The notes below the pieces were generated by a model that was not told the DNA's origin, made no database searches, and was given only the letters and a program-made list of their open reading frames with translations. The position numbers and the translations under genes are program-made. From positions 1-62,020 of the forward strand of contig NZ_JHVJ01000031.1 in the NCBI RefSeq assembly GCF_000620085.1: DNA of 62,020 nt. Reading direction: 5' to 3'. Of this stretch, positions 1 through 62,020 are shown one piece after another (the first letter of the stretch is position 1; each line of letters opens with the position of its first letter). The stretch is from Marinobacterium jannaschii DSM 6295 (GTDB lineage Bacteria; Pseudomonadota; Gammaproteobacteria; Pseudomonadales; Balneatricaceae).

Positions 1-283
1 CACAATCATTCGATGTGACAACGGCCCAGAGTTCATCAGCCATGAATTCATTGGATGGGCACGTAAGCGCGCGATTAGAATTGAGTATATCCAGCCGGGT
101 CAGCCTCAACAGAACGCTTATATCGAGCGATTTAACCGCACCGCACGATATAGCTGGGTCAGTAAGCATCTGTTCGAGAGGCTGGACGATGTCCAGGATT
201 ATGCAACGCGATGGTTATGGTTTTACAATCATGAACGACCACACAAAGCCAACGGCGGTAAACCACCACTGAAGGCAGCTTAA
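1..283 (+). CDS. IS3-family transposase OrfB, C-terminal part (runs off left edge)
   Basis: Read in frame from base 2 to the TAA at 281-283, this encodes the end of an IS3-type DDE integrase. The window begins inside the gene, so there is no start codon. The RCDNGPEF stretch carries the second catalytic Asp. QQNAYIERFN, about 35 residues later, carries the catalytic Glu with the usual N..IERFN context. The tail WFYNHERPHKANGGKPP is typical of the family C-terminus. It catalyses cut-and-paste or circle-mediated transposition together with OrfA, which would lie outside the window. Its stop codon overlaps the stop of the convergent RAYT gene. Family certain; exact IS name not assigned. Confidence 0.9.
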   Translation, partial: TIIRCDNGPEFISHEFIGWARKRAIRIEYIQPGQPQQNAYIERFNRTARYSWVSKHLFERLDDVQDYATRWLWFYNHERPHKANGGKPPLKAA

Positions 284-978
284 CCTCTACTTTTGGCATC
301 AGCTAAAAATGGGAGGATTACCGCCTCAGCTGGTTGCTGCCGGTACTCTCGTATTCGTTGCTGTATCGAGGTAAAGTCCGATCGCTCCGGGCAATCTGCG
401 ATAACAGCCCGAATCGGATTCAGATCGACATAAGCCATACAGGTCAGCAGTCCCTGCTCATCCAGCAAGGCCTGGCTTTTAAAGCGTCCCTCCCAGAACC
501 GGCCGGTACAGTTGTCTTCCTGATTCGCCAAACGGGCAATATGTTCATTAAGACAGCGCATAAACCAGCTGATATCACTCAACCGACTGCGCCATTCCGC
601 GATGATCTCCGCGACCTTATCCAGCTCCGCTGGCGAACAGCAGCCACCGTCCAGAAACCGCTGTATCAGCACCGGGCCGGTAAACAACAGCTTCCAGCGC
701 CGGATCACCTCTGCATTCGTCCAGCATTCAGCCTGCGACTGATCGACCCTTAGCACCAGATGATAGTGGTTGGACATAATGGCGTAGGCACAGATATCGA
801 TAGCAAACACCGCATCCAGCTCCGCAATCCGATCCAGAATCCATTGCCGACGATGCTCAAACGACTGGCCCGAAAACTGATCTTCACCGCATAAAAAAGC
901 ACGGCGAACACAACGGGCAATACAGTGGTAATAAGGGGTAGCTGGCAGGCTTACCTGCTCACAACGGGCGCGGGTCAT
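280..978 (-). CDS. REP-associated tyrosine transposase (RAYT, Y1/HUH type)
   Basis: A 232-residue Y1-transposase-like protein. YYHCIARCVRRAFLCG near the N-terminus, the HUH pair in MSNHYHLVL and a Tyr in YVDLNPIRA (the usual position of the nucleophile) identify the RAYT family, which mobilises or spreads REP palindromes by single-strand cleavage. The ATG at 976-978 is chosen over an upstream start because GGAGGAGTT lies just before it. The gene sits between an IS3 end and a broken IS256 gene, so it probably inserted into IS256. REP-like palindromes occur at 3.4-3.85 kb and 13.9 kb and are plausible substrates (inference). Confidence 0.88.
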   Translation of the reverse strand: MTRARCEQVSLPATPYYHCIARCVRRAFLCGEDQFSGQSFEHRRQWILDRIAELDAVFAIDICAYAIMSNHYHLVLRVDQSQAECWTNAEVIRRWKLLFTGPVLIQRFLDGGCCSPAELDKVAEIIAEWRSRLSDISWFMRCLNEHIARLANQEDNCTGRFWEGRFKSQALLDEQGLLTCMAYVDLNPIRAVIADCPERSDFTSIQQRIREYRQQPAEAVILPFLADAKSRG

Positions 979-1021
979 TTGAACTCCTCCATGAGATTCA
1001 TCTATTGCAGCCATTCCGTGG

Positions 1022-1246
1022 CTACCGGGATTCACTGTAGATCAGCCAATCCCAGCTGTAAATTTTGTGGGTGTCCTTTTTTCCCCTCTTATCCTGAACC
1101 AGATGTTCATCCAACTCTGCCCCTAAAGCAGCCTCGGTGATCTGTTTAATCAGTGGGGTTAGCAGGCCGTCTTTCCCATTGAGATCTTGGCCAGACTGAA
1201 GGGCCTTGGCGAAGGCCTGGATATCGATTTCGTATTTGTCAGACAT
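1022..1246 (-). pseudogene. IS256-family transposase, 5' fragment
   Basis: About 60 N-terminal residues (MSDKYEIDIQAFAKAL, then AALGAELDEHL) match the start of IS256-family transposases. The reading frame then enters unrelated sequence (HKIYSWDW onward) near 1060-1070 and stops, so all three catalytic DDE residues are missing. The break lies beside the RAYT element. The IS end with its inverted repeat is preserved upstream of the ATG at 1281-1306. Not functional. A C-terminal IS256 fragment in the same orientation lies at the other end of the window. Confidence 0.85.
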
Positions 1247-1280
1247 GGTGTGTCACTCCCTGTAGGGGTTAAACTATAGA

Positions 1281-1306
1281 GGTGACACAGAATTTTGAAC
1301 ACTACC
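1281..1306 (-). repeat. IS256 terminal inverted repeat (transposase start side)
   Basis: Read on the minus strand, this end aligns at 20 of 26 positions with the IS256 end at 61549-61574 (shared TGTTCA and TTCTGTGTCA blocks). It marks the outer boundary of the truncated IS256 copy; the KAP gene stop is about 40 bp beyond it. Confidence 0.7.
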
Positions 1307-1342
1307 CAGCCAAAGCTTTTTGTGTCCGCCCTTTAAGCACTT

Positions 1343-3146
1343 TGTTAACTAGCACTTTGCCCTTTTTCAGATATATGTTTTTCCATTCTAGAGTGTGCTT
1401 CAAGTAAGCTATCATGAAGATCGACTAAACTAGCAACTTTTAGTCCTACACCTAGCTCTTTTTGTAAATCATCAACCATTAAATATAATACTTCTAAAGC
1501 TTCTAATTCTGATTTAAAAAAATCTTCAATGTTATTGAAGCTATACCTCTGCTTGATGAATCTAGCGAACTGAAAAACATCTTCATTAGACCAAGTACGA
1601 AGGGCTGCTTCTACTGTCTCTGGACTCAGATTGTGAAAAATAGGTGTATGCATCAAATTCTGGCAAACATCATCCTTTATATGAGCCCACGATAATTGAA
1701 ATTTTTTAGAGAATTCAGAATTTTTATTATCTGCCTTTAGAGCATCTAGCTCAGATTTTTTCAAGTAGAATTTTTTACTGACTTCGTCATCATAAAAGTT
1801 AATTCGATACCTGTATTCAAACTCATCTTCTGCAGTTGTTATCTTAAACCTATTTACATCGACGCTTCCACATAATTCTAATAAACTAGTTTTCGTGTAC
1901 TGTTTTGAGTCGATAACTTTGTTAGTAAGCATATAGATATATGTGTCACAAATACTGAACCATTCATAAATATCTACATCAGTTTCTGATGATATGAATT
2001 TTTCTAGTAATAACACTCCTTCTTGAAACTCACTTTCCGGTAATTGATTTTGTACCCAAGGGGACTTCATGGCATCAAGGAGAGTCTGCTTTATTGGTAA
2101 ATTTAGTTCTACCTTTAAATTTGTGAATTCATAAAGGCCATCACAGCAGTAACTTATTAACTTTTCATTAGAGCCATAGAAGCTACCAGCAAATATTGCA
2201 TCCAACTTTTCATAATCACTAGTTTCTTCATTGTCTTCTATTTCTTTATCTTTCTTCATTTGACGAATAAGTCTTGAATCAATAGCGTCAATGATTTTTT
2301 CTTTAGAAAAAGAGCGCTCGAACTTTGCACAGCATATTCTTACTATATCCCCTAAAATTCTTGATAGTGCTTGATCAAGAACAACATTTTCTATTTGAGA
2401 TACTTCTTGTTGAATACGAGTAAATTTTGATAGAGCTCTTTTTAGGACTCTAATGTTTTTCGAGTTTATAGATGTAATATTTAGAAGAAGTTCGTTAGCT
2501 AATTGGTCACTAAGAGTTGTATATTCTTCTTTAAGGATTGAGGCGACTTCTTCATGTGTAAAACTAAATTTATATTTATCTGCAAATACCTTTTCAATAT
2601 CATTTTTACAGTTAAGTTTATCTTCATTGGCAACGACAACTACTTTTATATTTTTTGACTCTGCTAAGCTTAAACTCTCACCTAAAATATTTTTTATTAG
2701 CTTTTCATCAGCAATTCGTTCCAAGTCATCTAGGATCAATACACAATCATTAAGTTCACCATACAATTTATATTTATATGCCCCCGCAGCTCCGCTTAAC
2801 ACAGCTCCAACTCCTCTCTCCCCGAAGTTTATTGCTGCACCATCAATAGCTTTAGAAAAATATTTTGCAAATATAGAGGCTTCTTCTTTGTCAGTTAATG
2901 ATAATGAGATGATTTTATCTCTAAAGTCATCAATACTAGAAATACCATAAAGAGAAAAAAAATAAATTTCTTGACGGAATTGTTCTTCAATCCTTGCTTT
3001 TAAGTGGTGCTTTATAAAGTGAGTTTTACCGCTTCCCCATGCCCCATCAAGTAATACAACCTGAGGAAATGAAGTATCTTGCAATAGCTCTATTATTTGA
3101 TCGGCTTGCTTCACAGTAACCTCGATATTGACCGTGCTAGTTAACA
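1343..3146. repeat. 13-bp inverted repeats bracketing the KAP NTPase gene
   Basis: TGTTAACTAGCAC at 1343-1355 and its exact complement GTGCTAGTTAACA at 3134-3146 lie at the two ends of the KAP gene. The left copy contains the gene's stop codon and the right copy lies about 20 bp upstream of its start. They could be ends of a small mobile unit, recombination sites or a coincidence; no transposase lies between them. Confidence 0.6.
1345..3114 (-). CDS. KAP-family P-loop NTPase
   Basis: A 589-residue protein with Walker A GAWGSGKTH (about residues 24-32) and Walker B DCVLILDDLERI (about 123-134), the arrangement of KAP/STAND-like P-loop NTPases. The remaining 450 residues are helical, charged and unrecognised; no transmembrane segment is evident. 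KAP NTPases are often plasmid- or island-borne, and some are suspected or known to act in phage defence or in organising membrane complexes. The start is GTG at 3112-3114 with GAGGT a few bases upstream. Codon use is strikingly AT-rich compared with the GC-rich neighbours, implying transfer. It is a single gene flanked by IS debris, 13-bp inverted repeats and a long palindrome in its promoter. Family fairly sure, role unknown. Confidence 0.8.
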   Translation of the reverse strand: MKQADQIIELLQDTSFPQVVLLDGAWGSGKTHFIKHHLKARIEEQFRQEIYFFSLYGISSIDDFRDKIISLSLTDKEEASIFAKYFSKAIDGAAINFGERGVGAVLSGAAGAYKYKLYGELNDCVLILDDLERIADEKLIKNILGESLSLAESKNIKVVVVANEDKLNCKNDIEKVFADKYKFSFTHEEVASILKEEYTTLSDQLANELLLNITSINSKNIRVLKRALSKFTRIQQEVSQIENVVLDQALSRILGDIVRICCAKFERSFSKEKIIDAIDSRLIRQMKKDKEIEDNEETSDYEKLDAIFAGSFYGSNEKLISYCCDGLYEFTNLKVELNLPIKQTLLDAMKSPWVQNQLPESEFQEGVLLLEKFISSETDVDIYEWFSICDTYIYMLTNKVIDSKQYTKTSLLELCGSVDVNRFKITTAEDEFEYRYRINFYDDEVSKKFYLKKSELDALKADNKNSEFSKKFQLSWAHIKDDVCQNLMHTPIFHNLSPETVEAALRTWSNEDVFQFARFIKQRYSFNNIEDFFKSELEALEVLYLMVDDLQKELGVGLKVASLVDLHDSLLEAHSRMEKHISEKGQSAS

Positions 3147-3148
3147 GC

Positions 3149-3200
3149 TAGATATATGTCAGATTGACGTGTTTAAATACGTCAATTTGACATATATCTA
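3149..3200. promoter_or_regulatory. 52-bp near-perfect palindrome upstream of the KAP gene
   Basis: Two 22-bp arms (3149-3170 and 3179-3200) are complementary except for one position and are separated by GTTTAAAT. It lies 35 bp upstream of the KAP start codon. It could be a large operator, a cruciform or an element end. The AT-rich arms and lack of an adjacent T-run argue against a simple terminator. Confidence 0.75.
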
Positions 3201-3400
3201 CAAAACGGAGATTCAATAACGGTGGGTAAGTGTTTGATTCTGCTCACATCCTTAAGCATTGCTCCAGAGTCCTTCTGTGAAAAGCGTCAAAGTGGTGTCT
3301 ATCCTCGCATAACTCTATCTGCGACGAAATCCCTTGAACTCTTTTCTCCACCATTGGTTGATCCAATACCTGTTTGTAAACTGCTCGGTCACTCCATTTC

Positions 3401-3464
3401 ACACTACGGAGTACCGCTATTCCTGTAAATCAGCCCTTCGACGCAGCCGGGCATTAACGGCTGA
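3401..3464. repeat. Dispersed repeat, copy A
   Basis: Begins ACACTACGGAGT and ends with a 31-bp block CCCTTCGACGCAGC...ACGGCTGA that recurs at 3814-3844 with three mismatches. Part of the REP-like cluster. Confidence 0.65.
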
Positions 3465-3675
3465 TGCGGGTCAGCGGGCCGGATGTTTGACGCGCGCAGC
3501 GAGGCGTGTTCACCACACCTCGTAGTGGACGGCAAGCGCAGGGAACAGGCGTAGCCCATAAGTCGTAGGACACACTTTCTTTTTATTTATTTTCTTTATG
3601 CGAGTAGAGGAAATGAACAACCACCAAAATCGGCATTGGTACATAGTTAGATAAGAGCCTAAGCGGTCAGAACCT

Positions 3676-3745
3676 TGTAGGAGTGCACTCCGTGCGCGAC
3701 TAGTACTGGCACGGAATTCGTTCGCTCGCGAAGCGAGCTCCCACA
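3676..3745. repeat. REP-like palindrome pair (BIME-like)
   Basis: TGTAGGAGTGCACTCC at 3676 and, in opposite orientation, CTCGCGAAGCGAGCTCCCACA ending at 3745 resemble the paired REP units of pseudomonads, in which outer TGTAGGAG/CTCCCACA arms enclose GC-rich stems. The nearby RAYT at 280-978 is a plausible partner. Confidence 0.6.
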
Positions 3746-3765
3746 GTGATTGACCTGGGAACTGC

Positions 3766-3797
3766 CGTGGGTTTCGCTTCGCTCTACACCACACTAC
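3766..3797. repeat. REP-like 32-bp repeat, second copy at 13898
   Basis: CGTGGGTTTCGCTTCGCTCT... recurs at 13898-13929 with three differences over 32 bp. At 13.9 kb it forms the left arm of a full inverted repeat; here only one arm is present. Confidence 0.75.
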
Positions 3798-3844
3798 GGA
3801 GTGCCCCATTTCCCCCTTCGACGCAGCTGAGCATTGACGGCTGA
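3791..3844. repeat. Dispersed repeat, copy B
   Basis: Second copy of the 3401-3464 repeat with a shorter middle. The shared blocks are ACACTACGGAGT and the 31-bp segment ending ACGGCTGA. Confidence 0.65.
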
Positions 3845-4022
3845 ACTACAACACTTATGGATAGATCACAGCGTTATTCAGCCTTACTGAAGTAATCCTT
3901 AAAAATTATTTGTTTGTCTGCAGCACTGGCCTTTCTTAAGGTGACAAAGCATCAGGATCAGCTACAGCGCCTCGCCCGCTGCGGCCAATAACAATAAGAT
4001 CGCCAACCAGTGAAAGTGAACC

Positions 4023-5144
4023 ATGAAGATCAAACAGATAGATGTCTTTCAGGTCGACCTGCCCTACTCCGGCGGTACCTATAAGCTCTCCGGCGGCCGC
4101 CTGTTCAGCAGCTTCGATGCGACCTTTGTCCGGATTACCTGCGATAACGGTTTGGAGGGCTGGGGGGAATCTACCCCGTTCGGCGCGACCTATATCGCGG
4201 CTCACGCCCTGGGCGTACGGGCGGGGATTGCCGAGATCGCGCCCAACCTGATCGGCCGCGATCCACGTCAGGTCGACCGGATCTACGATGCAATGGATCA
4301 GGCCCTGGTCGGTCACCTGCATGCCAAGACTGCGCTGGATATCGCCTGCTGGGATCTGTTCGGCAAGAGCGTCAACCTGCCTGTCTGTGAGTTGCTGGGC
4401 GGTAGCACCGGCGAGGCGATGCCTGTTATCTCATCAATCTACGCCGGCGAGCCGGAGGATATGCGCGGTCGCGTCGCCGCCCACCGTGGACAGGGCTATA
4501 AAAGTCACTCGGTAAAGGTCGGTGCATCTGAAAGCGAAGGCGGCCCTTCGCTGGATGCCGCAAGGATTGCTGCCGCGCTGGCGGACCGCCAGCCGGGTGA
4601 GTACTACATCGTCGATGCCAACGGCGGTATGAGTGTCGAACACGCCCTGAGGATGCTGCGCCTGCTACCGGCGGGGCTGGACTTCGTACTGGAAGCGCCC
4701 TGCGCCACCTGGCGCGAGTGCATAAGCCTGCGTCAACGCACCGACGTGCCGATCATCGCCGATGAACTGGCACTGGACGATCGCAGTATTATCCAGCTGA
4801 TCGCCGATGATGCGGCGGACGGAATAGGCCTGAAAATATCAAAAAACGGCGGCCTGACGCAGGGTCGCCGCCAGCGCGATATCTGTACCGCTGCCGGCCT
4901 GACCATGAGCGTGCAGGAAACCACCGGCTCTGATATCGCCTTCGCCGCGATCGTCCACCTCGGCCAGAGCGCGCGCCCTAACCTGCTGCGTTCGGTACTG
5001 GAGTGCCGCGATATGGTCAGCCTGCAAACCGCCAGCGGCGACTTCCCGATTATCGATGGCAAGGTGCGCGCACCTGCAAGCCCGGGGCTGGGCATTACCC
5101 CGGATATGGATGTGCTTGGCGAGCCGGTGGCGAGCTATTTTTAA
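4023..5144 (+). CDS. Enolase-superfamily enzyme (mandelate racemase/MLE type), cis-3-hydroxyproline dehydratase or hydroxyproline-betaine epimerase like
   Basis: A 373-residue protein with the N-terminal capping domain and a complete barrel active site: metal ligands D198 (VDAN), E224 (LEAP) and D247 (ADE), and catalytic lysines K165 (HSVKVG) and K271 (LKISKNGG). The second-strand motif is S-V-K rather than K-x-K. The substrate-loop region around LSGGRL resembles, as I recall, enzymes that dehydrate cis-3-hydroxy-L-proline or epimerise hydroxyproline betaine. Substrate is therefore an amino-acid or betaine guess. It stands alone with only a weak ribosome site (AGTGA). An enolase-family pseudogene occurs at 58.2 kb, but no pyrroline carboxylate reductase is adjacent. 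Confidence 0.85.
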   Translation: MKIKQIDVFQVDLPYSGGTYKLSGGRLFSSFDATFVRITCDNGLEGWGESTPFGATYIAAHALGVRAGIAEIAPNLIGRDPRQVDRIYDAMDQALVGHLHAKTALDIACWDLFGKSVNLPVCELLGGSTGEAMPVISSIYAGEPEDMRGRVAAHRGQGYKSHSVKVGASESEGGPSLDAARIAAALADRQPGEYYIVDANGGMSVEHALRMLRLLPAGLDFVLEAPCATWRECISLRQRTDVPIIADELALDDRSIIQLIADDAADGIGLKISKNGGLTQGRRQRDICTAAGLTMSVQETTGSDIAFAAIVHLGQSARPNLLRSVLECRDMVSLQTASGDFPIIDGKVRAPASPGLGITPDMDVLGEPVASYF

Positions 5145-5356
5145 TGGTGATGGCAGCTGTAGCGAGCGCCGCGGCCTGATTTGACAGGGCTGCATGAAGC
5201 GTTGCCGGCGACTTACGATCAGGGGGTGAGTCGCACGATCTCTCTGTTGCGGCTGCGATCAGCCATGCATAGTTTTATCCGCTTTATAGCACGCTTGACT
5301 GTTTGCTTCCGAAACTCAGCCAGGCTGCGCCCTGCCAGATCGCCTCTATACGGGCA

Positions 5357-6571
5357 TCACGCCAGCGGTTTTAGCGCGCTGCGCAGGCGCTGTGCCAGCT
5401 GTTTGGGGTGGGCTTCAGTCAAAGACACTGCGTCACATGCCTGAAAGTGGCAGAAGTGGGTAATGGCATCCACAAATGCCTCGATAACCAATTCATCATC
5501 GAAGCTGTGCGGTTCAAAGTGCAGGCGTTTTATCTCCAGGTGGCGGATTTTCCGATAGGCCTTACAATCCATCCGCCCTATAAACTCATCGCGGTACAGT
5601 AGCGGCAGGGAAAAATAGCCATACTGACGTTTGGCTGCCGGAAGATAGCATTCCAGCTGATAATCATACTGAAACAGTGCTTTGAGGCGCTCGCGCTGAA
5701 TAACGCTGTTATCGAACGGTGAAAGAATCAACAGACGGTTTTTCAGCCGCCGAAGGGGACGTTCGAATCCCCCGGCTTCCAGCAGAAATACTTCACCAGT
5801 CCCCACTTGCAGCTGCTCTAAAGTCCCCGCTGCCAATCGTTCATTGACCAGGGTTTTCACCGCTTTGCGGAGTTCAGTATTCCGGCGCAGGTAGGTCAGC
5901 CCCTTAAGTGAAGCAAAGCCATGGCAGCGCAACTGCTGATCGACTATATGCTCGGCAAACTCTTCAATGGAGGGCATTTTCGAATTAACCGCAGGTGGCA
6001 GTACCCGCTCGGTAAGATCGTATGTTTTCTGGAAACCATCCCGGTTGCTGACCATCAGCTCACCTTCCATATACAGTTGTTCCAGCGCCTTTTTCGCAGG
6101 CTTCCAGTCCCACCAGCCGGCCCGCTTTGTCGTGTTCGTTTCGAGATCCCGCGACCGTATCGGACCTTCTGAACTCACACGCGCCAGCAATTCCCCCATA
6201 AGCTTTCTGTCAGGATTTTTATACCAATGGGTCTGGCCACTCTTAATCGCCTGTTTGTAGGGGAGGGAAAAACGAAAATCGGCAACAGGTAAAAAGGCGG
6301 CGGCATGTGACCAGTATTCAAAAATGTCGCCGTCGAGCAGCAGCTGATTGATCATGGCTGGCTTGAAATCAGGCACCCTGGAATAGAAAACATGGTGGTG
6401 TGCCCGCTCCACCACCGATATGGTGTCGATCTGTACATAACCTATATGGTTAATCGCCTTACGTGCCCCCGCCAGACCACGTCCAAACGGCTGCGCCTGC
6501 AACAAGCCCTGTGCTGCCAGTGCAACGCGACGCAAACGCGCCAGTTCTTGTGGCCGTTTAATTACAATCAT
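5357..6571 (-). CDS. YcaQ/AlkX-type DNA glycosylase (HTH_42 family)
   Basis: A 404-residue winged-helix protein of the family that unhooks interstrand crosslinks and excises alkylated bases. Q47-I48-D49 in GYVQIDTISVVERAHHH is the Q-x-D catalytic signature of the YcaQ/AlkX branch, as opposed to Q-x-Q in AlkZ. The HH pair after VERA, the SHAAAFLP segment and the C-terminal LRFEPHSF-like region fit full-length family members. It acts in the cytoplasm on damaged DNA. It is a single gene; the 200-bp gap to the 4023 gene has nothing recognisable. Confidence 0.88.
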   Translation of the reverse strand: MIVIKRPQELARLRRVALAAQGLLQAQPFGRGLAGARKAINHIGYVQIDTISVVERAHHHVFYSRVPDFKPAMINQLLLDGDIFEYWSHAAAFLPVADFRFSLPYKQAIKSGQTHWYKNPDRKLMGELLARVSSEGPIRSRDLETNTTKRAGWWDWKPAKKALEQLYMEGELMVSNRDGFQKTYDLTERVLPPAVNSKMPSIEEFAEHIVDQQLRCHGFASLKGLTYLRRNTELRKAVKTLVNERLAAGTLEQLQVGTGEVFLLEAGGFERPLRRLKNRLLILSPFDNSVIQRERLKALFQYDYQLECYLPAAKRQYGYFSLPLLYRDEFIGRMDCKAYRKIRHLEIKRLHFEPHSFDDELVIEAFVDAITHFCHFQACDAVSLTEAHPKQLAQRLRSALKPLA

Positions 6572-6691
6572 AATGCCTTCATTCGACGTTTTTTTATCCG
6601 GATATCCTAGACCGCCCCTTGAGCGGCCAACAACCTGGTGATTCAGTAGTGCGCGCTATATTGCGGACTGAGCCTGGCGGATAGCAACCTG

Positions 6692-7066
6692 TCAGGTAAT
6701 GATTGTCGACTGTGCCGACACAAGCTGTAACTGGCTGCCCGATTTAGACCAGACCCGGGAAAACGCAAAGCTGCCGTTGGCCTCTGCGCCATTGTAGAGC
6801 CCTTTGATTTCTGCATTCACGTAAACGAACGCGAAATTCCCCTCAGGCCTGACCTGCAATTCAGTGAATTCGATTGAGTCGATCGACAGTAAACCGGATT
6901 GATGCAAGGCGATATCGTCTTGTTTACTTGCTCTGTGACCAAGGTGATTGATAAACACCAGATCATTCGCAAGCAGTTCATCCAGTACAGCAATATCTGA
7001 ATCAACCATGGCGGCCTTAAGCCTTTGCTCCGCTGCTACCGCTTGCTGTACTAAATCATTCTTCAT
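6692..7066 (-). CDS. NTF2-like/DUF4440 family protein
   Basis: A 124-residue cone-fold protein. The N-terminal helix pair (QQAVAAEQRLKAAMVDSD), LDELLANDLVFINHLG and the beta-strand region FAFVYVNAEIKG are characteristic of SnoaL/NTF2-like DUF4440 proteins, small ligand-binding or hydrolase-like folds of mostly unknown function. The ATG is preceded by GGGACG, a weak ribosome site. Monocistronic. Family likely, function unknown. Confidence 0.75.
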   Translation of the reverse strand: MKNDLVQQAVAAEQRLKAAMVDSDIAVLDELLANDLVFINHLGHRASKQDDIALHQSGLLSIDSIEFTELQVRPEGNFAFVYVNAEIKGLYNGAEANGSFAFSRVWSKSGSQLQLVSAQSTIIT

Positions 7067-7221
7067 AACGTAAACGTCCCTGTATCAATTAATGAGACTG
7101 CCGGATTAGTGCACCCTATAGGTAGCCATCCCCCCACCAAGCGGAAAAACGGCAAATGCGGAAACGGAAGGTCAGCCTGATCGTCGTGCCAGAGCATCTG
7201 GGCCACTTGCAGAAGTGCGCT

Positions 7222-7572
7222 TTAAGCCTGCTGCACCAGTGTCAGTACATTACCGCTGTTGTCTTCGAAGTGGGCCAGTACGCCGCCCCAGGGCTGGCGT
7301 TCGGGGGCACCGACAAAGCGCACGCCCATAACACTAAGTTCACGGCAGCGGCTGCGCAGGTCGTCGATCTGGAAGGAGATGCCGAGGAAGCGCCCGGCCT
7401 CGAACTCACCGGCTACGGCGGGCTCGATCAGCAGGTCGCAGTTGCCGGCGTCGAAGCCGAGCCAGCCCTGATCCGGGCTGCCGAACTTCAGGCTCATGCC
7501 GAGGGCATCGCGGTAGAAGGTTAAAGAGGCCTGAAGATCGTCGCTGGGTATTCTGACGGCGCTGAGGTGCAT
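7222..7572 (-). CDS. VOC-family (glyoxalase/bleomycin resistance fold) protein
   Basis: A 116-residue single VOC protein: AVRIPSDDLQASLTFYRDALGM at the start, WLGFDAGNCDLLIEP in the middle and GGVLAHFEDNSGNVLTLVQ at the end show the paired beta-alpha-beta-beta-beta modules. H/E metal-ligand positions are only partly conserved, so a dioxygenase, lyase or binding role cannot be assigned. The ribosome site AGGAAG lies before the ATG. Confidence 0.85.
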   Translation of the reverse strand: MHLSAVRIPSDDLQASLTFYRDALGMSLKFGSPDQGWLGFDAGNCDLLIEPAVAGEFEAGRFLGISFQIDDLRSRCRELSVMGVRFVGAPERQPWGGVLAHFEDNSGNVLTLVQQA

Positions 7573-7652
7573 AGTCGCTTCCTTACTGAGAACGGAGGAT
7601 GTGGCGAGTTTACCACAGGCACCCGCGGCTCTGGCTGCGGCTTAGGTCGGCC

Positions 7653-7949
7653 TCAGTCGGGCTTAATGGTCCAGCAGACCACGCCACAGAGGTGATCGCG
7701 CTCGACCGGTCCCATCTGTTCCATTGTCAGGCTCTGATCGTTCTCCCCACGCAGCCAGAGGTAGCCCAGCGAGTCGATATGGTCGAGCCGCTTGACCAGA
7801 TAGCCAAAGCGCAGGTGATAGACCTTCACCAGCATCCCCGGCCGCAGATTCAGCCAGCGCGGCCAGGGCATCACCAGCACAAAGCTGTCGGCCGGTAGCC
7901 GGGGGGCCATGCTCTGGCCCTCTACCCGGCTCAGGTGAAGGCTGCTCAT
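7653..7949 (-). CDS. sodX: Nickel superoxide dismutase maturation protease
   Basis: A 98-residue S24/S26-type peptidase with Ser13 in EGQSMAP and Lys53 in YLVKRLDHI as the Ser/Lys dyad, and the GEND motif typical of signal-peptidase folds. It removes the N-terminal leader of NiSOD so that the new N-terminal His can bind nickel. The start codon overlaps the sodN stop (ATGA), implying translational coupling; this adjacency is the hallmark of the sodN-sodX pair. No membrane anchor is visible, unlike leader peptidase. Confidence 0.9.
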   Translation of the reverse strand: MSSLHLSRVEGQSMAPRLPADSFVLVMPWPRWLNLRPGMLVKVYHLRFGYLVKRLDHIDSLGYLWLRGENDQSLTMEQMGPVERDHLCGVVCWTIKPD

Positions 7950-8446
7950 GCCAGTTTCGGGTAGACCAGCTGCTCGGCCGGTGGATACGGGCAGGTGGCG
8001 GTGTAGGTTGCAACGCCTTTGGTGGCCCAGAAGATCTCGGCAAAGCGGTTAACCTGGTTCAGCAGCTCCAGCGCGCGGTCGCGGTTGATATGCTGTTTCG
8101 CGGCCGATGCCGCCAGCATGATGCCGTGGGCCAGGTCGTGAATCTCCGGAAACTGTTCAAACTGCGGCTGTTTGAAATAGTCGCCCCAGATCACCCGCAC
8201 CTCTTCCTTCACTTTGAGGCCATGTTCCTCCTTCTGCGCCACCAGGCGGGAAAACTGGGCCTGCTCATTGGCGGTCAGGGTACCTTTGGCACTCAGCTCT
8301 TCCAGTAGATCGACCATACGAATCATGGTCAGGACTGCCAGCTGGGCGCTGATCGGATCGTAGATCTTGCAGGGGATATCGCAATGGGCTTTAACACGGG
8401 GCAGCTTGATGCGTTTGTCCAGCGCAGAGAGGGCTTGATACAGCAT
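7946..8446 (-). CDS. sodN: Nickel superoxide dismutase precursor
   Basis: A 166-residue NiSOD that disproportionates superoxide. After a 20-residue leader (MLYQALSALDKRIKLPRVKA) comes the nickel hook HCDIPCKIYDP; mature His1, Cys2 and Cys6 are the ligands. The rest is the four-helix bundle (VLTMIRMVDLL, EVRVIWGDYF). The position usually occupied by Gly after the second Cys is Lys here. The ATG at 8444-8446 is chosen because the hook distance fits family leaders and AAGGAA precedes it; an upstream in-frame start would add 29 non-homologous residues. It lies between the TPR gene and sodX in one operon. Confidence 0.95.
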   Translation of the reverse strand: MLYQALSALDKRIKLPRVKAHCDIPCKIYDPISAQLAVLTMIRMVDLLEELSAKGTLTANEQAQFSRLVAQKEEHGLKVKEEVRVIWGDYFKQPQFEQFPEIHDLAHGIMLAASAAKQHINRDRALELLNQVNRFAEIFWATKGVATYTATCPYPPAEQLVYPKLA

Positions 8447-8468
8447 ATTCGGATTCCTTGGTTTGCAG

Positions 8469-8894
8469 TTAGTGGTAGGTGGTACCGGCTCCCAGCCACT
8501 GCTGACTGCGCTGTAACATCGACATACAGTCATCGCAGAGCGGATGTGAGCGGGCGAAGCTCATCAGGGGTGGCAGGGTATATCTCATCGCCCTTGAGGC
8601 GTTTTGCAGCAGCCTGTGATTACCCCGGGCATCGGACATCAGTCCCAGTACCCGCCGATGGGGTTCCATCAGGTGCTGCAGGGCGCGTTGCTGATCACTG
8701 CAGCGCTGATACAGTTCGGCCAGATTATGGTGGTTGGCGATCAGGCAGATCAGCCGGTCGTCAGACTGTTCCGGCAGCAACTCCAGGTGCTCGAACCGTT
8801 GCAGCGCTGACAGGTAGTGTCGCTCGGCATCCGACAGGCGTCCGGACTTGAATGCTTCATTACCTGTACGCATCAGTGCTTTCCATGAGTTCAT
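8469..8894 (-). CDS. TPR-like protein in the NiSOD operon
   Basis: A 141-residue soluble helical protein. KALMRTGNEAFKSGRLSDAE and LIANHHNLAELYQRCSDQQ are tetratricopeptide-like helix pairs. A CDDC motif sits near the C-terminus (PLCDDCMSML). It ends 22 bp before sodN and is almost certainly co-transcribed first in a three-gene operon with sodN and sodX. A role as assembly or nickel-delivery partner is inference from position and from the thiol pair. No enzyme motif is present. Confidence 0.75.
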   Translation of the reverse strand: MNSWKALMRTGNEAFKSGRLSDAERHYLSALQRFEHLELLPEQSDDRLICLIANHHNLAELYQRCSDQQRALQHLMEPHRRVLGLMSDARGNHRLLQNASRAMRYTLPPLMSFARSHPLCDDCMSMLQRSQQWLGAGTTYH

Positions 8895-9197
8895 CCGACC
8901 ACCACTTAAACTTAATAATAACGATTCGTATTTATATTCAAATAACTACGCTAAGTAAAGCGAATAAGTCACTCTCTGCCAGTTTGAGTCTGCAATGAGT
9001 GGTGAACTGAGTCTGTGTCTGATGGTGCGGAGCGCACGCGGCAGCAGCTATGGCGTTGTATACGCCAGCTTGGCAACTGGATACCGAGCTTCCATTCAGG
9101 CCGGTATCGGTGTGCCCTGTTCATATTCTGCAAGTGCGCTACTTAAGCCTGAATGACCGTTAACAACCGTTTTATTGCAGCGAGGCACAGGCCCCGG
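8895..9197. other. Intergenic region upstream of the NiSOD operon
   Basis: About 300 bp between two minus-strand genes. The part nearest the operon (8909-8950) is AT-rich, with an ATAATAACGATTCGTATTTA stretch that weakly recalls Fur-family boxes, but the match is poor. The rest holds only an imperfect GATACCG/CGGTATC hairpin near 9080-9110. Confidence 0.35.
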
Positions 9198-9953
9198 CTA
9201 TGGGTTGCTTTTCACCAGTGTTTCCTCCGTCGGAACATCCGACGATGTCGCCAGCGCTAACTTCTTTGGCAGCAGCCCGATCAGGTTGCGGGCGCTCTCC
9301 TGGGCTACATCGGTGAAGCTGATATCCTTCTCCTGCCCGGTGTCTTCCGACAGGTTCAGCTCTTCCACCCCTTCCCAGGCGATGGTGCCGTTGCGACTGT
9401 CCCAGACCTGAACAAAGAGGCGGATATTGGCGTGCTTGGTCTGGAACAGGCGCATGCCCAGTATGCCGAAACGGCCACGTGAGTCCTGCCGGAATTCAGC
9501 CAGTTTAAGCTGAACCAGGTAGCGGGCGCCGGAGGCTTCACCCACCTTCAGCAGGGTCTCACGGTCAAAGATCCCGGACATCCGGTAGTTGTTCAGCATC
9601 TGGTTATAGTCCGTTGCCAGTCCGGCCTGGTTAATCGCGCCCAGGGTTTCCGGCAGCGAGATATAGGGGATATCCGGACGTTCTGCCGCCAGCGTATCGG
9701 CAAAGATAAAGGCCACGGTTTCACGGTCTTCTTCGTTGCGGTTGACGGTCGAGGGGCTCATAAAGGCGATACCACCGCTTTGCAGTGATTCGGAGGTCAG
9801 GCTAAAGACCTTGTGGTGCAGGGATGAGTGCTTCTGGTGAAGTGAGCAGCCGGAGATCAACAACCCGGCCAGAATCAGGTAGATGAAGATCAGGCCATTC
9901 GGCCCAACCCGTTTTAAACTGGAACCCTTCCCTGGCGGGTAACTTAATCGCAT
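9198..9953 (-). CDS. Predicted lipoprotein of unknown function
   Basis: A 251-residue protein with a lipobox LISG-C at Cys36 after the hydrophobic run LIFIYLILAGLL, so it is probably a lipoprotein anchored in an envelope membrane. The mature part (VAFIFADTLAAERPDIPYIS, GARYLVQLKLAEF, VQVWDSRNGTIAWEG) resembles the general plan of CsgG/TolB-N-like envelope proteins, in which a conserved strand is followed by W-D-x-x-x-G. That resemblance is loose. The N-terminal 20 residues before the hydrophobic run are longer than usual. Monocistronic. Confidence 0.65.
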   Translation of the reverse strand: MRLSYPPGKGSSLKRVGPNGLIFIYLILAGLLISGCSLHQKHSSLHHKVFSLTSESLQSGGIAFMSPSTVNRNEEDRETVAFIFADTLAAERPDIPYISLPETLGAINQAGLATDYNQMLNNYRMSGIFDRETLLKVGEASGARYLVQLKLAEFRQDSRGRFGILGMRLFQTKHANIRLFVQVWDSRNGTIAWEGVEELNLSEDTGQEKDISFTDVAQESARNLIGLLPKKLALATSSDVPTEETLVKSNP

Positions 9954-10212
9954 AAGCCTGCTCCTCAGTGGAATTCTGAAGCGGCCTGATCTCCGGTTTC
10001 TGCGCTGAGGCAGAAGGATGGTGACGGTCGCTTCCCAGCAGACCCTCAGGATTCAAGTGGTAACCACAGGTGACAACTTGTTTCGGGGTATATACAGAGT
10101 CTAGACAGTGCAGAACGGCAGTGCTGTAAATTAAACTTGCAATAGATTCAGCAATTGCCGAATCTGGATGACTCAATGTACTTTCTTTGCCATCAGGCCC
10201 ATTCCGGACGCA

Positions 10213-11031
10213 ATGATGAAGCACTTTGCCCTGCTGTTTTTGCTGTTACTCGGCCCCCCTATAGCCGCTGCCGGGCAACCGCCTCCGGCCGCAGCGCCCG
10301 ATGCCGCGCTGCTGAATCAGATCGCCCTGCGCATCTGGCACAACGAAGGGGCTGGCAAGCGCGAATATCTCACCTACTGGAGCAAAAACGAACCCTTCCC
10401 CTCGCTGGGTATCGGCCACTTCCTCTGGTATCCCAAAGGTCGTAGTGACCGGTTTGAAGAGCAGTTTCCGGCCCTGCTGGATTCACTGAAGTTACAGGGC
10501 ATCCCCCTGCCCGACTGGCTCAGCAACAGTGATGGCTGTCCCTGGCCCGACCGGCAAAGCTTCTACGCCGACTTTGACGGGCCGCGTTTACGGTCGTTGC
10601 GTCAGTTACTCAGCGACACCCTGCCTCAGCAGGCTGCCTTTATTCTGCAGCGCTTTAATCAACGCTCTCAACAGATGCTGGCAGACAGCTCGGCTGCTGA
10701 AAGCGCCGCGCTGGAAGGGCAGCTAAAACGACTGCGTCAAAGCGCCACCGGCTTCTACGCCCTGCTCGACTACAGTAATTTCAAGGGACTGGGCACCAGC
10801 CAAAACGAGCGTTATCAGGGGCTGGGCTGGGGACTGAAACAGGTGCTGTTAGAGATGTCAGCAACGGCAGACAACCCTCCGGCGGAGTTTGCCCGGGCCG
10901 CCGGACAGGTACTGAGAAGACGGGTTGCCAACGCCCCCAAGGATGAGTCGCGCTGGCTGCCGGGCTGGATCAGGCGGGTGCAGAGTTATGCTGAGCCTGG
11001 GACGACGGTGTCAGCGGGCGCATCAGAATAG
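10213..11031 (+). CDS. Exported protein with lysozyme-like N-terminal motif, function unknown
   Basis: Starts at ATG 10213 (a second ATG follows directly). The signal peptide is MMKHFALLFLLLLGPPIAAAG. The mature region begins with IWHNEGAGKREYLTYWS and then FPSLGIGHFLWYP, which recalls the E-G...T-x-G-x-G-H layout of phage-type lysozymes, although spacing and partner residues differ. The middle is rich in Q, R and S helices (QRFNQRSQQML). The C-terminus contains a YSNFKGLGTS segment. Its last 62 bp overlap the convergent ceramidase-like gene. A periplasmic wall-related role is inference. Confidence 0.7.
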   Translation: MMKHFALLFLLLLGPPIAAAGQPPPAAAPDAALLNQIALRIWHNEGAGKREYLTYWSKNEPFPSLGIGHFLWYPKGRSDRFEEQFPALLDSLKLQGIPLPDWLSNSDGCPWPDRQSFYADFDGPRLRSLRQLLSDTLPQQAAFILQRFNQRSQQMLADSSAAESAALEGQLKRLRQSATGFYALLDYSNFKGLGTSQNERYQGLGWGLKQVLLEMSATADNPPAEFARAAGQVLRRRVANAPKDESRWLPGWIRRVQSYAEPGTTVSAGASE

Positions 11032-11632
11032 AGCGCACCACCAGATAGAGCACCAGTGCATTCAACAGGTGCCAGCCGAAGTGCGTTCCCAGCGGCCAGG
11101 CACTGCACAGCAGGTTATCCAGGGTGCGCAGGGACAGAGACAGCATAAAGACACCGAAGGCGATCATCAGGCCATTGCGTTCGGTATGCCGGGTGATGGA
11201 ATGGTAGAGCGCCAGGCAGAACAGCATCACCGCCGCCGGCAGATAGACCACCGATCCATTCAGGGCCTCGGCGTTCATCCCCGCCAGTACTGTCAGACCG
11301 AAGAATCCCAGCAGCAGTGCGACGGAAATAGCCATACTGTGTTTAATCACCCGCTGGCTGTAGAGCCAGAGGAACGCCAGCTGAAACAGCATGATCGGCA
11401 CTTCATCCGCCCACAGCGACCACTGGCTGGCGAAGGTATGAAACAGGCTGCTACCGATACCGATGGCCACTATCAGGCCTAACAGAACCCTGACCGGCAG
11501 ATCGAGTTTGTCGCGCTCCCGCGCCAGACGCCAGGCCATAAAAGCAGCGAAGAAAAACGCCATATTGGTGATCGCATTCACCGGTTCCGCCCAGAACCCT
11601 GCATCCAGACGCTCACAATAGAGATCAATCAT
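10970..11632 (-). CDS. Ceramidase-like (CREST family) integral membrane protein
   Basis: A 220-residue protein with about seven hydrophobic segments. Conserved CREST positions are visible: EPVNAITNMAF near the N-terminus, GSSLFHTFAS with an Asp in WADEVP in the middle, and RTLDNLLCSAWPLGTHFGWH at the end, giving the His/Asp/His-His metal site expected of alkaline ceramidase or PAQR-like hydrolases. The substrate may be a lipid amide, but bacterial members are uncharacterised. The 3' end overlaps the convergent 10213 gene by 62 bp. Confidence 0.8.
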   Translation of the reverse strand: MIDLYCERLDAGFWAEPVNAITNMAFFFAAFMAWRLARERDKLDLPVRVLLGLIVAIGIGSSLFHTFASQWSLWADEVPIMLFQLAFLWLYSQRVIKHSMAISVALLLGFFGLTVLAGMNAEALNGSVVYLPAAVMLFCLALYHSITRHTERNGLMIAFGVFMLSLSLRTLDNLLCSAWPLGTHFGWHLLNALVLYLVVRSILMRPLTPSSQAQHNSAPA

Positions 11633-11849
11633 CCAACGTCACCTCCGTTTACGACGTTATTGATCGGTAAACTCCAAAGCCTCCGCAGATATTCAGCCAT
11701 CAGACTCCACTCGCGTTGAGCGGCCATCGATTCAGGTACACTGCAGATTATTTTGCAGGCAGCCTAACAGGCCCCCATTGCGGTTATCTTAAGTAAAAAT
11801 TAAACCGCCTGTTCGGCGTCGAAACCGGTGAGAACCTGGACAGAGCGGG

Positions 11850-12143
11850 CTAACGCCAGAAAATTTCCGGGGCGCAACGCTCCCTGGCCCGCTGGCGACA
11901 GCCTTTGGGGTGCTCCTTATCGGAGTCGTGGCAGTGGCGGGCCGCCCGGTCACAGGCGGCGAAGCGCTGGCGGATATGGGGCCACGCCACCCTCAGACCA
12001 TGGCGCAGTATCAGCTGCTGCACTTCTATCGAGCAACTGGTACCGCCATGAAGCGCCGCATGGGCGCAGCGAAAGCCCTTATAGGGAGAGATAAAACGCT
12101 GATAGATCCCGATCAGCGCTGCACAACTGCGCCGAAACCACAT
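11850..12143 (-). CDS. yidD: YidD-like membrane protein insertion efficiency factor
   Basis: A 97-residue protein whose N-terminus (ALIGIYQRFISPYKGFRCAHA) carries the amphipathic helix and the Y-x-x-F-I-S-P motif of YidD. The C-terminal half is Cys-, His- and Arg-rich, with CDRAARHCHDSDKEHPKGC extending beyond the usual core. Such proteins assist insertase-dependent insertion at the inner membrane. The ATG at 12141-12143 is preferred for its AAGGGG ribosome site. It is not linked to rpmH-rnpA-yidC, so this is a solitary paralogue. Confidence 0.75.
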   Translation of the reverse strand: MWFRRSCAALIGIYQRFISPYKGFRCAHAALHGGTSCSIEVQQLILRHGLRVAWPHIRQRFAACDRAARHCHDSDKEHPKGCRQRARERCAPEIFWR

Positions 12144-12211
12144 AGCGATGCCCCTTTGCCTTGAGATTAGGGTAAGTGTGGTCGCTGGTTGGCAAAGCTG
12201 CCAAAAATGAG

Positions 12212-12242
12212 AAATCCCTGTAACCGGTGGCGACAGGGATTT
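12212..12242 (-). terminator. Hairpin terminator after the decarboxylase gene
   Basis: Arms AAATCCCTGT and ACAGGGATTT enclose an 11-nt loop, with T-rich flanks on both strands. On the minus strand it follows the 12378 gene and precedes yidD. Confidence 0.7.
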
Positions 12243-12377
12243 TTGGGGAGATGGCCGGAAGACCATGAATAAATGTCAGTTGGCGCAGCGACAAAGCCCA
12301 ATATCACCCATCTGGGGTTCGCGCGCTCACCACCCGCCTGCATTCAGACGAATCTAAGGCTTACTCAGCCTGTTGAA

Positions 12378-13778
12378 TCAGTCCGCGGGCTGGTCCAGCT
12401 CACGACCAATGCGCTGGACGTTATCCAGCAAGCGCTGCAGGTCATCATGGCTGACCTCACCGTTTGCAAGGATCAGGCGGATACCGGTACGACCCTTGAA
12501 GCGGGCGTAATCGACGTAGGCATTACCTTCAGCCATCATGGTCTTGCAGATCCTGATATTCAGCTGGCGGATCGCTTCCTCGCCCTGAATATGCTGCGGC
12601 TCATAGCGGAACAGTACGTTGAGGTAGACCGCCGGGGCCAGCATCTGCAGGTTATCGCGCCCTTCCACCATCTCGACACACTGCTTACGGATCTGCTGCA
12701 GCTTATCGATCTTGGCGGCAAAACCCTGATTGCCCATCTCCTTCCAGCTCAGCCACACCTTGAGTGCATCGGCACGGCGGCCACACTGGATCGATCGCTC
12801 ACCCAGGTTGTAGGCGGCATTCTCATCTTCGTGGAACAGGTATTCACCCCCGCCACCGGAACAGGTCGCCTTCAGCGCACCCTTATGCTTCACCAGAATA
12901 ACTGCCGCGGTGATCGGCACATTCATCAGCTTATGGGCATCCCAGGTAAAGGAGTCTGCAAGCTGGCTGCCTGCAACGTTGTGGCGGTGCTGCTCAGAGA
13001 ACAGGATCGGACCGCCCCAGGCACCGTCGATATGCAGCCAGACATTATGTTTCTTAGCCACCTCCGCACAGGCTTCGACCGGATCGTAAGCGCCTACTAC
13101 GGTAGTACCAGCCGTCAGGCCGATAAAGAACGGGATATGACTCGCCGCCAGGCTCTTCTCGATCTCGGCATCCAGTGCTTCGGGCAGCATGCGGCCATCT
13201 TCATCACTGGCCACTGCCACCAGATTATTGCTGCCGATACCCAGCACATTGGCGGCCTTTTCCGCCGAGTAATGCGCCTGATCGGAGGTATAGGCCACCA
13301 GCGTCCGCCCCTTGAGGCCCTCGGTTTTAATATCCGGGCAGGCATGGTGACGCGCCAGCATCATGGCGATTAAGTTGGCCTGACTGCCACCAGCCACCAT
13401 CACCCCTTCGCCCTCATCAAAGCCCACCAGCTTGTTCCACTGGCGGATCAGCTCCATCTCCATCAGGGTCGCCACCGGCCCGACCTGATAGGTATGCATG
13501 GTGGCGTTGCTGAGGCTGGTGATCCAGTCGCCCAGCACCGCCGTTTTGTTCTGGCCGGAATAGAGCAGCTTAAAAAAATCAGGCTGGGCCACATCCGGGT
13601 TGTAGTGCAGGTAGGCCTTGATTGCCGCTTCCAGCTCTTCCTGGGAGCCGCCCTCATCCGCCAGCGCCAGGTCCAGCTTTGCTGCCAGCTCCTTTGCCTG
13701 CGGTGCCTGAGAGACCGGGCGCTCATCCGGAATCCATTCGTTAATTGCGCGGTTAAGAATATCGAGTTGGGTCTGCAT
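12378..13778 (-). CDS. PLP-dependent group II decarboxylase (glutamate/cysteate/cysteine-sulfinate type)
   Basis: A 466-residue cytosolic amino-acid decarboxylase. H170 (ring-stacking, DQAHYSAEKA), D251 (HIDGAWGG) and the Schiff-base lysine K283 (TWDAHKLMNVP) are all present, and length fits the family. The acidic-substrate branch (aspartate, glutamate, cysteate or cysteine sulfinate) is likely from general similarity, but the exact substrate is not resolved. Proximity to an HpsN-type sulfonate dehydrogenase suggests cysteate to taurine as one hypothesis. The ATG at 13776-13778 has AAAGG upstream; a longer N-terminal reading is less likely. Confidence 0.82.
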   Translation of the reverse strand: MQTQLDILNRAINEWIPDERPVSQAPQAKELAAKLDLALADEGGSQEELEAAIKAYLHYNPDVAQPDFFKLLYSGQNKTAVLGDWITSLSNATMHTYQVGPVATLMEMELIRQWNKLVGFDEGEGVMVAGGSQANLIAMMLARHHACPDIKTEGLKGRTLVAYTSDQAHYSAEKAANVLGIGSNNLVAVASDEDGRMLPEALDAEIEKSLAASHIPFFIGLTAGTTVVGAYDPVEACAEVAKKHNVWLHIDGAWGGPILFSEQHRHNVAGSQLADSFTWDAHKLMNVPITAAVILVKHKGALKATCSGGGGEYLFHEDENAAYNLGERSIQCGRRADALKVWLSWKEMGNQGFAAKIDKLQQIRKQCVEMVEGRDNLQMLAPAVYLNVLFRYEPQHIQGEEAIRQLNIRICKTMMAEGNAYVDYARFKGRTGIRLILANGEVSHDDLQRLLDNVQRIGRELDQPAD

Positions 13779-13897
13779 ATTCCGGGACCTTTCTGATTCT
13801 GTTTTTTCGCAGTATAAAAACAGCAGCAACCGATAGACCAATGCCTTTTTCATGCCGCCCGGTTACTTTTTTGCATAGCGGCGTTTTGTAGCCTATT

Positions 13898-13970
13898 CGT
13901 GGGTTTCGCTGCGCTCTACGCCACGCTACAAAAGCATGCTCGTAGCGTGGGTAGAGGAACGAAACCCACG
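13898..13970. repeat. REP-like inverted repeat
   Basis: The left arm (13898-13929) and right arm (13942-13970) pair imperfectly: GTGGGTTTCG, CTCTAC and CCACGCTAC blocks are all mirrored. One arm recurs at 3766. It lies between the decarboxylase start and the LysR stop, both on the minus strand. Confidence 0.8.
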
Positions 13971-13979
13971 AGCCGAGAC

Positions 13980-14897
13980 TTAATAGATCTGCGCGGTCTG
14001 GTCATACAACTCCTGCAGATAACGCCAGAAACGCTCAGCGACTTCGGAGCGGGTGCGCCTGAGGCGATAGAAGCGTACCTGCAGATCGATCGATCTCAGT
14101 GCTCCGTTCAGCAACACCAGCTGGCCGGATTCCAGCTCAGCACTGATCAGGCTCCGGGGCAGCCAGGCGATACCCTGCCCCTGCAACACCATCGCCTTCA
14201 GCCCTTCCGACAACGCATTTTCATAGACGGTACGCAGCTCCAGTGAGGGTGGTAACTGACTGAGGCACTCCCGCTGTACCAACCGGCCAAAGAAGGATTC
14301 CGAGGGATGACGCAGCATTCGCAGTGGCTTGTCCTGTGCCGAATCAAACAGCGGCTGCCCCGATTTATCACAACCGCATACCGGCACCAGCTGATCGGCC
14401 CCCACCTGCAGGCTCTCCACCGTATCCTGCTCCAGCTGGTCAAAGATCGAGGGCGAGGCATAACAGAGCAGGAAATCACCGGAGCCGGAGATAAAGGCTT
14501 CCACCGCATCATGCAGGTCGCGGGCGCTGACCCGGATCAGGGCATCGTCCGCCAGCGCGCTGAGTGACGCCATCCAGCGCGGGAAAAACGCCACCGCCAG
14601 GGCATGCTGGGCGGTGATCAGCAGTTGCTGCTGGTCAGAGCTGATCTCCTGCAGATGGTCCCGGTTGCCGTAGATCTGCTCGATCAGCTGGCGGGCCTGA
14701 TCGACAAACACCTCTCCCGCCGCCGTTAAGGTGGTGGCCGAGCGGCTGCGATCCACCAGGCTGACTTCCAGCCAGGCTTCCAACGCCCTGATCCGGCGGC
14801 TAAACGCAGGCTGGGTGACATGGCGGGCATCGGCGGCGCGGGAGAAGCTGCCATGTTCCACCAGCGCGATATAGTCTTCTAACCACTTCAGCTCCAT
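13980..14897 (-). CDS. LysR-family regulator divergent from hpsN-like gene
   Basis: A 305-residue LTTR: an N-terminal winged HTH (FSRAADARHVTQPAFSRRIRALE) and a periplasmic-binding-like effector domain with ESFFGRLVQRE and GIAWLPRSLI. Transcribed away from the HpsN-like gene across a 194-bp intergenic region holding a 27-bp inverted repeat, it probably regulates that operon. The broken LysR genes at 31.5 kb and 35.2 kb belong to the same subfamily, as judged by QHALAVAFFP, ESFFGR and WLPRSLI counterparts. Confidence 0.9.
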   Translation of the reverse strand: MELKWLEDYIALVEHGSFSRAADARHVTQPAFSRRIRALEAWLEVSLVDRSRSATTLTAAGEVFVDQARQLIEQIYGNRDHLQEISSDQQQLLITAQHALAVAFFPRWMASLSALADDALIRVSARDLHDAVEAFISGSGDFLLCYASPSIFDQLEQDTVESLQVGADQLVPVCGCDKSGQPLFDSAQDKPLRMLRHPSESFFGRLVQRECLSQLPPSLELRTVYENALSEGLKAMVLQGQGIAWLPRSLISAELESGQLVLLNGALRSIDLQVRFYRLRRTRSEVAERFWRYLQELYDQTAQIY

Positions 14898-14949
14898 TCC
14901 AGTCTCCCCTGCTATACCTTAAAGCGACAGCTGCATTCCGGTGACGACA

Positions 14950-14976
14950 ATAACAGCGCTGGCAGATCGCTGTTAT
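14950..14976. promoter_or_regulatory. 27-bp inverted repeat between LysR and hpsN-like genes
   Basis: Perfect 9-bp arms ATAACAGCG and CGCTGTTAT are separated by 9 bp. It lies 53 bp from the LysR start and 116 bp before the HpsN start: the expected place for an LTTR operator. Confidence 0.6.
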
Positions 14977-15091
14977 GCCGAAAAGTAACCACTAAAGCCA
15001 AAATAGCATTGGCCCGCCCCCGCCGTCAGCCCCTAGTATCAGGTCAGAAGCTAACAACAATAATCACGAATACAGACTCAAGGGTACAGCT

Positions 15092-16414
15092 ATGGAATAT
15101 CTGAAACGCTCCACTGCACCGGTTGCCGAAAACGACGAACGGATTCAAGCGACCGTTAAAGCGATGCTAAGCCGCATTGCAGAGGAAGGCGAAAGCGCCG
15201 TACGCGAATACGCCGCCCAGTTCGATAACTGGCAGGGCGACTTCGTCCTCAGCGACGCGAAGCGCGCCGAACTGATCGCCCAGGTGCCGGAGCAGGTAAA
15301 GCAGGATATCCAGTTTGCCTATACCCAGGTGCGCACCTTTGCCGAAGCCCAGCGCGCCAGCCTGACCGAGTTTGAGATCGAATCCGCGCCCGGTGTTAAG
15401 CTGGGCCAGAAGATCATTCCGGTTCAGTGCGCCGGTTGCTACGTACCCGGCGGCCGTTACTCCCACGCCGCATCCGCCCTGATGAGCATCGCTACCGCCA
15501 AGGTCGCCGGTGTTGAAACCATCGTTGCCTGCTCACCGCCGAAGGATGGCAGCATCCACCCGGCCATCGTCTACGCGATGGATCTGGCCGGAGCCGATAT
15601 CATCCTCGAAATGGGCGGCGTCCACGCAGTTGCCACTATGGCCAAGGGCCTGTTTACCGGAGTGCCTGCGGATATCCTGGTCGGTCCGGGCAACGGTTAT
15701 GTGGCCGAAGCCAAGCGCCTGTTGTTCGGAGAGGTGGGCATCGATGTCTTTGCCGGACCCACCGAATCCGCCATCATCGCCGATGACGATGCTGACCCGA
15801 TGACCATCGCCGTCGATCTGGTCTCCCAGGCCGAACACGGTTACGACTCTCCGGTCTGGTTGTTTACCACCAGCCGCCGTATCGGCGAGAAAGTCGCCGA
15901 ACTGATGCCACAGGTCGCGGCCGATATGCCTAACGCCGAAGTGGTGCAAAGTGCCTGGGATAACCACGGTGAGATCATCTTCTGCGACAGCCGCGAAGAG
16001 TGCGTCAAAGTCAGCGATGACTACGCCGCCGAGCACCTTCAGGTGATGACCTCCGACCTGACCTGGTGGCGCGATAACCTGAAGAACTACGGCTCGCTGT
16101 TCCTCGGCGAAGGCTCCACCGTCACCCACGGCGACAAGTGTTCCGGTACCAACCATATACTGCCGACCAAGCGCGTAGCCCGTTACAGCGGTGGCCTTAA
16201 TGTGCAGAAGTTCCTCAAGATCCTCACCTACCAGGAGATCAGCGAAGAAGCCAATATGGCGTTCAGCGCCGCCGGTTCCCGCATCTCCCGTGCCGAAGGG
16301 ATGGAAGGCCACGCCCGCGCCTGTGACTGGCGTCTGCGTAAGTACTTCCCGAACGAAGAGTGGGATTTCCACGTCTATGATCAAAAACGGTACGATCAGA
16401 AGCACTACGACTGA
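15092..16414 (+). CDS. hpsN: HpsN-like sulfopropanediol dehydrogenase (histidinol dehydrogenase family)
   Basis: A 440-residue NAD-dependent four-electron dehydrogenase. Zinc ligands Q246, H249, D348 and H407 and catalytic E314-H315 match histidinol dehydrogenase. The overall sequence and the absence of his neighbours fit the HpsN branch, which oxidises (R)-2,3-dihydroxypropane-1-sulfonate to sulfolactate. The C-terminus ends in a small YDQK.YDQK.YD duplication. An aminotransferase follows after a 10-bp gap. A divergent LysR precedes it. Which polyol or aminopolyol is oxidised remains inference, since other HisD paralogues exist. Confidence 0.82.
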   Translation: MEYLKRSTAPVAENDERIQATVKAMLSRIAEEGESAVREYAAQFDNWQGDFVLSDAKRAELIAQVPEQVKQDIQFAYTQVRTFAEAQRASLTEFEIESAPGVKLGQKIIPVQCAGCYVPGGRYSHAASALMSIATAKVAGVETIVACSPPKDGSIHPAIVYAMDLAGADIILEMGGVHAVATMAKGLFTGVPADILVGPGNGYVAEAKRLLFGEVGIDVFAGPTESAIIADDDADPMTIAVDLVSQAEHGYDSPVWLFTTSRRIGEKVAELMPQVAADMPNAEVVQSAWDNHGEIIFCDSREECVKVSDDYAAEHLQVMTSDLTWWRDNLKNYGSLFLGEGSTVTHGDKCSGTNHILPTKRVARYSGGLNVQKFLKILTYQEISEEANMAFSAAGSRISRAEGMEGHARACDWRLRKYFPNEEWDFHVYDQKRYDQKHYD

Positions 16415-16423
16415 GGCCGCGCT

Positions 16424-17620
16424 ATGAAAAAGTTTGAGAAATCCTTTACCCAGCAGGAGTCGATCCCGCAAGCGGGTATCGAGGCGGCGGTTGAAGTGAT
16501 GCGCTCCGGTCGCCTGCACCGCTACAACACCCTGCCGGACGAGAAGAGCGAAACCGACCTGCTGGAACTGGAGTTTGCCGACTACATGGGCCTGAGCTAC
16601 TGCCTCGCCTGCGCCTCCGGCGGCTATGCCCTGCATATCGCCATGCGCGCCGCCGGTGTCGAAGCCGGTGACAAGGTGCTCTGCAATGCCTTCACCCTGG
16701 CCCCGGTACCGGGTGCGATCCACAACAGCGGCGCGGTACCGGTGCTGGTCGATGTCGCCGAAGACTATTGCATCGATCTGGATGACCTGGAGCGCAAAGC
16801 CGCCGACAGTGGCGCGCGCTACTTTATGCTCTCCCATATGCGCGGCCACCTGGCCGATATGGATCGCATTATGCAGATCTGCGAGCGCTACGACCTGTTC
16901 CTGATCGAAGACTGCGCTCACACCATGGGCGCCAGCTGGAACGGTAAAATGAGCGGCACCTTCGGTGATATCGCCTGCTTCAGTACCCAGACCTACAAAC
17001 ATGTGAACTCCGGCGAAGGTGGTTTCCTCACCACCCGCCACCCGGAGATTATGGCCCGAGCGATCATTCACTCCGGCTCCTATATGCTGTTTGAGCGCCA
17101 CTTCGCCGCACCACCGAAAGAGCTGTTTGAGCAGATCCGCTACGAGACCCCGAACTACAGCGGCCGGATGGACAATCTGCGCGCGGCGATCCTGCGCCCG
17201 CAGATCGCCGACCTGGATAACCAGTGCCAGCGCTGGAACGCCCGCTACCGCATTTTAGAAACCCAGTTCAACGACTCTGAAGTGATCCATATCCCGGCCC
17301 GGTCGGAGAAAGAGCAGTTTGTCGCCAGCTCGATCCAGTTCTCAGTGCCCGGCTTCAGCCGCAAACAGATCCTGCAACTGGTGGCCAACTGCGCCGAACG
17401 CGGGGTAATACTGAAGTGGTTCGGTGATGAAGAGCCACGCGACTACACCAGCCGCTACGACAGCTGGCGCTATATCGAAGAGATCCCACAGCTGCCACAA
17501 ACCAAGCAGATCCTTTCCACCCTGCTGGATATGCGTATCCCGCTAACCTTCAGCGAAGAGGATTGCCAGCTACTGGGCGAGATTATCTGTGAGGAGGCGG
17601 TGAAGATTTCAGACCGGTAG
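16424..17620 (+). CDS. DegT/DnrJ/EryC1 (fold-type I) aminotransferase
   Basis: A 398-residue PLP aminotransferase with D163 in IEDCAHTMGA and the lysine K192 in TQTYKHVNSGEGG, the position that binds PLP. The family normally aminates keto-sugars or related ketones and aldehydes. It is the second gene of the hpsN-like operon (10-bp gap), so it may aminate a product or precursor of the HpsN-like step, for example a C3-sulfonate carbonyl. No sugar-nucleotide genes are nearby, which argues against a surface polysaccharide role. Terminated by the hairpin at 17662. Confidence 0.82.
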   Translation: MKKFEKSFTQQESIPQAGIEAAVEVMRSGRLHRYNTLPDEKSETDLLELEFADYMGLSYCLACASGGYALHIAMRAAGVEAGDKVLCNAFTLAPVPGAIHNSGAVPVLVDVAEDYCIDLDDLERKAADSGARYFMLSHMRGHLADMDRIMQICERYDLFLIEDCAHTMGASWNGKMSGTFGDIACFSTQTYKHVNSGEGGFLTTRHPEIMARAIIHSGSYMLFERHFAAPPKELFEQIRYETPNYSGRMDNLRAAILRPQIADLDNQCQRWNARYRILETQFNDSEVIHIPARSEKEQFVASSIQFSVPGFSRKQILQLVANCAERGVILKWFGDEEPRDYTSRYDSWRYIEEIPQLPQTKQILSTLLDMRIPLTFSEEDCQLLGEIICEEAVKISDR

Positions 17621-17661
17621 CAGCCCCCCTTTTAAAGCTAAAACCGTTTCTGGGTAAATAA

Positions 17662-17698
17662 AAAGGGCCGGTATACGTATTTCATCTACCGGCCCTTT
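17662..17698. terminator. Bidirectional terminator
   Basis: 12-bp stem AAAGGGCCGGTA / TACCGGCCCTTT with A-rich left and T-containing right flanks, between the convergent aminotransferase and lipoprotein genes. Confidence 0.9.
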
Positions 17699-17726
17699 CT
17701 AGGCTGACAGCAGGACCTCCCAGTCT

Positions 17727-17921
17727 CTAAAGCTTCTCTCTCAGGCGTTTCCAAAAGCCTTGTTTCTGACGGATCAGCGGAGCCTTACTTTCAGATGGCC
17801 CCTGATTGGCATATCCAATATCCTGCTTAGGCACTGATGCCGAACAGCCCTGCATGATAGGAGCCAGGGCCAGAAGCAGAACCAGCCCGAGCTGATTCAG
17901 GATAGCTCTTACCTTGATCAT
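17727..17921 (-). CDS. Small lipoprotein downstream of porin
   Basis: 64 residues with a signal sequence (LVLLLALAPIMQG) and lipobox Cys26, then a short polar tail ending in the basic run FWKRLREKL. It is translationally coupled to the porin: its ATG shares the A of the porin TGA stop (TGATG). Probably an envelope-anchored small accessory protein of the porin; no family recognised. Confidence 0.7.
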   Translation of the reverse strand: MIKVRAILNQLGLVLLLALAPIMQGCSASVPKQDIGYANQGPSESKAPLIRQKQGFWKRLREKL

Positions 17922-19135
17922 CAGAATTTAACTCGCGCGCCCAGCAGGGCGACTGTTACCGGCTCATAGTCAACGCCGGCACGGTTACGCTCATAACGAT
18001 TCACTCCGAAATACACGTCTGTGTCGTATTCCGCAATCGATTGCACGGCCTGAATCCCATAGCCGGTCAACTCATCGTTAGCCCTCAGCATGTCCTGATT
18101 CTTGCGGTAATCCACTGAAAAGGAGGTTTTACCGTAGGGTACCAGGTTCGTCTGATACCCTAGTTTAGTGTAAAAGTGTTTCGGATCAGCCCCCGCGGCC
18201 GCCAGCGCAGAACCTGCCTTGACTGACCGACTGCTGATCGATACTGAGCCATTGAGACCATTCGCCAGCTTCACCGCTACTGACCCACTGGTAGTTGAAT
18301 CCCAGTCTTTGTCATCGTTACCGGAGGCATCGGCATAACCCAGAGAGGCTCGCAATTTAAGGTCCTCATTGGTTAAGCCATATCGTGCCGCCACATCCCA
18401 AGCACCGCCCTGTGTGGTGCTGGTCGCAAACCCGAGGCCTCCAAAGAATGGTGTATCGTAGCGAATACGGTCAGTCCGGCCCAGGCCATCCAGGTTAGCC
18501 CCCAGAGACCCTATTTTGTCGGTATCCAGTACGCCATCTGAGCGACGGAACAGAGCACCAGCCGCACCACCAACATAAGCACCACTGGCAAGCCAGGTGT
18601 TAGACAGATCATTCTCAGCAGTACCATCAGATGCAGTCCAGCCTTGCCCCAGCCAAAGCTTACCTAAATTCTCATGTCGGACATAAACTTCAGCACGGCG
18701 ATCACTGAAAGACTGGCTACCGTCTCCACTCTCTTCATTATTCTGGTTAATGGAAGCTGTACTGTTAGATTCCAGCTGAACTTCCAGCGCACCGCCAACC
18801 ATAAGATCATTGTTCAGCGTCTTTTCCGCGATAACCCGCAACCGAGTCGCAGAATTATCATTATCTACACTGTTCACAGAACTATCGCTACCATCACTTA
18901 AGTACTGAACGGCTCGGTTAATGTGTCCGGATATTTCCACATGTGTTTTTTTTGGCCCTGTATTTTTAGCAGCAGTTCCTTTTCCCTGAGACGCTTTTAG
19001 CTGTTCCATCTCCATTTTTAGCTGAGATATCTCACGCTGAATATCTTGCTGAGCACTCCCAGCAGCATAGGCTGCCGAAGAAAGCACAGAGGAAACGGCA
19101 ATCGCAATAGAGGTAACTACAAATTTGTTTTTCAT
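17921..19135 (-). CDS. Outer-membrane porin with N-terminal coiled coil
   Basis: 404 residues. A signal peptide ends at AAYAAG. Residues about 28-50 (QQDIQREISQLKMEMEQLK) form a short coiled coil as in DcaP-like trimeric porins. Then comes HVEISGHINRAVQYLSDGSD and a beta-strand-rich barrel ending ALLGARVKF with the C-terminal Phe used for BAM insertion. It allows diffusion of small, probably anionic or organic, solutes; the specific solute is unknown. Strongly AT-rich upstream region. Confidence 0.85.
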   Translation of the reverse strand: MKNKFVVTSIAIAVSSVLSSAAYAAGSAQQDIQREISQLKMEMEQLKASQGKGTAAKNTGPKKTHVEISGHINRAVQYLSDGSDSSVNSVDNDNSATRLRVIAEKTLNNDLMVGGALEVQLESNSTASINQNNEESGDGSQSFSDRRAEVYVRHENLGKLWLGQGWTASDGTAENDLSNTWLASGAYVGGAAGALFRRSDGVLDTDKIGSLGANLDGLGRTDRIRYDTPFFGGLGFATSTTQGGAWDVAARYGLTNEDLKLRASLGYADASGNDDKDWDSTTSGSVAVKLANGLNGSVSISSRSVKAGSALAAAGADPKHFYTKLGYQTNLVPYGKTSFSVDYRKNQDMLRANDELTGYGIQAVQSIAEYDTDVYFGVNRYERNRAGVDYEPVTVALLGARVKF

Positions 19136-19662
19136 ATCAGACTCTGTTTAATCACACCTAAACAACCATCAGGACTGCATCGCAAACAATAAATGACCAA
19201 AACCATCTCTTAATACAAAGCAGACCACCTTTAAAGTTGGAGAACACCTGCTTATATGACAGCCATCCTCCACTTGATTCACAGAGCCATTATTAAAGAT
19301 ATGAATTACAAAACAATACAAAACCACACAAGCGAGCAAATTAGAGGCTTTATTTTAATAAACAGCTTATGTTTTCATTTTCAATTCATAACAAGGGGGA
19401 AATAGTGCTCAAAAATCAAAAGAAAATAAAATACTATTTTAGGAAATTCAGTAGAAAAAAGTCGCAGCCCCGACCTATTGAAGGGGGAAAGGGGGATCGA
19501 AACTGCGACGAAGGGCTGTACAACTCAGGGAGCGCCGGAGGGAACCGTATCTGTCTGGCAATCAGATAAATCACTCTTCCCGGCATCAGCTTTTACATTT
19601 CCGTAACGAAAATGCATACTGCTTCTAATTATCTAACAAGTCGTTGAGTATTGAGAATTATT
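19136..19662. other. 527-bp AT-rich intergenic interval with a possible small ORF or hairpin RNA
   Basis: The part next to the porin should hold its promoter. A GTG at 19405 with AAGGGGG upstream opens a 54-codon basic reading frame to 19569, without recognisable similarity. Inside it, GTCGCAG (19461) can pair with CTGCGAC (19503), so the signal could instead be a structured transcript. Neither is convincing. Confidence 0.3.
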
Positions 19663-20034
19663 TTATCGAATGGCAGCCTCCTTTGATGGGTAACCAGGTT
19701 CCAGTGAAGAGAATATCTTGTCTACGCTGATATCACCTCTTCGAGTATTTTTTGATTGAACATCTCTGCTTGCAATCGCCATCATAGAGGCTTCCTTAGA
19801 TGGCCATGCTGGGCCAATTTTTGAAAAATTGTAAGGTTCGCCATCCTTATTTTCAAATCGCTCTGTTCGATCAGTACCTTCAAGCATATGAGCTTCTTTC
19901 GAAGGAGCTGCAGGCTCCAGGCCCATGAATGGCGTATTTCCCTGATCAGATATTGCTGAATGATAACCCGCCGCCATTACCTGAGATGACAGAAAAAAAG
20001 CAGAAACCAGTATAACTTTAGATATAGCGCTCAT
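19663..20034 (-). CDS. Small exported protein with three PSKEA repeats
   Basis: A 123-residue protein. ATG 20032-20034 is chosen for its GAGGA site and because it begins a standard signal peptide (ISKVILVSAFFLSSQVMAAG). The mature part contains three near-identical modules, EPAAPSKEAHM, GPAWPSKEASMM and EPGYPSKEAAIR, spaced about 35-45 residues apart and separated by polar linkers. I do not recognise a family. A promoter-proximal operator is shared with the adjacent regulator and efflux genes, suggesting a periplasmic role in the same stress or metal response (inference). Confidence 0.75.
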   Translation of the reverse strand: MSAISKVILVSAFFLSSQVMAAGYHSAISDQGNTPFMGLEPAAPSKEAHMLEGTDRTERFENKDGEPYNFSKIGPAWPSKEASMMAIASRDVQSKNTRRGDISVDKIFSSLEPGYPSKEAAIR

Positions 20035-20084
20035 GTCTAATTCCTCGATGCTGTATTCATGCAATCAATATAAATTCGAGAAGT

Positions 20085-20099
20085 GAATTACAAATGAAC
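20085..20099 (+). promoter_or_regulatory. Direct-repeat operator, copy 1 (PSKEA gene)
   Basis: GAATTACAAATGAAC contains TGAA half-sites 11 bp apart (TGAA-N7-TGAA counting the preceding T), the spacing used by OmpR/PhoB-type regulators. It lies about 50 bp upstream of the PSKEA gene start. Confidence 0.6.
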
Positions 20100-20132
20100 A
20101 AAATTAACTTACCGGAAATTTATACCGATCAT

Positions 20133-20816
20133 TCAGGACCGATCAGTTCTTTCAAAAGGTGTAGCGGCCAGCATATAGCCTCGACCCCACAGAGTTCTTA
20201 TTCGGTAAGCTCCTACTTTCTTCCGCAAATTCCCTATATGTACTTCCACACAATTCCCTTTGAAACCATTGGGCCTTGTACCAAGCAAGACATTCAGCTC
20301 ATGTTTTGAAAAGACCTTATCCGGATACATTAATAGCGAACGCATCAATGTCATTTCACTTCGTGTCAAGCAGATTACATCGCCTTTCTCATCCACAAGT
20401 TCTGAACGCGCCTCATCCAAAAGAACTCCGTTTAACCGATAGCGACTGCCTTCAAGCTCACAGCGTCCATCAGTGAGACAGTTTCGAACTTCATCTAGTA
20501 GCCTCTCTTTTGAAACCGGTCGATGAATTATCCGGCAGATCTTAAAACCGATGATATCTTCACGCTTCGCTGAAGATTCCTGATCGACGATAATCAGCAA
20601 CGGTATGTTCACCTCTGCCAAAAAGCTCAGTGATAGCCAATCGATCCCTTGCCCAAAGGACCTGTCATAGATAATAAGACCACGCCCTCCACTCCGTGCT
20701 AACTTCACTGCCCGTGCAAGATCTGTAGCTTGATCGATTACATAGCCCAGGCTTCGAAGATTCTCTGACTGCAGGTTTCTAAAGACCGTATCTGATTCGA
20801 CCCAGACAATTCGCAT
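20133..20816 (-). CDS. OmpR/PhoB-type response regulator with atypical receiver
   Basis: 227 residues from the ATG at 20814-20816, which has GAGG five bases upstream. The receiver keeps an Asp at the phosphorylation position (D51 in LIIYDRSF), but the invariant Lys is Arg (R99 in IIHRP), the Thr/Ser of strand 4 is Val (LIIVDQE) and only one of the two acidic pocket residues is clear. The C-terminal winged helix is intact (LTRSEMTLMRSLL, VEVHIGNLRKKV, LWGRGYML). It may work without classical phosphorylation. It is divergent from the efflux operon, with two operator copies in between; no kinase is adjacent to it. Confidence 0.85.
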   Translation of the reverse strand: MRIVWVESDTVFRNLQSENLRSLGYVIDQATDLARAVKLARSGGRGLIIYDRSFGQGIDWLSLSFLAEVNIPLLIIVDQESSAKREDIIGFKICRIIHRPVSKERLLDEVRNCLTDGRCELEGSRYRLNGVLLDEARSELVDEKGDVICLTRSEMTLMRSLLMYPDKVFSKHELNVLLGTRPNGFKGNCVEVHIGNLRKKVGAYRIRTLWGRGYMLAATPFERTDRS

Positions 20817-20894
20817 AAACACCTCTGCCCCGGAAAGTTTCTTTTAAAATACTCAAATCCACTCATGATCCCAGCAAATTATAGGGAGAAAAAT

Positions 20895-20909
20895 GAATTG
20901 CAAATGAAA
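20895..20909 (+). promoter_or_regulatory. Direct-repeat operator, copy 2
   Basis: GAATTGCAAATGAAA, preceded by AAAT. Differs from the complement of copy 3 at only two of 19 aligned positions. Located 79 bp upstream of the atypical regulator start. Confidence 0.65.
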
Positions 20910-20952
20910 TCCTGATCGATTGCTTAACAATCTATTAACGAAGTTAATTTCC

Positions 20953-20967
20953 GTTCATTTGCAAATC
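20953..20967 (-). promoter_or_regulatory. Direct-repeat operator, copy 3
   Basis: On the minus strand GATTTGCAAATGAAC. It lies 51 bp upstream of the outer-membrane factor gene. Together with copy 2 it makes a pair in opposite orientation inside the divergent promoter region. Confidence 0.65.
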
Positions 20968-21017
20968 ATTTAGCAACAATACACTTCCATCTATTCCCGA
21001 TTTGAACGGAGGTGGAA

Positions 21018-22223
21018 ATGAAGAAACTATTGGGCAAAAGCCTGATTGTGCTGGCGGTATTAACACCGCTGGCGGCCAATGCTGCGACTGAAAGCGAGCG
21101 GCAAGAATTGCTGTCATTGCTATCAGAGCACCCACGCTGGCGGCAACAGGAGCAAAATGTCTATGCAGTCGAGGCCGACCTGGATGCGGCACAGCAGCCT
21201 ATCTACAACCCTGAGCTGTCGCTCAGTTACGAAGATGCCGATACCGCAGCCTATCAGGTGGGTGTCAGCCAAACCATCGACAGGAGTGATAAGCGGGCGA
21301 TTAATACCCGTATTGCAGAGACCAGGCTGGAGAAACAGCGCCTGATCAAACGCCAGGAGAACAACCGGCTGATAGCCGATACACTCAGGGCAATGGCTGA
21401 GCTGGATAGCAGCAACCAACAACTGGTACTGGAGACGCGCAATCTGGCACTGATGCAGAGTTTGGTAGAACAAGCTGAAAAACAGTACCAGGCAGGCGAT
21501 ATCAATCAATCCGATCTGAAACTGGTACGCCTGTCAGTTAGCAACTCAATCCTCAGCCAAACCGAAGCCAATAACCGGCATGCTAAGGCCGAAGCAACCA
21601 TCACCGAACTACTCGGGCAAGGCGGTCTACAGATGGCTGTTCATGATCTGTCCTTTCAGCCACCATCAGCCGCTGATATTAATGCAATACTGCCGCGGGT
21701 ATTGGATGTGCGCCTGGCCAAGCTGGACTCTCAGCTGAGTCAGCTGGACATCAAGCGGGCTGCCAGCCTAAGCAAAGCCGACCCGACTATCGGATTCAGC
21801 CTGGGAGATGATGACGGCAACGCCACAGCCGCAGTCACATTTACCGTGCCGCTGAATATCCGTAACAGCTACAGTGCAGAACAGCGCGCCAGTGCATTCC
21901 GCAATAACCAGAGCACAGAACGACTGAATCAGGTCTTACGCGCGAGCCAAACCTTGTTGGAAATGCTGCAGACCCAGCTACAGATTCTGGATCGCGGTAA
22001 CCGGCAATCCAAACAGGACAGTGAGACCGAGATTAATGCATTCAGCGCCTTGATGAACCGCATGCTGCAGCTGGGCGAGATTACAACCCGGGACTACCTG
22101 CAAAACCTGCAACAACGCAACGAAGCGATCGCTTCCGCGATAGAGCTGAACGCCCGCTATCAGCAAGCCGGTATTGATTGGCTGGAAGCAAGCGATCAGC
22201 TATTCAGCTGGCTCAACCGCTAA
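21018..22223 (+). CDS. czcC: TolC/CzcC-like outer-membrane efflux channel
   Basis: 401 residues. GGAGG at 21008-21012 selects the ATG at 21018. Signal peptide GKSLIVLAVLTPLAANA; the mature protein is the two-fold OEP helical hairpin family, with NPELSLSYEDAD in the first strand region and long Gln- and Leu-rich helices (LVEQAEKQYQAGDINQSDL). It forms the outer-membrane duct for the adaptor and pump encoded next (gaps of 16-17 bp, one operon). Symbol by homology class; the metal is not established. Confidence 0.85.
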   Translation: MKKLLGKSLIVLAVLTPLAANAATESERQELLSLLSEHPRWRQQEQNVYAVEADLDAAQQPIYNPELSLSYEDADTAAYQVGVSQTIDRSDKRAINTRIAETRLEKQRLIKRQENNRLIADTLRAMAELDSSNQQLVLETRNLALMQSLVEQAEKQYQAGDINQSDLKLVRLSVSNSILSQTEANNRHAKAEATITELLGQGGLQMAVHDLSFQPPSAADINAILPRVLDVRLAKLDSQLSQLDIKRAASLSKADPTIGFSLGDDDGNATAAVTFTVPLNIRNSYSAEQRASAFRNNQSTERLNQVLRASQTLLEMLQTQLQILDRGNRQSKQDSETEINAFSALMNRMLQLGEITTRDYLQNLQQRNEAIASAIELNARYQQAGIDWLEASDQLFSWLNR

Positions 22224-22239
22224 ACCGAGGACAATGAAA

Positions 22240-23403
22240 ATGCCACAGAACTCTCTACTTTCTGCCACTTTGGCGTTGGGCCTGCTGCTGGCGTCTGCGG
22301 CCACTCCGGCGAGCAAGCAGGCAGTCGAAGATAGAAATGCCCACCCCGCCAATGAAAATCACCAGAACACAGGAGATACCGAAGAGAATGAAGGGACGAT
22401 TTCTCTAAGCAAACAACAACGGGCACTGATAGGACTCAAGACCCAGCTGCCACGTAAGCAGCCCCTGCCTCAGCTAATCTCTGCACCGGGAGAAGTAGTT
22501 GCTAACCGATACAGCAGCTCTGTTATCTCTCCGATTAAAACCGCCCGGGTGCTGCAGCGCCATGTTGTTCTCGGAGATCATGTCCGTGAAGGACAAAGCT
22601 TGGTGACGCTGTTCAGTGACGACCTGCTCAATGCACAAACACGCTATATCAATGCTCATAAGGAGTGGGCGTTGGTGAAACAGCTGGGCAAACAGTCGTC
22701 CGGCCGCAACCGTTATGAGAACGCATTGACCGCATTCAGAGCAGCCAGGACCCAGTTGACCTCATTTGGCCTTAGCCGTACCGACATCAACAAACTGGAT
22801 AACGCTACCGCCCCACAATCTCTCGGGCAACTGGTATTGAAGGCGCCATTTGCCGGCGTCATTCAAAGCGATGACTTTATCATCGGGGAACAGGCAGATC
22901 CTGGCCAGCCACTAATCACGCTGGTCGATGAGTCGGAGATCTGGGTCGAAGCTCTGCTGCCACCCGATGCTCTGCAAAGCGATAACAAAAAGCTAACCAT
23001 CAGTGTCCGCATTGGCAACGAAATACTGCCCGGCCAACTCATTCAGCAATCACATAGTATTGATGAACGCACCCGCACACGCATGATGCGGGTGGCGGTA
23101 GATAACAGCGCTCATAACCTGCATCCGGGCCAGTTTGCTAACGTCGATTTCAGACAGTCATCCAAAACCCTGGCTTATCTGTTGCCGGAACAGGCCCTGA
23201 CCCGCACAGCCGACGGTGACTGGGCACTATTTTATGAGGTCTCCCCAGGTAAGTTTCAACAGGAAGAGGTCGAGGTCATAGCTGACCTGCCGGGTGAGCG
23301 CGCTGTATCAGGCCTGCGTGCTAATCAGGCCGTTGTGACTCAAGGTACCTTTTATCTGGCCTCTGAGCAGGCCAAAAGCGGTTTCAATACCCACGGCCAC
23401 TGA
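22240..23403 (+). CDS. czcB: RND periplasmic adaptor (CzcB/CusB type)
   Basis: 387 residues. Signal peptide SATLALGLLLASAATPA; then barrel-sandwich and beta-barrel domains with PGEVVANRYSSSVISP and VLQRHVVLGDHVREGQSLV. The C-terminus ends NTHGH, a possible metal-binding tail. The ATG at 22240 (9 bp after GAGG) is preferred over the in-frame ATG at 22234. It bridges the pump and the outer-membrane channel in a tripartite exporter. Confidence 0.85.
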   Translation: MPQNSLLSATLALGLLLASAATPASKQAVEDRNAHPANENHQNTGDTEENEGTISLSKQQRALIGLKTQLPRKQPLPQLISAPGEVVANRYSSSVISPIKTARVLQRHVVLGDHVREGQSLVTLFSDDLLNAQTRYINAHKEWALVKQLGKQSSGRNRYENALTAFRAARTQLTSFGLSRTDINKLDNATAPQSLGQLVLKAPFAGVIQSDDFIIGEQADPGQPLITLVDESEIWVEALLPPDALQSDNKKLTISVRIGNEILPGQLIQQSHSIDERTRTRMMRVAVDNSAHNLHPGQFANVDFRQSSKTLAYLLPEQALTRTADGDWALFYEVSPGKFQQEEVEVIADLPGERAVSGLRANQAVVTQGTFYLASEQAKSGFNTHGH

Positions 23404-23420
23404 GTTGGAGATCTATCTGA

Positions 23421-26400
23421 ATGCTTAACCGTATTGTCGACTGGGCGGTCACAAACCGGCTACTGGTACTGCTACTCTTGCTTGCCAGCATCGCAGCCGC
23501 TGCACTGATGATCCCGCGGCTTAACCTTGATGCGTTTCCGGATGTCACCAACGTCCAGGTTACAGTCAATGCTGAAGCGCCTGGGCTTGCCGCTGAAGAA
23601 GTTGAACAGCTGATTACCTTCCCTATCGAATCAGTCATGTACGCCCTGCCCGATGTGGCACAGGTACGCTCTATTTCAAAAACCGGCCTGTCCGGTGTCA
23701 CCGTTGTCTTCAAGGAGGGCACCGATATCTATTTCGCTCGTCAGCTGGTGTTTGAACGCCTCCAAGCTGCCCGCGAGATGATCCCTGAAGGGGTCGGCAT
23801 CCCCGAAATAGGTCCCAATACTTCCGGACTGGGCCAGGTATTTCAGTACCTGCTTAAGGTAGACCCCGGCAGCAACTATGATGTGATGCAGCTACGAAGT
23901 CTTAACGACTGGGTGGTTAAGTTATTGCTGATGCCTGTTGACGGTGTGACCGAAGTGCTGTCGTTTGGCGGCGATGTTAAACAGTATCAGGTTGAGATTG
24001 ATTCCAACAAGCTGCTGAGTTACGGACTGCAGACTGCTGACATTGTCGATGCCATTGAAGCCAATAACCGTAACGCCGGCGGCTGGTACATGGATCGTGG
24101 TAATGAGCAACTGGTTGTGCGGGGCGTCGGCTGGTTACGTAACGGCACAGATGGCCTGGCCGATATCGCAGCAATCCCGCTGAAGGAACAGGACGGTACA
24201 CTGGTACGAGTCAGCGATATCGCCCGCGTCGGTTTTGGCTCTGAAATCCGTCAGGGCGCCGTATCTCTCTCCATGCGCAACGGGTCTGGCGCAGCGGAAA
24301 GTCTAGGTGAAGTAGTTACCGGTATCGTGCTGAAGCGCATGGGCTCCAACACCAATGCAACAATAGAGGGTATCAAAGCACGGATTCCCCTGATCAATCG
24401 TGCTCTTCCCGACGGTGTTACCTTTGAACCATTCTATGATCAGGCTGACCTGGTCAGTAAGGCGATCAACACCGTGGTCACCGCCCTGCTGCAGGCATTT
24501 GCCTTTATCGTCATTGTACTATCGTTGTTCCTGCTCAACCTCCGTGCCACAGCACTGGTTCTAATTTCCATCCCACTCTCAGTCGGCCTGGCTCTGGCCC
24601 TGATGGCTTACTACGGTCTGTCAGCCAACCTGATGTCATTGGGCGGACTGGCCATCGCCATCGGTATGATGGTCGACGGCGCTGTAGTGATGATGGAGAA
24701 CATCTTTAAGCACCTCAGTCATCCGGATCAAATGCACGAGGGCCATACCGCGCCGGACAGTGATGATCCTTACGCGGCTTCGACCGATAACTCCGGCATT
24801 CCACTTCGAATCAAGATGGCTGCCCGAGAGGTTGCGCGTCCGGTTTTCTTCGCTGTAATGATTATCGTCGTGGTATTTGCCCCGCTGTTCAGCCTTGACG
24901 GTGTAGAGGGTAAGCTCTTTCAGCCCATGGCAATCACCATCATTATTGCGATGCTGGCGGCTCTGCTAGTCGCCCTGATCATAGTGCCTGCAATGGCAAG
25001 TTACCTGTTCCGCTCCGGAATTCGAGAGAAGGAAAGTCCGATTCTTAAGCCCCTGGACGCCGCTTACCGCTTTCTGCTGCAGCGCGCCCTGCGCTTTCGC
25101 CAGGCTGTGGTGGCCCTGGCTATTGCATCGGTACTGGGAACAATGGCACTTGTGCCACAGCTTGGAACTGAATTTGTACCCGAGCTGGAGGAAGGCACCA
25201 TTAATATCCGAGTTACCCTGGCACCATCTGCGAATCTGGATACGGCGCTGGAGATCGCCCCCAAACTGGAGCAGACACTGTTGCAGTTCCCCGAAGTTAC
25301 CTATGCGTTAAGCCGCATAGGTCGGCCTGAACTGGGCGGCGACCCCGAACCCGTCTCCAACGTAGAGATCTACGTCGGATTGAAACCACAATCCGAGTGG
25401 ACCACCGCACCCACCCGCCAGGAACTGCAGCAACAGTTTAAAGAGAAACTAGAAATCTTTCCCGGACTGTTATTGAACTTCTCTCAGCCCATAGCTACCC
25501 GGGTAGACGAGCTGTTATCAGGTGTTAAAGCCCAGCTTGCAATTAAACTGTTCGGTCCCGATCTGGCGACTCTGGCCGAGAAAGGCCGTGAGATAGAACA
25601 GCAGGTAAGACAGATCGATGGTACCCGAGACGTCGCTATGGAACAGGTCGAAGGTGAAGCTCAGCTGGTTATCCGGCCTGATCGCGAACAACTGTTCCGC
25701 TATGGTCTGGCAATCGGAGACATTATTGATCTAGTCGAAACTGGTATCGGCGGTATGGCCGCAGGCCAAGTGGTAAACGGCAATGAACGCTACGATATCT
25801 ATGTCCGGCTGGCACAAAACCAGCGTAATAATATTGCCCGCCTGCGCGATCTGCGCTTGCAGTCAGCCAATGGTGCCTGGGTAAAGCTGGGCGATGTAGC
25901 CCAGGTCGCCATCGAATCCGGCCCACCACAGATTCGTCGCGACGACGTACAGCGCCGGGTGGTGGTGCAAGCCAATGTCGAAGGCCGCGATATGGGCAGC
26001 ATCGTGCGCGATATCAATGCCGCTATCGATACCCGGGTGGAACTTCCCGCGGGCTATACAGTCTCTATCGGCGGTCAGTTCGAAAACCAGCAGCGGGCAC
26101 AGGCCAAGCTGATGGTCGTAGTTCCGCTGTCGATTGCATTAATCGGCCTGTTACTCTATTTCTCGTTTGGCTCGACGATGCAGGCCACACTGGTATTGCT
26201 TAACCTGCCACTGGCGCTGATTGGCGGTGTGCTGGCGCTGTATCTGTCAGGCCAGTACCTCTCGGTACCCAGCTCCATTGGCTTTATCACCTTGTTTGGA
26301 GTGGCCGTACTCAACGGCGTTGTGATGGTCGAGAGTATCAACCTGAGGCTTGAGGCCGGCCAAGAACTGCAGACTGCTATCTTTGAGGGCGCCTGCTCCC

Positions 26401-26606
26401 GTCTGCGACCGGTCATGATGACCGCCCTGACGTCTGCTTTTGGTCTGATTCCGATTCTGATGTCGACGGAGATCGGTTCTGAGATTCAGAAACCCCTGGC
26501 AACAGTCGTTGTCGGTGGGCTGATCTCTGCGACCTTGCTTACTCTGTTCATTATTCCGGTTCTTTATGCTCCGTTTTCACGCTCTAAATACCGGCACGAA
26601 CAATAA
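23421..26606 (+). CDS. czcA: Heavy-metal-type RND efflux pump (CzcA/CusA family)
   Basis: 1061 residues, full length, with 12 predicted membrane segments in the usual layout. The TM4 relay reads AIGMMVDGAVVMMEN: the Asp and Glu of the D..DGAVV..EN signature are kept, but the first Asp typical of Co/Zn/Cd pumps is Ala, as in CusA. Methionines expected for the CusA Cu/Ag triad are not evident (TRVDELLSG in place of RIDMLSTG). After TM4 there is a His/Asp-rich cytoplasmic stretch (HPDQMHEGHTAPDSDDP). Substrate specificity is therefore unclear. Third gene of the operon. Confidence 0.88.
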   Translation: MLNRIVDWAVTNRLLVLLLLLASIAAAALMIPRLNLDAFPDVTNVQVTVNAEAPGLAAEEVEQLITFPIESVMYALPDVAQVRSISKTGLSGVTVVFKEGTDIYFARQLVFERLQAAREMIPEGVGIPEIGPNTSGLGQVFQYLLKVDPGSNYDVMQLRSLNDWVVKLLLMPVDGVTEVLSFGGDVKQYQVEIDSNKLLSYGLQTADIVDAIEANNRNAGGWYMDRGNEQLVVRGVGWLRNGTDGLADIAAIPLKEQDGTLVRVSDIARVGFGSEIRQGAVSLSMRNGSGAAESLGEVVTGIVLKRMGSNTNATIEGIKARIPLINRALPDGVTFEPFYDQADLVSKAINTVVTALLQAFAFIVIVLSLFLLNLRATALVLISIPLSVGLALALMAYYGLSANLMSLGGLAIAIGMMVDGAVVMMENIFKHLSHPDQMHEGHTAPDSDDPYAASTDNSGIPLRIKMAAREVARPVFFAVMIIVVVFAPLFSLDGVEGKLFQPMAITIIIAMLAALLVALIIVPAMASYLFRSGIREKESPILKPLDAAYRFLLQRALRFRQAVVALAIASVLGTMALVPQLGTEFVPELEEGTINIRVTLAPSANLDTALEIAPKLEQTLLQFPEVTYALSRIGRPELGGDPEPVSNVEIYVGLKPQSEWTTAPTRQELQQQFKEKLEIFPGLLLNFSQPIATRVDELLSGVKAQLAIKLFGPDLATLAEKGREIEQQVRQIDGTRDVAMEQVEGEAQLVIRPDREQLFRYGLAIGDIIDLVETGIGGMAAGQVVNGNERYDIYVRLAQNQRNNIARLRDLRLQSANGAWVKLGDVAQVAIESGPPQIRRDDVQRRVVVQANVEGRDMGSIVRDINAAIDTRVELPAGYTVSIGGQFENQQRAQAKLMVVVPLSIALIGLLLYFSFGSTMQATLVLLNLPLALIGGVLALYLSGQYLSVPSSIGFITLFGVAVLNGVVMVESINLRLEAGQELQTAIFEGACSRLRPVMMTALTSAFGLIPILMSTEIGSEIQKPLATVVVGGLISATLLTLFIIPVLYAPFSRSKYRHEQ

Positions 26607-26621
26607 ATAACCCTGATAGCC

Positions 26622-26639
26622 GGAGGCCATTTGGCCTCC
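26622..26639 (+). terminator. Hairpin between pump and response-regulator genes
   Basis: GGAGGCCATTTGGCCTCC, a 7-bp perfect stem without a T-run. It may be a partial terminator or an RNA-stability element separating pump and regulator expression. Confidence 0.5.
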
Positions 26640-26659
26640 ATTGCTGACAAAAGGCTTAT

Positions 26660-27331
26660 ATGATGCGTCTTTTACTGATTGAAGATGATCCGAACCTAGG
26701 TCATTTCCTGAAAACTAACCTAATGGAGCGAAATTACCTGGCTGATCTGGCCACTAACGCAACCGATGCCAAGTATCTGGCGGCCGAGATCAGTTATGAC
26801 CTAATAATTCTTGATCTTGGTCTGCCCGACCAAAACGGTCTTGACCTGCTGCGTGAATGGCGCAAGCGCCACATGCATATATTAGTGCTGATACTTACGG
26901 CCCGCAGTAACTGGGAGGAGCGGGTCGAAGGATTTAAGGCTGGTGCCGACGATTACCTCTGCAAACCGTTTCACTTTGAAGAACTGGAAGTACGCCTGCA
27001 AGCGTTGCTCAATCGCAATAACCCCTTTCGCTGCCAACAGCTGGAAGTCGCAGGCATCCAGCTTGATGAAGATAACCAAACCGCTCTTATTGTCAGCAAC
27101 GATACGCTACTCGACTTCACCGCAACTGAATACCGCTTGCTAAAGCACTTTATGCTGAATGCCGGCCGACTTCGCAGTCGCCAACAACTGCTGGACATCC
27201 TCTACCAGTATGGTGATGAGCGCGACAGCAATATCGTTGAAGCCTACATTCGCCGCCTTCGCCTGAAGCTGGGCAAGCAGGCCATTGAAACTAAGCGGAT
27301 GCAGGGCTATATCTTCCGGGGGCTGGCATGA
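26660..27331 (+). CDS. OmpR-family response regulator
   Basis: 223 residues with a canonical receiver: acidic pair E8-D9-D10, phospho-acceptor D52 in LIILDLGLPD, T/S in LILTARS and Lys in DDYLCKPF. The C-terminal winged helix is DFTATEYRLLKHFM to VEAYIRRLRLKLG. AAAGG five bases before the ATG supports the start. It overlaps the kinase gene by ATGA, so the two are co-translated. It lies 54 bp after the pump gene and probably controls it. Confidence 0.9.
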   Translation: MMRLLLIEDDPNLGHFLKTNLMERNYLADLATNATDAKYLAAEISYDLIILDLGLPDQNGLDLLREWRKRHMHILVLILTARSNWEERVEGFKAGADDYLCKPFHFEELEVRLQALLNRNNPFRCQQLEVAGIQLDEDNQTALIVSNDTLLDFTATEYRLLKHFMLNAGRLRSRQQLLDILYQYGDERDSNIVEAYIRRLRLKLGKQAIETKRMQGYIFRGLA

Positions 27332-28647
27332 TATCGATCAAGCGAATTCTGACACGCCAGTTTCTGGCGTTGTCAGTCCTGTTATTGTTGCTGGCCGGAT
27401 TGCTATACGGCTGGCTGATGAACAGTACAATTCGCGCGGTGCAAAAGGATACGCTGGTCGAAGAGTCAGACCTGATCTACGAAATGCTCAGCCTCAGTCA
27501 GGATAAGGAACTGGCTAAAACCCTGTTATATCATCGTCGGGTGCCACGCCATGCCTTTATGGTGGCTCACAAAAGGGAGATCTGGCAATCCGGCTATTCC
27601 GAACAACTTAGCCTACCGGCACAGCAGTGGTTTACCCAGACAGAAAACACTTTCGAATATGAAGTAGCGAGTAGCAAACAGACCTTCCTTGTTAGCATCA
27701 AGCGTTACCCTGCCTCAGCCGGTTTCCCACCTATAAAGGTAGCCGTCGCAAAGGACATCACTGCCAGTAACACCACTTTGCGCAACAGCCATATAAAGTT
27801 AGGCCTGATCCTATCCGCCGTCCTGGCGGTAATGATCTATCTTCAGCACACTCTGATGCGAATGTCCTTCTTGCACTTTGACGTGACCCGTCGCGAAGTT
27901 CAGGCATTACATAAGGGGGAAAGCATACAGCTCTCCAGCCCCACATTTACAGAGACGGCCCCACTGATTAATGCGATTAACGATTTAGCAACCAGCATGC
28001 TCAGCCGCTCGCAACGCACCCGTAATGCTATCGGTAACCTGTCTCACGCCATGAAAACGCCCCTAGCCGTGCTTCACCAGATATCGGCCAGCAAAAACCC
28101 GGCATTGCCGGAGGAGATAAGATCAGGCATTGCCCGACAGGCAGACCAGCTTAACCGACTTATCGAGCAGGAGATGCGCCGTGCGGTAATAGCCGGAGAG
28201 AGACATCTGACCAGTTGTTTTTCGATTCAAACCGCATTGGAGGAGATCGCCGCCACCTTGAAAATGATTCACCGCAGTAAAACGATCACCACTCAGCTGG
28301 ATATACAACAGGAGGTCACATTCCCAGGAGAACAAGCCGACTTTATGGAATTGGCCGGCAACCTGATGGATAACGCGGCCAAGTGGTGTGAAGGCATCAT
28401 TCGGGTCTCTGTCAGTGCCACAGGACCCCAACTACAGATTGTCATTGAAGATGATGGTAAAGGCTGTAACGAAGAGGAACTGGCTAATATCAGTAAACGG
28501 GGAGTCCGGCTTGATGAAAGTATTGCAGGAGCCGGCCTTGGACTCGGAATAGTGAAGGACATTGTCAATCACCATAATGGATCTATGAATCTGATGAAGT
28601 CGGAACTTGGCGGATTACGTATCGACATTAGTCTGCCGTTACGCTGA
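27328..28647 (+). CDS. Sensor histidine kinase
   Basis: 439 residues. TM1 about 13-30 and TM2 about 157-172 bracket a periplasmic sensor of some 125 residues. The dimerisation box is NLSHAMKTPLAVL with H240, the N box LAGNLMDNAAKW, the G1 box EDDGKGC and the G2 box GAGLGLGIV. It belongs to the PhoQ/CzcS-like EnvZ class. It is partner to the preceding regulator through an ATGA overlap. The ligand is probably a metal or envelope signal, from its place beside the RND operon (inference). Confidence 0.9.
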   Translation: MISIKRILTRQFLALSVLLLLLAGLLYGWLMNSTIRAVQKDTLVEESDLIYEMLSLSQDKELAKTLLYHRRVPRHAFMVAHKREIWQSGYSEQLSLPAQQWFTQTENTFEYEVASSKQTFLVSIKRYPASAGFPPIKVAVAKDITASNTTLRNSHIKLGLILSAVLAVMIYLQHTLMRMSFLHFDVTRREVQALHKGESIQLSSPTFTETAPLINAINDLATSMLSRSQRTRNAIGNLSHAMKTPLAVLHQISASKNPALPEEIRSGIARQADQLNRLIEQEMRRAVIAGERHLTSCFSIQTALEEIAATLKMIHRSKTITTQLDIQQEVTFPGEQADFMELAGNLMDNAAKWCEGIIRVSVSATGPQLQIVIEDDGKGCNEEELANISKRGVRLDESIAGAGLGLGIVKDIVNHHNGSMNLMKSELGGLRIDISLPLR

Positions 28648-28748
28648 TCAGCCTTCCCCTTCGCACGGTAGAAGCCGGAATGCTTGAAGAATCAGCTTCC
28701 AGCCACCATATAGTTACTTTCGCATAGAAAACCAAACAGGGCTTCCCT

Positions 28749-29276
28749 ATGGATCAGATCGTCGTCTCTCCTGGTGATATCGTGGTCACCAACTTCAGTG
28801 GCTACCAGCACTACTCTATCGTCTCCAACAAGCGATGCGATGAGGGTAAGCCGATGCTGATCTCCGCCAGCCGCCGCACGGGGACGGTACAGGAGGAGCC
28901 CTGGGATCTTGTGACACGCGGCAAGAAGACCTACCCCACCCAGATCAGCCATGAGATGCCGCTGCATCTTGTTCTGAAAAATGCCCGCGCCATGATCGGC
29001 CAGTGGCAATACTCTGTCGGCAAACGTAACTGCGAGCACTTCGTCACTCATGTGCTGGGGCTGGATAGCCATTCCCGTCAGGTCAATAACGGACTGATCG
29101 GTGCTGCGGCAGGGCTTACCCTGGCCAGCGCACTGTCGGAAAAGCCCACGGTCACCAAGTACCTCTGCAGCGCCGCCGCGCTGGCCGGTGCCGCCGTAAT
29201 AGCCTCCAGGGCTAAGCGCAAGAAGGCGAAAGGGGAAATGGCTCAGGAGCAGCCGGTACAGCAGTTGCCGGGGTAA
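28749..29276 (+). CDS. LRAT/NlpC-P60-like thiol hydrolase or acyltransferase domain protein
   Basis: 175 residues. H in GYQHYSIVSN and Cys in GKRNCEHFVTHVLG give the circularly permuted papain-like dyad of lecithin:retinol acyltransferase-like proteins. A hydrophobic Ala-rich segment (IGAAAGLTLASAL and AAALAGAAVIAS) near the C-terminus could be a membrane hairpin, followed by a basic tail. Bacterial members are little studied; acyl transfer or amide hydrolysis is inference. Monocistronic, with a hairpin directly downstream. Confidence 0.78.
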   Translation: MDQIVVSPGDIVVTNFSGYQHYSIVSNKRCDEGKPMLISASRRTGTVQEEPWDLVTRGKKTYPTQISHEMPLHLVLKNARAMIGQWQYSVGKRNCEHFVTHVLGLDSHSRQVNNGLIGAAAGLTLASALSEKPTVTKYLCSAAALAGAAVIASRAKRKKAKGEMAQEQPVQQLPG

Positions 29277-29280
29277 ACCT

Positions 29281-29306
29281 GTTTTCTTTGGGTGAGCAAA
29301 GAAAAC
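29281..29306 (+). terminator. Hairpin downstream of LRAT-like gene
   Basis: 9-bp stem GTTTTCTTT/AAAGAAAAC with an 8-nt loop, four bases after the stop region. The remaining gap to 29534 holds nothing recognisable. Confidence 0.6.
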
Positions 29307-29533
29307 GAACAACTTCACAACAGGAAACTGGCTTTCAGTCAGATCGAATAGAGCAGACTCCGGAAGCTCACCCTAAAAGAGTCTTCGAAGTCATTCATAG
29401 CACAGTAAATCGTCCCACAACTCAGGTATTCGTGCCTGGAAAGCGTTTTATCAGGTACACAATATTCTCAGCCGAGAGTACTTCCACACCTCAGCTATAA
29501 GAAGCAGAAACCCGTGCAATATTCCCGGCCCGA

Positions 29534-30301
29534 CTACAGGGCAAATACCTTGCCACCAACCCAGATATCACCGCTATGGTTTTCAACCCGGATACGGTTT
29601 TCGAACTCCGGCCAACCCATAGCAACCTGCACCGATTTTCCCTCTGAAAGAGGCAGCGCGGCGCAGCAGATGGCACAGGCGGCATCTTCCGGCATGTTGT
29701 AGAGGGGATTGCTGGCCCGGGCATAGATCAGGTTGTTGTCACGGCACCAGAGCATATAGCCGCTGAAGTTTTTGTTCCGGTTCCAGTCGCCAAGTGGGGT
29801 CAGGTCGAAACGAACCTGACGCAATGCTTCCGCCGAACGGACTTTAATGCAGAGCTTGGGCTTTCCGGCGCTGAACACTCCGGTGACCGCCATATCACCC
29901 TCGCCAAGGCCAAACCAGGCGGGATCAGGCTGCCCTGTAAAACCCGGCTCCAGTCGCTGTTGCGGGCCGAAATTCACCAACGCATAGTCACCCTGTTTAC
30001 GGACTTCGCAGATACCGGAGCCGGTCTCGACACGGAAATGATCGCCTGATACCCGCTGGGCAGCGCCCAGCAGGGCATGACCGCAGATCGGTGCTTCCTT
30101 AGAGCCGGGATAGAAGAAACGAAAGCGAATATCGGCGCAATTGCTCGCTTCGAGCAGCACCGTTACAGGGATACCGGACTCGGCCGGGTTATGAGGCTCG
30201 GTGACCAGCGCCATCAGGTTGCCGCCGGTCACGGCGTCGCGGCCAAATACTTTGAATTTATCCATCCGGGGATAATGCAGTTCCGTCACTGGCAGGTCCA
30301 T
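29534..30301 (-). CDS. PhzF-family isomerase/epimerase-like protein
   Basis: 255 residues. FKVFGRDAVTGGNLMALV near the start and APICGHALLGAAQRV (the substrate loop with G-H-A) are PhzF signatures; the catalytic Glu is likely in LLEASNCADIRFRF. The C-terminal lobe ends with GDIWVGGKVFAL, as in the family. Slightly short compared with the usual 260-300 residues. PhzF-like proteins isomerise cyclic or acidic metabolites; most are uncharacterised. Monocistronic. Confidence 0.8.
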   Translation of the reverse strand: MDLPVTELHYPRMDKFKVFGRDAVTGGNLMALVTEPHNPAESGIPVTVLLEASNCADIRFRFFYPGSKEAPICGHALLGAAQRVSGDHFRVETGSGICEVRKQGDYALVNFGPQQRLEPGFTGQPDPAWFGLGEGDMAVTGVFSAGKPKLCIKVRSAEALRQVRFDLTPLGDWNRNKNFSGYMLWCRDNNLIYARASNPLYNMPEDAACAICCAALPLSEGKSVQVAMGWPEFENRIRVENHSGDIWVGGKVFAL

Positions 30302-30384
30302 GCTTTAGCAAGAATTCTTTACGCCCGGGCCAGCAAACGGGCCTGTCCTCAGATCCGAGCCGGAAGGCCTCTTGCGCCAGAAGG

Positions 30385-31293
30385 TCAGTTCCAGCAAACA
30401 GAGCCGTCCTCACACATCCTGAAGGGTTTCAGGCCACCCAGGTTAATCAGATCACGACGGTTCTGCCGGCAATCCAATCCCTGCGGACGGATACGGGTAC
30501 TCGGTGACATCAGTGAACGATGCGATACCTCCATCATATTTTTGACGCCAACCACACCCTGCATCCCGGAGAAGTCAGTGACCAGGTAATCAATATTACA
30601 GAGTACGGCGTTGTTGATCAGCGGGATCGATTCGCCATAAGCAGTGAGGCGAAAACGGCGATTATTGATCCGCGCCAGCGTCAGGGCCGATCCCTCATCC
30701 AGCGCCACCACCGCGTCGCCAGAGAGCGCCTTGATCTGCGGCTCGAAAGGCTGATCACACTTCAGTTCTTTGTAGGCAATATTGGACAGGAAGAAAGCAC
30801 TCTTAAGGTCTTCCACCAGGGTTTTGTTCTGGCTGTCGCAGTTAACCACCAGCGCAATACCGGTCTGGGTAGTGGCACCGACGCCCTGTGCGATCTCGAC
30901 AGCCGCCATGGGCTTATCAATGGTGATATTGGTACGTCCCAGCGTCGACAGCTTATCCCACTGCCCTAACAGGGTGATATTACCCATCTCCTGTAACGCC
31001 ATTGGCAACTTGGATTTTTTCGTCTTGTCGTTTACAAAGAACAGGTGATCGTAGTTATAGATACTGCGATCGATATTGTTGCCATCGATCACTTCAACCA
31101 ATGTTTGCGGGTAGAGGGAGGCCATCGCCTGCACACCCTGCACGATCTGATTGACCGGAAAACTGTTGTCCGTTACGACCACACCAAAACGCCGCGACGG
31201 CTCTGAGGTGCCTTGCGCGGAGTTGGTTTCAGCATACGAGAAAGATGAAAGGAGGGCCGATAACCCCATGATAAAAGCCCGAGCAGAGCGCAT
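30385..31293 (-). CDS. Exported protein, possible periplasmic solute-binding fold
   Basis: 302 residues with a signal peptide (SARAFIMGLSALLSSFSYAE). The mature part alternates strand-helix units (FGVVVTDNSFPVNQIVQGVQAMA, GIALVVNCDSQNKTLVEDLK, DAVVALDEGSALTLARINN) in the manner of two-lobed binding proteins, but no family is confidently recognised. Six cysteines, mostly late in the sequence (CDQPF, LCNID, DCRQNR, RMCEDGSVCWN), suggest disulfides. Monocistronic. Confidence 0.6.
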   Translation of the reverse strand: MRSARAFIMGLSALLSSFSYAETNSAQGTSEPSRRFGVVVTDNSFPVNQIVQGVQAMASLYPQTLVEVIDGNNIDRSIYNYDHLFFVNDKTKKSKLPMALQEMGNITLLGQWDKLSTLGRTNITIDKPMAAVEIAQGVGATTQTGIALVVNCDSQNKTLVEDLKSAFFLSNIAYKELKCDQPFEPQIKALSGDAVVALDEGSALTLARINNRRFRLTAYGESIPLINNAVLCNIDYLVTDFSGMQGVVGVKNMMEVSHRSLMSPSTRIRPQGLDCRQNRRDLINLGGLKPFRMCEDGSVCWN

Positions 31294-31508
31294 TTGATAT
31301 CCCCTTCTCAGCCTGTGCTGTTAAGCAACCTGAACAAATTCCATACGATGACTGCAGCCGTCATCCCTGAATTCTGCTGTTTTAGTCAGCTTAGCAGTGG
31401 TGCCTGTAACAGCAAACTTACAGGCCGTTCAGTTTCTGAAGGATAACAAGGCCTGAATAAGTTCGCGTGAACCATGCGTTAGGTTCCCCTTATCAGAGTT
31501 CCCCGAGT

Positions 31509-32060
31509 TCAGCCGTGCTTCAGGGCTTCCTGCCCCATCTCCTCGGAGGTCTGCAGTACCGCCTGCTCCAACTCGCTGTCGCGTGAGTGGTGGTAAAGAC
31601 GGACATCGAACTCAAGGTCCCAGTGCTCATCACCGGCGCGGCAAAGTCTGCCGTCACGCAGGGCATTGACGATGGATGAATAAGGCAGCCAGGCAAAACC
31701 CAGCTTTTCCAGCACCATCGATTTGAGGGTATGGGAGAAGGGATTCTCGTAGTGACGGCGCAGGTAGCAGTTATGATCTTTCTGCTGGATCAGCCGGTCG
31801 ACCGCTTTGCCGAAGAGGGATTCATGGGTATAAGCCACGAAAGAGACCGGCTCTTCGAGGCTGCCCGGCAGAGAAAATAACGGATTATCCAGGCTGCCAT
31901 CAGGCACTGAAACCGGGATTAGTTTCTCCCGCCCCACCACCGTATATTGATAGCGGCTATCATCCAGCGGCAAGCCGATATTATCGTGGGCATAGCAGAA
32001 CAGATAATCCACATGCCCCTGGGTAAAAAGCTCGACATAGTCGACCCTAAACGGCTGGAG
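31509..32060 (-). pseudogene. LysR regulator, effector-domain remnant
   Basis: The frame is open from about 32060 (FRVDYVELFTQGHVDYLFCY) to the stop at 31509 and covers roughly the last 180 residues of a LysR effector domain (ESLFGKAVDRL, GFAWLPYSSIV). The whole DNA-binding N-terminus is missing, replaced by a back-to-back TRAP remnant on the other strand. Same subfamily as the intact LysR at 13980. Confidence 0.85.
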
Positions 32061-32690
32061 TGAAGGTGTCGACGCAGTTCAGGGCGGCGTCTCCGATATC
32101 AGCTGGATCCCGGCCGATAAGCGCCTGGCATGTTATCGCGTAACCTCCCTCTACCCGACCTCTGTCAGTCTGGAAAACCAGATCGAGCTGGATGCCGAAT
32201 ACGCCAGTCTGATGAAGGATGAAGCCGCTAAGTCCAACCTGATGCCGCTGTTTAACTCCAACTACTCCTATGACCAGGAGTGGTGGTTTGAAGAGAAGGT
32301 CGACAACCTGGGCAAACTGGATGGCAAACTGGTGCGCTCCATCGGGCCGCTGGTCAGCATGATGATTGAGCGCTGGGGGGTAAGCCGGTATTTGTGGCAC
32401 CGAAAGAGGTGTTCCAGTCTGCCGAACGTGGCGTCGTGGACGGTATCAGCATGGGTGTTGCGACCTACAGTTCATGGAAGCTGTGGAACGTCATGCCTTA
32501 CATGGTTAACGCCGACCTGTTCTACGGCAACATCATCTACATGATGAACAAAAACAAATTCGAGCGCCTGAGCGGCTCCCAGCAGACCGCTGTGCTGGAA
32601 GCAGCGAAAAAAGCCGAAACCTGGCTGAAACCCCGTTACGAAGACTGGGTTGATACCCGTGTCGTCGTCAGCGGGATACTGCGGCTAACC
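32044..32690 (+). pseudogene. TRAP transporter solute-binding protein (DctP) remnant, frameshifted
   Basis: Begins mid-protein (EGVDAVQGGVSDISWIPAD), lacks the signal peptide and first domain, and continues to MMIER at 32370. There a base seems to be missing, and the frame moves to LGGKPVFVAPKEVFQS and VVDGISMGVATYSSWK. The C-terminus also ends prematurely after YEDWVDTRVV. The family (periplasmic carboxylate or sulfonate binder) is clear; the gene is dead at the 5' end, in the middle and probably at the 3' end. Confidence 0.85.
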
Positions 32691-32703
32691 GGATCAAAAA
32701 ACA

Positions 32704-32729
32704 CAAGAGCGGCTGATCTGCCGCTCTTG
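32704..32729 (+). terminator. Terminator-like hairpin after DctP remnant
   Basis: 10-bp stem CAAGAGCGGC/GCCGCTCTTG with TGATCT loop, followed by pyrimidine-rich sequence. It could serve either strand. Confidence 0.65.
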
Positions 32730-32774
32730 GCCTTTCCTGCCCTTTAAGACTGGACAGACGTCAAAAGCAGGCGC

Positions 32775-33359
32775 TCATCCGTTGCGTGCAACGCCCATCA
32801 AAACTGTCATTTCCCCTTGCTCGCTGCGCATCACGAACGCCTCAGACACCGACACCGTCTCCAGCCCGGCCTGCTCAAATGCCGCTTCAATGCGCTGCGG
32901 GGTAAAGCCAAAATCCCCTTCTTCACCCTCGGACTGCCAGTCCCACTGCATAAAGACGCCGTTTGGCGCTAACAGGGTTTTCAGCAACGCCAGGGTCTGC
33001 TCATACTGCGGCAGAAAGGCACAGACCGATGACGCGACAATCAGGTCAAAGGGTTGCTGCAGTAGTGGCTCGGCGCCAATGCTATCCGCCGTCAACTCCA
33101 GTGCCAGCGTATTCAGCCCAGCCAGTTGCTTGGCCTGCAGCACTTCGATCATCTTTTCAGAACTGTCCAGCGCCACCAACGCCTGCACCACAGGCGCTAA
33201 GCGCTCACTCATCTGGCCAGTGCCACAACCGAAATCCAGCACCCGCATCCCTGCCGGATTCACCACTTCGGTCAGGCTGGCGAATGCCTTGTCGGCGTAC
33301 GCCCTGACATCTTCATTGCTATCCCAGTCGGCAGCGTATTGATCCCAGCTGTCACTCAT
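32775..33359 (-). CDS. Class I SAM-dependent methyltransferase
   Basis: 194 residues. SAM-binding motif I VLDFGCGTGQMSERL (about 40-54), LDSSEKMIEVLQ as motif II and PFDLIVASSVCAFLP as motif IV/post-IV. This is the generic small-molecule methyltransferase plan (Methyltransf_25-like). The substrate is unknown and no neighbour suggests one. Monocistronic. Confidence 0.85.
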   Translation of the reverse strand: MSDSWDQYAADWDSNEDVRAYADKAFASLTEVVNPAGMRVLDFGCGTGQMSERLAPVVQALVALDSSEKMIEVLQAKQLAGLNTLALELTADSIGAEPLLQQPFDLIVASSVCAFLPQYEQTLALLKTLLAPNGVFMQWDWQSEGEEGDFGFTPQRIEAAFEQAGLETVSVSEAFVMRSEQGEMTVLMGVARNG

Positions 33360-33467
33360 CGCATTGCACCTTCAGATTTAGCTACATTTATGAATTATCA
33401 CACTTGGGGACTTTGCCATCAGCCGGGGTTAAAGCTGATAAACCGCCCCATCCGGCCGATCACACAT

Positions 33468-34145
33468 TCAGGGCTTTTTGGCCAGAAAGATGGTGTGGCG
33501 GCTGCCCTTACCCACCCGGGCCCGGGCCATCTTGGAGGAAGCCTTGTATCCGGCTTTTTTCAGCCGCGTCAGGAAGGCATCGTCGGGAAAGGCCGACCAG
33601 ATAGCCAGCATGCCACCCGGGCGCATGGCGCATCGAATAGCGGCCAGCCCCGCCATCGAGTAGAGACCATGATTGTCGGTCTGGGTCAGGCCTTCAGGAC
33701 CGTTATCGACATCCAGCAGGATGGCATCAAAAGTCGGCTGGGCATCTTTAAATAATCCGGCCACATCACCGAGGTGAACCCGGGTACGGCTATCCTGTAG
33801 TGGATTGCCAGCACAGGCTCCCAGCGGCCCCTGGTTCCACTCCACCACGTCAGGGATAAGCTCAGCAACGGTCACTTTGGCCGATGCCGGCACTGCTTTA
33901 AGCGCGGCGGCCAGTGTAAAGCCCATCCCCAGGCCACCCACCAGCACCTGCGCATCTTTGGCAGAACTCAGGTGAGCACAGCCCAGTTCGGCAAGGACCT
34001 GCTCCGAATTGTGTACGCGGCTATTCATCAGCTCACCTCGCACACCGGACAGGCGAATAGAAAACTCCTCCCCTCGCTGCGAGAGCTTGAGTTCACCACC
34101 ACCATTGGGAATTTCTGCTATTCCAAGTACCGTCCAGGGATTCAT
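33468..34145 (-). CDS. Spermidine synthase-like methyltransferase-fold protein
   Basis: 225 residues. VLVGGLGMGFTLAAAL (nucleotide loop), VTVAELIPDVVEWN and FDAILLDVDNGPEGL are characteristic of the spermidine synthase-like Rossmann family; however, the aminopropyl-transfer Asp context (DSSDP) is replaced by DVDNGP, so polyamine synthesis is unlikely. N-terminal beta region LKLSQRGEEFSIRL. Function unknown. Confidence 0.78.
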   Translation of the reverse strand: MNPWTVLGIAEIPNGGGELKLSQRGEEFSIRLSGVRGELMNSRVHNSEQVLAELGCAHLSSAKDAQVLVGGLGMGFTLAAALKAVPASAKVTVAELIPDVVEWNQGPLGACAGNPLQDSRTRVHLGDVAGLFKDAQPTFDAILLDVDNGPEGLTQTDNHGLYSMAGLAAIRCAMRPGGMLAIWSAFPDDAFLTRLKKAGYKASSKMARARVGKGSRHTIFLAKKP

Positions 34146-34240
34146 AGGGCCTCACACCTGTAGATTGATGCGGCACTCTACCATAGATAGAAACAGGGTT
34201 GCCCTGAACAGCGGTGAAAGAAAGGCCCTTGGGGTGCTAT

Positions 34241-34507
34241 CTATTCGCTCAACACCTGCTGCAGCTGTTCATCGTCCAGCACCGGACGGATCTCAAAGCG
34301 CAGCAGGTCGGCCCACTGCTTTGTCCAGAGTGCCAGCTGCACCGGACTGTCAGCTTCGCACAGAGCGGTGCCGTGTCTTAACGTCACATCATGCCAGCGT
34401 CCCAGCATGGTAACGCCCTCCGGTGGTGGAGCCCCCGCTTCCTTAAAACGTTCTACTGCCGCCTTATAGTGGTCGCTGCTGACATGCCAGTTGACGATAT
34501 ATTTCAT
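34241..34507 (-). CDS. DUF3303-like small protein
   Basis: 88 residues from the ATG at 34505-34507, which has GGAGG six bases upstream. MKYIVNWHVSSDHYKAAVERF, PPEGVTMLGRWH and LWTKQWADLLRFEIRPVL fit the ferredoxin-like DUF3303 fold of unknown function. Monocistronic. Confidence 0.75.
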   Translation of the reverse strand: MKYIVNWHVSSDHYKAAVERFKEAGAPPPEGVTMLGRWHDVTLRHGTALCEADSPVQLALWTKQWADLLRFEIRPVLDDEQLQQVLSE

Positions 34508-34686
34508 GATATGCCTCCACACAGATAGAGATATCGGACCCGGCGGGTTGTCGATACCGTCCGTGGAGGTGAGATGGAAAGGGAAAAGCCGGGATCAGGG
34601 CCGGGAAACAGGCTACTAAAGTGAACCCCGGCGCTACTGTAAAGGTAGCCCTTATAAGGCAGAAACAAATAGCACAGAAATAAAAA

Positions 34687-34706
34687 ACGCCGCTATAAAG
34701 CGGCGT
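34687..34706 (-). terminator. Rho-independent terminator (minus strand)
   Basis: ACGCCGCT/AGCGGCGT stem. On the minus strand it is followed by TTTTTT, placing it downstream of the CuyA-like remnant. Confidence 0.85.
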
Positions 34707-34795
34707 AAACGTCTTTTGTCTCGGAAGGAATAGCCTGAATGAAATACTCATGCAGCCGCTACGGGCACCGGCTGCGGGACTGCTAGCGATAGGTT

Positions 34796-35254
34796 TTAGC
34801 CGGTATATTTCGGCAGGTTAAAGGCTTCGCGGTAACCGAACAGCGCCTGGCTGCCACCGGTGTGAACGAAGACCACATTTTCACCCGCTTTAAAATGGCC
34901 CTGACGTACCAGATCAACCAGGCCGGCAAAGCCCTTACCTGAGTACACCGGATCCAGCAGGATGCCTTCGGTACGCGCCAACAGTTCAATCGCTTCGATG
35001 GTGCTTTTCGCCGGGAAGCCGTAACCCTTACCGATGTAGTTACAGTTAGCCACCACCTGCTCACGTTTTACCGCACCCGGAATGCCCATATGTTCACAGG
35101 TCGCTTCCGCCAGACGGAAGACGTTCGCTTCCTGCACGTCCTGAGGGACACGAACGCCTACACCCAATACAGGCACCAGGCTGTTGCTGCCGGCAAAACC
35201 GGTGACCAGACCCGCCTGGGTACCGGCACTACCGGTAGCGTGGACAACATGATC
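34796..35254 (-). pseudogene. D-cysteine desulfhydrase/L-cysteate sulfo-lyase-like remnant (3' part)
   Basis: Open from about 35254 ([16 protein letters not shown]) to 34796, giving some 150 C-terminal residues of a fold-type II PLP enzyme of the DcyD/ACC deaminase/CuyA group: [18 protein letters not shown] and [15 protein letters not shown] are conserved. The N-terminal half with the PLP lysine is deleted, and the frame meets a stop at 35258. CuyA releases sulfite and ammonia from cysteate, so this would fit the sulfonate genes elsewhere. The CuyA assignment within the family is inference. Confidence 0.8.
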
Positions 35255-35866
35255 TCCCTATCAACCCAGCATTCACTCAGCACCGCCTTCTTTCCCAACT
35301 GGTTTAACCAGTTGCAGGACGACGACAGCCGCAGCGGCGTACGCCTCAACGCCAGCAACTATCATGACTGCATCGACTACTTCCTGGCCGGACACAGCGA
35401 TTTCCTGCTCTGCTATCGGGCGGAAGGGATCGGTAACGAGCTGGAAAACAGCCATATCAGTTCGGTGGTAGTCGGTGCCGACAGCCTGATACCGGTGGTA
35501 GCCGAAAAACGGGCGGCCCGGATTGGACAGCAATCTGAGCTACCACACGTCAGTTTCCCGGCCGAGTCTTTCTTTGGCCGGTTGCTAACCCAGCATATCT
35601 ATCCAAGGCTGGAGAGCGAGCAGGGGCTGGATACCATGGGGGAAACCGCACTGAGCGAAGCGATGAAAGCGGTGGCACAGCAGGGGATGGGGGTGGTGTG
35701 ACTACCTCGGAGCCTGATCGAGGCGGAGCTGGATCAAGGCTCGCTGGTACAGCTGGAAGCCCTGCCGTCGATGACGCTGAAGATCCACCTCTATCGCTTC
35801 GCCTCCCAGCTGTCGCCGTTGGCGGAAGCCTTATGGCAGCAGGTCTGCGGCGAAGACCAGGAATAA
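35249..35866 (+). pseudogene. LysR regulator remnant with internal stop
   Basis: Starts inside the effector domain (LSTQHSLSTAFFPNW) and lacks the DNA-binding domain. At 35699-35701 a TGA replaces the Trp of the conserved (I/V)-W-LPRSL motif, as shown by GIAWLPRSLI in the homologue at 13980; the homology then continues in frame to the stop at 35866. It joins the CuyA-like remnant back to back at about 35250. Confidence 0.88.
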
Positions 35867-35916
35867 GGCAGACCGGGCCGATGATCGGCCCGGTTTATCA
35901 AATCCGTACTACAACC

Positions 35917-36798
35917 TCAGTCGGTCAGGTTATCGGGACGGTTAGCTTCACGTTCGTAATGCACCGGCAACGCTCGGCCATAGAACTGCTTAGCGCGCTC
36001 GGGACGGTTAACCGTATCCGGGTCGGTGACATAGGTAGGCAGCGCGATATAACGTGAGCGCTCACCTTCAACCCGGGTCACACGGTGCATGGAAAAGCGC
36101 CCTTTAAATATCTGCATATCGCCGGGCCGCAGTTCCAGCGTATGGACGCCCTCTCGTCCTCCGTTTAATACCTTACCTACTTCATCAAAGTTCTCATTTT
36201 CCGGGGTACGCAGATCCGGATAGTATTCAAACTCACCGCCCTTTTCCGGCTCCTGTACCAGGATGCTGACCGTGAATTCATTACCATCGAAGTGCCAGGG
36301 GAAGTAATTGCCCGGTTCCATCACACTGTAAGGATTACAACCCAGCGGATCGGCCCAGTTATAGATCGGTGCCACACCCAGGCAATCAGAAACAAACTGG
36401 CGGATCTCGTCAGAAGCATAGATTGCACGCAGGTCGGAATTTTCTTCCAGAATATCGGAGTTTACAAAACCGCTGCTGCGGCGCTCGAAGAATCGTTTGG
36501 GGTGATCTTCAGGCATCTCAGGATCATCTTTCGTCATATAGGGATTATGACTGTCTTCAGACCAGTAGATCTCGCCATACTGACGCTCCACCTCGGCGCG
36601 CATCCGCTCGATCGACTCATCACGAATAATATTGGGAATACGACAGCAGCCCACCGCATCCAGCTCAGCGCGACAACGCTCGACCAATTCCTGACGTAAA
36701 GGGTGGTCCGGCTGGTCGATTGGATAGCGCTCAAGATCGACAAACTCGGCCAGGGTTGGCAGACCGGTACGGTTTGGTAGTTCCACTGCTTGATTCAT
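35917..36798 (-). CDS. Fe(II)/2-oxoglutarate-dependent oxygenase
   Basis: 293 residues. The facial triad is visible as H-x-D in FPWHFDGNEFTVSIL and a distal His in FSMHRVTRVEG, with Arg in ERSRYIALP to bind 2-oxoglutarate. The region resembles what I recall of ArpA/HalD-BesD-like proteins, but the Asp is retained, predicting hydroxylation rather than halogenation. It is divergent from the DddP-like gene, and the shared 357-bp promoter region carries a LysR-type box at 36913. Substrate probably a free amino acid or small osmolyte (inference). Confidence 0.82.
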   Translation of the reverse strand: MNQAVELPNRTGLPTLAEFVDLERYPIDQPDHPLRQELVERCRAELDAVGCCRIPNIIRDESIERMRAEVERQYGEIYWSEDSHNPYMTKDDPEMPEDHPKRFFERRSSGFVNSDILEENSDLRAIYASDEIRQFVSDCLGVAPIYNWADPLGCNPYSVMEPGNYFPWHFDGNEFTVSILVQEPEKGGEFEYYPDLRTPENENFDEVGKVLNGGREGVHTLELRPGDMQIFKGRFSMHRVTRVEGERSRYIALPTYVTDPDTVNRPERAKQFYGRALPVHYEREANRPDNLTD

Positions 36799-36912
36799 AG
36801 TATTTCCTGCTTTTTATTTTTCTAAACCTTTGGGGGAAATCAGGCTTAAACCTTGAAACCGATAATCCTAATTTTCAGCCAGGAAATACAACGAGTTTTT
36901 TCTGTGGTTCAT

Positions 36913-36927
36913 ATCGAACTTTTCAAT
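36913..36927. promoter_or_regulatory. LysR-type box, one mismatch (ATCGAA-N3-TTCAAT)
   Basis: Shares the core of the boxes at 40688 and 53817. Located 115 bp upstream of the oxygenase start within the divergent region. The 357-bp interval 36799-37155 otherwise holds a 24-bp palindrome and AT-rich promoter-like sequence. Confidence 0.65.
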
Positions 36928-37030
36928 GCAATGTTACCACTTTAAATAAAGTACCTTAGAGACCCTCTCTATATAAACCGGCATTAAAACGATGAATTCA
37001 GCCCAATTTAATCACTCAACCCGTATCTGA

Positions 37031-37054
37031 TATCGAATATTTAAATATTTGATA
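37031..37054. promoter_or_regulatory. 24-bp palindrome upstream of the DddP-like gene
   Basis: TATCGAATATTTAAATATTTGATA is self-complementary except for one mirrored pair. It includes an ATCGAA half-site and a TTTGAT half-site spaced 10 bp apart, wider than the box at 36913. About 100 bp before the start codon. Confidence 0.6.
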
Positions 37055-37155
37055 GGAGGCATCGATTTTTTAATTTTCACTGGCGGGAACTAGTTGATAG
37101 CTTGATGCTTCGAGCGTCGGCAATTCGCCGGCCCTTTAGCGACAGGAGCTACCCT

Positions 37156-38358
37156 ATGCAGGCGCAGATCAGTGCCCCGGACTTCAGTGAAAACGAACTC
37201 GATACGCTGTTCGACTACAGGCTGGCGCGCATCCGTGCAGCGATGAAACAGCAGCAGGTGGATCTGTGCATACTCAGCAATCCGGTTAACCTGCGTTATG
37301 CGGTCAATTTCGACGAGTATCAGGTGTTTCAATCCCATATCCCCACCTGTTACCTGTTCCTGCCGCAGGAAGGACCGTTGCAGATGCACGGTGCCACCAG
37401 CCGTTCGCTTCCGGGGGTGGAACACTATCAGGCTTCCGACTTTCTGACCCCGTTTGATGGCGGCCTGGATCTGGATCGCAACTGCCGCCGCTTTAGCCAG
37501 TCGGTGAGCGAGACCCTGCGCTCCCTCGGGCTTGATCCTGCCGATGCGACTGTCGCCCTGGAACGCTTTACCCCCCTGGCAACCCTGGCCCTGCAAGCGG
37601 CCTCCATCAGGCTGACCGATGCCGAATGTATCGTCGAGCGCGCCAAGCTGATCAAGCATGAAACCGAGATCCGCTGCATGCGTCACGCCATCGCCGTTGC
37701 CGAGCTCGGTATCGCCCAGATGCATGACCAGTTACGTCCGGGCATCAGCGAAAATGAACTCTGGTCGGTACTGCACCAGGTCAATATTGCTCATGGTGGC
37801 GACTGGATCGAGGGCCGGATGCTGGCGTCCGGCCCGCGCACCAATCCCTGGCTGCAGGAGGCCACCGGGCGGTGCATCGAAGCGGGTGATATGGTCGCTT
37901 TCGACACCGACCTGATCGGCCCGATGGGCTTTATCGCCGATATCTCCCGCAGCTGGATCTGTGGCGGCGGCCCGGGCAATGCCGAGCAGCGCGCCGCCTA
38001 CCGCCATGCCTATGACGAGATCCAATTCAATATGGAACTGATCCGTCCCGGCGTCAGCTTCAAGGAACTATCCGACAACGCCTTCCAACGCCAGCCGGAG
38101 TACAAGGCCAATCGCTATGTCTGCTCTTTCCATGGGGCCGGACTGTCGGATGAGTATCCTAAAATCTATTACGAAGAGGACTGGGGACGCAGCGGTTATG
38201 ACGGCATCATCGAGGAAAATATGGTGTTCTGCGTCGAAAGTTTCTCCGGTGCCGAGGGTGCCCGCGAGGGGGTAAAACTGGAGGAGATGGTCAGGGTCAC
38301 GGCTGATGGCTATGAAAAGCTATCGACCTATCCGTTTGAAAGCGAGCTGCTGAGTTAA
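37156..38358 (+). CDS. DddP-like M24-family protein (candidate DMSP lyase)
   Basis: 400 residues from the ATG at 37156, which has AGGAG upstream. The creatinase/aminopeptidase (M24) fold carries six metal ligands D250, D252 (FDTD), D262, H326, E361 and E376, and D332 lies where DddP has its proposed catalytic base. Each position is 45 less than the number I recall for the Ruegeria DddP structure, and GGDWIEGRMLASGPRTNPW matches the DddP segment well. DddP cleaves dimethylsulfoniopropionate to DMS and acrylate. A related non-lyase M24 enzyme remains possible. Divergent from the oxygenase. Confidence 0.75.
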   Translation: MQAQISAPDFSENELDTLFDYRLARIRAAMKQQQVDLCILSNPVNLRYAVNFDEYQVFQSHIPTCYLFLPQEGPLQMHGATSRSLPGVEHYQASDFLTPFDGGLDLDRNCRRFSQSVSETLRSLGLDPADATVALERFTPLATLALQAASIRLTDAECIVERAKLIKHETEIRCMRHAIAVAELGIAQMHDQLRPGISENELWSVLHQVNIAHGGDWIEGRMLASGPRTNPWLQEATGRCIEAGDMVAFDTDLIGPMGFIADISRSWICGGGPGNAEQRAAYRHAYDEIQFNMELIRPGVSFKELSDNAFQRQPEYKANRYVCSFHGAGLSDEYPKIYYEEDWGRSGYDGIIEENMVFCVESFSGAEGAREGVKLEEMVRVTADGYEKLSTYPFESELLS

Positions 38359-38386
38359 AACTAAACCAGACGGACTGATCGCCCGT

Positions 38387-38409
38387 GCGGCCCCTCTCTG
38401 AGGGGCCGC
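38387..38409. terminator. Strong hairpin between convergent genes
   Basis: 10-bp stem GCGGCCCCTC/GAGGGGCCGC with TCT loop, no T-run. Separates the DddP-like gene from the FrhB-like gene. Confidence 0.65.
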
Positions 38410-38422
38410 CACTGTGTTGAAC

Positions 38423-39703
38423 CTATTCACCCGAACAGGGGCAGGCTTCTGATGCCTTACCCTCCCTGACCCGCTGCCGGGTTCCATCCCGCTGCTCGCG
38501 GTTAAACTCTATCCCCTGCGCTTCGCCCAACCGGTTCAACCGTAGCCTGGCATGCTGGATACCCAGGTGCCCCTCGGCCATTAACCCTTCGATACGTGCC
38601 GCTGCGGCCTGCTTCTTATTCACCAGATGGGGCTGGTAACTATCCATATCCCGTGGCGTGATCGCCTTCCCCAGTGTTAATGTCCTGGCATCTGCCGCCG
38701 ACTGCAGCAATGCCTGCCCGGCGACTGTTCGGGCAATAATGGTATTGGTGCCCGGATCTTCCGCCTCTGCCTCGGTATCCACAGTACAGTTTGGCCAGCT
38801 ATCGGCAGCGACCAGATCAGCGCCCTCAGCCATGCCATCGGGACAGATCTTGCAACGAAACGGCAGTGACCAGCCAGCTTCATCCTCGCCCCAGAAATCG
38901 GAATAACGTCGCTCGATCACCCGCCCATCCGTCGACTCAAATCGGGTCGGCCCGGGACAACCCCGGCCACGGAAACGCACGTGCTGTAACACATCCGGGG
39001 CCATCCCCAATTCGGCAGCGTAGGCCTCCACCGCCTTAGGTTCGCGAAAGCCGCCACAGACCGGCGCCAGCCAGTACTTCACCAGCTGGTCGACCCGGCT
39101 ATCCTGACGGGCATAGTTGCGCAGTGCGGCGATATCGCAGGGCTTGCCGATAAAGGCAAACGGCTGGTTACGCTCCAGGATCTCCAGGATGTCGATTAAC
39201 GGCGCTGCCGGCCCATAGCGCGAGCCTGTTGCCTCCCAGACATCGGCGGCATCAAAACTGAGGTGACGCTGGCCGAAAATGGCATGCTGCTGTGAAGCTT
39301 TCACATGCAGGACAAAATCGACTTCGCCGCTGGCAAGCAGGTGTGTTGCCAAGGCCGTCAGTGCCCCACCGGTGGAGGCCTCAAACCGTACCCGGGCATC
39401 AGAAGCCCAACCCAACGTCATCCTGCGATAGCTACCCCAGGTCTCGTCATACTTGCTATCCGAGGCTATAAGCCGTTGCGGCATACCTTCAATCACGATT
39501 CCGGGACAATGCTGGTAGATCTGATCCACCACGCTGTCATCAAGTTCCCCCACCACTACCGGCCGCTCAAAGCCGCTGGCCACTTTACACATCTCAACGT
39601 TCTCTGCCCCGGCAAGGGACTGGCATAAGCCGCACCCGGTGCACATTGCCTCTTCGACAATACGGTACAACCGTTGTGTAGGCGACTGGCTAATCTCACT
39701 CAT
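38423..39703 (-). CDS. FrhB-like iron-sulfur protein (coenzyme F420 hydrogenase/dehydrogenase beta family)
   Basis: 426 residues. The N-terminal cluster motif is CTGCGLCQ followed by a further Cys (EMC). The FrhB core has STGGALTALATHLL, KPCDIAALRNYAR, GRGCPGPTRF and the second cluster region FRCKICPDGMAEGADL. The C-terminus is Cys-rich (EACPCSGE). Family members reduce or oxidise deazaflavin, flavin or other substrates with FAD and 4Fe-4S clusters. F420 is uncommon in this kind of host, so another electron acceptor is plausible. The start at 39701-39703 has GAGGAG upstream; it lies 10 bp after the DMT gene, as one operon. Confidence 0.82.
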   Translation of the reverse strand: MSEISQSPTQRLYRIVEEAMCTGCGLCQSLAGAENVEMCKVASGFERPVVVGELDDSVVDQIYQHCPGIVIEGMPQRLIASDSKYDETWGSYRRMTLGWASDARVRFEASTGGALTALATHLLASGEVDFVLHVKASQQHAIFGQRHLSFDAADVWEATGSRYGPAAPLIDILEILERNQPFAFIGKPCDIAALRNYARQDSRVDQLVKYWLAPVCGGFREPKAVEAYAAELGMAPDVLQHVRFRGRGCPGPTRFESTDGRVIERRYSDFWGEDEAGWSLPFRCKICPDGMAEGADLVAADSWPNCTVDTEAEAEDPGTNTIIARTVAGQALLQSAADARTLTLGKAITPRDMDSYQPHLVNKKQAAAARIEGLMAEGHLGIQHARLRLNRLGEAQGIEFNREQRDGTRQRVREGKASEACPCSGE

Positions 39704-39713
39704 CGCGTACTCC

Positions 39714-40601
39714 TCAGCATCGCTTGTTTTCGGCTCGTCCGATGGCGATCGCATAGAGGCCGCTGCCAATCACGATGGCAGCCCCCAGGATCGTCCAGCC
39801 ATCGGGTAACTCGGCAAACACCACCACCCCAATCAGGGTGGCGAACAACAGCAAACTGTAGTTGAAGGGTTGCAGCATCGACGCCGGAGCGTACTCCAGC
39901 GCTTTGACCAGAAACAGGTGTCCGGCAATCCCGCTGACCGACAGGATGCTCAGCATCAACCACTGATCAGAGTTGGGTGGTTGCCACTGGGGAATACCGA
40001 ACAAGCTGCCACCGATGCAGCCCACCAGCGCCATATACAGCATATTGGTATCAAAGTTGTCGTGGCGGCTGACCTTGCGAGTGATGATATTGTAGAGGGC
40101 GAAAGTGACGGCAGCCGACAGGGCAATCAGCGCCTCAGGTTTAAACAACCCCAGGCCCGGGCGAATAATAATCAGGGTGCCGATAAAGCCCACCAGCACT
40201 GCCATCCCGCGTAGCCGCCCCACACGTTCCCCCAGCAAAGGTCCCGCCAGCACAATTGCGAGCAATGGGAAACAGGCCAGCAGGGCATGGGCCTCAGCCA
40301 AGCCAAGATAACGTAACGAGAGATTGAAGATTGCGATCTCCGCCACAGAGAGGATTGAGCGTGATAACTGTAAGCCGAGATGCTCCGTCCTAAAGGCTTG
40401 GCGAAGTGTTCCCCTGAGATGGAGGTAAACCACGGCAAACAGGGCAAATATCCAGTACCGCACCATCACAAATTGCGCCACCGCCATATCCTGCACCAAC
40501 ACCTTGGTGATGCCATCCTGGGTTGCAAATACCAGCATCGATAGCAGGCACAACACAATCCCCTTTCGCGCCGCTACATTTTCCGAGTGAACCAGCTGCA
40601 T
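39714..40601 (-). CDS. EamA/DMT-family transporter
   Basis: 295 residues with ten hydrophobic segments in two EamA halves (ATQDGITKVLVQDMAVAQFV; ALIALSAAVTFALYNIITRK). Inner-membrane metabolite exporter or importer; substrate unknown. First gene of the operon with the FrhB-like gene and divergent from the LysR at 40874, with paired LysR-type boxes in between. It may carry the substrate or product of the FrhB-like enzyme. Confidence 0.85.
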   Translation of the reverse strand: MQLVHSENVAARKGIVLCLLSMLVFATQDGITKVLVQDMAVAQFVMVRYWIFALFAVVYLHLRGTLRQAFRTEHLGLQLSRSILSVAEIAIFNLSLRYLGLAEAHALLACFPLLAIVLAGPLLGERVGRLRGMAVLVGFIGTLIIIRPGLGLFKPEALIALSAAVTFALYNIITRKVSRHDNFDTNMLYMALVGCIGGSLFGIPQWQPPNSDQWLMLSILSVSGIAGHLFLVKALEYAPASMLQPFNYSLLLFATLIGVVVFAELPDGWTILGAAIVIGSGLYAIAIGRAENKRC

Positions 40602-40665
40602 TGCACACCTGCCCCTGTACTGAATGACTTGCCCGACAATAGCAGGGGAAACTCAGGCTCTCCCA

Positions 40666-40702
40666 ATTGAATTTTTCCACTATGGCGATCGAAAAGTTCG
40701 AT
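40666..40702. promoter_or_regulatory. Paired LysR-type boxes (perfect box at 40688)
   Basis: A perfect ATCGAA-AAG-TTCGAT (40688-40702, extended to GATCGAA/TTCGATC) and a degenerate ATTGAA-TTT-TTCCAC (40666-40680) are spaced 22 bp apart, about two helical turns, as for recognition and activation sites of LTTRs. T-N11-A is satisfied. It lies between the DMT operon and the LysR gene. Confidence 0.75.
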
Positions 40703-40873
40703 CCGTGCAAGGGTAGCTTGCGACTGCTCTGGCTATCGCTAACGCAGTTCAAGTCACGAAAAGTATGTAATTTGCGCCACCTCTGCTCTGCCCCCGCCAC
40801 CCTTATTGATTCAATAATCAGTTATTACTAGCCTCATATATCTAATTTCTCAATAACAACAAGAATAAGCATC

Positions 40874-41749
40874 ATGAACATCAACCATATGCGCGCCTTT
40901 CTCGAAGTCGCCAAGAGTGGCAGTTTCCAGCTGGCCGCCGAGCGCCTGCATATCACCCAATCCACCGTCAGTTCACGCATCAAGGTGCTGGAGACCCAGC
41001 TGGGCAGCTCGCTGCTGATCAGGAAACGGGATGGTTCCGAGCTGACCAGTGCTGGACGGCATTTTATCCGTTTCGCCCATACCGCTGTGCGCGCCTGGGA
41101 GCAGGCCCGTCAGGAAGTGGGGCTACCCGATGAACTGAAGTCAGTGATCTCGCTCGGCGTGCAACTCAATCTCTGGGACCGGATGGCACCGCCCTGGATC
41201 GACCGGATGCAGCATAAACTACCCGAGATCGGCACCCGGGTGATGATGGATTATTCGGAAAACCTGCTGGAGGCGATGAGCAACGGCGAGCTGGATCTGG
41301 CGATCACCTTTGTCCCGCGCCAGCAGGCGGAGCTGGTGAGCGAATTCCTGATGGAAGATACCCTGGTACTGGTATCGACCGAGCCGCGCAAGGCGGTCAA
41401 GCACTGGATGCCCGACTATGTCTTTGTCGACTGGGGTGCCGAATTCAGGGCGGCCCACGCCCAGGCCTATCCGGAGACCCGGGCGCCCAAGCTCAGCGTT
41501 GGCCTCGGCATGGTGGGGCTGGACTATATCCTGCGCTACGGCGGCTGCGGCTATTTCCCCGAACGCAGCATCGAGTCACTTATTAACCAGGGCAAGCTGT
41601 TCTATATCGAAGATGCGCCCAAGTTCCAACGTCCGGTGTATATGGCCTATCCCAAGGAGCCGGTGGATATGGAGTTGCTGGAGATCGCCATTGAAACGCT
41701 GCGCGAAGTGGTTTCCGATGATATGAGTACCAACCAGAACGTCAGTTAG
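40874..41749 (+). CDS. LysR-family regulator (paralogue of 57074)
   Basis: 291 residues. The HTH reads SFQLAAERLHITQSTVSSRIKVLETQLG and is near-identical in plan to the regulator at 57074 (SFQKASENLHITQSTVSARIKTLEDRL). Their effector domains also correspond (YVDWG.EFR..H.QAYP segments). Divergent from the DMT/FrhB-like operon, it probably binds the box at 40688 and the related boxes at 36.9 and 53.8 kb. The 3' end overlaps the convergent HxlR gene by 4 bp. Confidence 0.9.
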   Translation: MNINHMRAFLEVAKSGSFQLAAERLHITQSTVSSRIKVLETQLGSSLLIRKRDGSELTSAGRHFIRFAHTAVRAWEQARQEVGLPDELKSVISLGVQLNLWDRMAPPWIDRMQHKLPEIGTRVMMDYSENLLEAMSNGELDLAITFVPRQQAELVSEFLMEDTLVLVSTEPRKAVKHWMPDYVFVDWGAEFRAAHAQAYPETRAPKLSVGLGMVGLDYILRYGGCGYFPERSIESLINQGKLFYIEDAPKFQRPVYMAYPKEPVDMELLEIAIETLREVVSDDMSTNQNVS

Positions 41750-42090
41750 CTGTGCTGCTCGATCTCCTGCTGCAACGCTTCCAGCTCATCAAGAATACGC
41801 AGGAACTTGTTGCCGAACGGGGTCACTACGTACTCAACCCGGGGCGGGGTCTCGTTGTAGGCAATGCGCTCGAGAATGCCAAACTCGACGTTCTTACGCA
41901 GGCAATCGTTCAGCACCTTGGTGGTCAGTCCCTCGACACTACGGACCATCTCGCCCGGCCGGTTTATGCCAGCGGCCAGTAGCTGGTAGACGGTCAGCGA
42001 CCACTTGCAGCCATAGATCGTCTCGACCATGCGGGCACTGCGCGCCGGGGCAGATTTTCGGGAAAATATTTTTTCGTTATTTATCATCAA
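41746..42090 (-). CDS. HxlR-family transcriptional regulator
   Basis: 114 residues. The winged HTH has the HxlR features [23 protein letters not shown] and [24 protein letters not shown], then YVVTPFG at the wing. HxlR proteins often sense electrophiles or substrates of an adjacent oxidoreductase. Divergent from the SDR gene (96-bp gap), so it probably regulates it. Confidence 0.85.
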
Positions 42091-42186
42091 GATGTACCAA
42101 AAAGTAACTACCTAACCAATTTGTGCTTACTTTTTCCGTCACAGTCTGCAGACGTATTCTGCCTCCACCAGACAGGAGGTATCAAT

Positions 42187-42954
42187 ATGAACTCAGCAGA
42201 CAAAACTATCGCACTCATTGTCGGCGGCTCCAGTGGTATTGGATATGCTACCGCGAAACAACTCGCAGCAAAGAATATAGAAACCGTGATTGTCGGGCGG
42301 AATCCAGAGAAACTGGAGTCAGCCTATCAGGCGCTTTCAGCTTTAGCACCCAGTCAATATATCGAAGCAGATCTTTATACGGATTCAGGTCTACAGGCGG
42401 TAATAAGCTTTGTGCAGGAAAACAAAGGCCATATTAAATATCTGGTTAATGCTGCAGGGTATTTCAATCCCCTGCCATTTCTTGAGCATGGTCACGACGA
42501 TTACGAACAATACCAACAGTTAAACCGGGCGCTGTTTTTTATATCCCAGGCGGTAGCGCGCAATATGCAAACCCAGGGAGGAGGCTCAATCGTCAACATC
42601 GGTTCGATGTGGGCGAAACAGGCAATCAAGGCCACACCCTCATCCGCCTACTCGATGGCCAAGGCAGGACTGCATGCACTGACGCAGCATATGGCGATGG
42701 AACTGGCCGAAGCCGGTATCCGCGTCAATGCCGTCTCTCCGGCCGTGGTCAAAACCCCGATCTATGAGGAGTTTATCCCGCAAGAGAGTATTGATGAGCA
42801 GTTGGCGGGGTTCGACGGCTTTCATCCGATTGGCCGTATCGGCACCGCCGAAGATGTTGCCAGCAGCATCAGCTTCTTGTTGAGCGATGAGGCCAGTTGG
42901 GTCACCGGGGCTATCTGGGATGTGGATGGTGGCGTTATTGCTGGCAGGAACTGA
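42187..42954 (+). CDS. Short-chain dehydrogenase/reductase
   Basis: 255 residues from the ATG at 42187, preceded by AGGAGG. The cofactor motif is GGSSGIG (NAD(P) binding), then NAAG, catalytic Ser in NIGSMW and YSMAK (Tyr/Lys). Classical SDR length; the C-terminal [13 protein letters not shown] is typical. Substrate unknown. Likely controlled by the divergent HxlR regulator. Confidence 0.88.
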
Positions 42955-42989
42955 ACCGGCGGGCCATGCCCGAAGCTAGCCGTGGAATA

Positions 42990-43020
42990 AGACAGAGGGT
43001 TGCCAGACAACCCTCTGTCT
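42990..43020. terminator. Bidirectional terminator
   Basis: 13-bp stem AGACAGAGGGTTG/CAACCCTCTGTCT with a 5-nt loop, between the SDR gene and the ABC ATPase gene. Confidence 0.9.
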
Positions 43021-43033
43021 TGAGGTGGAAGCG

Positions 43034-43759
43034 TTACAGTATCATCGACAGGAACTGTTGCAGGCGTGGATTGCTCGGGTTATCGAAGAACGCTTCCGGC
43101 GTTTCATCCACCAGCAGCTGGCCGTCTTCCATAAACAGCACCCGATCTGCGACCTCTCTGGCAAAGCCCATCTCATGGGTCACCACCACCATGGTCATGC
43201 CATCGGCAGCCAGGCTCTTCATCACGTCCAGCACCTCCCCGACCATTTCCGGGTCCAGGGCCGAAGTTGGCTCGTCAAACAGCATGATGTTGGGCTTCAT
43301 CGCCAGGGCCCGGGCAATAGCCACACGTTGCTGCTGACCGCCGGAGAGATTGCTGGGGTAGTTGGCCATCCGCTGTTGAAGGCCTACCTTAGTCAGCAAT
43401 TCCATCGCCTGGCGCTCAACATCGGCCTTATTGCGTTTGGCTACCTTGATCGGTGCCAGCATCACATTGCCCAATGCATCCATATGCGGGAACAGGTTGA
43501 AGCCCTGGAAAACCATACCAACCTCTTCGCGCAGCTGATTGATATCGGTTTTCTTATCGTACATATCGGTGCCATCAATACTGATGGAACCACCGTTGAT
43601 GGTTTCGAGCTGGTTCAGGGTTCGCAGGAAAGTGGACTTGCCAGATCCGGACGGCCCGACGATCACCACCACTTCACCGCGCCTGACAGTTGCCGACACT
43701 TTCTTCAGCGCGTGGCATCCATTGGGGTAGATCTTCTCGACGTTCTTCGCAATGATCAT
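43034..43759 (-). CDS. Polar amino-acid ABC transporter ATPase
   Basis: 241 residues from the ATG at 43757-43759; a GTG nine codons upstream overlaps the permease stop but is less likely. Walker [10 protein letters not shown], signature LSGGQQQR, Walker [15 protein letters not shown] and the switch His in VVTHEMGFA are complete. It energises uptake with the permease and binding protein upstream in the same operon. The neighbouring CtlX-like and cyclodeaminase genes suggest arginine/citrulline/ornithine import. Confidence 0.92.
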
Positions 43760-43778
43760 GTCATTGCCCTGATAATCT

Positions 43779-44726
43779 CTAGTCACTTGCGGCTAACCTC
43801 TTTTCCAAACGTTGAACACCCCAGGACAGACTGCTGGTCAGCACCAGATACAGTAAGGCCACGGTAAACCAGACTTCGAAAGGCGCGAAACTACCCGCGA
43901 CAACCTCCCTGCCCGCTTTGGTCAGGTCGGTAATGGCGATAACAGAGACCAGCGACGAGTCCTTGATCAGGTTGATAAACTGGCCGGCCAGCGGCGGCAA
44001 CACTCGCTTGAACGCCTGAGGCAGAATCACGTAGCGCATCGCCTGGATATAGGTCATTCCCACCGAGCGGGCTGCCTCCATCTGTCCCTTGGGGATCGAC
44101 TGAATACCGCCGCGGGTAATCTCTGCAACATAGGCGCCGGAGAAGACGGCCAGAGCAATAACACCGGCAGTAAAGCGGTCCAGGTCCAGCACCGTGCCGA
44201 TAAAGAAGTAGAAGATAAAGATCTGTACCAGCAATGGCGTGCCGCGGATGATCTCAACGTAGGTGATCGCCAGGTTACGTAGCGCTACATTAGAAGATAC
44301 CCGCATCAGGCCGAAGATCAGGCCTAAAATGATCGCCAGTATCAGTGAATAGATCGATATCTCAATGGTGACCACCAGGCCTTTCAGCAACGGCCCCATC
44401 TGCCAGTTGGGCTGACTTGCCAGCTGCTCACCCTCGAAGACCAGGTCTCCCTCGCCAACGCTCAACTCCGGATACGCCGACAGGTTCAGAATCTCGTCAC
44501 CCGCGTCTGTACGCAGCACCAGATCTCCTGTGGCATTTGCAGAAATGGTGCCCTCCTCCGAGGCAAAGACCGGCAGCGGGTCGGTGTTAATCAGGTAAGG
44601 CTTAACGACCTGCCAGTTCCAGTTGTAGTTGATATGGCTACTGCTGCTCTGGATCAGCAGCGCCATCCCCAGTAGCACGGCGATAAACACCCCGTGCCAA
44701 AACCATCTGTTCGATTGCGCAAACAT
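43779..44726 (-). CDS. Amino-acid ABC transporter permease
   Basis: 315 residues of the HisM/GlnP type. After an N-terminal membrane segment comes a periplasmic stretch of about 70 residues ([21 protein letters not shown] region), then five membrane helices and the EAA loop [22 protein letters not shown] that docks the ATPase. It is the only permease of the operon, so it probably works as a homodimer. Confidence 0.9.
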
Positions 44727-44790
44727 TCAGCTCTCTCTCTGTTGTAATTATCGAAGAACGCGGCCGGAGGACCGACCGCCGCCGAATGGC

Positions 44791-45597
44791 TTACTGCACC
44801 TGGCTCAGCCAGGCATCGCTCTTAAACCACTTGTTGTAGATACGCTGGTAGGTCCCGTCGCCCTTGATCTGGCTGAGGTAGTTGTTGAGGAAGTTGAGGA
44901 AATCAGTGTCGCCTCGTCGCACCGCCCAGCCCAGGGGCTCATGGGTGAATGGCTTGTCGAGATGGGTTACCGCCCCCTGGTGCCGTGAGGCATAAATGGC
45001 GTTGTATGGCATGTCATAGACAAAGGCATCCGCTTTGCCGCTTGCCAGTTCCAGCACGGCATCTGTCTCGGTTTCAAACAGGTTTACAGTCGCCTTAGGC
45101 AGCAGCCTCTTAACGGCTGCGTCACCGGTCGTGCCCAGCTTCGTCACCACCCTGTATTTCGGGTCATTCAGGTCACGGTAGTTTTTGATGGTGCCATTGA
45201 GTTTTGGCGACAGCAGAATGGACTGCCCCACTACGATATAAGGTTCGGCAAAACTCACTTTCATGTTGCGCTGCGCGGTCACCGTCATGCCCGCCATGAT
45301 GATGTGGCACTTGCCGGTCTGAAGCGATGGGATAATTCCGTCCCAGGCCGTATTCACCGGCACGTATTTAACCCCCATCGCCGATGCCATTTTTTTGCCC
45401 AGATCGATATCAAATCCCATGAACTTGCCCGCTTTGGACTTCATTTCAAAAGGCATGTAACCGGCATCAAAGCAGACTTTCAGTTCGCCAGAAGCACTGA
45501 TCTCATCCAGCGTGGACTGACCCGCATCGGCGGCCAGCGCTGCGGTGGATAGAAAGATGCCAAAGCCTGAGGCCAGTAATTTGGATGCTTTATTCAT
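44791..45597 (-). CDS. Polar amino-acid ABC transporter substrate-binding protein
   Basis: 268 residues. The signal peptide ends at ALAADA. The SBP family 3 core has LKVCFDAGYMPFEM, FMGFDIDLGKKMA, WDGIIPSLQTGKCHIIMAGMTVT and LGTTGDAAVK with the usual ligand-binding Thr/Arg positions. First gene of the ABC operon. Ligand probably a basic or neutral amino acid, by context. Confidence 0.9.
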   Translation of the reverse strand: MNKASKLLASGFGIFLSTAALAADAGQSTLDEISASGELKVCFDAGYMPFEMKSKAGKFMGFDIDLGKKMASAMGVKYVPVNTAWDGIIPSLQTGKCHIIMAGMTVTAQRNMKVSFAEPYIVVGQSILLSPKLNGTIKNYRDLNDPKYRVVTKLGTTGDAAVKRLLPKATVNLFETETDAVLELASGKADAFVYDMPYNAIYASRHQGAVTHLDKPFTHEPLGWAVRRGDTDFLNFLNNYLSQIKGDGTYQRIYNKWFKSDAWLSQVQ

Positions 45598-45755
45598 TTT
45601 GAGCTCCGTATCTATTTATTATTTTCAGTGCCTGGTTTTCAGGCCAAAAAGCGCACTATTTCTTTCAGGCCTCATCTGTCGTGTAACCTATGTAGATGCC
45701 CGGCCCCTTAGCCCTCCAGGGCCGTTGCTTACACAAGCCACGATCAAAACCTGAA

Positions 45756-46703
45756 TCAGCGTGTCGCCAGATGGATACCCGCCAGCATGCAGCGCACTGA
45801 ACCACCGGCAAGCTCGATGGTCGGGATATCGAGCACCACGAAGCTGACATATTGCTGCAGGCGTTTGCGCTGCAACTCGTTCAGGGCATTAAAAGCGGTG
45901 CGGGATAGCGCCAGCAGGCGTCCATTGGGTGATGCCAGCTCCAGCACGTTGCCGGCGAACTGATCGATCTGTTCCTGGCTCAGTTCAATCACATCGCGTC
46001 CGGATGCTTTGAGGCGATCAACCACCGCCTGGCGGCGCGGCTCGTCGCTGATCAGTTCGGTACCGACCATGGCGAACTCGGTGCCGACGCTCATCATCAC
46101 GTTGGTGTGATAGACCGACTGACTGTTGCGATCTGCGGTGGTAAAGGCCATCGGCTCGTAGTTGAAATGGGTACAGAATCGCTCCAACGCGATCTCGTTG
46201 GCACGATTGGATTTGGCGGTATAAGCCACACGCTCAATGTGATCCAGCACCATGGCGCCAGTACCTTCGAGGAAGATCTGATCCTGCTCCAGGCCGGAAT
46301 AGTCGATCACATCCTGGACATAGCAACGTTGCTTCAGCGCCTCGATAACATCGCTACGCCGCTCCAGACGCCGGTTGTTGGAATACATCGGATAGAGCGC
46401 TATATGCCCGCCGGAATGGGTGGAGAACCAGTTGTTCGGAAACACCGAGTCCGGGGTTGCTTCACCTTCATCGTCGTAGAGGAAGACCTCGACCTGGTGC
46501 TCACGCAGCTTTTCCGCGGCGGCCGTTACTTCTTGGTAGGCACGCTGTGAAACCTGGGGCTTTTCTTCGCTGATGGATTGCTTTTGGTAGGCATTGTCCT
46601 CAGCCGTATCCGGATTGGGATAGAAACAATGGGGCCGGATCATCACCACTGCGCGTGGAGACTGCACTGAAAGCCGCACCTGATAATTACTGCTTGCCAT
46701 CAT
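45756..46703 (-). CDS. ctlX: CtlX-like amidinotransferase-fold hydrolase (citrulline utilisation)
   Basis: 315 residues of the GME (guanidino-group modifying) fold. FPNNWFSTH near residue 90, the acidic FLEGTGAMVLD, the His region SVYHTNVMMSVG and a C-terminal Cys in GGSVRCMLAG make up the Cys/His/Glu site. CtlX-type enzymes hydrolyse citrulline to ornithine; arginine deiminase or dimethylarginase activity is the alternative. It starts 3 bp after the cyclodeaminase gene, fitting a citrulline-ornithine-proline route. Confidence 0.85.
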   Translation of the reverse strand: MMASSNYQVRLSVQSPRAVVMIRPHCFYPNPDTAEDNAYQKQSISEEKPQVSQRAYQEVTAAAEKLREHQVEVFLYDDEGEATPDSVFPNNWFSTHSGGHIALYPMYSNNRRLERRSDVIEALKQRCYVQDVIDYSGLEQDQIFLEGTGAMVLDHIERVAYTAKSNRANEIALERFCTHFNYEPMAFTTADRNSQSVYHTNVMMSVGTEFAMVGTELISDEPRRQAVVDRLKASGRDVIELSQEQIDQFAGNVLELASPNGRLLALSRTAFNALNELQRKRLQQYVSFVVLDIPTIELAGGSVRCMLAGIHLATR

Positions 46704-46706
46704 CTG

Positions 46707-47759
46707 TTATACCGCCACTTTAGCTTTCTGTTGTACGGGCTCATTTGCCAACAGCAGCTGAAAGAGATTTTTCGGGTTATCGAGTTGAGGAATCAGATTG
46801 AAGTCGCTACCCAGCTCGCCCTGGCAGGCGTACTCGTGCAGCATCCGCAACGCAGAGTAGTCTTCCAGCGCGAAACCAACAGAATCGAAGACGGTGATCT
46901 GCTGCTCCTCGGTACGACCCGGCTGCTCGCCGGCGATGACCCGCCACATCTCGGTCACCTGATGGGAAGCCGGCAGTTGCTGGATATCGCCCTCGATACG
47001 AGACTGGGGTTCGTATTCGACAAAGATCTCGGACTGCTCGAGCACCGCCCGCTCCAGCTCGGTTTTGCCCGGACAATCGCCGCCCACTGCGTTGATATGA
47101 ACGCCCGGAGACACCATGTCCGCGGTCAGGATGGTGGCCAGCCGCTTGTCCGCGGTGACGGTGGTAATAATGTCTGCCCCCTCACAGGCCTCTGCCGCCG
47201 ATGGGCAGATCTCCACCTTGAGGTCCGGGTAACCGCTCAGGTTAGCCTTGAGTTTCTCACTGGCCGCAGGATCCACATCGAAGCAACGCAGCTCGGTAAT
47301 TCCCAGCTGCGAATGGAATGCCAGCGCCTGGAATTCACTCTGGGAACCGTTACCGATAAGTGCCATCGAGGTAGAGCCCGGACGCGCCAGGTACTTGGCA
47401 GCCATCACTGAGGTCGCCGCTGTGCGCAGTGCGGTTACCAGAGTCAGTTCACTCAGCAGCAGCGGGTAACCGGTGCCGACATCAGCCAGCACGCCAAAGG
47501 CCATTACCGTTGGCAGCAACTGCTGAGGGTTGTTGGGATGTCCGTTGACATACTTGAAGGAGTACAGCTTGTCGTCCGCAATCGGCATCAGCTCGATAAC
47601 GCCGACCTCGCTATGGGCGGCCAGGCGGGCAGACTTATCAAACTCGCCCCAACGCAGGTAATCCTGCTCCAGGTAGCCCACCAGTTTTGACATTAGTTCG
47701 GTGGCTGACCGACGGCGTATAAAGTGGCTTAGAGATGCAACATCAATGAAATGGGTCAT
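46707..47759 (-). CDS. Ornithine cyclodeaminase
   Basis: 350 residues. The mu-crystallin/OCD fold has GNGSQSEFQALAF as the NAD-binding loop, KYLARPGS just before it and NAVGGDCPGKTEL with the catalytic Asp. It converts ornithine to proline plus ammonia. Co-transcribed ahead of the CtlX-like gene, and divergent from an Lrp regulator that likely responds to the amino acid. Length fits full OCD rather than the shorter ketimine reductases. Confidence 0.88.
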   Translation of the reverse strand: MTHFIDVASLSHFIRRRSATELMSKLVGYLEQDYLRWGEFDKSARLAAHSEVGVIELMPIADDKLYSFKYVNGHPNNPQQLLPTVMAFGVLADVGTGYPLLLSELTLVTALRTAATSVMAAKYLARPGSTSMALIGNGSQSEFQALAFHSQLGITELRCFDVDPAASEKLKANLSGYPDLKVEICPSAAEACEGADIITTVTADKRLATILTADMVSPGVHINAVGGDCPGKTELERAVLEQSEIFVEYEPQSRIEGDIQQLPASHQVTEMWRVIAGEQPGRTEEQQITVFDSVGFALEDYSALRMLHEYACQGELGSDFNLIPQLDNPKNLFQLLLANEPVQQKAKVAV

Positions 47760-47881
47760 GGTCTTGTTTTCGTTAGTTCATTGAGGAAGCACCATTATCT
47801 GGAGTAGCAAAGCTACAAATAAGTGATAAACTTTGACTAAATGCTAAATAAACTGTCGATTTGATAAGACTGGATTACATA

Positions 47882-48334
47882 ATGTCAGAAATAGATCATC
47901 TGGACCGCCAACTCATCAGCCTGCTGCGAACAGACGCCAGAAGCTCCGTGGCCTCCCTGGCCAAGGCGATCGGTACCTCAAGAGCCACAGTACAGAACCG
48001 CATGAGTCGGCTGGAAAAGCAGGGCGTGATCACCGGCTACACGGTGCTGCTCAGCAGTGAGAGCGACGAGGCACTATCCAGAGTACGGGCGATGATGAGT
48101 ATCAAGATTGAAGGTAATTGCTCGATGAAGATTCGCGAGAAACTGAGCCAGGAACCCGCAGTCCTGGCGTATCACTCCACTAACGGGCGCTGGGACCTGG
48201 TGGTAGAGTTGCAGGCCAATAGCCTGGAGGCATTCGATAAGGTACTGGGCAGAATCAGAACGATAGCGGGTATCGCAGCCTCAGAGACCAGTATTCTGCT
48301 GTCATCGAAACGCTTTGGTTCAAACAATATCTAG
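47882..48334 (+). CDS. Lrp/AsnC-family regulator
   Basis: 150 residues from the ATG at 47882. The HTH is DHLDRQLISLLRTDARSSVASLAK with SRATVQNRMSRLEKQG, then an RAM effector domain (VLAYHSTNGRWDLVVELQA). Divergent from the OCD/CtlX-like operon, so the likely signal is ornithine, arginine or citrulline. No strong ribosome site visible. Confidence 0.88.
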   Translation: MSEIDHLDRQLISLLRTDARSSVASLAKAIGTSRATVQNRMSRLEKQGVITGYTVLLSSESDEALSRVRAMMSIKIEGNCSMKIREKLSQEPAVLAYHSTNGRWDLVVELQANSLEAFDKVLGRIRTIAGIAASETSILLSSKRFGSNNI

Positions 48335-48349
48335 GCAGCCAATCCATCT

Positions 48350-48553
48350 GGCACTGCGGCTACGTCACAAAGCGAGTTAGAACTGCAGCTAACCTTGGCC
48401 CCGTGCTCTGCAAAGGGACACGGCCAACCCTCGCTTTTCATTTCTTTTAGCACTGCAAGTGCTTTAAAAGTGCTATTGCAGCTTTTCGGAAGCACCCTTG
48501 ATACCGCCTTCGTCAACAACCCCTTTGAAGGTTTTCAGTCCGATTATTTCCAT
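48350..48553 (-). pseudogene. Degenerate LysR N-terminal remnant
   Basis: From the ATG at 48551-48553 the frame reads MEIIGLKTFKGVVDEGGIKGASEKLQ, the standard start of a LysR HTH, then hits a stop. Shifted-frame pieces downstream (GLAVSLCRARG) continue the family pattern. The effector domain is gone. It lies divergent from the DMT gene at 48825, which it probably once regulated. The interval 48554-48824 holds nothing else recognised. Confidence 0.65.
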
Positions 48554-48824
48554 ACTGTTCGCTTTTTATGAACTAAATTCCATGAAAGATTCATAATTCA
48601 CGGTAGCAAAAATATTACCGAAACGATCACCTCAACATCTAAGACGAGATTCCTCACTATCCCCCGCAAAATTTACCTACCTGTATCTGTTTCAAGACGC
48701 TGATCAATACTAATCTGGGCTGGCCTTATCTGCCGTACCGCATTGGTGGCAGACATCAAATCACAACCCTGTCACCGTCATTGATAGATGGACTGACCTG
48801 CAGCTAACCGGAAGGAGAACACCG

Positions 48825-49712
48825 TTGGACAACACCCGAGGCAGCCTTTTTATGATCCTCGCCATGGCCGCGTTTGCCGTGGAGGATATGTTTATCAAAG
48901 CCGCCTCGGTGAATATGCCAACCGGACTGGTGCTTGCACTGTTTGGCTTGGGCGGAACGCTGCTGTTTATGCTGCTTACCAAACAACGGGGCGAGCAGAT
49001 CATCCATCCGGCACTGCTATCCAAACCGATTTTGTTGCGCGCGGTCTCCGAAATCACGGGCCGATTGTTCTACACCCTCGCAATCACACTTACCCCGCTT
49101 TCCAGTGCTTCGGCAATCCTGCAGGCCACGCCATTGGTGGTCGTGATGGGTGCGGCATTGCTGTTCGGTGAACGCGTTGGCCTTAAGCGTTGGCTGGCGA
49201 TTCTGGTGGGCTTCGTGGGTGTGTTGATGATTATCCGTCCTGGGCTGGAAGGTTTTACGCCCGCATCGATCTTTGCGGTGATCGGTACGTTGGGCTTTGC
49301 CGGAAGAGATCTGGCGACCCGTGCAGCACCACCAGTGTTATCCAATATGCAGCTGGGTGTGTACGGTTTCTTTGTGTTGATCCCAACCGGGTTTGCCCTG
49401 CTGATCTATTCCGGTGAAGCGATCTCATTTGATCCAGGCGCATCCGTGCAGATTCTTGGCTCAATCATCTTTGGTGTGATCGCCTACAACGCGCTAACCA
49501 TCGCCATGCGTACCGGCGATGTGTCGGTGGTCACGCCGTTCCGCTACACCCGTCTGATCTTTGCATTAATTCTGGGTATCTTTGTCTTTGGCGAACGTCC
49601 GGATCTGATGACATTGATGGGGGGACTGCTGATTGTGGTCAGTGGCGGCTCTACCCTGCTGAGAAATCGACGCGCTATCCGATCTGCTGCATTAGCTAAA
49701 AAGGCGCATTGA
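48825..49712 (+). CDS. EamA/DMT-family transporter
   Basis: 295 residues, ten membrane segments in two EamA repeats (FMILAMAAFAVEDMFIKAAS; ASIFAVIGTLGFAGRDLATRA). The start is TTG at 48825 with AGGAG seven bases upstream. It resembles S-adenosylmethionine- or metabolite-exporting DMT proteins, but the substrate is unknown. The stop codon lies within its terminator. Its ancestral LysR neighbour is degenerate. Confidence 0.82.
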   Translation: MDNTRGSLFMILAMAAFAVEDMFIKAASVNMPTGLVLALFGLGGTLLFMLLTKQRGEQIIHPALLSKPILLRAVSEITGRLFYTLAITLTPLSSASAILQATPLVVVMGAALLFGERVGLKRWLAILVGFVGVLMIIRPGLEGFTPASIFAVIGTLGFAGRDLATRAAPPVLSNMQLGVYGFFVLIPTGFALLIYSGEAISFDPGASVQILGSIIFGVIAYNALTIAMRTGDVSVVTPFRYTRLIFALILGIFVFGERPDLMTLMGGLLIVVSGGSTLLRNRRAIRSAALAKKAH

Positions 49713-49730
49713 GAGTCCAATGCGCCTTTT
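49701..49730 (+). terminator. Rho-independent terminator overlapping the DMT stop codon
   Basis: AAGGCGCATTG/CAATGCGCCTT stem followed by TTTGATTT. The stop TGA is within the left arm and loop. Confidence 0.92.
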
Positions 49731-49761
49731 GATTTGTGCCAGTTTCAGATACTACTCCTGA

Positions 49762-50664
49762 TCACCAGCCCATGTGGTAATACGCCCAGATACGTTCGAT
49801 GTTCATCGGCAACCAGATGTCGTAGTTGCGCCAGTGTTCGTATTTCGGCAGTTTGACCATTTCGCGCAGCTTGTCCGGGCTATGCACGCCTTCATCCATC
49901 GCCTTCTTCACCGCCGCCATCAGATCTTCCAGGTATTCACGCTGCTCTCTTACCACGGATACTGTATCGATCGCCGGCTCGGTGTGAGGACCGTGTGCAG
50001 TGATAACGTAGTCCGCATCCAGTTGCTCGATCTCTTTTAGCGAGCGCACCCATTCATCCGGCCAGAAGTCTGGCATGATGCGGAACGCCACACGGCGCGG
50101 GGTCACGATGTCGACCACAAACAGAATCTTCTCTTTCGGCAAACGCATCACAATCAGGCTGTCACCGTGGTTCGGACCGAAGTACTGAAGTTCCAGCGTA
50201 CGACCGCCCAACTCCAGCGTGTAAGAGTCATCAAAGGTGATATCCGGCAGTGGAATAACCGGGCTTGGATGGTCCTTCATCTCCTTCACAAAATTGGTGT
50301 GGCTGATAAATTTTGCACCCTCGTCCTTGAAGATATTGCCGCCCGAGATGTGGTCATGGTGGTTGTGACTGTAGACCACATACTTCACCGGCTTGTCGGT
50401 CACCTTACGGATCTCTTCGCGCAGCAGCTTCGCCGCTTTTGGATTAAGCGGATCGGTCACGATCACACCCTCGTCGGTAACGATGAAGATATTGCGGTAT
50501 ACCCACCAACGGAACACATAGAGCCCGTCACTGATCTGCTTCACGCTGTGGCCAAACGCCTGACCACCCATCGGTTCGCTTACCGGATAATTGGAAGACG
50601 CAAATGTAAGCGTCGATATCATCAGGCCCACAACCATCAGGGCTCGCGTAAATAGAGTTTTCAT
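49762..50664 (-). CDS. Exported metallo-beta-lactamase-fold hydrolase
   Basis: 300 residues with a signal peptide (LMVVGLMISTLTFAS). Metal motif SHNHHDHISG (H-x-H-x-D-H), further ligands in FGPNHGDSL, VVDIV and TAHGPH. Both metal sites look complete. This resembles MBL proteins associated with PQQ- or sulfur-oxidising systems rather than lactam resistance. It is last in a cytochrome b561-GST-MBL operon. A periplasmic thioester, glutathione-adduct or lactone hydrolase is inference. Confidence 0.85.
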   Translation of the reverse strand: MKTLFTRALMVVGLMISTLTFASSNYPVSEPMGGQAFGHSVKQISDGLYVFRWWVYRNIFIVTDEGVIVTDPLNPKAAKLLREEIRKVTDKPVKYVVYSHNHHDHISGGNIFKDEGAKFISHTNFVKEMKDHPSPVIPLPDITFDDSYTLELGGRTLELQYFGPNHGDSLIVMRLPKEKILFVVDIVTPRRVAFRIMPDFWPDEWVRSLKEIEQLDADYVITAHGPHTEPAIDTVSVVREQREYLEDLMAAVKKAMDEGVHSPDKLREMVKLPKYEHWRNYDIWLPMNIERIWAYYHMGW

Positions 50665-50692
50665 CGATCTGTCTCCTGCCTCTTATTTGGAA

Positions 50693-51460
50693 TTATTTAT
50701 CCCACCACTGGTTCTGAACCTGGGCCTGGGTGTAGCTTCGGCGTTTTTGCATCCGCTGGTAGTAATCACCAATCGCCGGATATTCCGAGCCATCAATCCA
50801 GTCGGTATAACCAAGCAGATCAAGCCGTGAGAGCACCACCGTCCAGATCACGTCCGCCAGCGAATAACACTCGCCCAGCAGATACTCACCCTGGTGCAAC
50901 CGCTCCTCTGCAATATCCAGCGCCTCCTGTGCTTCGCGCTCCATACGCGCCACATGAAACGCATCCACCCGGAACTGCTTACTCTTTTCAGAACGCTCCG
51001 CGCAGGTCAGGTAGTTGTCCTTCAGCTCAGGATGTTCTTCCGAAAGCCGAAGTGATTTCTGAATTCGTCGATCCAGAATACGGCCTGACTTCTCCATCGA
51101 TGGATGCCGCGCATAACTCAGGATCTGAAGGTCGATGGTGTCCGCCAGATCAACCAACTGCTCCATCTGGATTTGATCTTGCGCGTCCTGCGGTAACAAA
51201 GGATTCCCGTCAGGTAACGTGGCGATAAAACGGATGATCCGTGCCGAATCGGTAATCACCTCTTCATTGCCGTTATCGAACTCCAGGGTAGGCACCACCC
51301 CGTTTGGATTGAGCTTCAGATACCACGGGTCCAACTGTTCCTGGGCACGTATGATGTCGATCTCACGCCCGGCCCATACCAATCCTTTCTCTTCCAGCGC
51401 CAGCCGCACTTTCATGGAACATACTGACAATGGATGGTGATGAAGCTTTATCGAATACAC
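50693..51460 (-). CDS. Glutathione S-transferase family protein
   Basis: 255 residues. The thioredoxin-like N-domain has LHHHPLSVCSMKVRLALEEKG (Ser/Cys at the glutathione-activating position), the cis-Pro in GVVPTLEF and the ITDSARIIRFI segment; a helical C-domain follows. It lies between the cytochrome b and MBL genes with 28- and 37-bp gaps. Together they suggest detoxification of an electrophile or reduction of a quinone-like compound. Confidence 0.85.
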   Translation of the reverse strand: MYSIKLHHHPLSVCSMKVRLALEEKGLVWAGREIDIIRAQEQLDPWYLKLNPNGVVPTLEFDNGNEEVITDSARIIRFIATLPDGNPLLPQDAQDQIQMEQLVDLADTIDLQILSYARHPSMEKSGRILDRRIQKSLRLSEEHPELKDNYLTCAERSEKSKQFRVDAFHVARMEREAQEALDIAEERLHQGEYLLGECYSLADVIWTVVLSRLDLLGYTDWIDGSEYPAIGDYYQRMQKRRSYTQAQVQNQWWDK

Positions 51461-51497
51461 CTTGTTACTCCTCTTTTTATGTCTCGCTAAATCCGGA

Positions 51498-52064
51498 TCA
51501 CACCCGTGGTTTCAGGGAAGTCATGCGTGGCAGTACGTCCGCTTTTGGATCGTCCAGGTAGCGGTGTTTCAAAGCACCCGCCACGTGCAGAATAATCGCG
51601 CCCATCAACGCATACACCATTGCCACATGTGCCTGTTTTGCCAGACCTGCCATCTCTGGGTTCTTGGCAATCACCATCGGAAACTCAACCAGACCAAACA
51701 GGCTCACCGGGAAACCGGAGAAGTTCGACATCGCCATACCACTGAACGGAACCGCCAGCATCAGGATGTACAGCAGTGCGGTGATTGTGCGGGACAGTTG
51801 TTTCTCCCAGCCGGACAACACCTCAGGCAGCTGCGGCCGGGCACTGATGCGGCTCCAGATCACGCGGAACACCGCTAACTGCATAAAGATCGCACCAAAG
51901 GATTTGTGCATCCCCATCAGTTGCAATCGACTCGGATCGGCTTTATCGAGACCCGTCATATAGCTGCCAACCACCACCAGCGTCAACAGCATCAATGCCA
52001 TCCCCCAATGAAGGACCTTGGTGACTGCGCCGTACTTAAACTCTGCATCGCGAATACCCGTCAT
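51498..52064 (-). CDS. Cytochrome b561-type membrane protein
   Basis: 188 residues with four membrane helices. Haem-ligand histidines occur in TKVLHWGMALMLL, MGMHKSFGAIFMQ and, in the last helix, AIILHVAGALKHRYLDD. It belongs to the bacterial cytochrome b561 family that passes electrons between quinol and periplasmic acceptors. First gene of the operon, divergent from the LysR at 52195. Confidence 0.88.
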   Translation of the reverse strand: MTGIRDAEFKYGAVTKVLHWGMALMLLTLVVVGSYMTGLDKADPSRLQLMGMHKSFGAIFMQLAVFRVIWSRISARPQLPEVLSGWEKQLSRTITALLYILMLAVPFSGMAMSNFSGFPVSLFGLVEFPMVIAKNPEMAGLAKQAHVAMVYALMGAIILHVAGALKHRYLDDPKADVLPRMTSLKPRV

Positions 52065-52117
52065 AACTCACCTCTCTTATCTAAACTGGTCGCACTTAGG
52101 TCATGCTTGAGACCTGA

Positions 52118-52130
52118 TAAGACAAGCTTA
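52118..52130. promoter_or_regulatory. Candidate T-N11-A LysR box
   Basis: TAAGACAAGCTTA, with TAAG/CTTA dyad, in the 130-bp divergent region between the cytochrome b561 operon and its LysR gene. Only short dyad symmetry, so tentative. Confidence 0.4.
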
Positions 52131-52194
52131 TTGTTTTCTTAAAGATCGATATACGCGCTACAATTCAACACATTGTTAACTCAGAAATACCAAT

Positions 52195-53082
52195 ATGAAC
52201 TTCTTAACACTGATGGAAACATTCGCGGTGGTCGTAGAAACGGGCAGTTTCACCGCTGCGGCGGAACAGCTCGGTCTGTCAAAGGCGTTTGTGAGCAAGC
52301 AGGTCTCTGCGCTTGAGAAGGAACTGGGTACACGGCTGTTGTACCGTACGACACGGAAACTCAGTTTGTCGGAAGAAGGCACGCGGCTGTACAACCATTG
52401 TCAGCTCATCATGCGCGAAGCACAGAATGCGCGCGCCGAGATTATCGATAGCCAGAGCACGCCGCGTGGCCGGATCAATATCACCATTCCGCAGAGTTTG
52501 ATCATCTCGGGTGTAGGTTCACTGCTCCTGGACTTTCAGGCGCAATATCCGGATATCGAACTAAATGTAATCGCCAGTGGGCGCGTAGAAGATCTGGTAG
52601 AGAAAGGGATCGATATCGCGCTGCGGGTTGGGCAACTGGAAGACTCCACGCTGATCTCGCGTAAGCTTGCCGACTGCAGCTTTCAGGTGGTCGCCGCCCC
52701 CACCTACCTGAAGCGCAACGGCGAACCCACTGAGCCCGCCGACCTAACCCACCACAACTGTCTGATTTACGGTGAATCCAAATCGAACCGTAACTGGCCA
52801 TTTCAGCTCAAAGATGGCGAATTCATCACCATCAAGGTCAAAGGCAATCTGACCTGCAACGATGGTACGCTGATCTACAACGCTGTATTGAACGGCCAAG
52901 GCATCGGCTACGGGCCGAGCTTTTTGTACGAGAAACCGTTAGCGGATGGCAGACTGAAATCACTTCTGTCTGAATTCAGCCAACCGCCGACTGCGATTTC
53001 AGCGCTCTATCCCCAAAACAGAAACCTGTCACGACGTGTACGCATACTGCTCGACTACCTCGCTGAACGCCTGAATAGCTGA
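52195..53082 (+). CDS. LysR-family regulator
   Basis: 295 residues: HTH SFTAAAEQLGLSKAFVSKQVSALEKELG, then an effector domain with the CrgA-like tail (GIGYGPSFLYEKPL, ISALYPQNRNLSRRVRILLDYL). Members of this branch often regulate detoxification operons. Divergent from the cytochrome b561/GST/MBL operon, which it likely controls. Confidence 0.9.
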   Translation: MNFLTLMETFAVVVETGSFTAAAEQLGLSKAFVSKQVSALEKELGTRLLYRTTRKLSLSEEGTRLYNHCQLIMREAQNARAEIIDSQSTPRGRINITIPQSLIISGVGSLLLDFQAQYPDIELNVIASGRVEDLVEKGIDIALRVGQLEDSTLISRKLADCSFQVVAAPTYLKRNGEPTEPADLTHHNCLIYGESKSNRNWPFQLKDGEFITIKVKGNLTCNDGTLIYNAVLNGQGIGYGPSFLYEKPLADGRLKSLLSEFSQPPTAISALYPQNRNLSRRVRILLDYLAERLNS

Positions 53083-53257
53083 CAAGCTGCTCGCATAGCT
53101 CCCACTTCTGGGGGCTGAAAGTCGGCGTCATCATCGTCGTCAGCGTAATTGTTTCTCCCTAAGCAATTTCATGTACAAAACCTACATGTTTAGTCTGGTT
53201 ATCGATCGTTTACTCGAATGAACTTGTGGGTTCACATCCGATGACGTAGTAGCCAAG

Positions 53258-53430
53258 ATGTCCGGAAAAAACCTCTCCCAACTACCCGCACTGGAAGCCC
53301 TGTTCGATAATGTGGCTGATGCCGTATATCTGATCGATCCGGAAACTTCCAATATCGTCTGAGGTAACAACCCAAGCGTGGAAAAGTCTGGGAATGAGCA
53401 AAGAGGACATCTTCAAGCCCCCCTGTGTCA
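53258..53430 (+). pseudogene. PAS-domain signalling protein remnant
   Basis: MSGKNLSQLPALEALFDNVA, then DAVYLIDPETSNIV, begins a PAS domain. A TGA at 53360 sits where PAS homologues have Trp (IVWGNN), and a one-base insertion then moves the match to QAWKSLGMSKEDIF. Only about 60 residues remain of what would be a sensor or GGDEF-type protein. Confidence 0.7.
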
Positions 53431-53473
53431 GCATAGTTGTCGCCTCTCCTGATTTATCAAGGAGAGTGAACAA

Positions 53474-53602
53474 ATGGCTTGATATCCAACCGAACTGAAA
53501 GCCTCGGTTATCCAGAAAATGATGCCACCCAACAATGTACCGATGGCGCAACTGGAACGTGAAACAGGCATCAGCAACGTAACCCTGTACACTATTTTTT
53601 AA
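53474..53602 (+). pseudogene. Transposase helix-turn-helix (OrfA-like) remnant
   Basis: ATG preceded by GGAGAG; in-frame stop at codon 3, then YPTELKASVIQKMMPPNN and LERETGISNVTLYT, the N-terminal HTH of an IS3-like OrfA, ending prematurely at 53602. A remnant of an IS insertion. Confidence 0.7.
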
Positions 53603-53815
53603 TCCAGACCATTCTGATTATTCGGCCTATTCCCTACAACATTAACTTTAAAACACCCCGAAAAACGTATCGGCACTCTTAAACAAAATCCGATATCAAT
53701 CTGAGACAGGTTATTTTATTCCTTCATAAAATCTTCAAATAGATTCTGATTTATTCACAACAACAAGATTTGTCCTGACTAAATTCCGTAATAGACCCAC
53801 CCGCCATTAATCTGA

Positions 53816-53832
53816 TATCGAATTTTTCGATA
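53816..53832. promoter_or_regulatory. Perfect LysR-type box (TATCGAA-TTT-TTCGATA)
   Basis: Identical half-sites and spacing to the box at 40688; contains T-N11-A. It lies 82 bp before the SMR start codon and probably drives the four-gene operon 53914-56968 under the paralogous LysR at 57074 or 40874. Confidence 0.75.
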
Positions 53833-53913
53833 CCCCCCATGGAATATATTCGTTTTACAACTTTCAAGCGGCGGAGGATATTAGCCGGAGAACAAAAACT
53901 AAGAGTAAAAGCG

Positions 53914-54288
53914 ATGAGCGGATGGACATTTTTACTGCTGGGAATCGCCTTTGAGGTAGCGGGCACTTACTGCCTGAAGCTATCCCAGGGCTTCAGCAAC
54001 CTGGTGCCGTCGGTAAGCTGCTTTGTGCTGTTTGCGGTAGCGATATCCCTGATCATCATGGCGGCGAAAACCATCGATGTCAGCATCGTTTATGCGGTCT
54101 GGTCCGGCGTTGGCATTGTCATGGTGTCCACCTTTGGCGTGCTGGTTTTCCAGGAACAGATCAGTGCCGCCCGGCTGCTCTTTATCGCGATGATCCTGAT
54201 CGGTGTTATCGGCCTTCACTCCGTGAGTTCCGTTTCTTCCGATACAACGACCGGCCCGGAGACCTCCCATGTCCATCCTTCTGAATAA
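53914..54288 (+). CDS. Small multidrug resistance (SMR/EmrE-like) transporter
   Basis: 124 residues from the ATG at 53914. Four membrane helices; the proton/substrate Glu is in LLGIAFEVAGTYCLKLSQG, and the second half has VYAVWSGVGIV and VLVFQEQIS as in EmrE. A 20-residue polar C-terminal tail (SSVSSDTTTGPETSHVHPSE) overlaps the next gene by 20 bp. In this catabolic operon it may export a toxic intermediate or carry the substrate (inference). Confidence 0.85.
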   Translation: MSGWTFLLLGIAFEVAGTYCLKLSQGFSNLVPSVSCFVLFAVAISLIIMAAKTIDVSIVYAVWSGVGIVMVSTFGVLVFQEQISAARLLFIAMILIGVIGLHSVSSVSSDTTTGPETSHVHPSE

Positions 54289-55222
54289 CAACGGCTACGA
54301 TAATCGCTCCTGGCTGGAAGCACTGTCCAGGCTGATGCCTGAGCGCAGAATCCATATTTTTCCGGAAATTGACGATATTGAAGCGATTCGGAAAGAGATT
54401 GAGTTTGCTGTGGTCTGGGATCATCCCCGCGGCGACCTGATCCGCTATCCCAACCTGCGGGCGATTCTGCTCCTGGGCGCCGGTACTGAAGCGATCGACC
54501 AGGAAACTCAGCTGCCCGATGTTCCGGTAGTACGCCTGGTTGATCCGGAAGTATTGAATGATATGGCACTGTACGCGCTCTATTGGGTGATGAATTTCCA
54601 TCGCCAGTACGATCGCTACCGCGAGCAACAGAGGGATGCCCACTGGCAGCGCCATGAGATCTGCGCCCCTCAGGATTACCGCGTCACCGTGCTGGGCCTT
54701 GGCATGGTCGGCCGTACCGTCGCCTCGACACTGGCGCGCAATGGCTACCAACTGTCCGGCTGGGACCGGTTCCCTCAGGAGATCGAAGATGTCCACTGCT
54801 TTAGTGGTGACACGCAGCTGGCATCAGCGTTTGCTGATACTGATGTGTTGGTTAACTGCCTGCCGCTGAACGCAGCCACACAACACTTTATCGACCGACA
54901 CCTGCTGGCGCTGATGCCACAAGGCAGCTACCTGATTAACGTTAGCCGTGGCGCCGTCATCAATGATCAGCATCTGATAGAACAACTGGACAACGGTCAC
55001 ATCGCCCATGCGGTGTTAGACGCCTTCGCCAGTGAGCCGCTGCCACAGGCCAATCCGTTCTGGCATCACAGCAAGGTGACGGTGACCCCCCATATGTCCG
55101 GCGCTACTTACGCCCGTTCAGCGGCCAGATTGGTGGCTGACAACATTCAACGGATAGAGAACGGCGCGCAGCCCTTCCCGCTCCACCAGCCAGCAGGGAT
55201 CAGCAGTGCCCAGGCCTGCTGA
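54269..55222 (+). CDS. D-2-hydroxyacid dehydrogenase (GhrA/hydroxypyruvate reductase type)
   Basis: 317 residues. NAD(P) loop VLGLGMVGRTVAS, catalytic Arg in NVSRGAVIND, Glu in DAFASEPLP and His in TPHMSGATYARS are all present. GhrA-like enzymes reduce glyoxylate, hydroxypyruvate or related 2-oxoacids. It overlaps the SMR gene by 20 bp and is followed by an aldolase 47 bp later: second gene of the operon. Confidence 0.88.
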   Translation: MSILLNNNGYDNRSWLEALSRLMPERRIHIFPEIDDIEAIRKEIEFAVVWDHPRGDLIRYPNLRAILLLGAGTEAIDQETQLPDVPVVRLVDPEVLNDMALYALYWVMNFHRQYDRYREQQRDAHWQRHEICAPQDYRVTVLGLGMVGRTVASTLARNGYQLSGWDRFPQEIEDVHCFSGDTQLASAFADTDVLVNCLPLNAATQHFIDRHLLALMPQGSYLINVSRGAVINDQHLIEQLDNGHIAHAVLDAFASEPLPQANPFWHHSKVTVTPHMSGATYARSAARLVADNIQRIENGAQPFPLHQPAGISSAQAC

Positions 55223-55269
55223 CCTGTAACAACTTAACAAAAACAAAACGCTTAATTGAGGTATTCGAG

Positions 55270-56010
55270 ATGACAACTGAGCTGACTTTGGAACAGCAAC
55301 AGGAGCAGGTGCGGATCGATCTGGCCGCCATGTTCCGCCTGACCCATTACTTCGGCTGGGACGATACAATCTGGAATCATATTACCGCGCGGGTTCCCGG
55401 TGCCGACCATCACTTCTATATGCACCGTTTCGGTCTTTACTACGACGAGGTGTGCGCTTCTAACCTGATCAAGGTGGATGAGGAAGGCAGAGTGCTGGAA
55501 GGGCCAAGCGATGTGAACACGGCCGGATTTATTATCCATGGTGCCATCCACCTGAATGAGACCCACAAAGACAACAAGTTTGTCTTCCACGCCCACCCGA
55601 AATCCGCCATTGCCGCCACGGCGTTCAAGGAGCTGCCTTTCCTGGTACAGGACTCCTCCATGCTCTACGGCAAGGTTGGCTTCCATGACTGGGAAGGGCT
55701 GTCCGTCGATCCGGATGAGCGTCACCGCATCGCCGAGAATATGGGCAACAACAGCTGCCTGGTGATGCGTAACCACGGCTTCCTTACCGTCGGTGAGACC
55801 GCCGGCGAGTGCTTCATGAATATGTATTACCTGATCCGCCTCTGTGAAGTGGCACTTCAGGCCAATGCATCTGGCGCCGAGCTTGATCCAGGCCCGACTC
55901 ACCTGTGGGAGCTGGCCTCAAAACAGTATGAAGCCTTTTCTCCTGGAATGTACGAATGGCCGGCACTGCTGCGCAAGTGCGATCGCCTGGACCCATCCTA
56001 CAAACAGTAA
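55270..56010 (+). CDS. Class II aldolase/adducin-family protein
   Basis: 246 residues. ITARVPGADHHFYMHRFG, zinc ligands in FVFHAHPKSAIAAT and the third His in VMRNHGFLTVGET mark the fuculose-aldolase/adducin fold. The metal-dependent retro-aldol or decarboxylation substrate is probably a short hydroxyacid or its phosphate. Third gene of the operon. Confidence 0.87.
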   Translation: MTTELTLEQQQEQVRIDLAAMFRLTHYFGWDDTIWNHITARVPGADHHFYMHRFGLYYDEVCASNLIKVDEEGRVLEGPSDVNTAGFIIHGAIHLNETHKDNKFVFHAHPKSAIAATAFKELPFLVQDSSMLYGKVGFHDWEGLSVDPDERHRIAENMGNNSCLVMRNHGFLTVGETAGECFMNMYYLIRLCEVALQANASGAELDPGPTHLWELASKQYEAFSPGMYEWPALLRKCDRLDPSYKQ

Positions 56011-56074
56011 CTGCCACCCAGCTGCCGCACGCCCCTGAGTAATGCGGCGCTGACAGCCACAGGAATCAGCTGTA

Positions 56075-56968
56075 ATGAATATTGGTTTTATCGGACTGGG
56101 CAATATGGGCTCAGGCATGGCGAACAACCTGCTGAGCTACTGCCAGCAGGAGGGTCATCAGTTACAGGTTATCGACCTGAACACCGAGGTGGTTAAGCAG
56201 TTTGCCGACAAAGGTGCCCTGGCTGCGGCATCAGTACAGGCGATCGCCCAAAGCTGTGAAGTGATCTTCACCTCACTCCCCAGCTCGGTACAGGTCAACC
56301 AGGTTGCCTTCGGCGCTGAGGGCATTCTGGAAAACGCCCAGCCTGGCACTGTGTGGTTTGAGACCAGCACCAATGAGCTGGCAGAGTGGGAGAAGGTACA
56401 GGCAGCTGCGCCTGAGGAGATCACCCTGATCGATGCCCCGATAACCGGCGGCGCTGAAGGTGCTGCAGCGGGTACGCTGACAATGCTGATCGGTGCCGAG
56501 GAAGAGACCCTGGCCCCGTTCCGGCCGATGCTGGCGGCGATGAGCAAGAAAGCCGTACGGATGGGCCCAAGTGGTGCAGGCTACGTGACCAAGCTCTCCC
56601 AGCTGCACCTCAACTACCTGGTTGCACAGGGGATTGGTGAAGCCTTGATGCTCGGCGCTAAAGCCGACCTCGACCTGACGACTCTGCATGAGATCCTGCA
56701 GAACAGCTGCGCCCAGAGCTATGTGGTCGATAAGTACATCCCTAAAGTACTGGATGGCAGCTACGACCGCTCCTTTGCCCTGGGACTGGCCACCAAGGAT
56801 ATGCGCCTGATCACCGAACTGGGTAGTCATCTGCAGATCGAGCTGGCACTGGCGAATAAGGTATATGACACCTACCAGGTCGCCACTGAAAAGTACGGCC
56901 CGGAGGTGCCCCACCTCAGCGTACTGAAGCTGATCGAGGAAAAGTCAGAGCAACTACTTCGCGCCTGA
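56075..56968 (+). CDS. 3-hydroxyisobutyrate dehydrogenase-family (beta-hydroxyacid) dehydrogenase
   Basis: 297 residues. NAD(P) motif GFIGLGNMGSGMANNL, substrate motif DAPITGGAEGAAAGTLT and catalytic Lys in YVTKLSQLHLNYL. These enzymes oxidise beta-hydroxyacids such as hydroxyisobutyrate, tartronate semialdehyde, sulfolactaldehyde or threonate derivatives. Last gene of the operon, followed by a clear terminator. Confidence 0.88.
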   Translation: MNIGFIGLGNMGSGMANNLLSYCQQEGHQLQVIDLNTEVVKQFADKGALAAASVQAIAQSCEVIFTSLPSSVQVNQVAFGAEGILENAQPGTVWFETSTNELAEWEKVQAAAPEEITLIDAPITGGAEGAAAGTLTMLIGAEEETLAPFRPMLAAMSKKAVRMGPSGAGYVTKLSQLHLNYLVAQGIGEALMLGAKADLDLTTLHEILQNSCAQSYVVDKYIPKVLDGSYDRSFALGLATKDMRLITELGSHLQIELALANKVYDTYQVATEKYGPEVPHLSVLKLIEEKSEQLLRA

Positions 56969-56975
56969 TACAACC

Positions 56976-57009
56976 AAGCCGGACCCAAAAGTCCGGCTTT
57001 TTTCTTCTT
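56976..57009 (+). terminator. Rho-independent terminator
   Basis: AAGCCGGAC/GTCCGGCTT stem, CCAAAA loop, then TTTTTTCTTCTT. Ends the dehydrogenase/aldolase operon. Confidence 0.95.
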
Positions 57010-57073
57010 AACGCCGGGATGCTCTGATAACGTCTATCAGCAGCCCGGTGTGGCTACTAAGACCAGCAACGCC

Positions 57074-57925
57074 ATGAATATCGAAAACCTGCGCGCCTTC
57101 GTCGAGGTGACTGCCACCGGTAGTTTCCAGAAAGCCTCGGAAAATCTGCATATCACCCAGTCCACCGTCAGCGCCCGTATCAAGACCCTGGAAGATCGTC
57201 TCAACCGCCAGCTATTCACCCGACTGCCGCAAGGGGTAGCACTGACGGCGGGCGGTAAGAGCTTCTATCGCCATGCGTTGGCGGTTATTCAATCCTGGGA
57301 GCGGGCCCAGCAGGAGGTGGCCCTGCCGGAGGGTGCCGAAAGTTCGGTCAGCCTTGGCGTCCCACTTAACTACTGGCACAACACCGCCTGTCGCTGGTTG
57401 GCGTGGATGCAACAGCATGCCGCCCATATCGCCCCCCAGTTACAATCGGACTACTCGGTTTTTCTACTACAAAAGCTGCGTGAGGGGCTGCTGGATATGG
57501 CAATTGTCTATGAGCCGCAACACTCGCCGGACATAGTGATCCGCCCCTACCAGCGTCAGGAGCTGGTGATGGTGTCCAGCCATCCGCGCGATATTCAGCA
57601 GGGACAGGCGGAGGGATATATCTATGTGGATTGGGGCCCCTCCTTCCGCGAGATGCACCGCCAGGCCTATCCGGGGGTACCTCAACACCGTTTATCGGTG
57701 GCCCTGGAGATGGTAGCCCTGGAGCATATCCTGCAACGGGGCGGCTCGGGTTATATCTCGATGCAGAACGCAGCGCCTCTACTTGAGAGTGGTCGCTTGT
57801 TTCCGGTTAAAGGAGCCACCCAGCTCAGCGTACAGAGTCTCCTGGTCTACTCGAGTATTCGTCAGCAGGAAGAATCGATCCAAACCGCCATCAAGGGCTT
57901 GGAAGCCGTTAGAGCTGCGGATTAG
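57074..57925 (+). CDS. LysR-family regulator (paralogue of 40874)
   Basis: 283 residues from the ATG at 57074, chosen to match the N-terminus MNI..LRAF of its paralogue. HTH with HITQSTVSARIKTLE; effector domain YIYVDWGPSFREMHRQAYPG. Transcribed in the same direction as, but separated by a terminator from, the aldolase operon. It probably acts on the ATCGAA-N3-TTCGAT boxes. Confidence 0.88.
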   Translation: MNIENLRAFVEVTATGSFQKASENLHITQSTVSARIKTLEDRLNRQLFTRLPQGVALTAGGKSFYRHALAVIQSWERAQQEVALPEGAESSVSLGVPLNYWHNTACRWLAWMQQHAAHIAPQLQSDYSVFLLQKLREGLLDMAIVYEPQHSPDIVIRPYQRQELVMVSSHPRDIQQGQAEGYIYVDWGPSFREMHRQAYPGVPQHRLSVALEMVALEHILQRGGSGYISMQNAAPLLESGRLFPVKGATQLSVQSLLVYSSIRQQEESIQTAIKGLEAVRAAD

Positions 57926-57985
57926 TTAATTATTTGGATAACCAGTGAAAACGAGGTGAGTTATTTAAATGACTACCAATAAAAA

Positions 57986-58003
57986 AGCCCTGATAACAGG
58001 GCT
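57986..58003 (-). terminator. Hairpin with minus-strand T-run
   Basis: AGCCCTG/CAGGGCT, followed on the minus strand by TTTTTTATT. It faces leftward genes; the plus-strand LysR ends 60 bp before it. Confidence 0.65.
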
Positions 58004-58172
58004 AAGGAACCCTTTATACCTAGGAGTAAGATAAAGGGGAAACGCACACACTTTCATATGTGAAAACCAACAAAGATATTATATTTCCAAGACTAATTTT
58101 TAGATATCAAATAGTCTTTATAGGAAACACAAAGCAATTTAATCAGACGAAAGTTCAACAACCGCAAAATAA

Positions 58173-58199
58173 AAAGCCGTGAAAATAATCCACGGCTTT
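58173..58199 (-). terminator. Terminator of the enolase-like pseudogene
   Basis: AAAGCCGTG/CACGGCTTT stem with AT-rich loop; minus-strand reading continues into TTTTATTTT. Confidence 0.85.
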
Positions 58200-58214
58200 C
58201 GCGAACAATCAGTC

Positions 58215-58607
58215 TTACTTTGAAAGATGCTGGTTAATAAAGTCGTAATCGACGCTAAAGCCTAAACCTGGTCCTTCTGGCATCAGAGTATCGATGGCCC
58301 CGGCATCGAGAATGTCTTTCATACCAAAGCGTGTGAAGTCAGTCTCGCCACTGGCGACAGGGATATTGATCGCATCCAGTACACGGGCATGGCCCTTCAG
58401 GTCGTGGGCAGGCACTGGCTCTTCAAACCAGCCGATATCGTAGGGCTCAAGCATACGTGCCAAGCGGATCGCCTGCCGCGGCGTCAGCGCCTGGTTGGCA
58501 CCGGTGAGAATCCCGATCTCATCTCCAATAGCGTCCCGCACTGCAGCTGCACGCGCCCCATCCTCTGCCGGATTGGGTTTACCAAGGCGGAATTTCAACC
58601 TGACAGG
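58215..58607 (-). pseudogene. Enolase-superfamily (mandelate racemase-like) remnant
   Basis: About 130 residues from the barrel of an MR/MLE-like enzyme (FRLGKPNPAEDGARAAAVR, FEEPVPAHDLKGHARV, GETDFTRFG). The N-terminal domain is absent. The usual metal-binding D-A-N is G-A-N (LTGANQAL). Between DTLMP and GPGLGFSVDYDF roughly a hundred family residues, including the catalytic His region, are missing. Clearly non-functional. Confidence 0.85.
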
Positions 58608-59055
58608 TATTCAGATTAACTATTTTCACACATTCACCTACTTTCAGAACTGACTCGAAAGCTAACCAGTGTTGGCAAGCGCAATCCTTTAGAAGCTAGA
58701 TAGCTTCTCTTGTTTTTTATCTCATCTGCCCCGCAGACTTCGACCTCGTTACTTACAGTAAGCCATATGTTCAGGCCAGGTAAAAGTCGAAAACGCTTTA
58801 ATTTTTTTCAGTTCTATATAAACGGATTTTATAGACGAGTCCAAAACGGGCCAAACCAGACACCAGATCATAAAAACCATTAAAGAAGTTTTTAAAAACT
58901 ATAAATTAACAATTGAAGCGTGATGACTTTAGTATGAAATCATTCGATGAAATACGCCTAAGACATATTTTATCGCAGCTGTCTCTAGCTCGAACCTACG
59001 TGATAGAAGATGGCGACAGTTCCCAAACCTGAAAAATAAAAAGACGGGGAAACCT
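58608..59055. other. 450-bp intergenic region before the betaine-binding protein
   Basis: Contains an orphan plus-strand terminator (58691), an imperfect inverted repeat around 58738-58790 (GACTTCGACCT against AGGTAAAAGTC) and AT-rich sequence from 58790 to 58960 that should hold the promoter of the 59056 gene. No gene found. Confidence 0.5.
58691..58718 (+). terminator. Orphan plus-strand terminator
   Basis: AGAAGCT/AGCTTCT stem then CTTGTTTTTT. No plus-strand gene ends nearby, so it may be a relic, the end of a small RNA or an attenuator for the downstream gene. Confidence 0.7.
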
Positions 59056-60021
59056 ATGAAAAAGTCTATCCTGGCTCTCAGCCTTGCCGGCGCAGCTATC
59101 TTCTCTACCACTGCCCAGGCAGAGTGCGGCGAAGTCAGTATCACTGAAATGAACTGGGCCTCCGGCGCCGTCGTCACCTCGGTCGCCAAATTTCTGATGG
59201 AGCAAGGCTACGGTTGCACGGTTCAGAAAGTACCGTCCTCTACTGTGCCATCCGTCACCTCTGTGGCCGAGACCGGCAAGCCGGACATCCTCACCGAGCT
59301 GTGGCTGACCTCAGTACCGATGTATAAGAAGCTGGAAGATGAAGGCAAGGTAATCACCGCGACCAACGTTATTGCCGATGGCGGCAAGGACTCATGGCTG
59401 GTACCCAAATACCTGGTTGATAAGCACCCTGAGTTGAAGACCATTGAAGGGGTGTTGGCCAACCCGCAACTGGTGGGCGGACGTTTCCATAACGCTCCCG
59501 ATGGCTGGGGCATCCGGATCAAGAACGACAACCTGATCAAAGCGTTCGACTTTGCCGGGCATAAGATGAATGTCTTCAACCACGGCTCAGGCGAAACCTT
59601 GGCGGCGTCCATCGCCTCAGCTTACCAATCAAAGCAGCCTTGGTTCGGTTACTACTGGGCACCGACGTCTGTACTAGGTAAGTACGAGATGGTAGCAGTG
59701 GATATGGGTAACTTTGATAAAGCCAGCCATGACTGTATCCAAGACACAGAATGCGCCAATCCTGGCAAGACCTCCCTACCAAGCGCTACCGTCATCACCG
59801 CGGTTACGCGTGACCTCGCCAACCGCGAGCCGCAGATCTACGAGCTGATGAGCAATATGAGCTTCACCAGTGCCGAGATGAGTCGCCTGCTTGCCTGGCA
59901 GGAGAAGAACAAAGCCTCTGCCGAAGAAACCGCCGTGCACTTTATTACCCAATACGGCGATACCTGGTCTGGTTGGATCGATGACGAGGCCCGTCAGAAG
60001 CTCTCATCATTGCTGAAATAA
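59056..60021 (+). CDS. Glycine betaine/proline-type ABC substrate-binding protein (ProX/OpuAC)
   Basis: 321 residues. Signal peptide ILALSLAGAAIFSTTAQAE; then VSITEMNWASGAVVTSVAKF and PDILTELWLTSVPMY, and aromatic-rich GWGIRIKN and YYWAPTSVLGKYEM that usually build the quaternary-amine cage. It binds betaine-like or DMSP-like osmolytes in the periplasm. No permease or ATPase follows, so it is an orphan component that must share a transporter encoded elsewhere. Confidence 0.88.
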   Translation: MKKSILALSLAGAAIFSTTAQAECGEVSITEMNWASGAVVTSVAKFLMEQGYGCTVQKVPSSTVPSVTSVAETGKPDILTELWLTSVPMYKKLEDEGKVITATNVIADGGKDSWLVPKYLVDKHPELKTIEGVLANPQLVGGRFHNAPDGWGIRIKNDNLIKAFDFAGHKMNVFNHGSGETLAASIASAYQSKQPWFGYYWAPTSVLGKYEMVAVDMGNFDKASHDCIQDTECANPGKTSLPSATVITAVTRDLANREPQIYELMSNMSFTSAEMSRLLAWQEKNKASAEETAVHFITQYGDTWSGWIDDEARQKLSSLLK

Positions 60022-60030
60022 TATGAACGT

Positions 60031-60054
60031 TTCGGGAGCAGCCCTGCTCCCGAA
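60031..60054 (+). terminator. Hairpin downstream of the betaine-binding gene
   Basis: TTCGGGAGCA/TGCTCCCGAA stem with GCCC loop; no T-run. Confidence 0.6.
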
Positions 60055-60775
60055 CCACCGCGATGGCAACACGCCACTCCCCTCGCTGCCTTTGTGCATT
60101 CCTGCCTGCTTTCTGTACTGGCAAGTCATCACGATCCGAGTCCCGGGTTAGCGGCCCTCCCCGGTAAAATACGCTTCCCACACGACTAACCACACACCTC
60201 TTATTCAGTGTTGCTTCAGCGTCTCCAGACAAAAACGGAACCGTTCCGGCAAGCCATTTACCTTTCGTGTGTATGGGAAGGCCACATATCCAGTATAAGG
60301 TGTCCACTTTCGGCACAAAGCGGCCACTTATGTATCCTGCCTAAGCCGGGGCAGTGCTTTTCGTAGTCCTTCCAAGGTCCTGCTCCAGCCGATACGCTGT
60401 TTCCAAAGCTTGCCGTCGATCCCGATGCTGTAGCATTCAATCCGCGAGGTGGGATATAGTTCAAAGCGGTGGGTAACCGGAGTACCCGAATTAAAATCTG
60501 TGATCTCGATCACCCTGCGAAGTGCAGGCAGTTCAGGCTGGTATGTATCAGGATGATGACCACGCTCCTCAAGTCTTTTCCCTTATTCTCCCGCTCACGC
60601 GCTCGCCATGCGATCGACTTGATCCTGGTACTTCCGTGTTCTGCGGTACATAAAAATTACCCATCCTTGGATAATGAATTTGGAACCTTGCAAGGTAGCG
60701 AAGCTTGCACGGTCCAACTATTAAAGTGTTAGGTTTTACAATCATTCTGCATAGGTGCGATAGAAAAGGAGAATA
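60055..60775. other. 720-bp gene-poor interval
   Basis: The only coding candidate is a small minus-strand ORF at 60328-60513. A GTGTCCACTTTCGGCACAAA stretch near 60300 recalls an IS end but has no partner here. Base composition changes to AT-rich near 60640. Confidence 0.4.
60328..60513 (-). CDS. Small hypothetical protein
   Basis: A 61-residue reading frame beginning with GTG (VIEITDFNSG), with a compact middle RIECYSIGIDGKLW and a basic tail EGLRKALPRLRQDT. No convincing ribosome site and no recognised family. It may be real because the sequence looks protein-like, but could be chance. Confidence 0.35.
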   Translation of the reverse strand: MIEITDFNSGTPVTHRFELYPTSRIECYSIGIDGKLWKQRIGWSRTLEGLRKALPRLRQDT

Positions 60776-61483
60776 ATGTTGCAGTCAACATATAGCGATA
60801 AAAGTGAGCATGCGTTCGTGTTGCATGATAATGATTTACGAAAACTATGGCAAAAACTAGAGGCTTACGGTTGCTCTGTAACAGCAACTGTTAAGTTCAG
60901 CGATAAAGTTGAAAGAAAGATTACCAACATTGAAGACCTATTAAGCTTTGAAAATTCGAAAAAAAGATCAATTCAAAGTATTAAGTTCCAATCTCACTCA
61001 GAACATGGTCACAATAGGACTAGTATCGAATTTGATAGTTCTATTTATCGAACAATAACGGTTAGCTCAAGTGGTGATGATGAGCTAGTAACTAAAGTAA
61101 GTGATGAACTTACAGAATTTACGTCCGGCATTAAACCGTGGTATTCATCAGTAAGCCGCCTAGATGTTTTTTGGCTGATTTTCGTTCCATTCGTTCTGGC
61201 ATTTATGTTCGCTGATATGATGCATGCCTCAAGCGCTGAAGATGTTGCTCTCACATTCAAACAAAGTGCAACAGCTATCGGTGCAATCGCTGCAATTGGG
61301 CTGGGGCTTTACTTGTCTCATAAATTACTAAGCACTTGGAAAAACTACTTATTTCCAATCGCCAGTTTTGCGATAGGTCAAGGGGCTAAAAGGTACAAAA
61401 CACAAGATCAGTTCAGATTTACTGCCGTCATTGGTTTTATTGTGTCAATAGCTGCATCTTTGTTTGTTGGCTTCTTTAGCTAA
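60776..61483 (+). CDS. Unknown membrane protein, AT-rich
   Basis: 235 residues; AAGGAG upstream of the ATG. The soluble N-terminal half (residues 1-120) is rich in Ser, Lys and Asp. Three or four membrane segments follow (VFWLIFVPFVLAFMFADMM, AIGAIAAIGLGLYLSHKLL, AVIGFIVSIAASLFVGFF). No family recognised. Codon use is AT-rich, like the KAP gene and unlike the core genes, and IS debris follows, so it is probably acquired. Confidence 0.7.
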   Translation: MLQSTYSDKSEHAFVLHDNDLRKLWQKLEAYGCSVTATVKFSDKVERKITNIEDLLSFENSKKRSIQSIKFQSHSEHGHNRTSIEFDSSIYRTITVSSSGDDELVTKVSDELTEFTSGIKPWYSSVSRLDVFWLIFVPFVLAFMFADMMHASSAEDVALTFKQSATAIGAIAAIGLGLYLSHKLLSTWKNYLFPIASFAIGQGAKRYKTQDQFRFTAVIGFIVSIAASLFVGFFS

Positions 61484-61484
61484 T

Positions 61485-61528
61485 AACCTCCTCAGTACCC
61501 ACATCTAGCTGTGGGTACTGAGGAGGTT
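61485..61528. terminator. Perfect 19-bp stem hairpin
   Basis: Arms AACCTCCTCAGTACCCACA and its exact complement with a 6-nt loop, directly after the 60776 gene stop and 20 bp before an IS256 end. Longer than a usual terminator and without a T-run. Confidence 0.7.
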
Positions 61529-61548
61529 GTTCACATCGGCTAAATTCG

Positions 61549-61574
61549 GAGGGTGTTCATAGTTCTGTGTCATC
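61549..61574 (+). repeat. IS256 terminal inverted repeat (transposase stop side)
   Basis: Aligns with the complement of the end at 1281-1306 at 20 of 26 positions. It lies 6 bp outside the transposase stop codon. Confidence 0.7.
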
Positions 61575-61580
61575 CGAGTT

Positions 61581-61735
61581 TTACAGATCGATGTATTCGT
61601 CGATCCGGCCTTCGAAGTGGATGCTCAACTGAGACAGTGTCAGATTCCAGTTTTGCACGGGGTGCGTCCACTTCTCCGAGGCTTTCAACATACCGGCATA
61701 GAGCAGTTTGAGTAAAGTCGTTTCATTGGCGAATT
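61581..61735 (-). pseudogene. IS256-family transposase, 3' fragment
   Basis: Reading from about 61730 to the stop at 61581-61583 gives NETTLLKLLYAGMLKASEKW, then HPVQNWNLTLSQLSIHFEGR, the conserved tail of IS256 transposases. The gene is cut at about 61733 where an IS481-type element begins. The catalytic residues lie in the lost part. Confidence 0.85.
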
Positions 61736-61778
61736 GAGATGCTGGTTATCGCCAAACAAACAACATCCGATAGCCGAC

Positions 61779-62020
61779 ATGAACAACCCCCACAAGAATG
61801 CCCGAACGACTTACCATAATCGAGTCCTAATCATTGATCGTGTCCTGAATGAAGGCCGATCAGTCCACTCTGTGGCAGCTGATTTCGGTATCAGTGCACG
61901 TACCGTCTATAAATGGTTAGCCCGCTTTGAGGAGCACGGATACGCAGGACTGCATTCAGCGTCCAGTCGCCCCCATAGCAGCCCTTACCAATTGCCTGAT
62001 AGCTGGATCGAATGCATCCG
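61779..62020 (+). CDS. IS481-family transposase, N-terminal part (runs off right edge)
   Basis: Begins MNNPHKNARTTYHNRVLIID and continues with HSVAADFGISARTVYKWLARF, the leucine-zipper/HTH N-terminus of IS481/IS3-like DDE transposases, then GLHSASSRPHSSPYQL. The catalytic domain lies beyond the window. The IS seems to start near 61735, inside the IS256 gene. Confidence 0.85.
   Translation, partial: MNNPHKNARTTYHNRVLIIDRVLNEGRSVHSVAADFGISARTVYKWLARFEEHGYAGLHSASSRPHSSPYQLPDSWIECI

Follow-up and report, generated by a model that had tools for sequence, protein, structure and literature searches.

Operators of LysR-type regulators are described, in the available text of PMC8407307 and PMC11739112, as carrying a T-N11-A palindrome, often near position −65, a second site at the −35 region of the promoter and a divergent regulator gene. 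For AcuZ, a requirement for AATTGATT and TATA-N8-GATA was reported, with dddTD and dddCA-acuNK as its targets (PMC13104084, in the part of the paper available). Among the literature matches listed, no paper describing the gene set presented here was found, as judged by titles and the openings of abstracts.

Here, we analysed a bacterial DNA stretch of 62,020 nucleotides (the window), for which the original prediction held that a shared box, ATCGAA-N3-TTCGAT, ties three distant units into one regulon. A string search agrees with the proposed positions, as the box is exact at 40688–40702 and 53817–53831 and has one mismatch at 36913–36927. All three copies are intergenic and upstream of gene starts, 114 bp from that of the oxygenase, 86 bp from that of the DMT transporter and 82 bp from that of the SMR transporter (set at 53914 for this distance), and the box satisfies T-N11-A. 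Very probably, the box is recognised by a LysR-type regulator from the subfamily of LysR1 and LysR2, and this regulator would control the scattered genes of one catabolic pathway. The features of the window are collected in Table 1.

Table 1. Genes and regulatory elements of the proposed regulon in the window.
Feature	Position	Strand	Basis
HalD-like 2-oxoglutarate/Fe(II) oxygenase, H-x-D motif (hydroxylase type)	35917–36798	−	Pfam HalD 48.7 bits, cut-off 26
Putative activation half-site CTCGTT, 17 bp past palindrome	36890–36895	−	Register count; alignment with G045 and Marinobacterium profundum
Putative recognition palindrome, oxygenase promoter (ATTGAAAAGTTCGAT on reverse strand)	36913–36927	−	Matrix rank 1; aligned with G045 and Marinobacterium profundum
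Weak overlapping boxes in 24-bp near-palindrome, 102–124 bp before DddP-like gene	37032–37053	+	Composite 20.3 at 37039, rank 3
DddP-like M24 enzyme, HGxGLxDE and other aligned motifs	37156–38358	+	NCBIfam DddP 295 bits, cut-off 600; 12-sequence alignment
FrhB/FdhB-like protein	38423–39769	−	Profile match
EamA/DMT transporter	39714–40601	−	Profile match
Degenerate second box (TTCAAT), one base closer than consensus register	40666–40680	−	Stacked sites, palindrome-only scan
Perfect putative recognition palindrome between LysR1 and DMT/FrhB unit	40688–40702	−	Composite rank 11, 9.4 bits; palindrome-only rank 4
LysR1, LysR-type regulator, HdfR-like	40874–41749	+	NCBIfam HdfR 130 bits, cut-off 240
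Putative recognition palindrome, SMR operon promoter	53817–53831	+	Matrix rank 2
Putative activation half-site TTCGTT, overlapping −35 box by one base	53849–53854	+	Register count; TCCGTT in three relatives
−35 box TTTACA	53854–53859	+	Invariant in four genomes
−10 box GATATT, 17 bp after −35 box	53877–53882	+	Invariant in four genomes
Small multidrug resistance (SMR) transporter	53914–54288	+	Start at conserved ATG
GhrA-like 2-hydroxyacid dehydrogenase	54269–55222	+	Profile match
Class II aldolase/adducin-family protein	55270–56010	+	Profile match
3-Hydroxyisobutyrate (HIBADH)/tartronate semialdehyde dehydrogenase family protein	56075–56968	+	Profile match
LysR2, second regulator of LysR1 subfamily	57074–57925	+	Profile and sequence comparison
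Remnant of the cluster's enolase-superfamily (MR_MLE) gene	58224–58598	−	72% identity to Amphritea opalescens protein residues 166–283, plus short piece of 342–361
Glycine-betaine/choline-type ABC binding protein	59056–60021	+	Homologues in 8 of 27 clustered loci

The number of occurrences originally expected by chance, 0.004, was too small, since the genome (5.18 Mb) holds five exact copies. Three of the five fall within long open frames, in which the box can be translated as normal codons, one frame giving Ile-Glu-X-Phe-Asp, and only the two copies in the window are clearly intergenic. This number of copies, with three of them in coding frames, favours a chance repetition of a common hexamer pair, as do the palindrome-only scores of 36913 (16.5) and 40688 (15.5), which lie below the maximum of 40 resamples (20.1), while that of 53817 (25.8) lies above it. 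The looser pattern ATCGA-N5-TCGAT has 49 genome copies: 45 are situated in open frames of at least 250 amino acids, one more is coding-like, one is ambiguous, and only 40688 and 53817 are clearly intergenic. The box is thus not common in unrelated intergenic regions, as none of the 49 copies outside the window is clearly intergenic and one is ambiguous. Read backwards, the same pattern gave 1 match compared with 49, a control that is unfair for the bare palindrome because most of the 49 copies lie in coding frames. When up to two mismatches were allowed, nine box matches were found in the window against 2.14 expected, a number reached in none of 100 shuffles.

Many sites, oriented here towards the enzyme genes, carry a second element. 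Of 19 boxes, 12 have TTCGTT (up to one mismatch) exactly 17 bp beyond the palindrome, against a mean of 0.2 across offsets; this figure is a count rather than an independent test, because the element was first spotted by eye on 31 stacked sites, mostly those counted later. The 15 non-alphaproteobacterial sites, eight of which carry TTCGTT with up to one mismatch, serve as a partial check, and the element is exact in all four alphaproteobacterial sites. The set of 19 omits L048 (before the DddP-like gene), two boxes of L056, and L064 (before LysR1), and includes the added L046:3430. The Thioglobus sites L076 and L077 have ATCAAC at this register, and the Pontibacterium granulatum palindrome, 281 bp from the oxygenase gene, is without a registered second element. 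With up to one mismatch, the composite pattern matched 16 times in 77 genomes, compared with four times when read backwards; with up to two mismatches in the own genome, both directions gave three matches. As far as the sequence can tell, the palindrome together with TTCGTT is the recognition-plus-activation layout of LysR-type operators. The full operator would span about 38 bp and consist of ATCGA-N5-TCGAT as the recognition site, a 17-bp gap, and TTCGTT as the activation half-site touching the −35 box.

Subsequently, a matrix trained on the 16 sites from other genomes (the 19 minus the window's own) was applied to the 123,950 positions of the window. It ranked 36913 (reverse strand) first with 42.9 bits and 53817 second with 40.9 bits, while the next best site reached 20.3. 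The top composite score was 12.2 in 40 window resamples and 20.3 in 400 resamples of intergenic stretches. Chance repetition is already unlikely for 36913 and 53817, and it may account for 40688 when that site is taken alone. Since other species also repeat the box with the second element in register, and composites of 42.9 and 40.9 stand against 12.2 in resamples, we find this explanation hardly credible, and the window boxes as a set are not due to chance. Fourteen further loci were scanned, one of which (L065) belongs to the training set. In nine of the 13 remaining loci, 11 of which had already been viewed before the scan, the best matrix site precedes a cluster gene or a LysR1-type gene (L047, L048, L056, L058, L066, L068, L069, L071 and L079); for L047, L048, L050 and L052, another locus of the same genomes was in the training set. 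The best site lies in the OpuAC/MR_MLE gap in L050 and L052, with low scores of 10.7 and 15.6, and at the end of the DddP-like frame in L059, where the second best precedes that gene; the scan of L078 gave no best site.

At the SMR promoter, the second (activation) site is situated at the −35 region. If transcription starts where the conserved −35 and −10 boxes predict, the centre of the palindrome would lie about 65 bp upstream of the start, which is the usual place. In the alignment of this promoter from four genomes, CGATACCCC is invariant, while the left half of the palindrome is present only in the window and absent in three relatives. At the oxygenase promoter, the activation site is placed at the −35 region by register only. 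Regarding the oxygenase itself, the H-x-D/E ligand motif is replaced by H-x-G or H-x-A in Fe(II)/2-oxoglutarate halogenases. All 26 aligned sequences contain H-x-D (WHFDG in 22, WHYDG in two and WHFDS in two), which rules out a halogenase.

Overall, the prediction that the box ties the three units together is supported, the connection of 40688 to the DMT/FrhB operon being the weakest. Neither the register count nor the matrix revealed an activation half-site in the consensus register at 40688, and the degenerate second copy proposed at 40666 is present but weak, ranking eighth in the palindrome-only scan. The site at 36913, expected to serve an oxygenase/DddP-like pair, ranks first for the oxygenase gene, whereas the DddP-like gene has a weak site only. 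That site, at 37032–37053, was absent from the original list. Its composite score equals the maximum of the 400 intergenic resamples and exceeds that of the 40 window resamples; the site is unproven, because an alignment of DddP-like promoters, attempted with four loci, gave no usable result. A true DddP was ruled out for the encoded protein, which scores below the NCBIfam equivalog cut-off. Like the DMSP lyase DddP, it belongs to the M24 family and carries HGxGLxDE as well as the aligned motifs with Asp, His and Glu, but most DddP-like rows have a FQ-H-I-P-type loop, in contrast to LWITHN in the true DddP of contig C16.

LysR1 and LysR2 both possess an N-terminal HTH_1 and a C-terminal LysR_substrate domain above Pfam cut-offs, and the two proteins, described as paralogous in the original prediction, are 40% identical over 283 residues. 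HdfR is the best NCBIfam match of LysR1, although the score is below the equivalog cut-off, and we are not aware of any connection between HdfR and these genes. A LysR1 search of the order at E ≤ 1e-60 recovered three of 293 genomes, the own genome included. The palindrome (up to one mismatch) precedes 12 of 31 close LysR relatives compared with none of 18 distant ones, and was found upstream of none of five LysR2 orthologues. The family of the regulator does not follow from a short palindrome alone, and an unrelated dimeric regulator encoded elsewhere, for example of the TetR or GntR type, might bind it while the LysR genes are mere neighbours. This seems improbable, given that an in-register second half-site on the side of the enzyme genes fits LysR-type tetramers, and that many loci have a box next to a LysR1-type gene and none was found upstream of the 18 distant LysR genes.

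Within the LysR-type explanation, two circuits might operate through near-identical sites with different signals, LysR1 acting on the oxygenase gene and its own region and LysR2 on the SMR operon. In line with this, LysR1 adjoins the oxygenase gene in relatives and LysR2 comes after HIBADH, and a flank of their own, CGATACCCC, marks the SMR sites. On the other hand, the recognition helix TQSTVSARIK (and near variants) is common to the subfamily and nearly identical in LysR1 and LysR2. Furthermore, both window operators score alike with the matrix, ten of whose 16 sites stem from loci that yielded a LysR1-type gene only, and in several such loci one LysR gene precedes an operon holding all these genes. 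Two separate circuits are conceivable, yet we rather doubt them.

The palindrome also occurs in marine bacteria that are only distantly related: part of the loci retrieved from Gamma- and Alphaproteobacteria have it next to genes of the LysR1 type and the same enzyme genes. The box is present, whole or partial, at orthologous promoters of relatives. In its strict form, it was found upstream of the oxygenase in 12 of 28 homologues, of LysR1-type genes in 10 of 23, of DddP-like genes in 3 of 12 and of SMR genes in 1 of 8, but of none of 17 2-hydroxyacid dehydrogenase and 18 HIBADH homologues; for every gene type, the strict site precedes a minority of the homologues. The genes of the three window units are grouped in compact clusters in other bacteria, which supports the proposal of one metabolic system encoded in pieces. 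At the place of the MR_MLE remnant, no further pieces of that gene were found.

Combined, we suggest that a LysR1/LysR2-type tetramer would hold the palindrome and, upon binding a pathway metabolite, shift onto the activation site and thereby switch transcription on. As a minimum, the regulator would control the oxygenase gene and the SMR-dehydrogenase-aldolase-HIBADH operon. Its own divergent region, where 40688 would serve autoregulation and/or DMT-FrhB, is a probable further target, and the DddP-like gene a possible one. The joint substrate of the pathway is most likely a quaternary-ammonium or sulfonium osmolyte. More tentatively, the regulon may mark an undescribed pathway for an abundant marine onium compound, in which action of the HalD-like hydroxylase on the substrate is followed by steps of the enolase superfamily and of dehydrogenases, the carbon chain is cleaved by the class II aldolase and the DddP-like enzyme, in many Gammaproteobacteria, eliminates the onium group; ATCGA-N5-TCGAT-N17-TTCGTT would then serve to find this pathway in genomes. 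A concrete operator in two bacterial classes would tie about ten genes into one marine bacterial pathway and shorten the list of genes to test, and the substrate would become evident from the inducer of LysR1/LysR2. If this substrate is an osmolyte, the pathway would matter for the turnover of carbon, nitrogen and sulfur in the sea.

As a switch of the LysR type, the proposed operator would be of an ordinary kind. In common with general LysR-type operators, as given in the available text of PMC8407307 and PMC11739112, it has T-N11-A within the dyad, a second site at the −35 region and a divergent regulator gene, while the box sequence and the target genes differ and the gap is here fixed at 17 bp with one clear half-site. 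Similar to AcuZ and DddR of the DMSP genes, LysR1/LysR2 would be LysR-type regulators of marine osmolyte catabolism, whereas the AcuZ motif and targets, compared by the motif published in the available part of PMC13104084, are unlike this set.

The boxes ATCGAA-N3-TTCGAT, two exact copies and one with a single mismatch, which the original prediction had taken to unite three distant units into one LysR-type regulon, were reproduced by pattern search, and each indeed lies between genes (table). In the whole genome (5.18 Mb in 39 contigs, the window being contig C23; the compared genome G001 belongs to the same genus), the 12-base box has five exact copies. Three of these are inside long open frames: one is the DddP gene on contig C16, and the other two, from their letters, we take to be DnaN-like and CarB-like. 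The looser palindrome ATCGA-N5-TCGAT has 49 copies, and each place was read: 45 fall within frames that run for 250 aa or more without a stop, L133 has a shorter frame (184 aa) of coding appearance, L125 is ambiguous, and both copies in the window are intergenic. Although a long stop-free frame, on which the coding calls rest, is no proof of a gene, the contrast between coding copies elsewhere and intergenic copies in the window is clear. The conclusion that the boxes are not due to chance holds, but the chance figure attached to it was too small, given the five exact genome copies.

In a stack of 31 sites, all turned towards the enzyme genes, a second element, TTCGTT, was seen 17 bp past TCGAT. 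At this position (offset 33), it is present within one mismatch in 12 of 19 palindromes and exactly in six, against a mean of 0.2 over 95 offsets and at most two on the opposite side of the palindrome, the hexamer being derived from mostly the same sites in which it was later counted. As a partial check, it was found without mismatch in 4/4 alphaproteobacterial sites and within one mismatch in 8/15 others. The degenerate second box proposed at 40666 does lie near the TTCGTT position, but one base closer than that register; the C16 site shows the same one-base shift.

Comparison of the SMR promoter in four genomes, two of them Amphritea, showed that CGATACCCC is invariant, as are CGTTTTACA, which includes the -35 box (TTTACA), and the -10 box (GATATT) located 17 bp beyond it; only the window has the left half of the palindrome. 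By arithmetic, the palindrome centre would lie ~65 bp upstream of the predicted start, and an excerpt of PMC8407307 places such LysR-type sites 'often around position -65'. At the oxygenase promoter, genome G045 and Marinobacterium profundum are similar across the palindrome and the second element.

Furthermore, a matrix was built from 16 sites, all outside the window, and applied to 123,950 window positions (table). The largest score was 12.2 bits in 40 resamples of the window and 20.3 bits in 400 resamples of intergenic DNA alone; since the latter reach the score of the site at 37039, this site is not proven. With a palindrome-only matrix, the top six positions are all inside the three intergenic stretches, and only 53817 beats the largest resample (20.1). 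In further loci, the best matrix site is upstream of a cluster gene or a LysR1-type gene in 9 of 13. Weak operator-like sites in two Amphritea genomes (L050, L052) both lie 267 bp before OpuAC.

The composite pattern (palindrome, 17 bp, TTCGTT) has three genome matches with at most two mismatches (53817 with none, 36890-36927 with two, and 2459, in a coding frame, with two), and its backward control also has three. Across 77 genomes, own included, at most one mismatch gave 16 composite matches in 15 genomes versus 4 for the control; 5 of the 16 are at the studied cluster or before a subfamily LysR, 1 is intergenic without a known link and 10 fall within open frames 150 aa or longer.

Features and their coordinates (window positions unless a locus is given)
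Feature	Position	Strand	Matrix rank	Score (bits)
One-mismatch box, oxygenase promoter	36913-36927	-	1	42.9
Exact box, SMR operon promoter	53817-53831		2	40.9
SMR palindrome centre; predicted start	53824; ~53889
Site upstream of DddP-like gene	37039		3	20.3
Site in coding frame	2459		4	20.0
Exact box, LysR1 versus DMT/FrhB	40688-40702		11	9.4
Oxygenase gene	35917-36798	-
DddP-like gene	37156-38358
LysR1; LysR2	40874-41749; 57074-57925
Enolase-superfamily remnant	58224-58598
Neighbouring gene set	43779-47759
LysR-domain and PALP pieces (region 31509-36057)	31509-32012, 34796-35176, 35090-35701
Amphritea sites before OpuAC	L050:7833; L052:7761
C16 DddP gene and third LysR	L056:7577-9846 (C16 ~103576-105845)
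C16 operator-like site	L056:9825			29.2
C16 aldo/keto reductase gene	L056:10258-11301
Broken LysR1-type gene	L079:8969-9846

The homologous cluster was sampled from relatives and, with the oxygenase as query, from named genomes, the latter giving 22 loci that include Pontibacterium (P. granulatum, L062, family Oceanospirillaceae), Amphritea, Marinobacterium, Pseudomonas, Leucothrix, Aestuariispira, Curvivirga and assemblies assigned to Thioglobus, Rhodobacteraceae and Pelagibacteraceae. The palindrome, sought at the relatives' promoters, recurs in some of the loci, where it precedes an oxygenase or aldolase gene and lies divergently from a LysR1-type gene. Counted strictly, with no more than one mismatch over ten bases and a distance limit of 350 bp, and with the genes of the window itself and any shared intergenic region included, the palindrome is upstream of the oxygenase in 12/28, LysR1-type in 10/23, aldolase in 4/17, DddP-like in 3/12, DMT in 2/5, FrhB-like in 1/5, SMR in 1/8 and LysR2-type genes in 1/6. 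By the same count, it precedes none of the 2-hydroxyacid dehydrogenase (0/17) and HIBADH (0/18) genes, which are mostly operon-internal. Before LysR genes, the palindrome tracks kinship, with 12/31 close relatives (at least 190 bits) and 0/18 distant ones, these genes being mutually non-independent.

The enzymes encoded in the units are a HalD-like oxygenase (H-x-D motif), a DddP-like M24 enzyme, a class II aldolase and two dehydrogenases, one GhrA-like and one of the HIBADH family; DMT and SMR transporters and an FrhB-like protein are encoded as well. True DddP identity of the M24 enzyme was rejected by profile score and aligned motifs. The proposal of one system in three pieces is supported, as many of these genes form a single divergent block in other bacteria: oxygenase-HIBADH-aldolase-SDR-MR_MLE-SMR-2HADH opposite LysR in Curvivirga and Aestuariispira, and aldolase-oxygenase-HIBADH-FrhB-DddP-like-2HADH opposite LysR in the Thioglobus assembly. 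The remaining loci among the 19 mapped hold fewer of them. An enolase-superfamily gene, closest to talarate/galactarate dehydratase (273 bits versus a cut-off of 500), is present in 17 of 27 clustered loci; it is full-length at the equivalent place in Amphritea (L050, L052), and the window's remnant is missing its N-terminal half along with an internal stretch. Of the same 27 loci, 8 hold a betaine-type ABC binding protein. We infer an onium osmolyte as the type of substrate, judging by the SMR protein, the betaine-type transporter and the DddP-like enzyme.

Two Pelagibacteraceae assemblies (L078, L080) carry an oxygenase of 50% identity close to a gene of the HIBADH family, in L078 also near dienelactone-hydrolase-like and iron alcohol dehydrogenase genes; no match to the LysR1-type gene was found in the 21 kb fetched. 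In the window, the neighbouring set holds an ornithine-cyclodeaminase-family gene, a DDAH-like gene and amino-acid ABC parts, and its only counterpart in the compared loci is in L066, where the binding protein has a match of 25%. The LysR-domain and PALP pieces near the oxygenase gene appear to be partial genes, that at 35090-35701 scoring slightly below the Pfam cut-off.

The best reading of the circuit is an ordinary LysR-type one. A LysR tetramer would occupy the palindrome and, in the presence of inducer, contact the half-site at the -35 box, leading to activation. At 40688 the palindrome alone is good, which fits LysR1 autoregulation; in G045, the intergenic region between LysR1 and DddP-like/DMT carries a composite site directed at DddP-like/DMT (25.5 bits). 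The recognition helices of LysR1 and LysR2 are near-identical, and the acting regulator may be LysR1, LysR2 or both. In Pseudomonas violetae, the LysR1-type gene is broken into two frames. On contig C16 of the own genome, a true DddP gene (649 bits versus a cut-off of 600) adjoins the gene of another, third LysR from this subfamily, which shares 47% identity with LysR2; the operator-like site there, with TTCGTT one base closer than usual, is directed at an aldo/keto reductase gene.

Among the papers listed by a literature search in open-licence PubMed Central, there was no description of the box, its regulon or the joint pathway; the layout itself is the already known one of a LysR-type operator.
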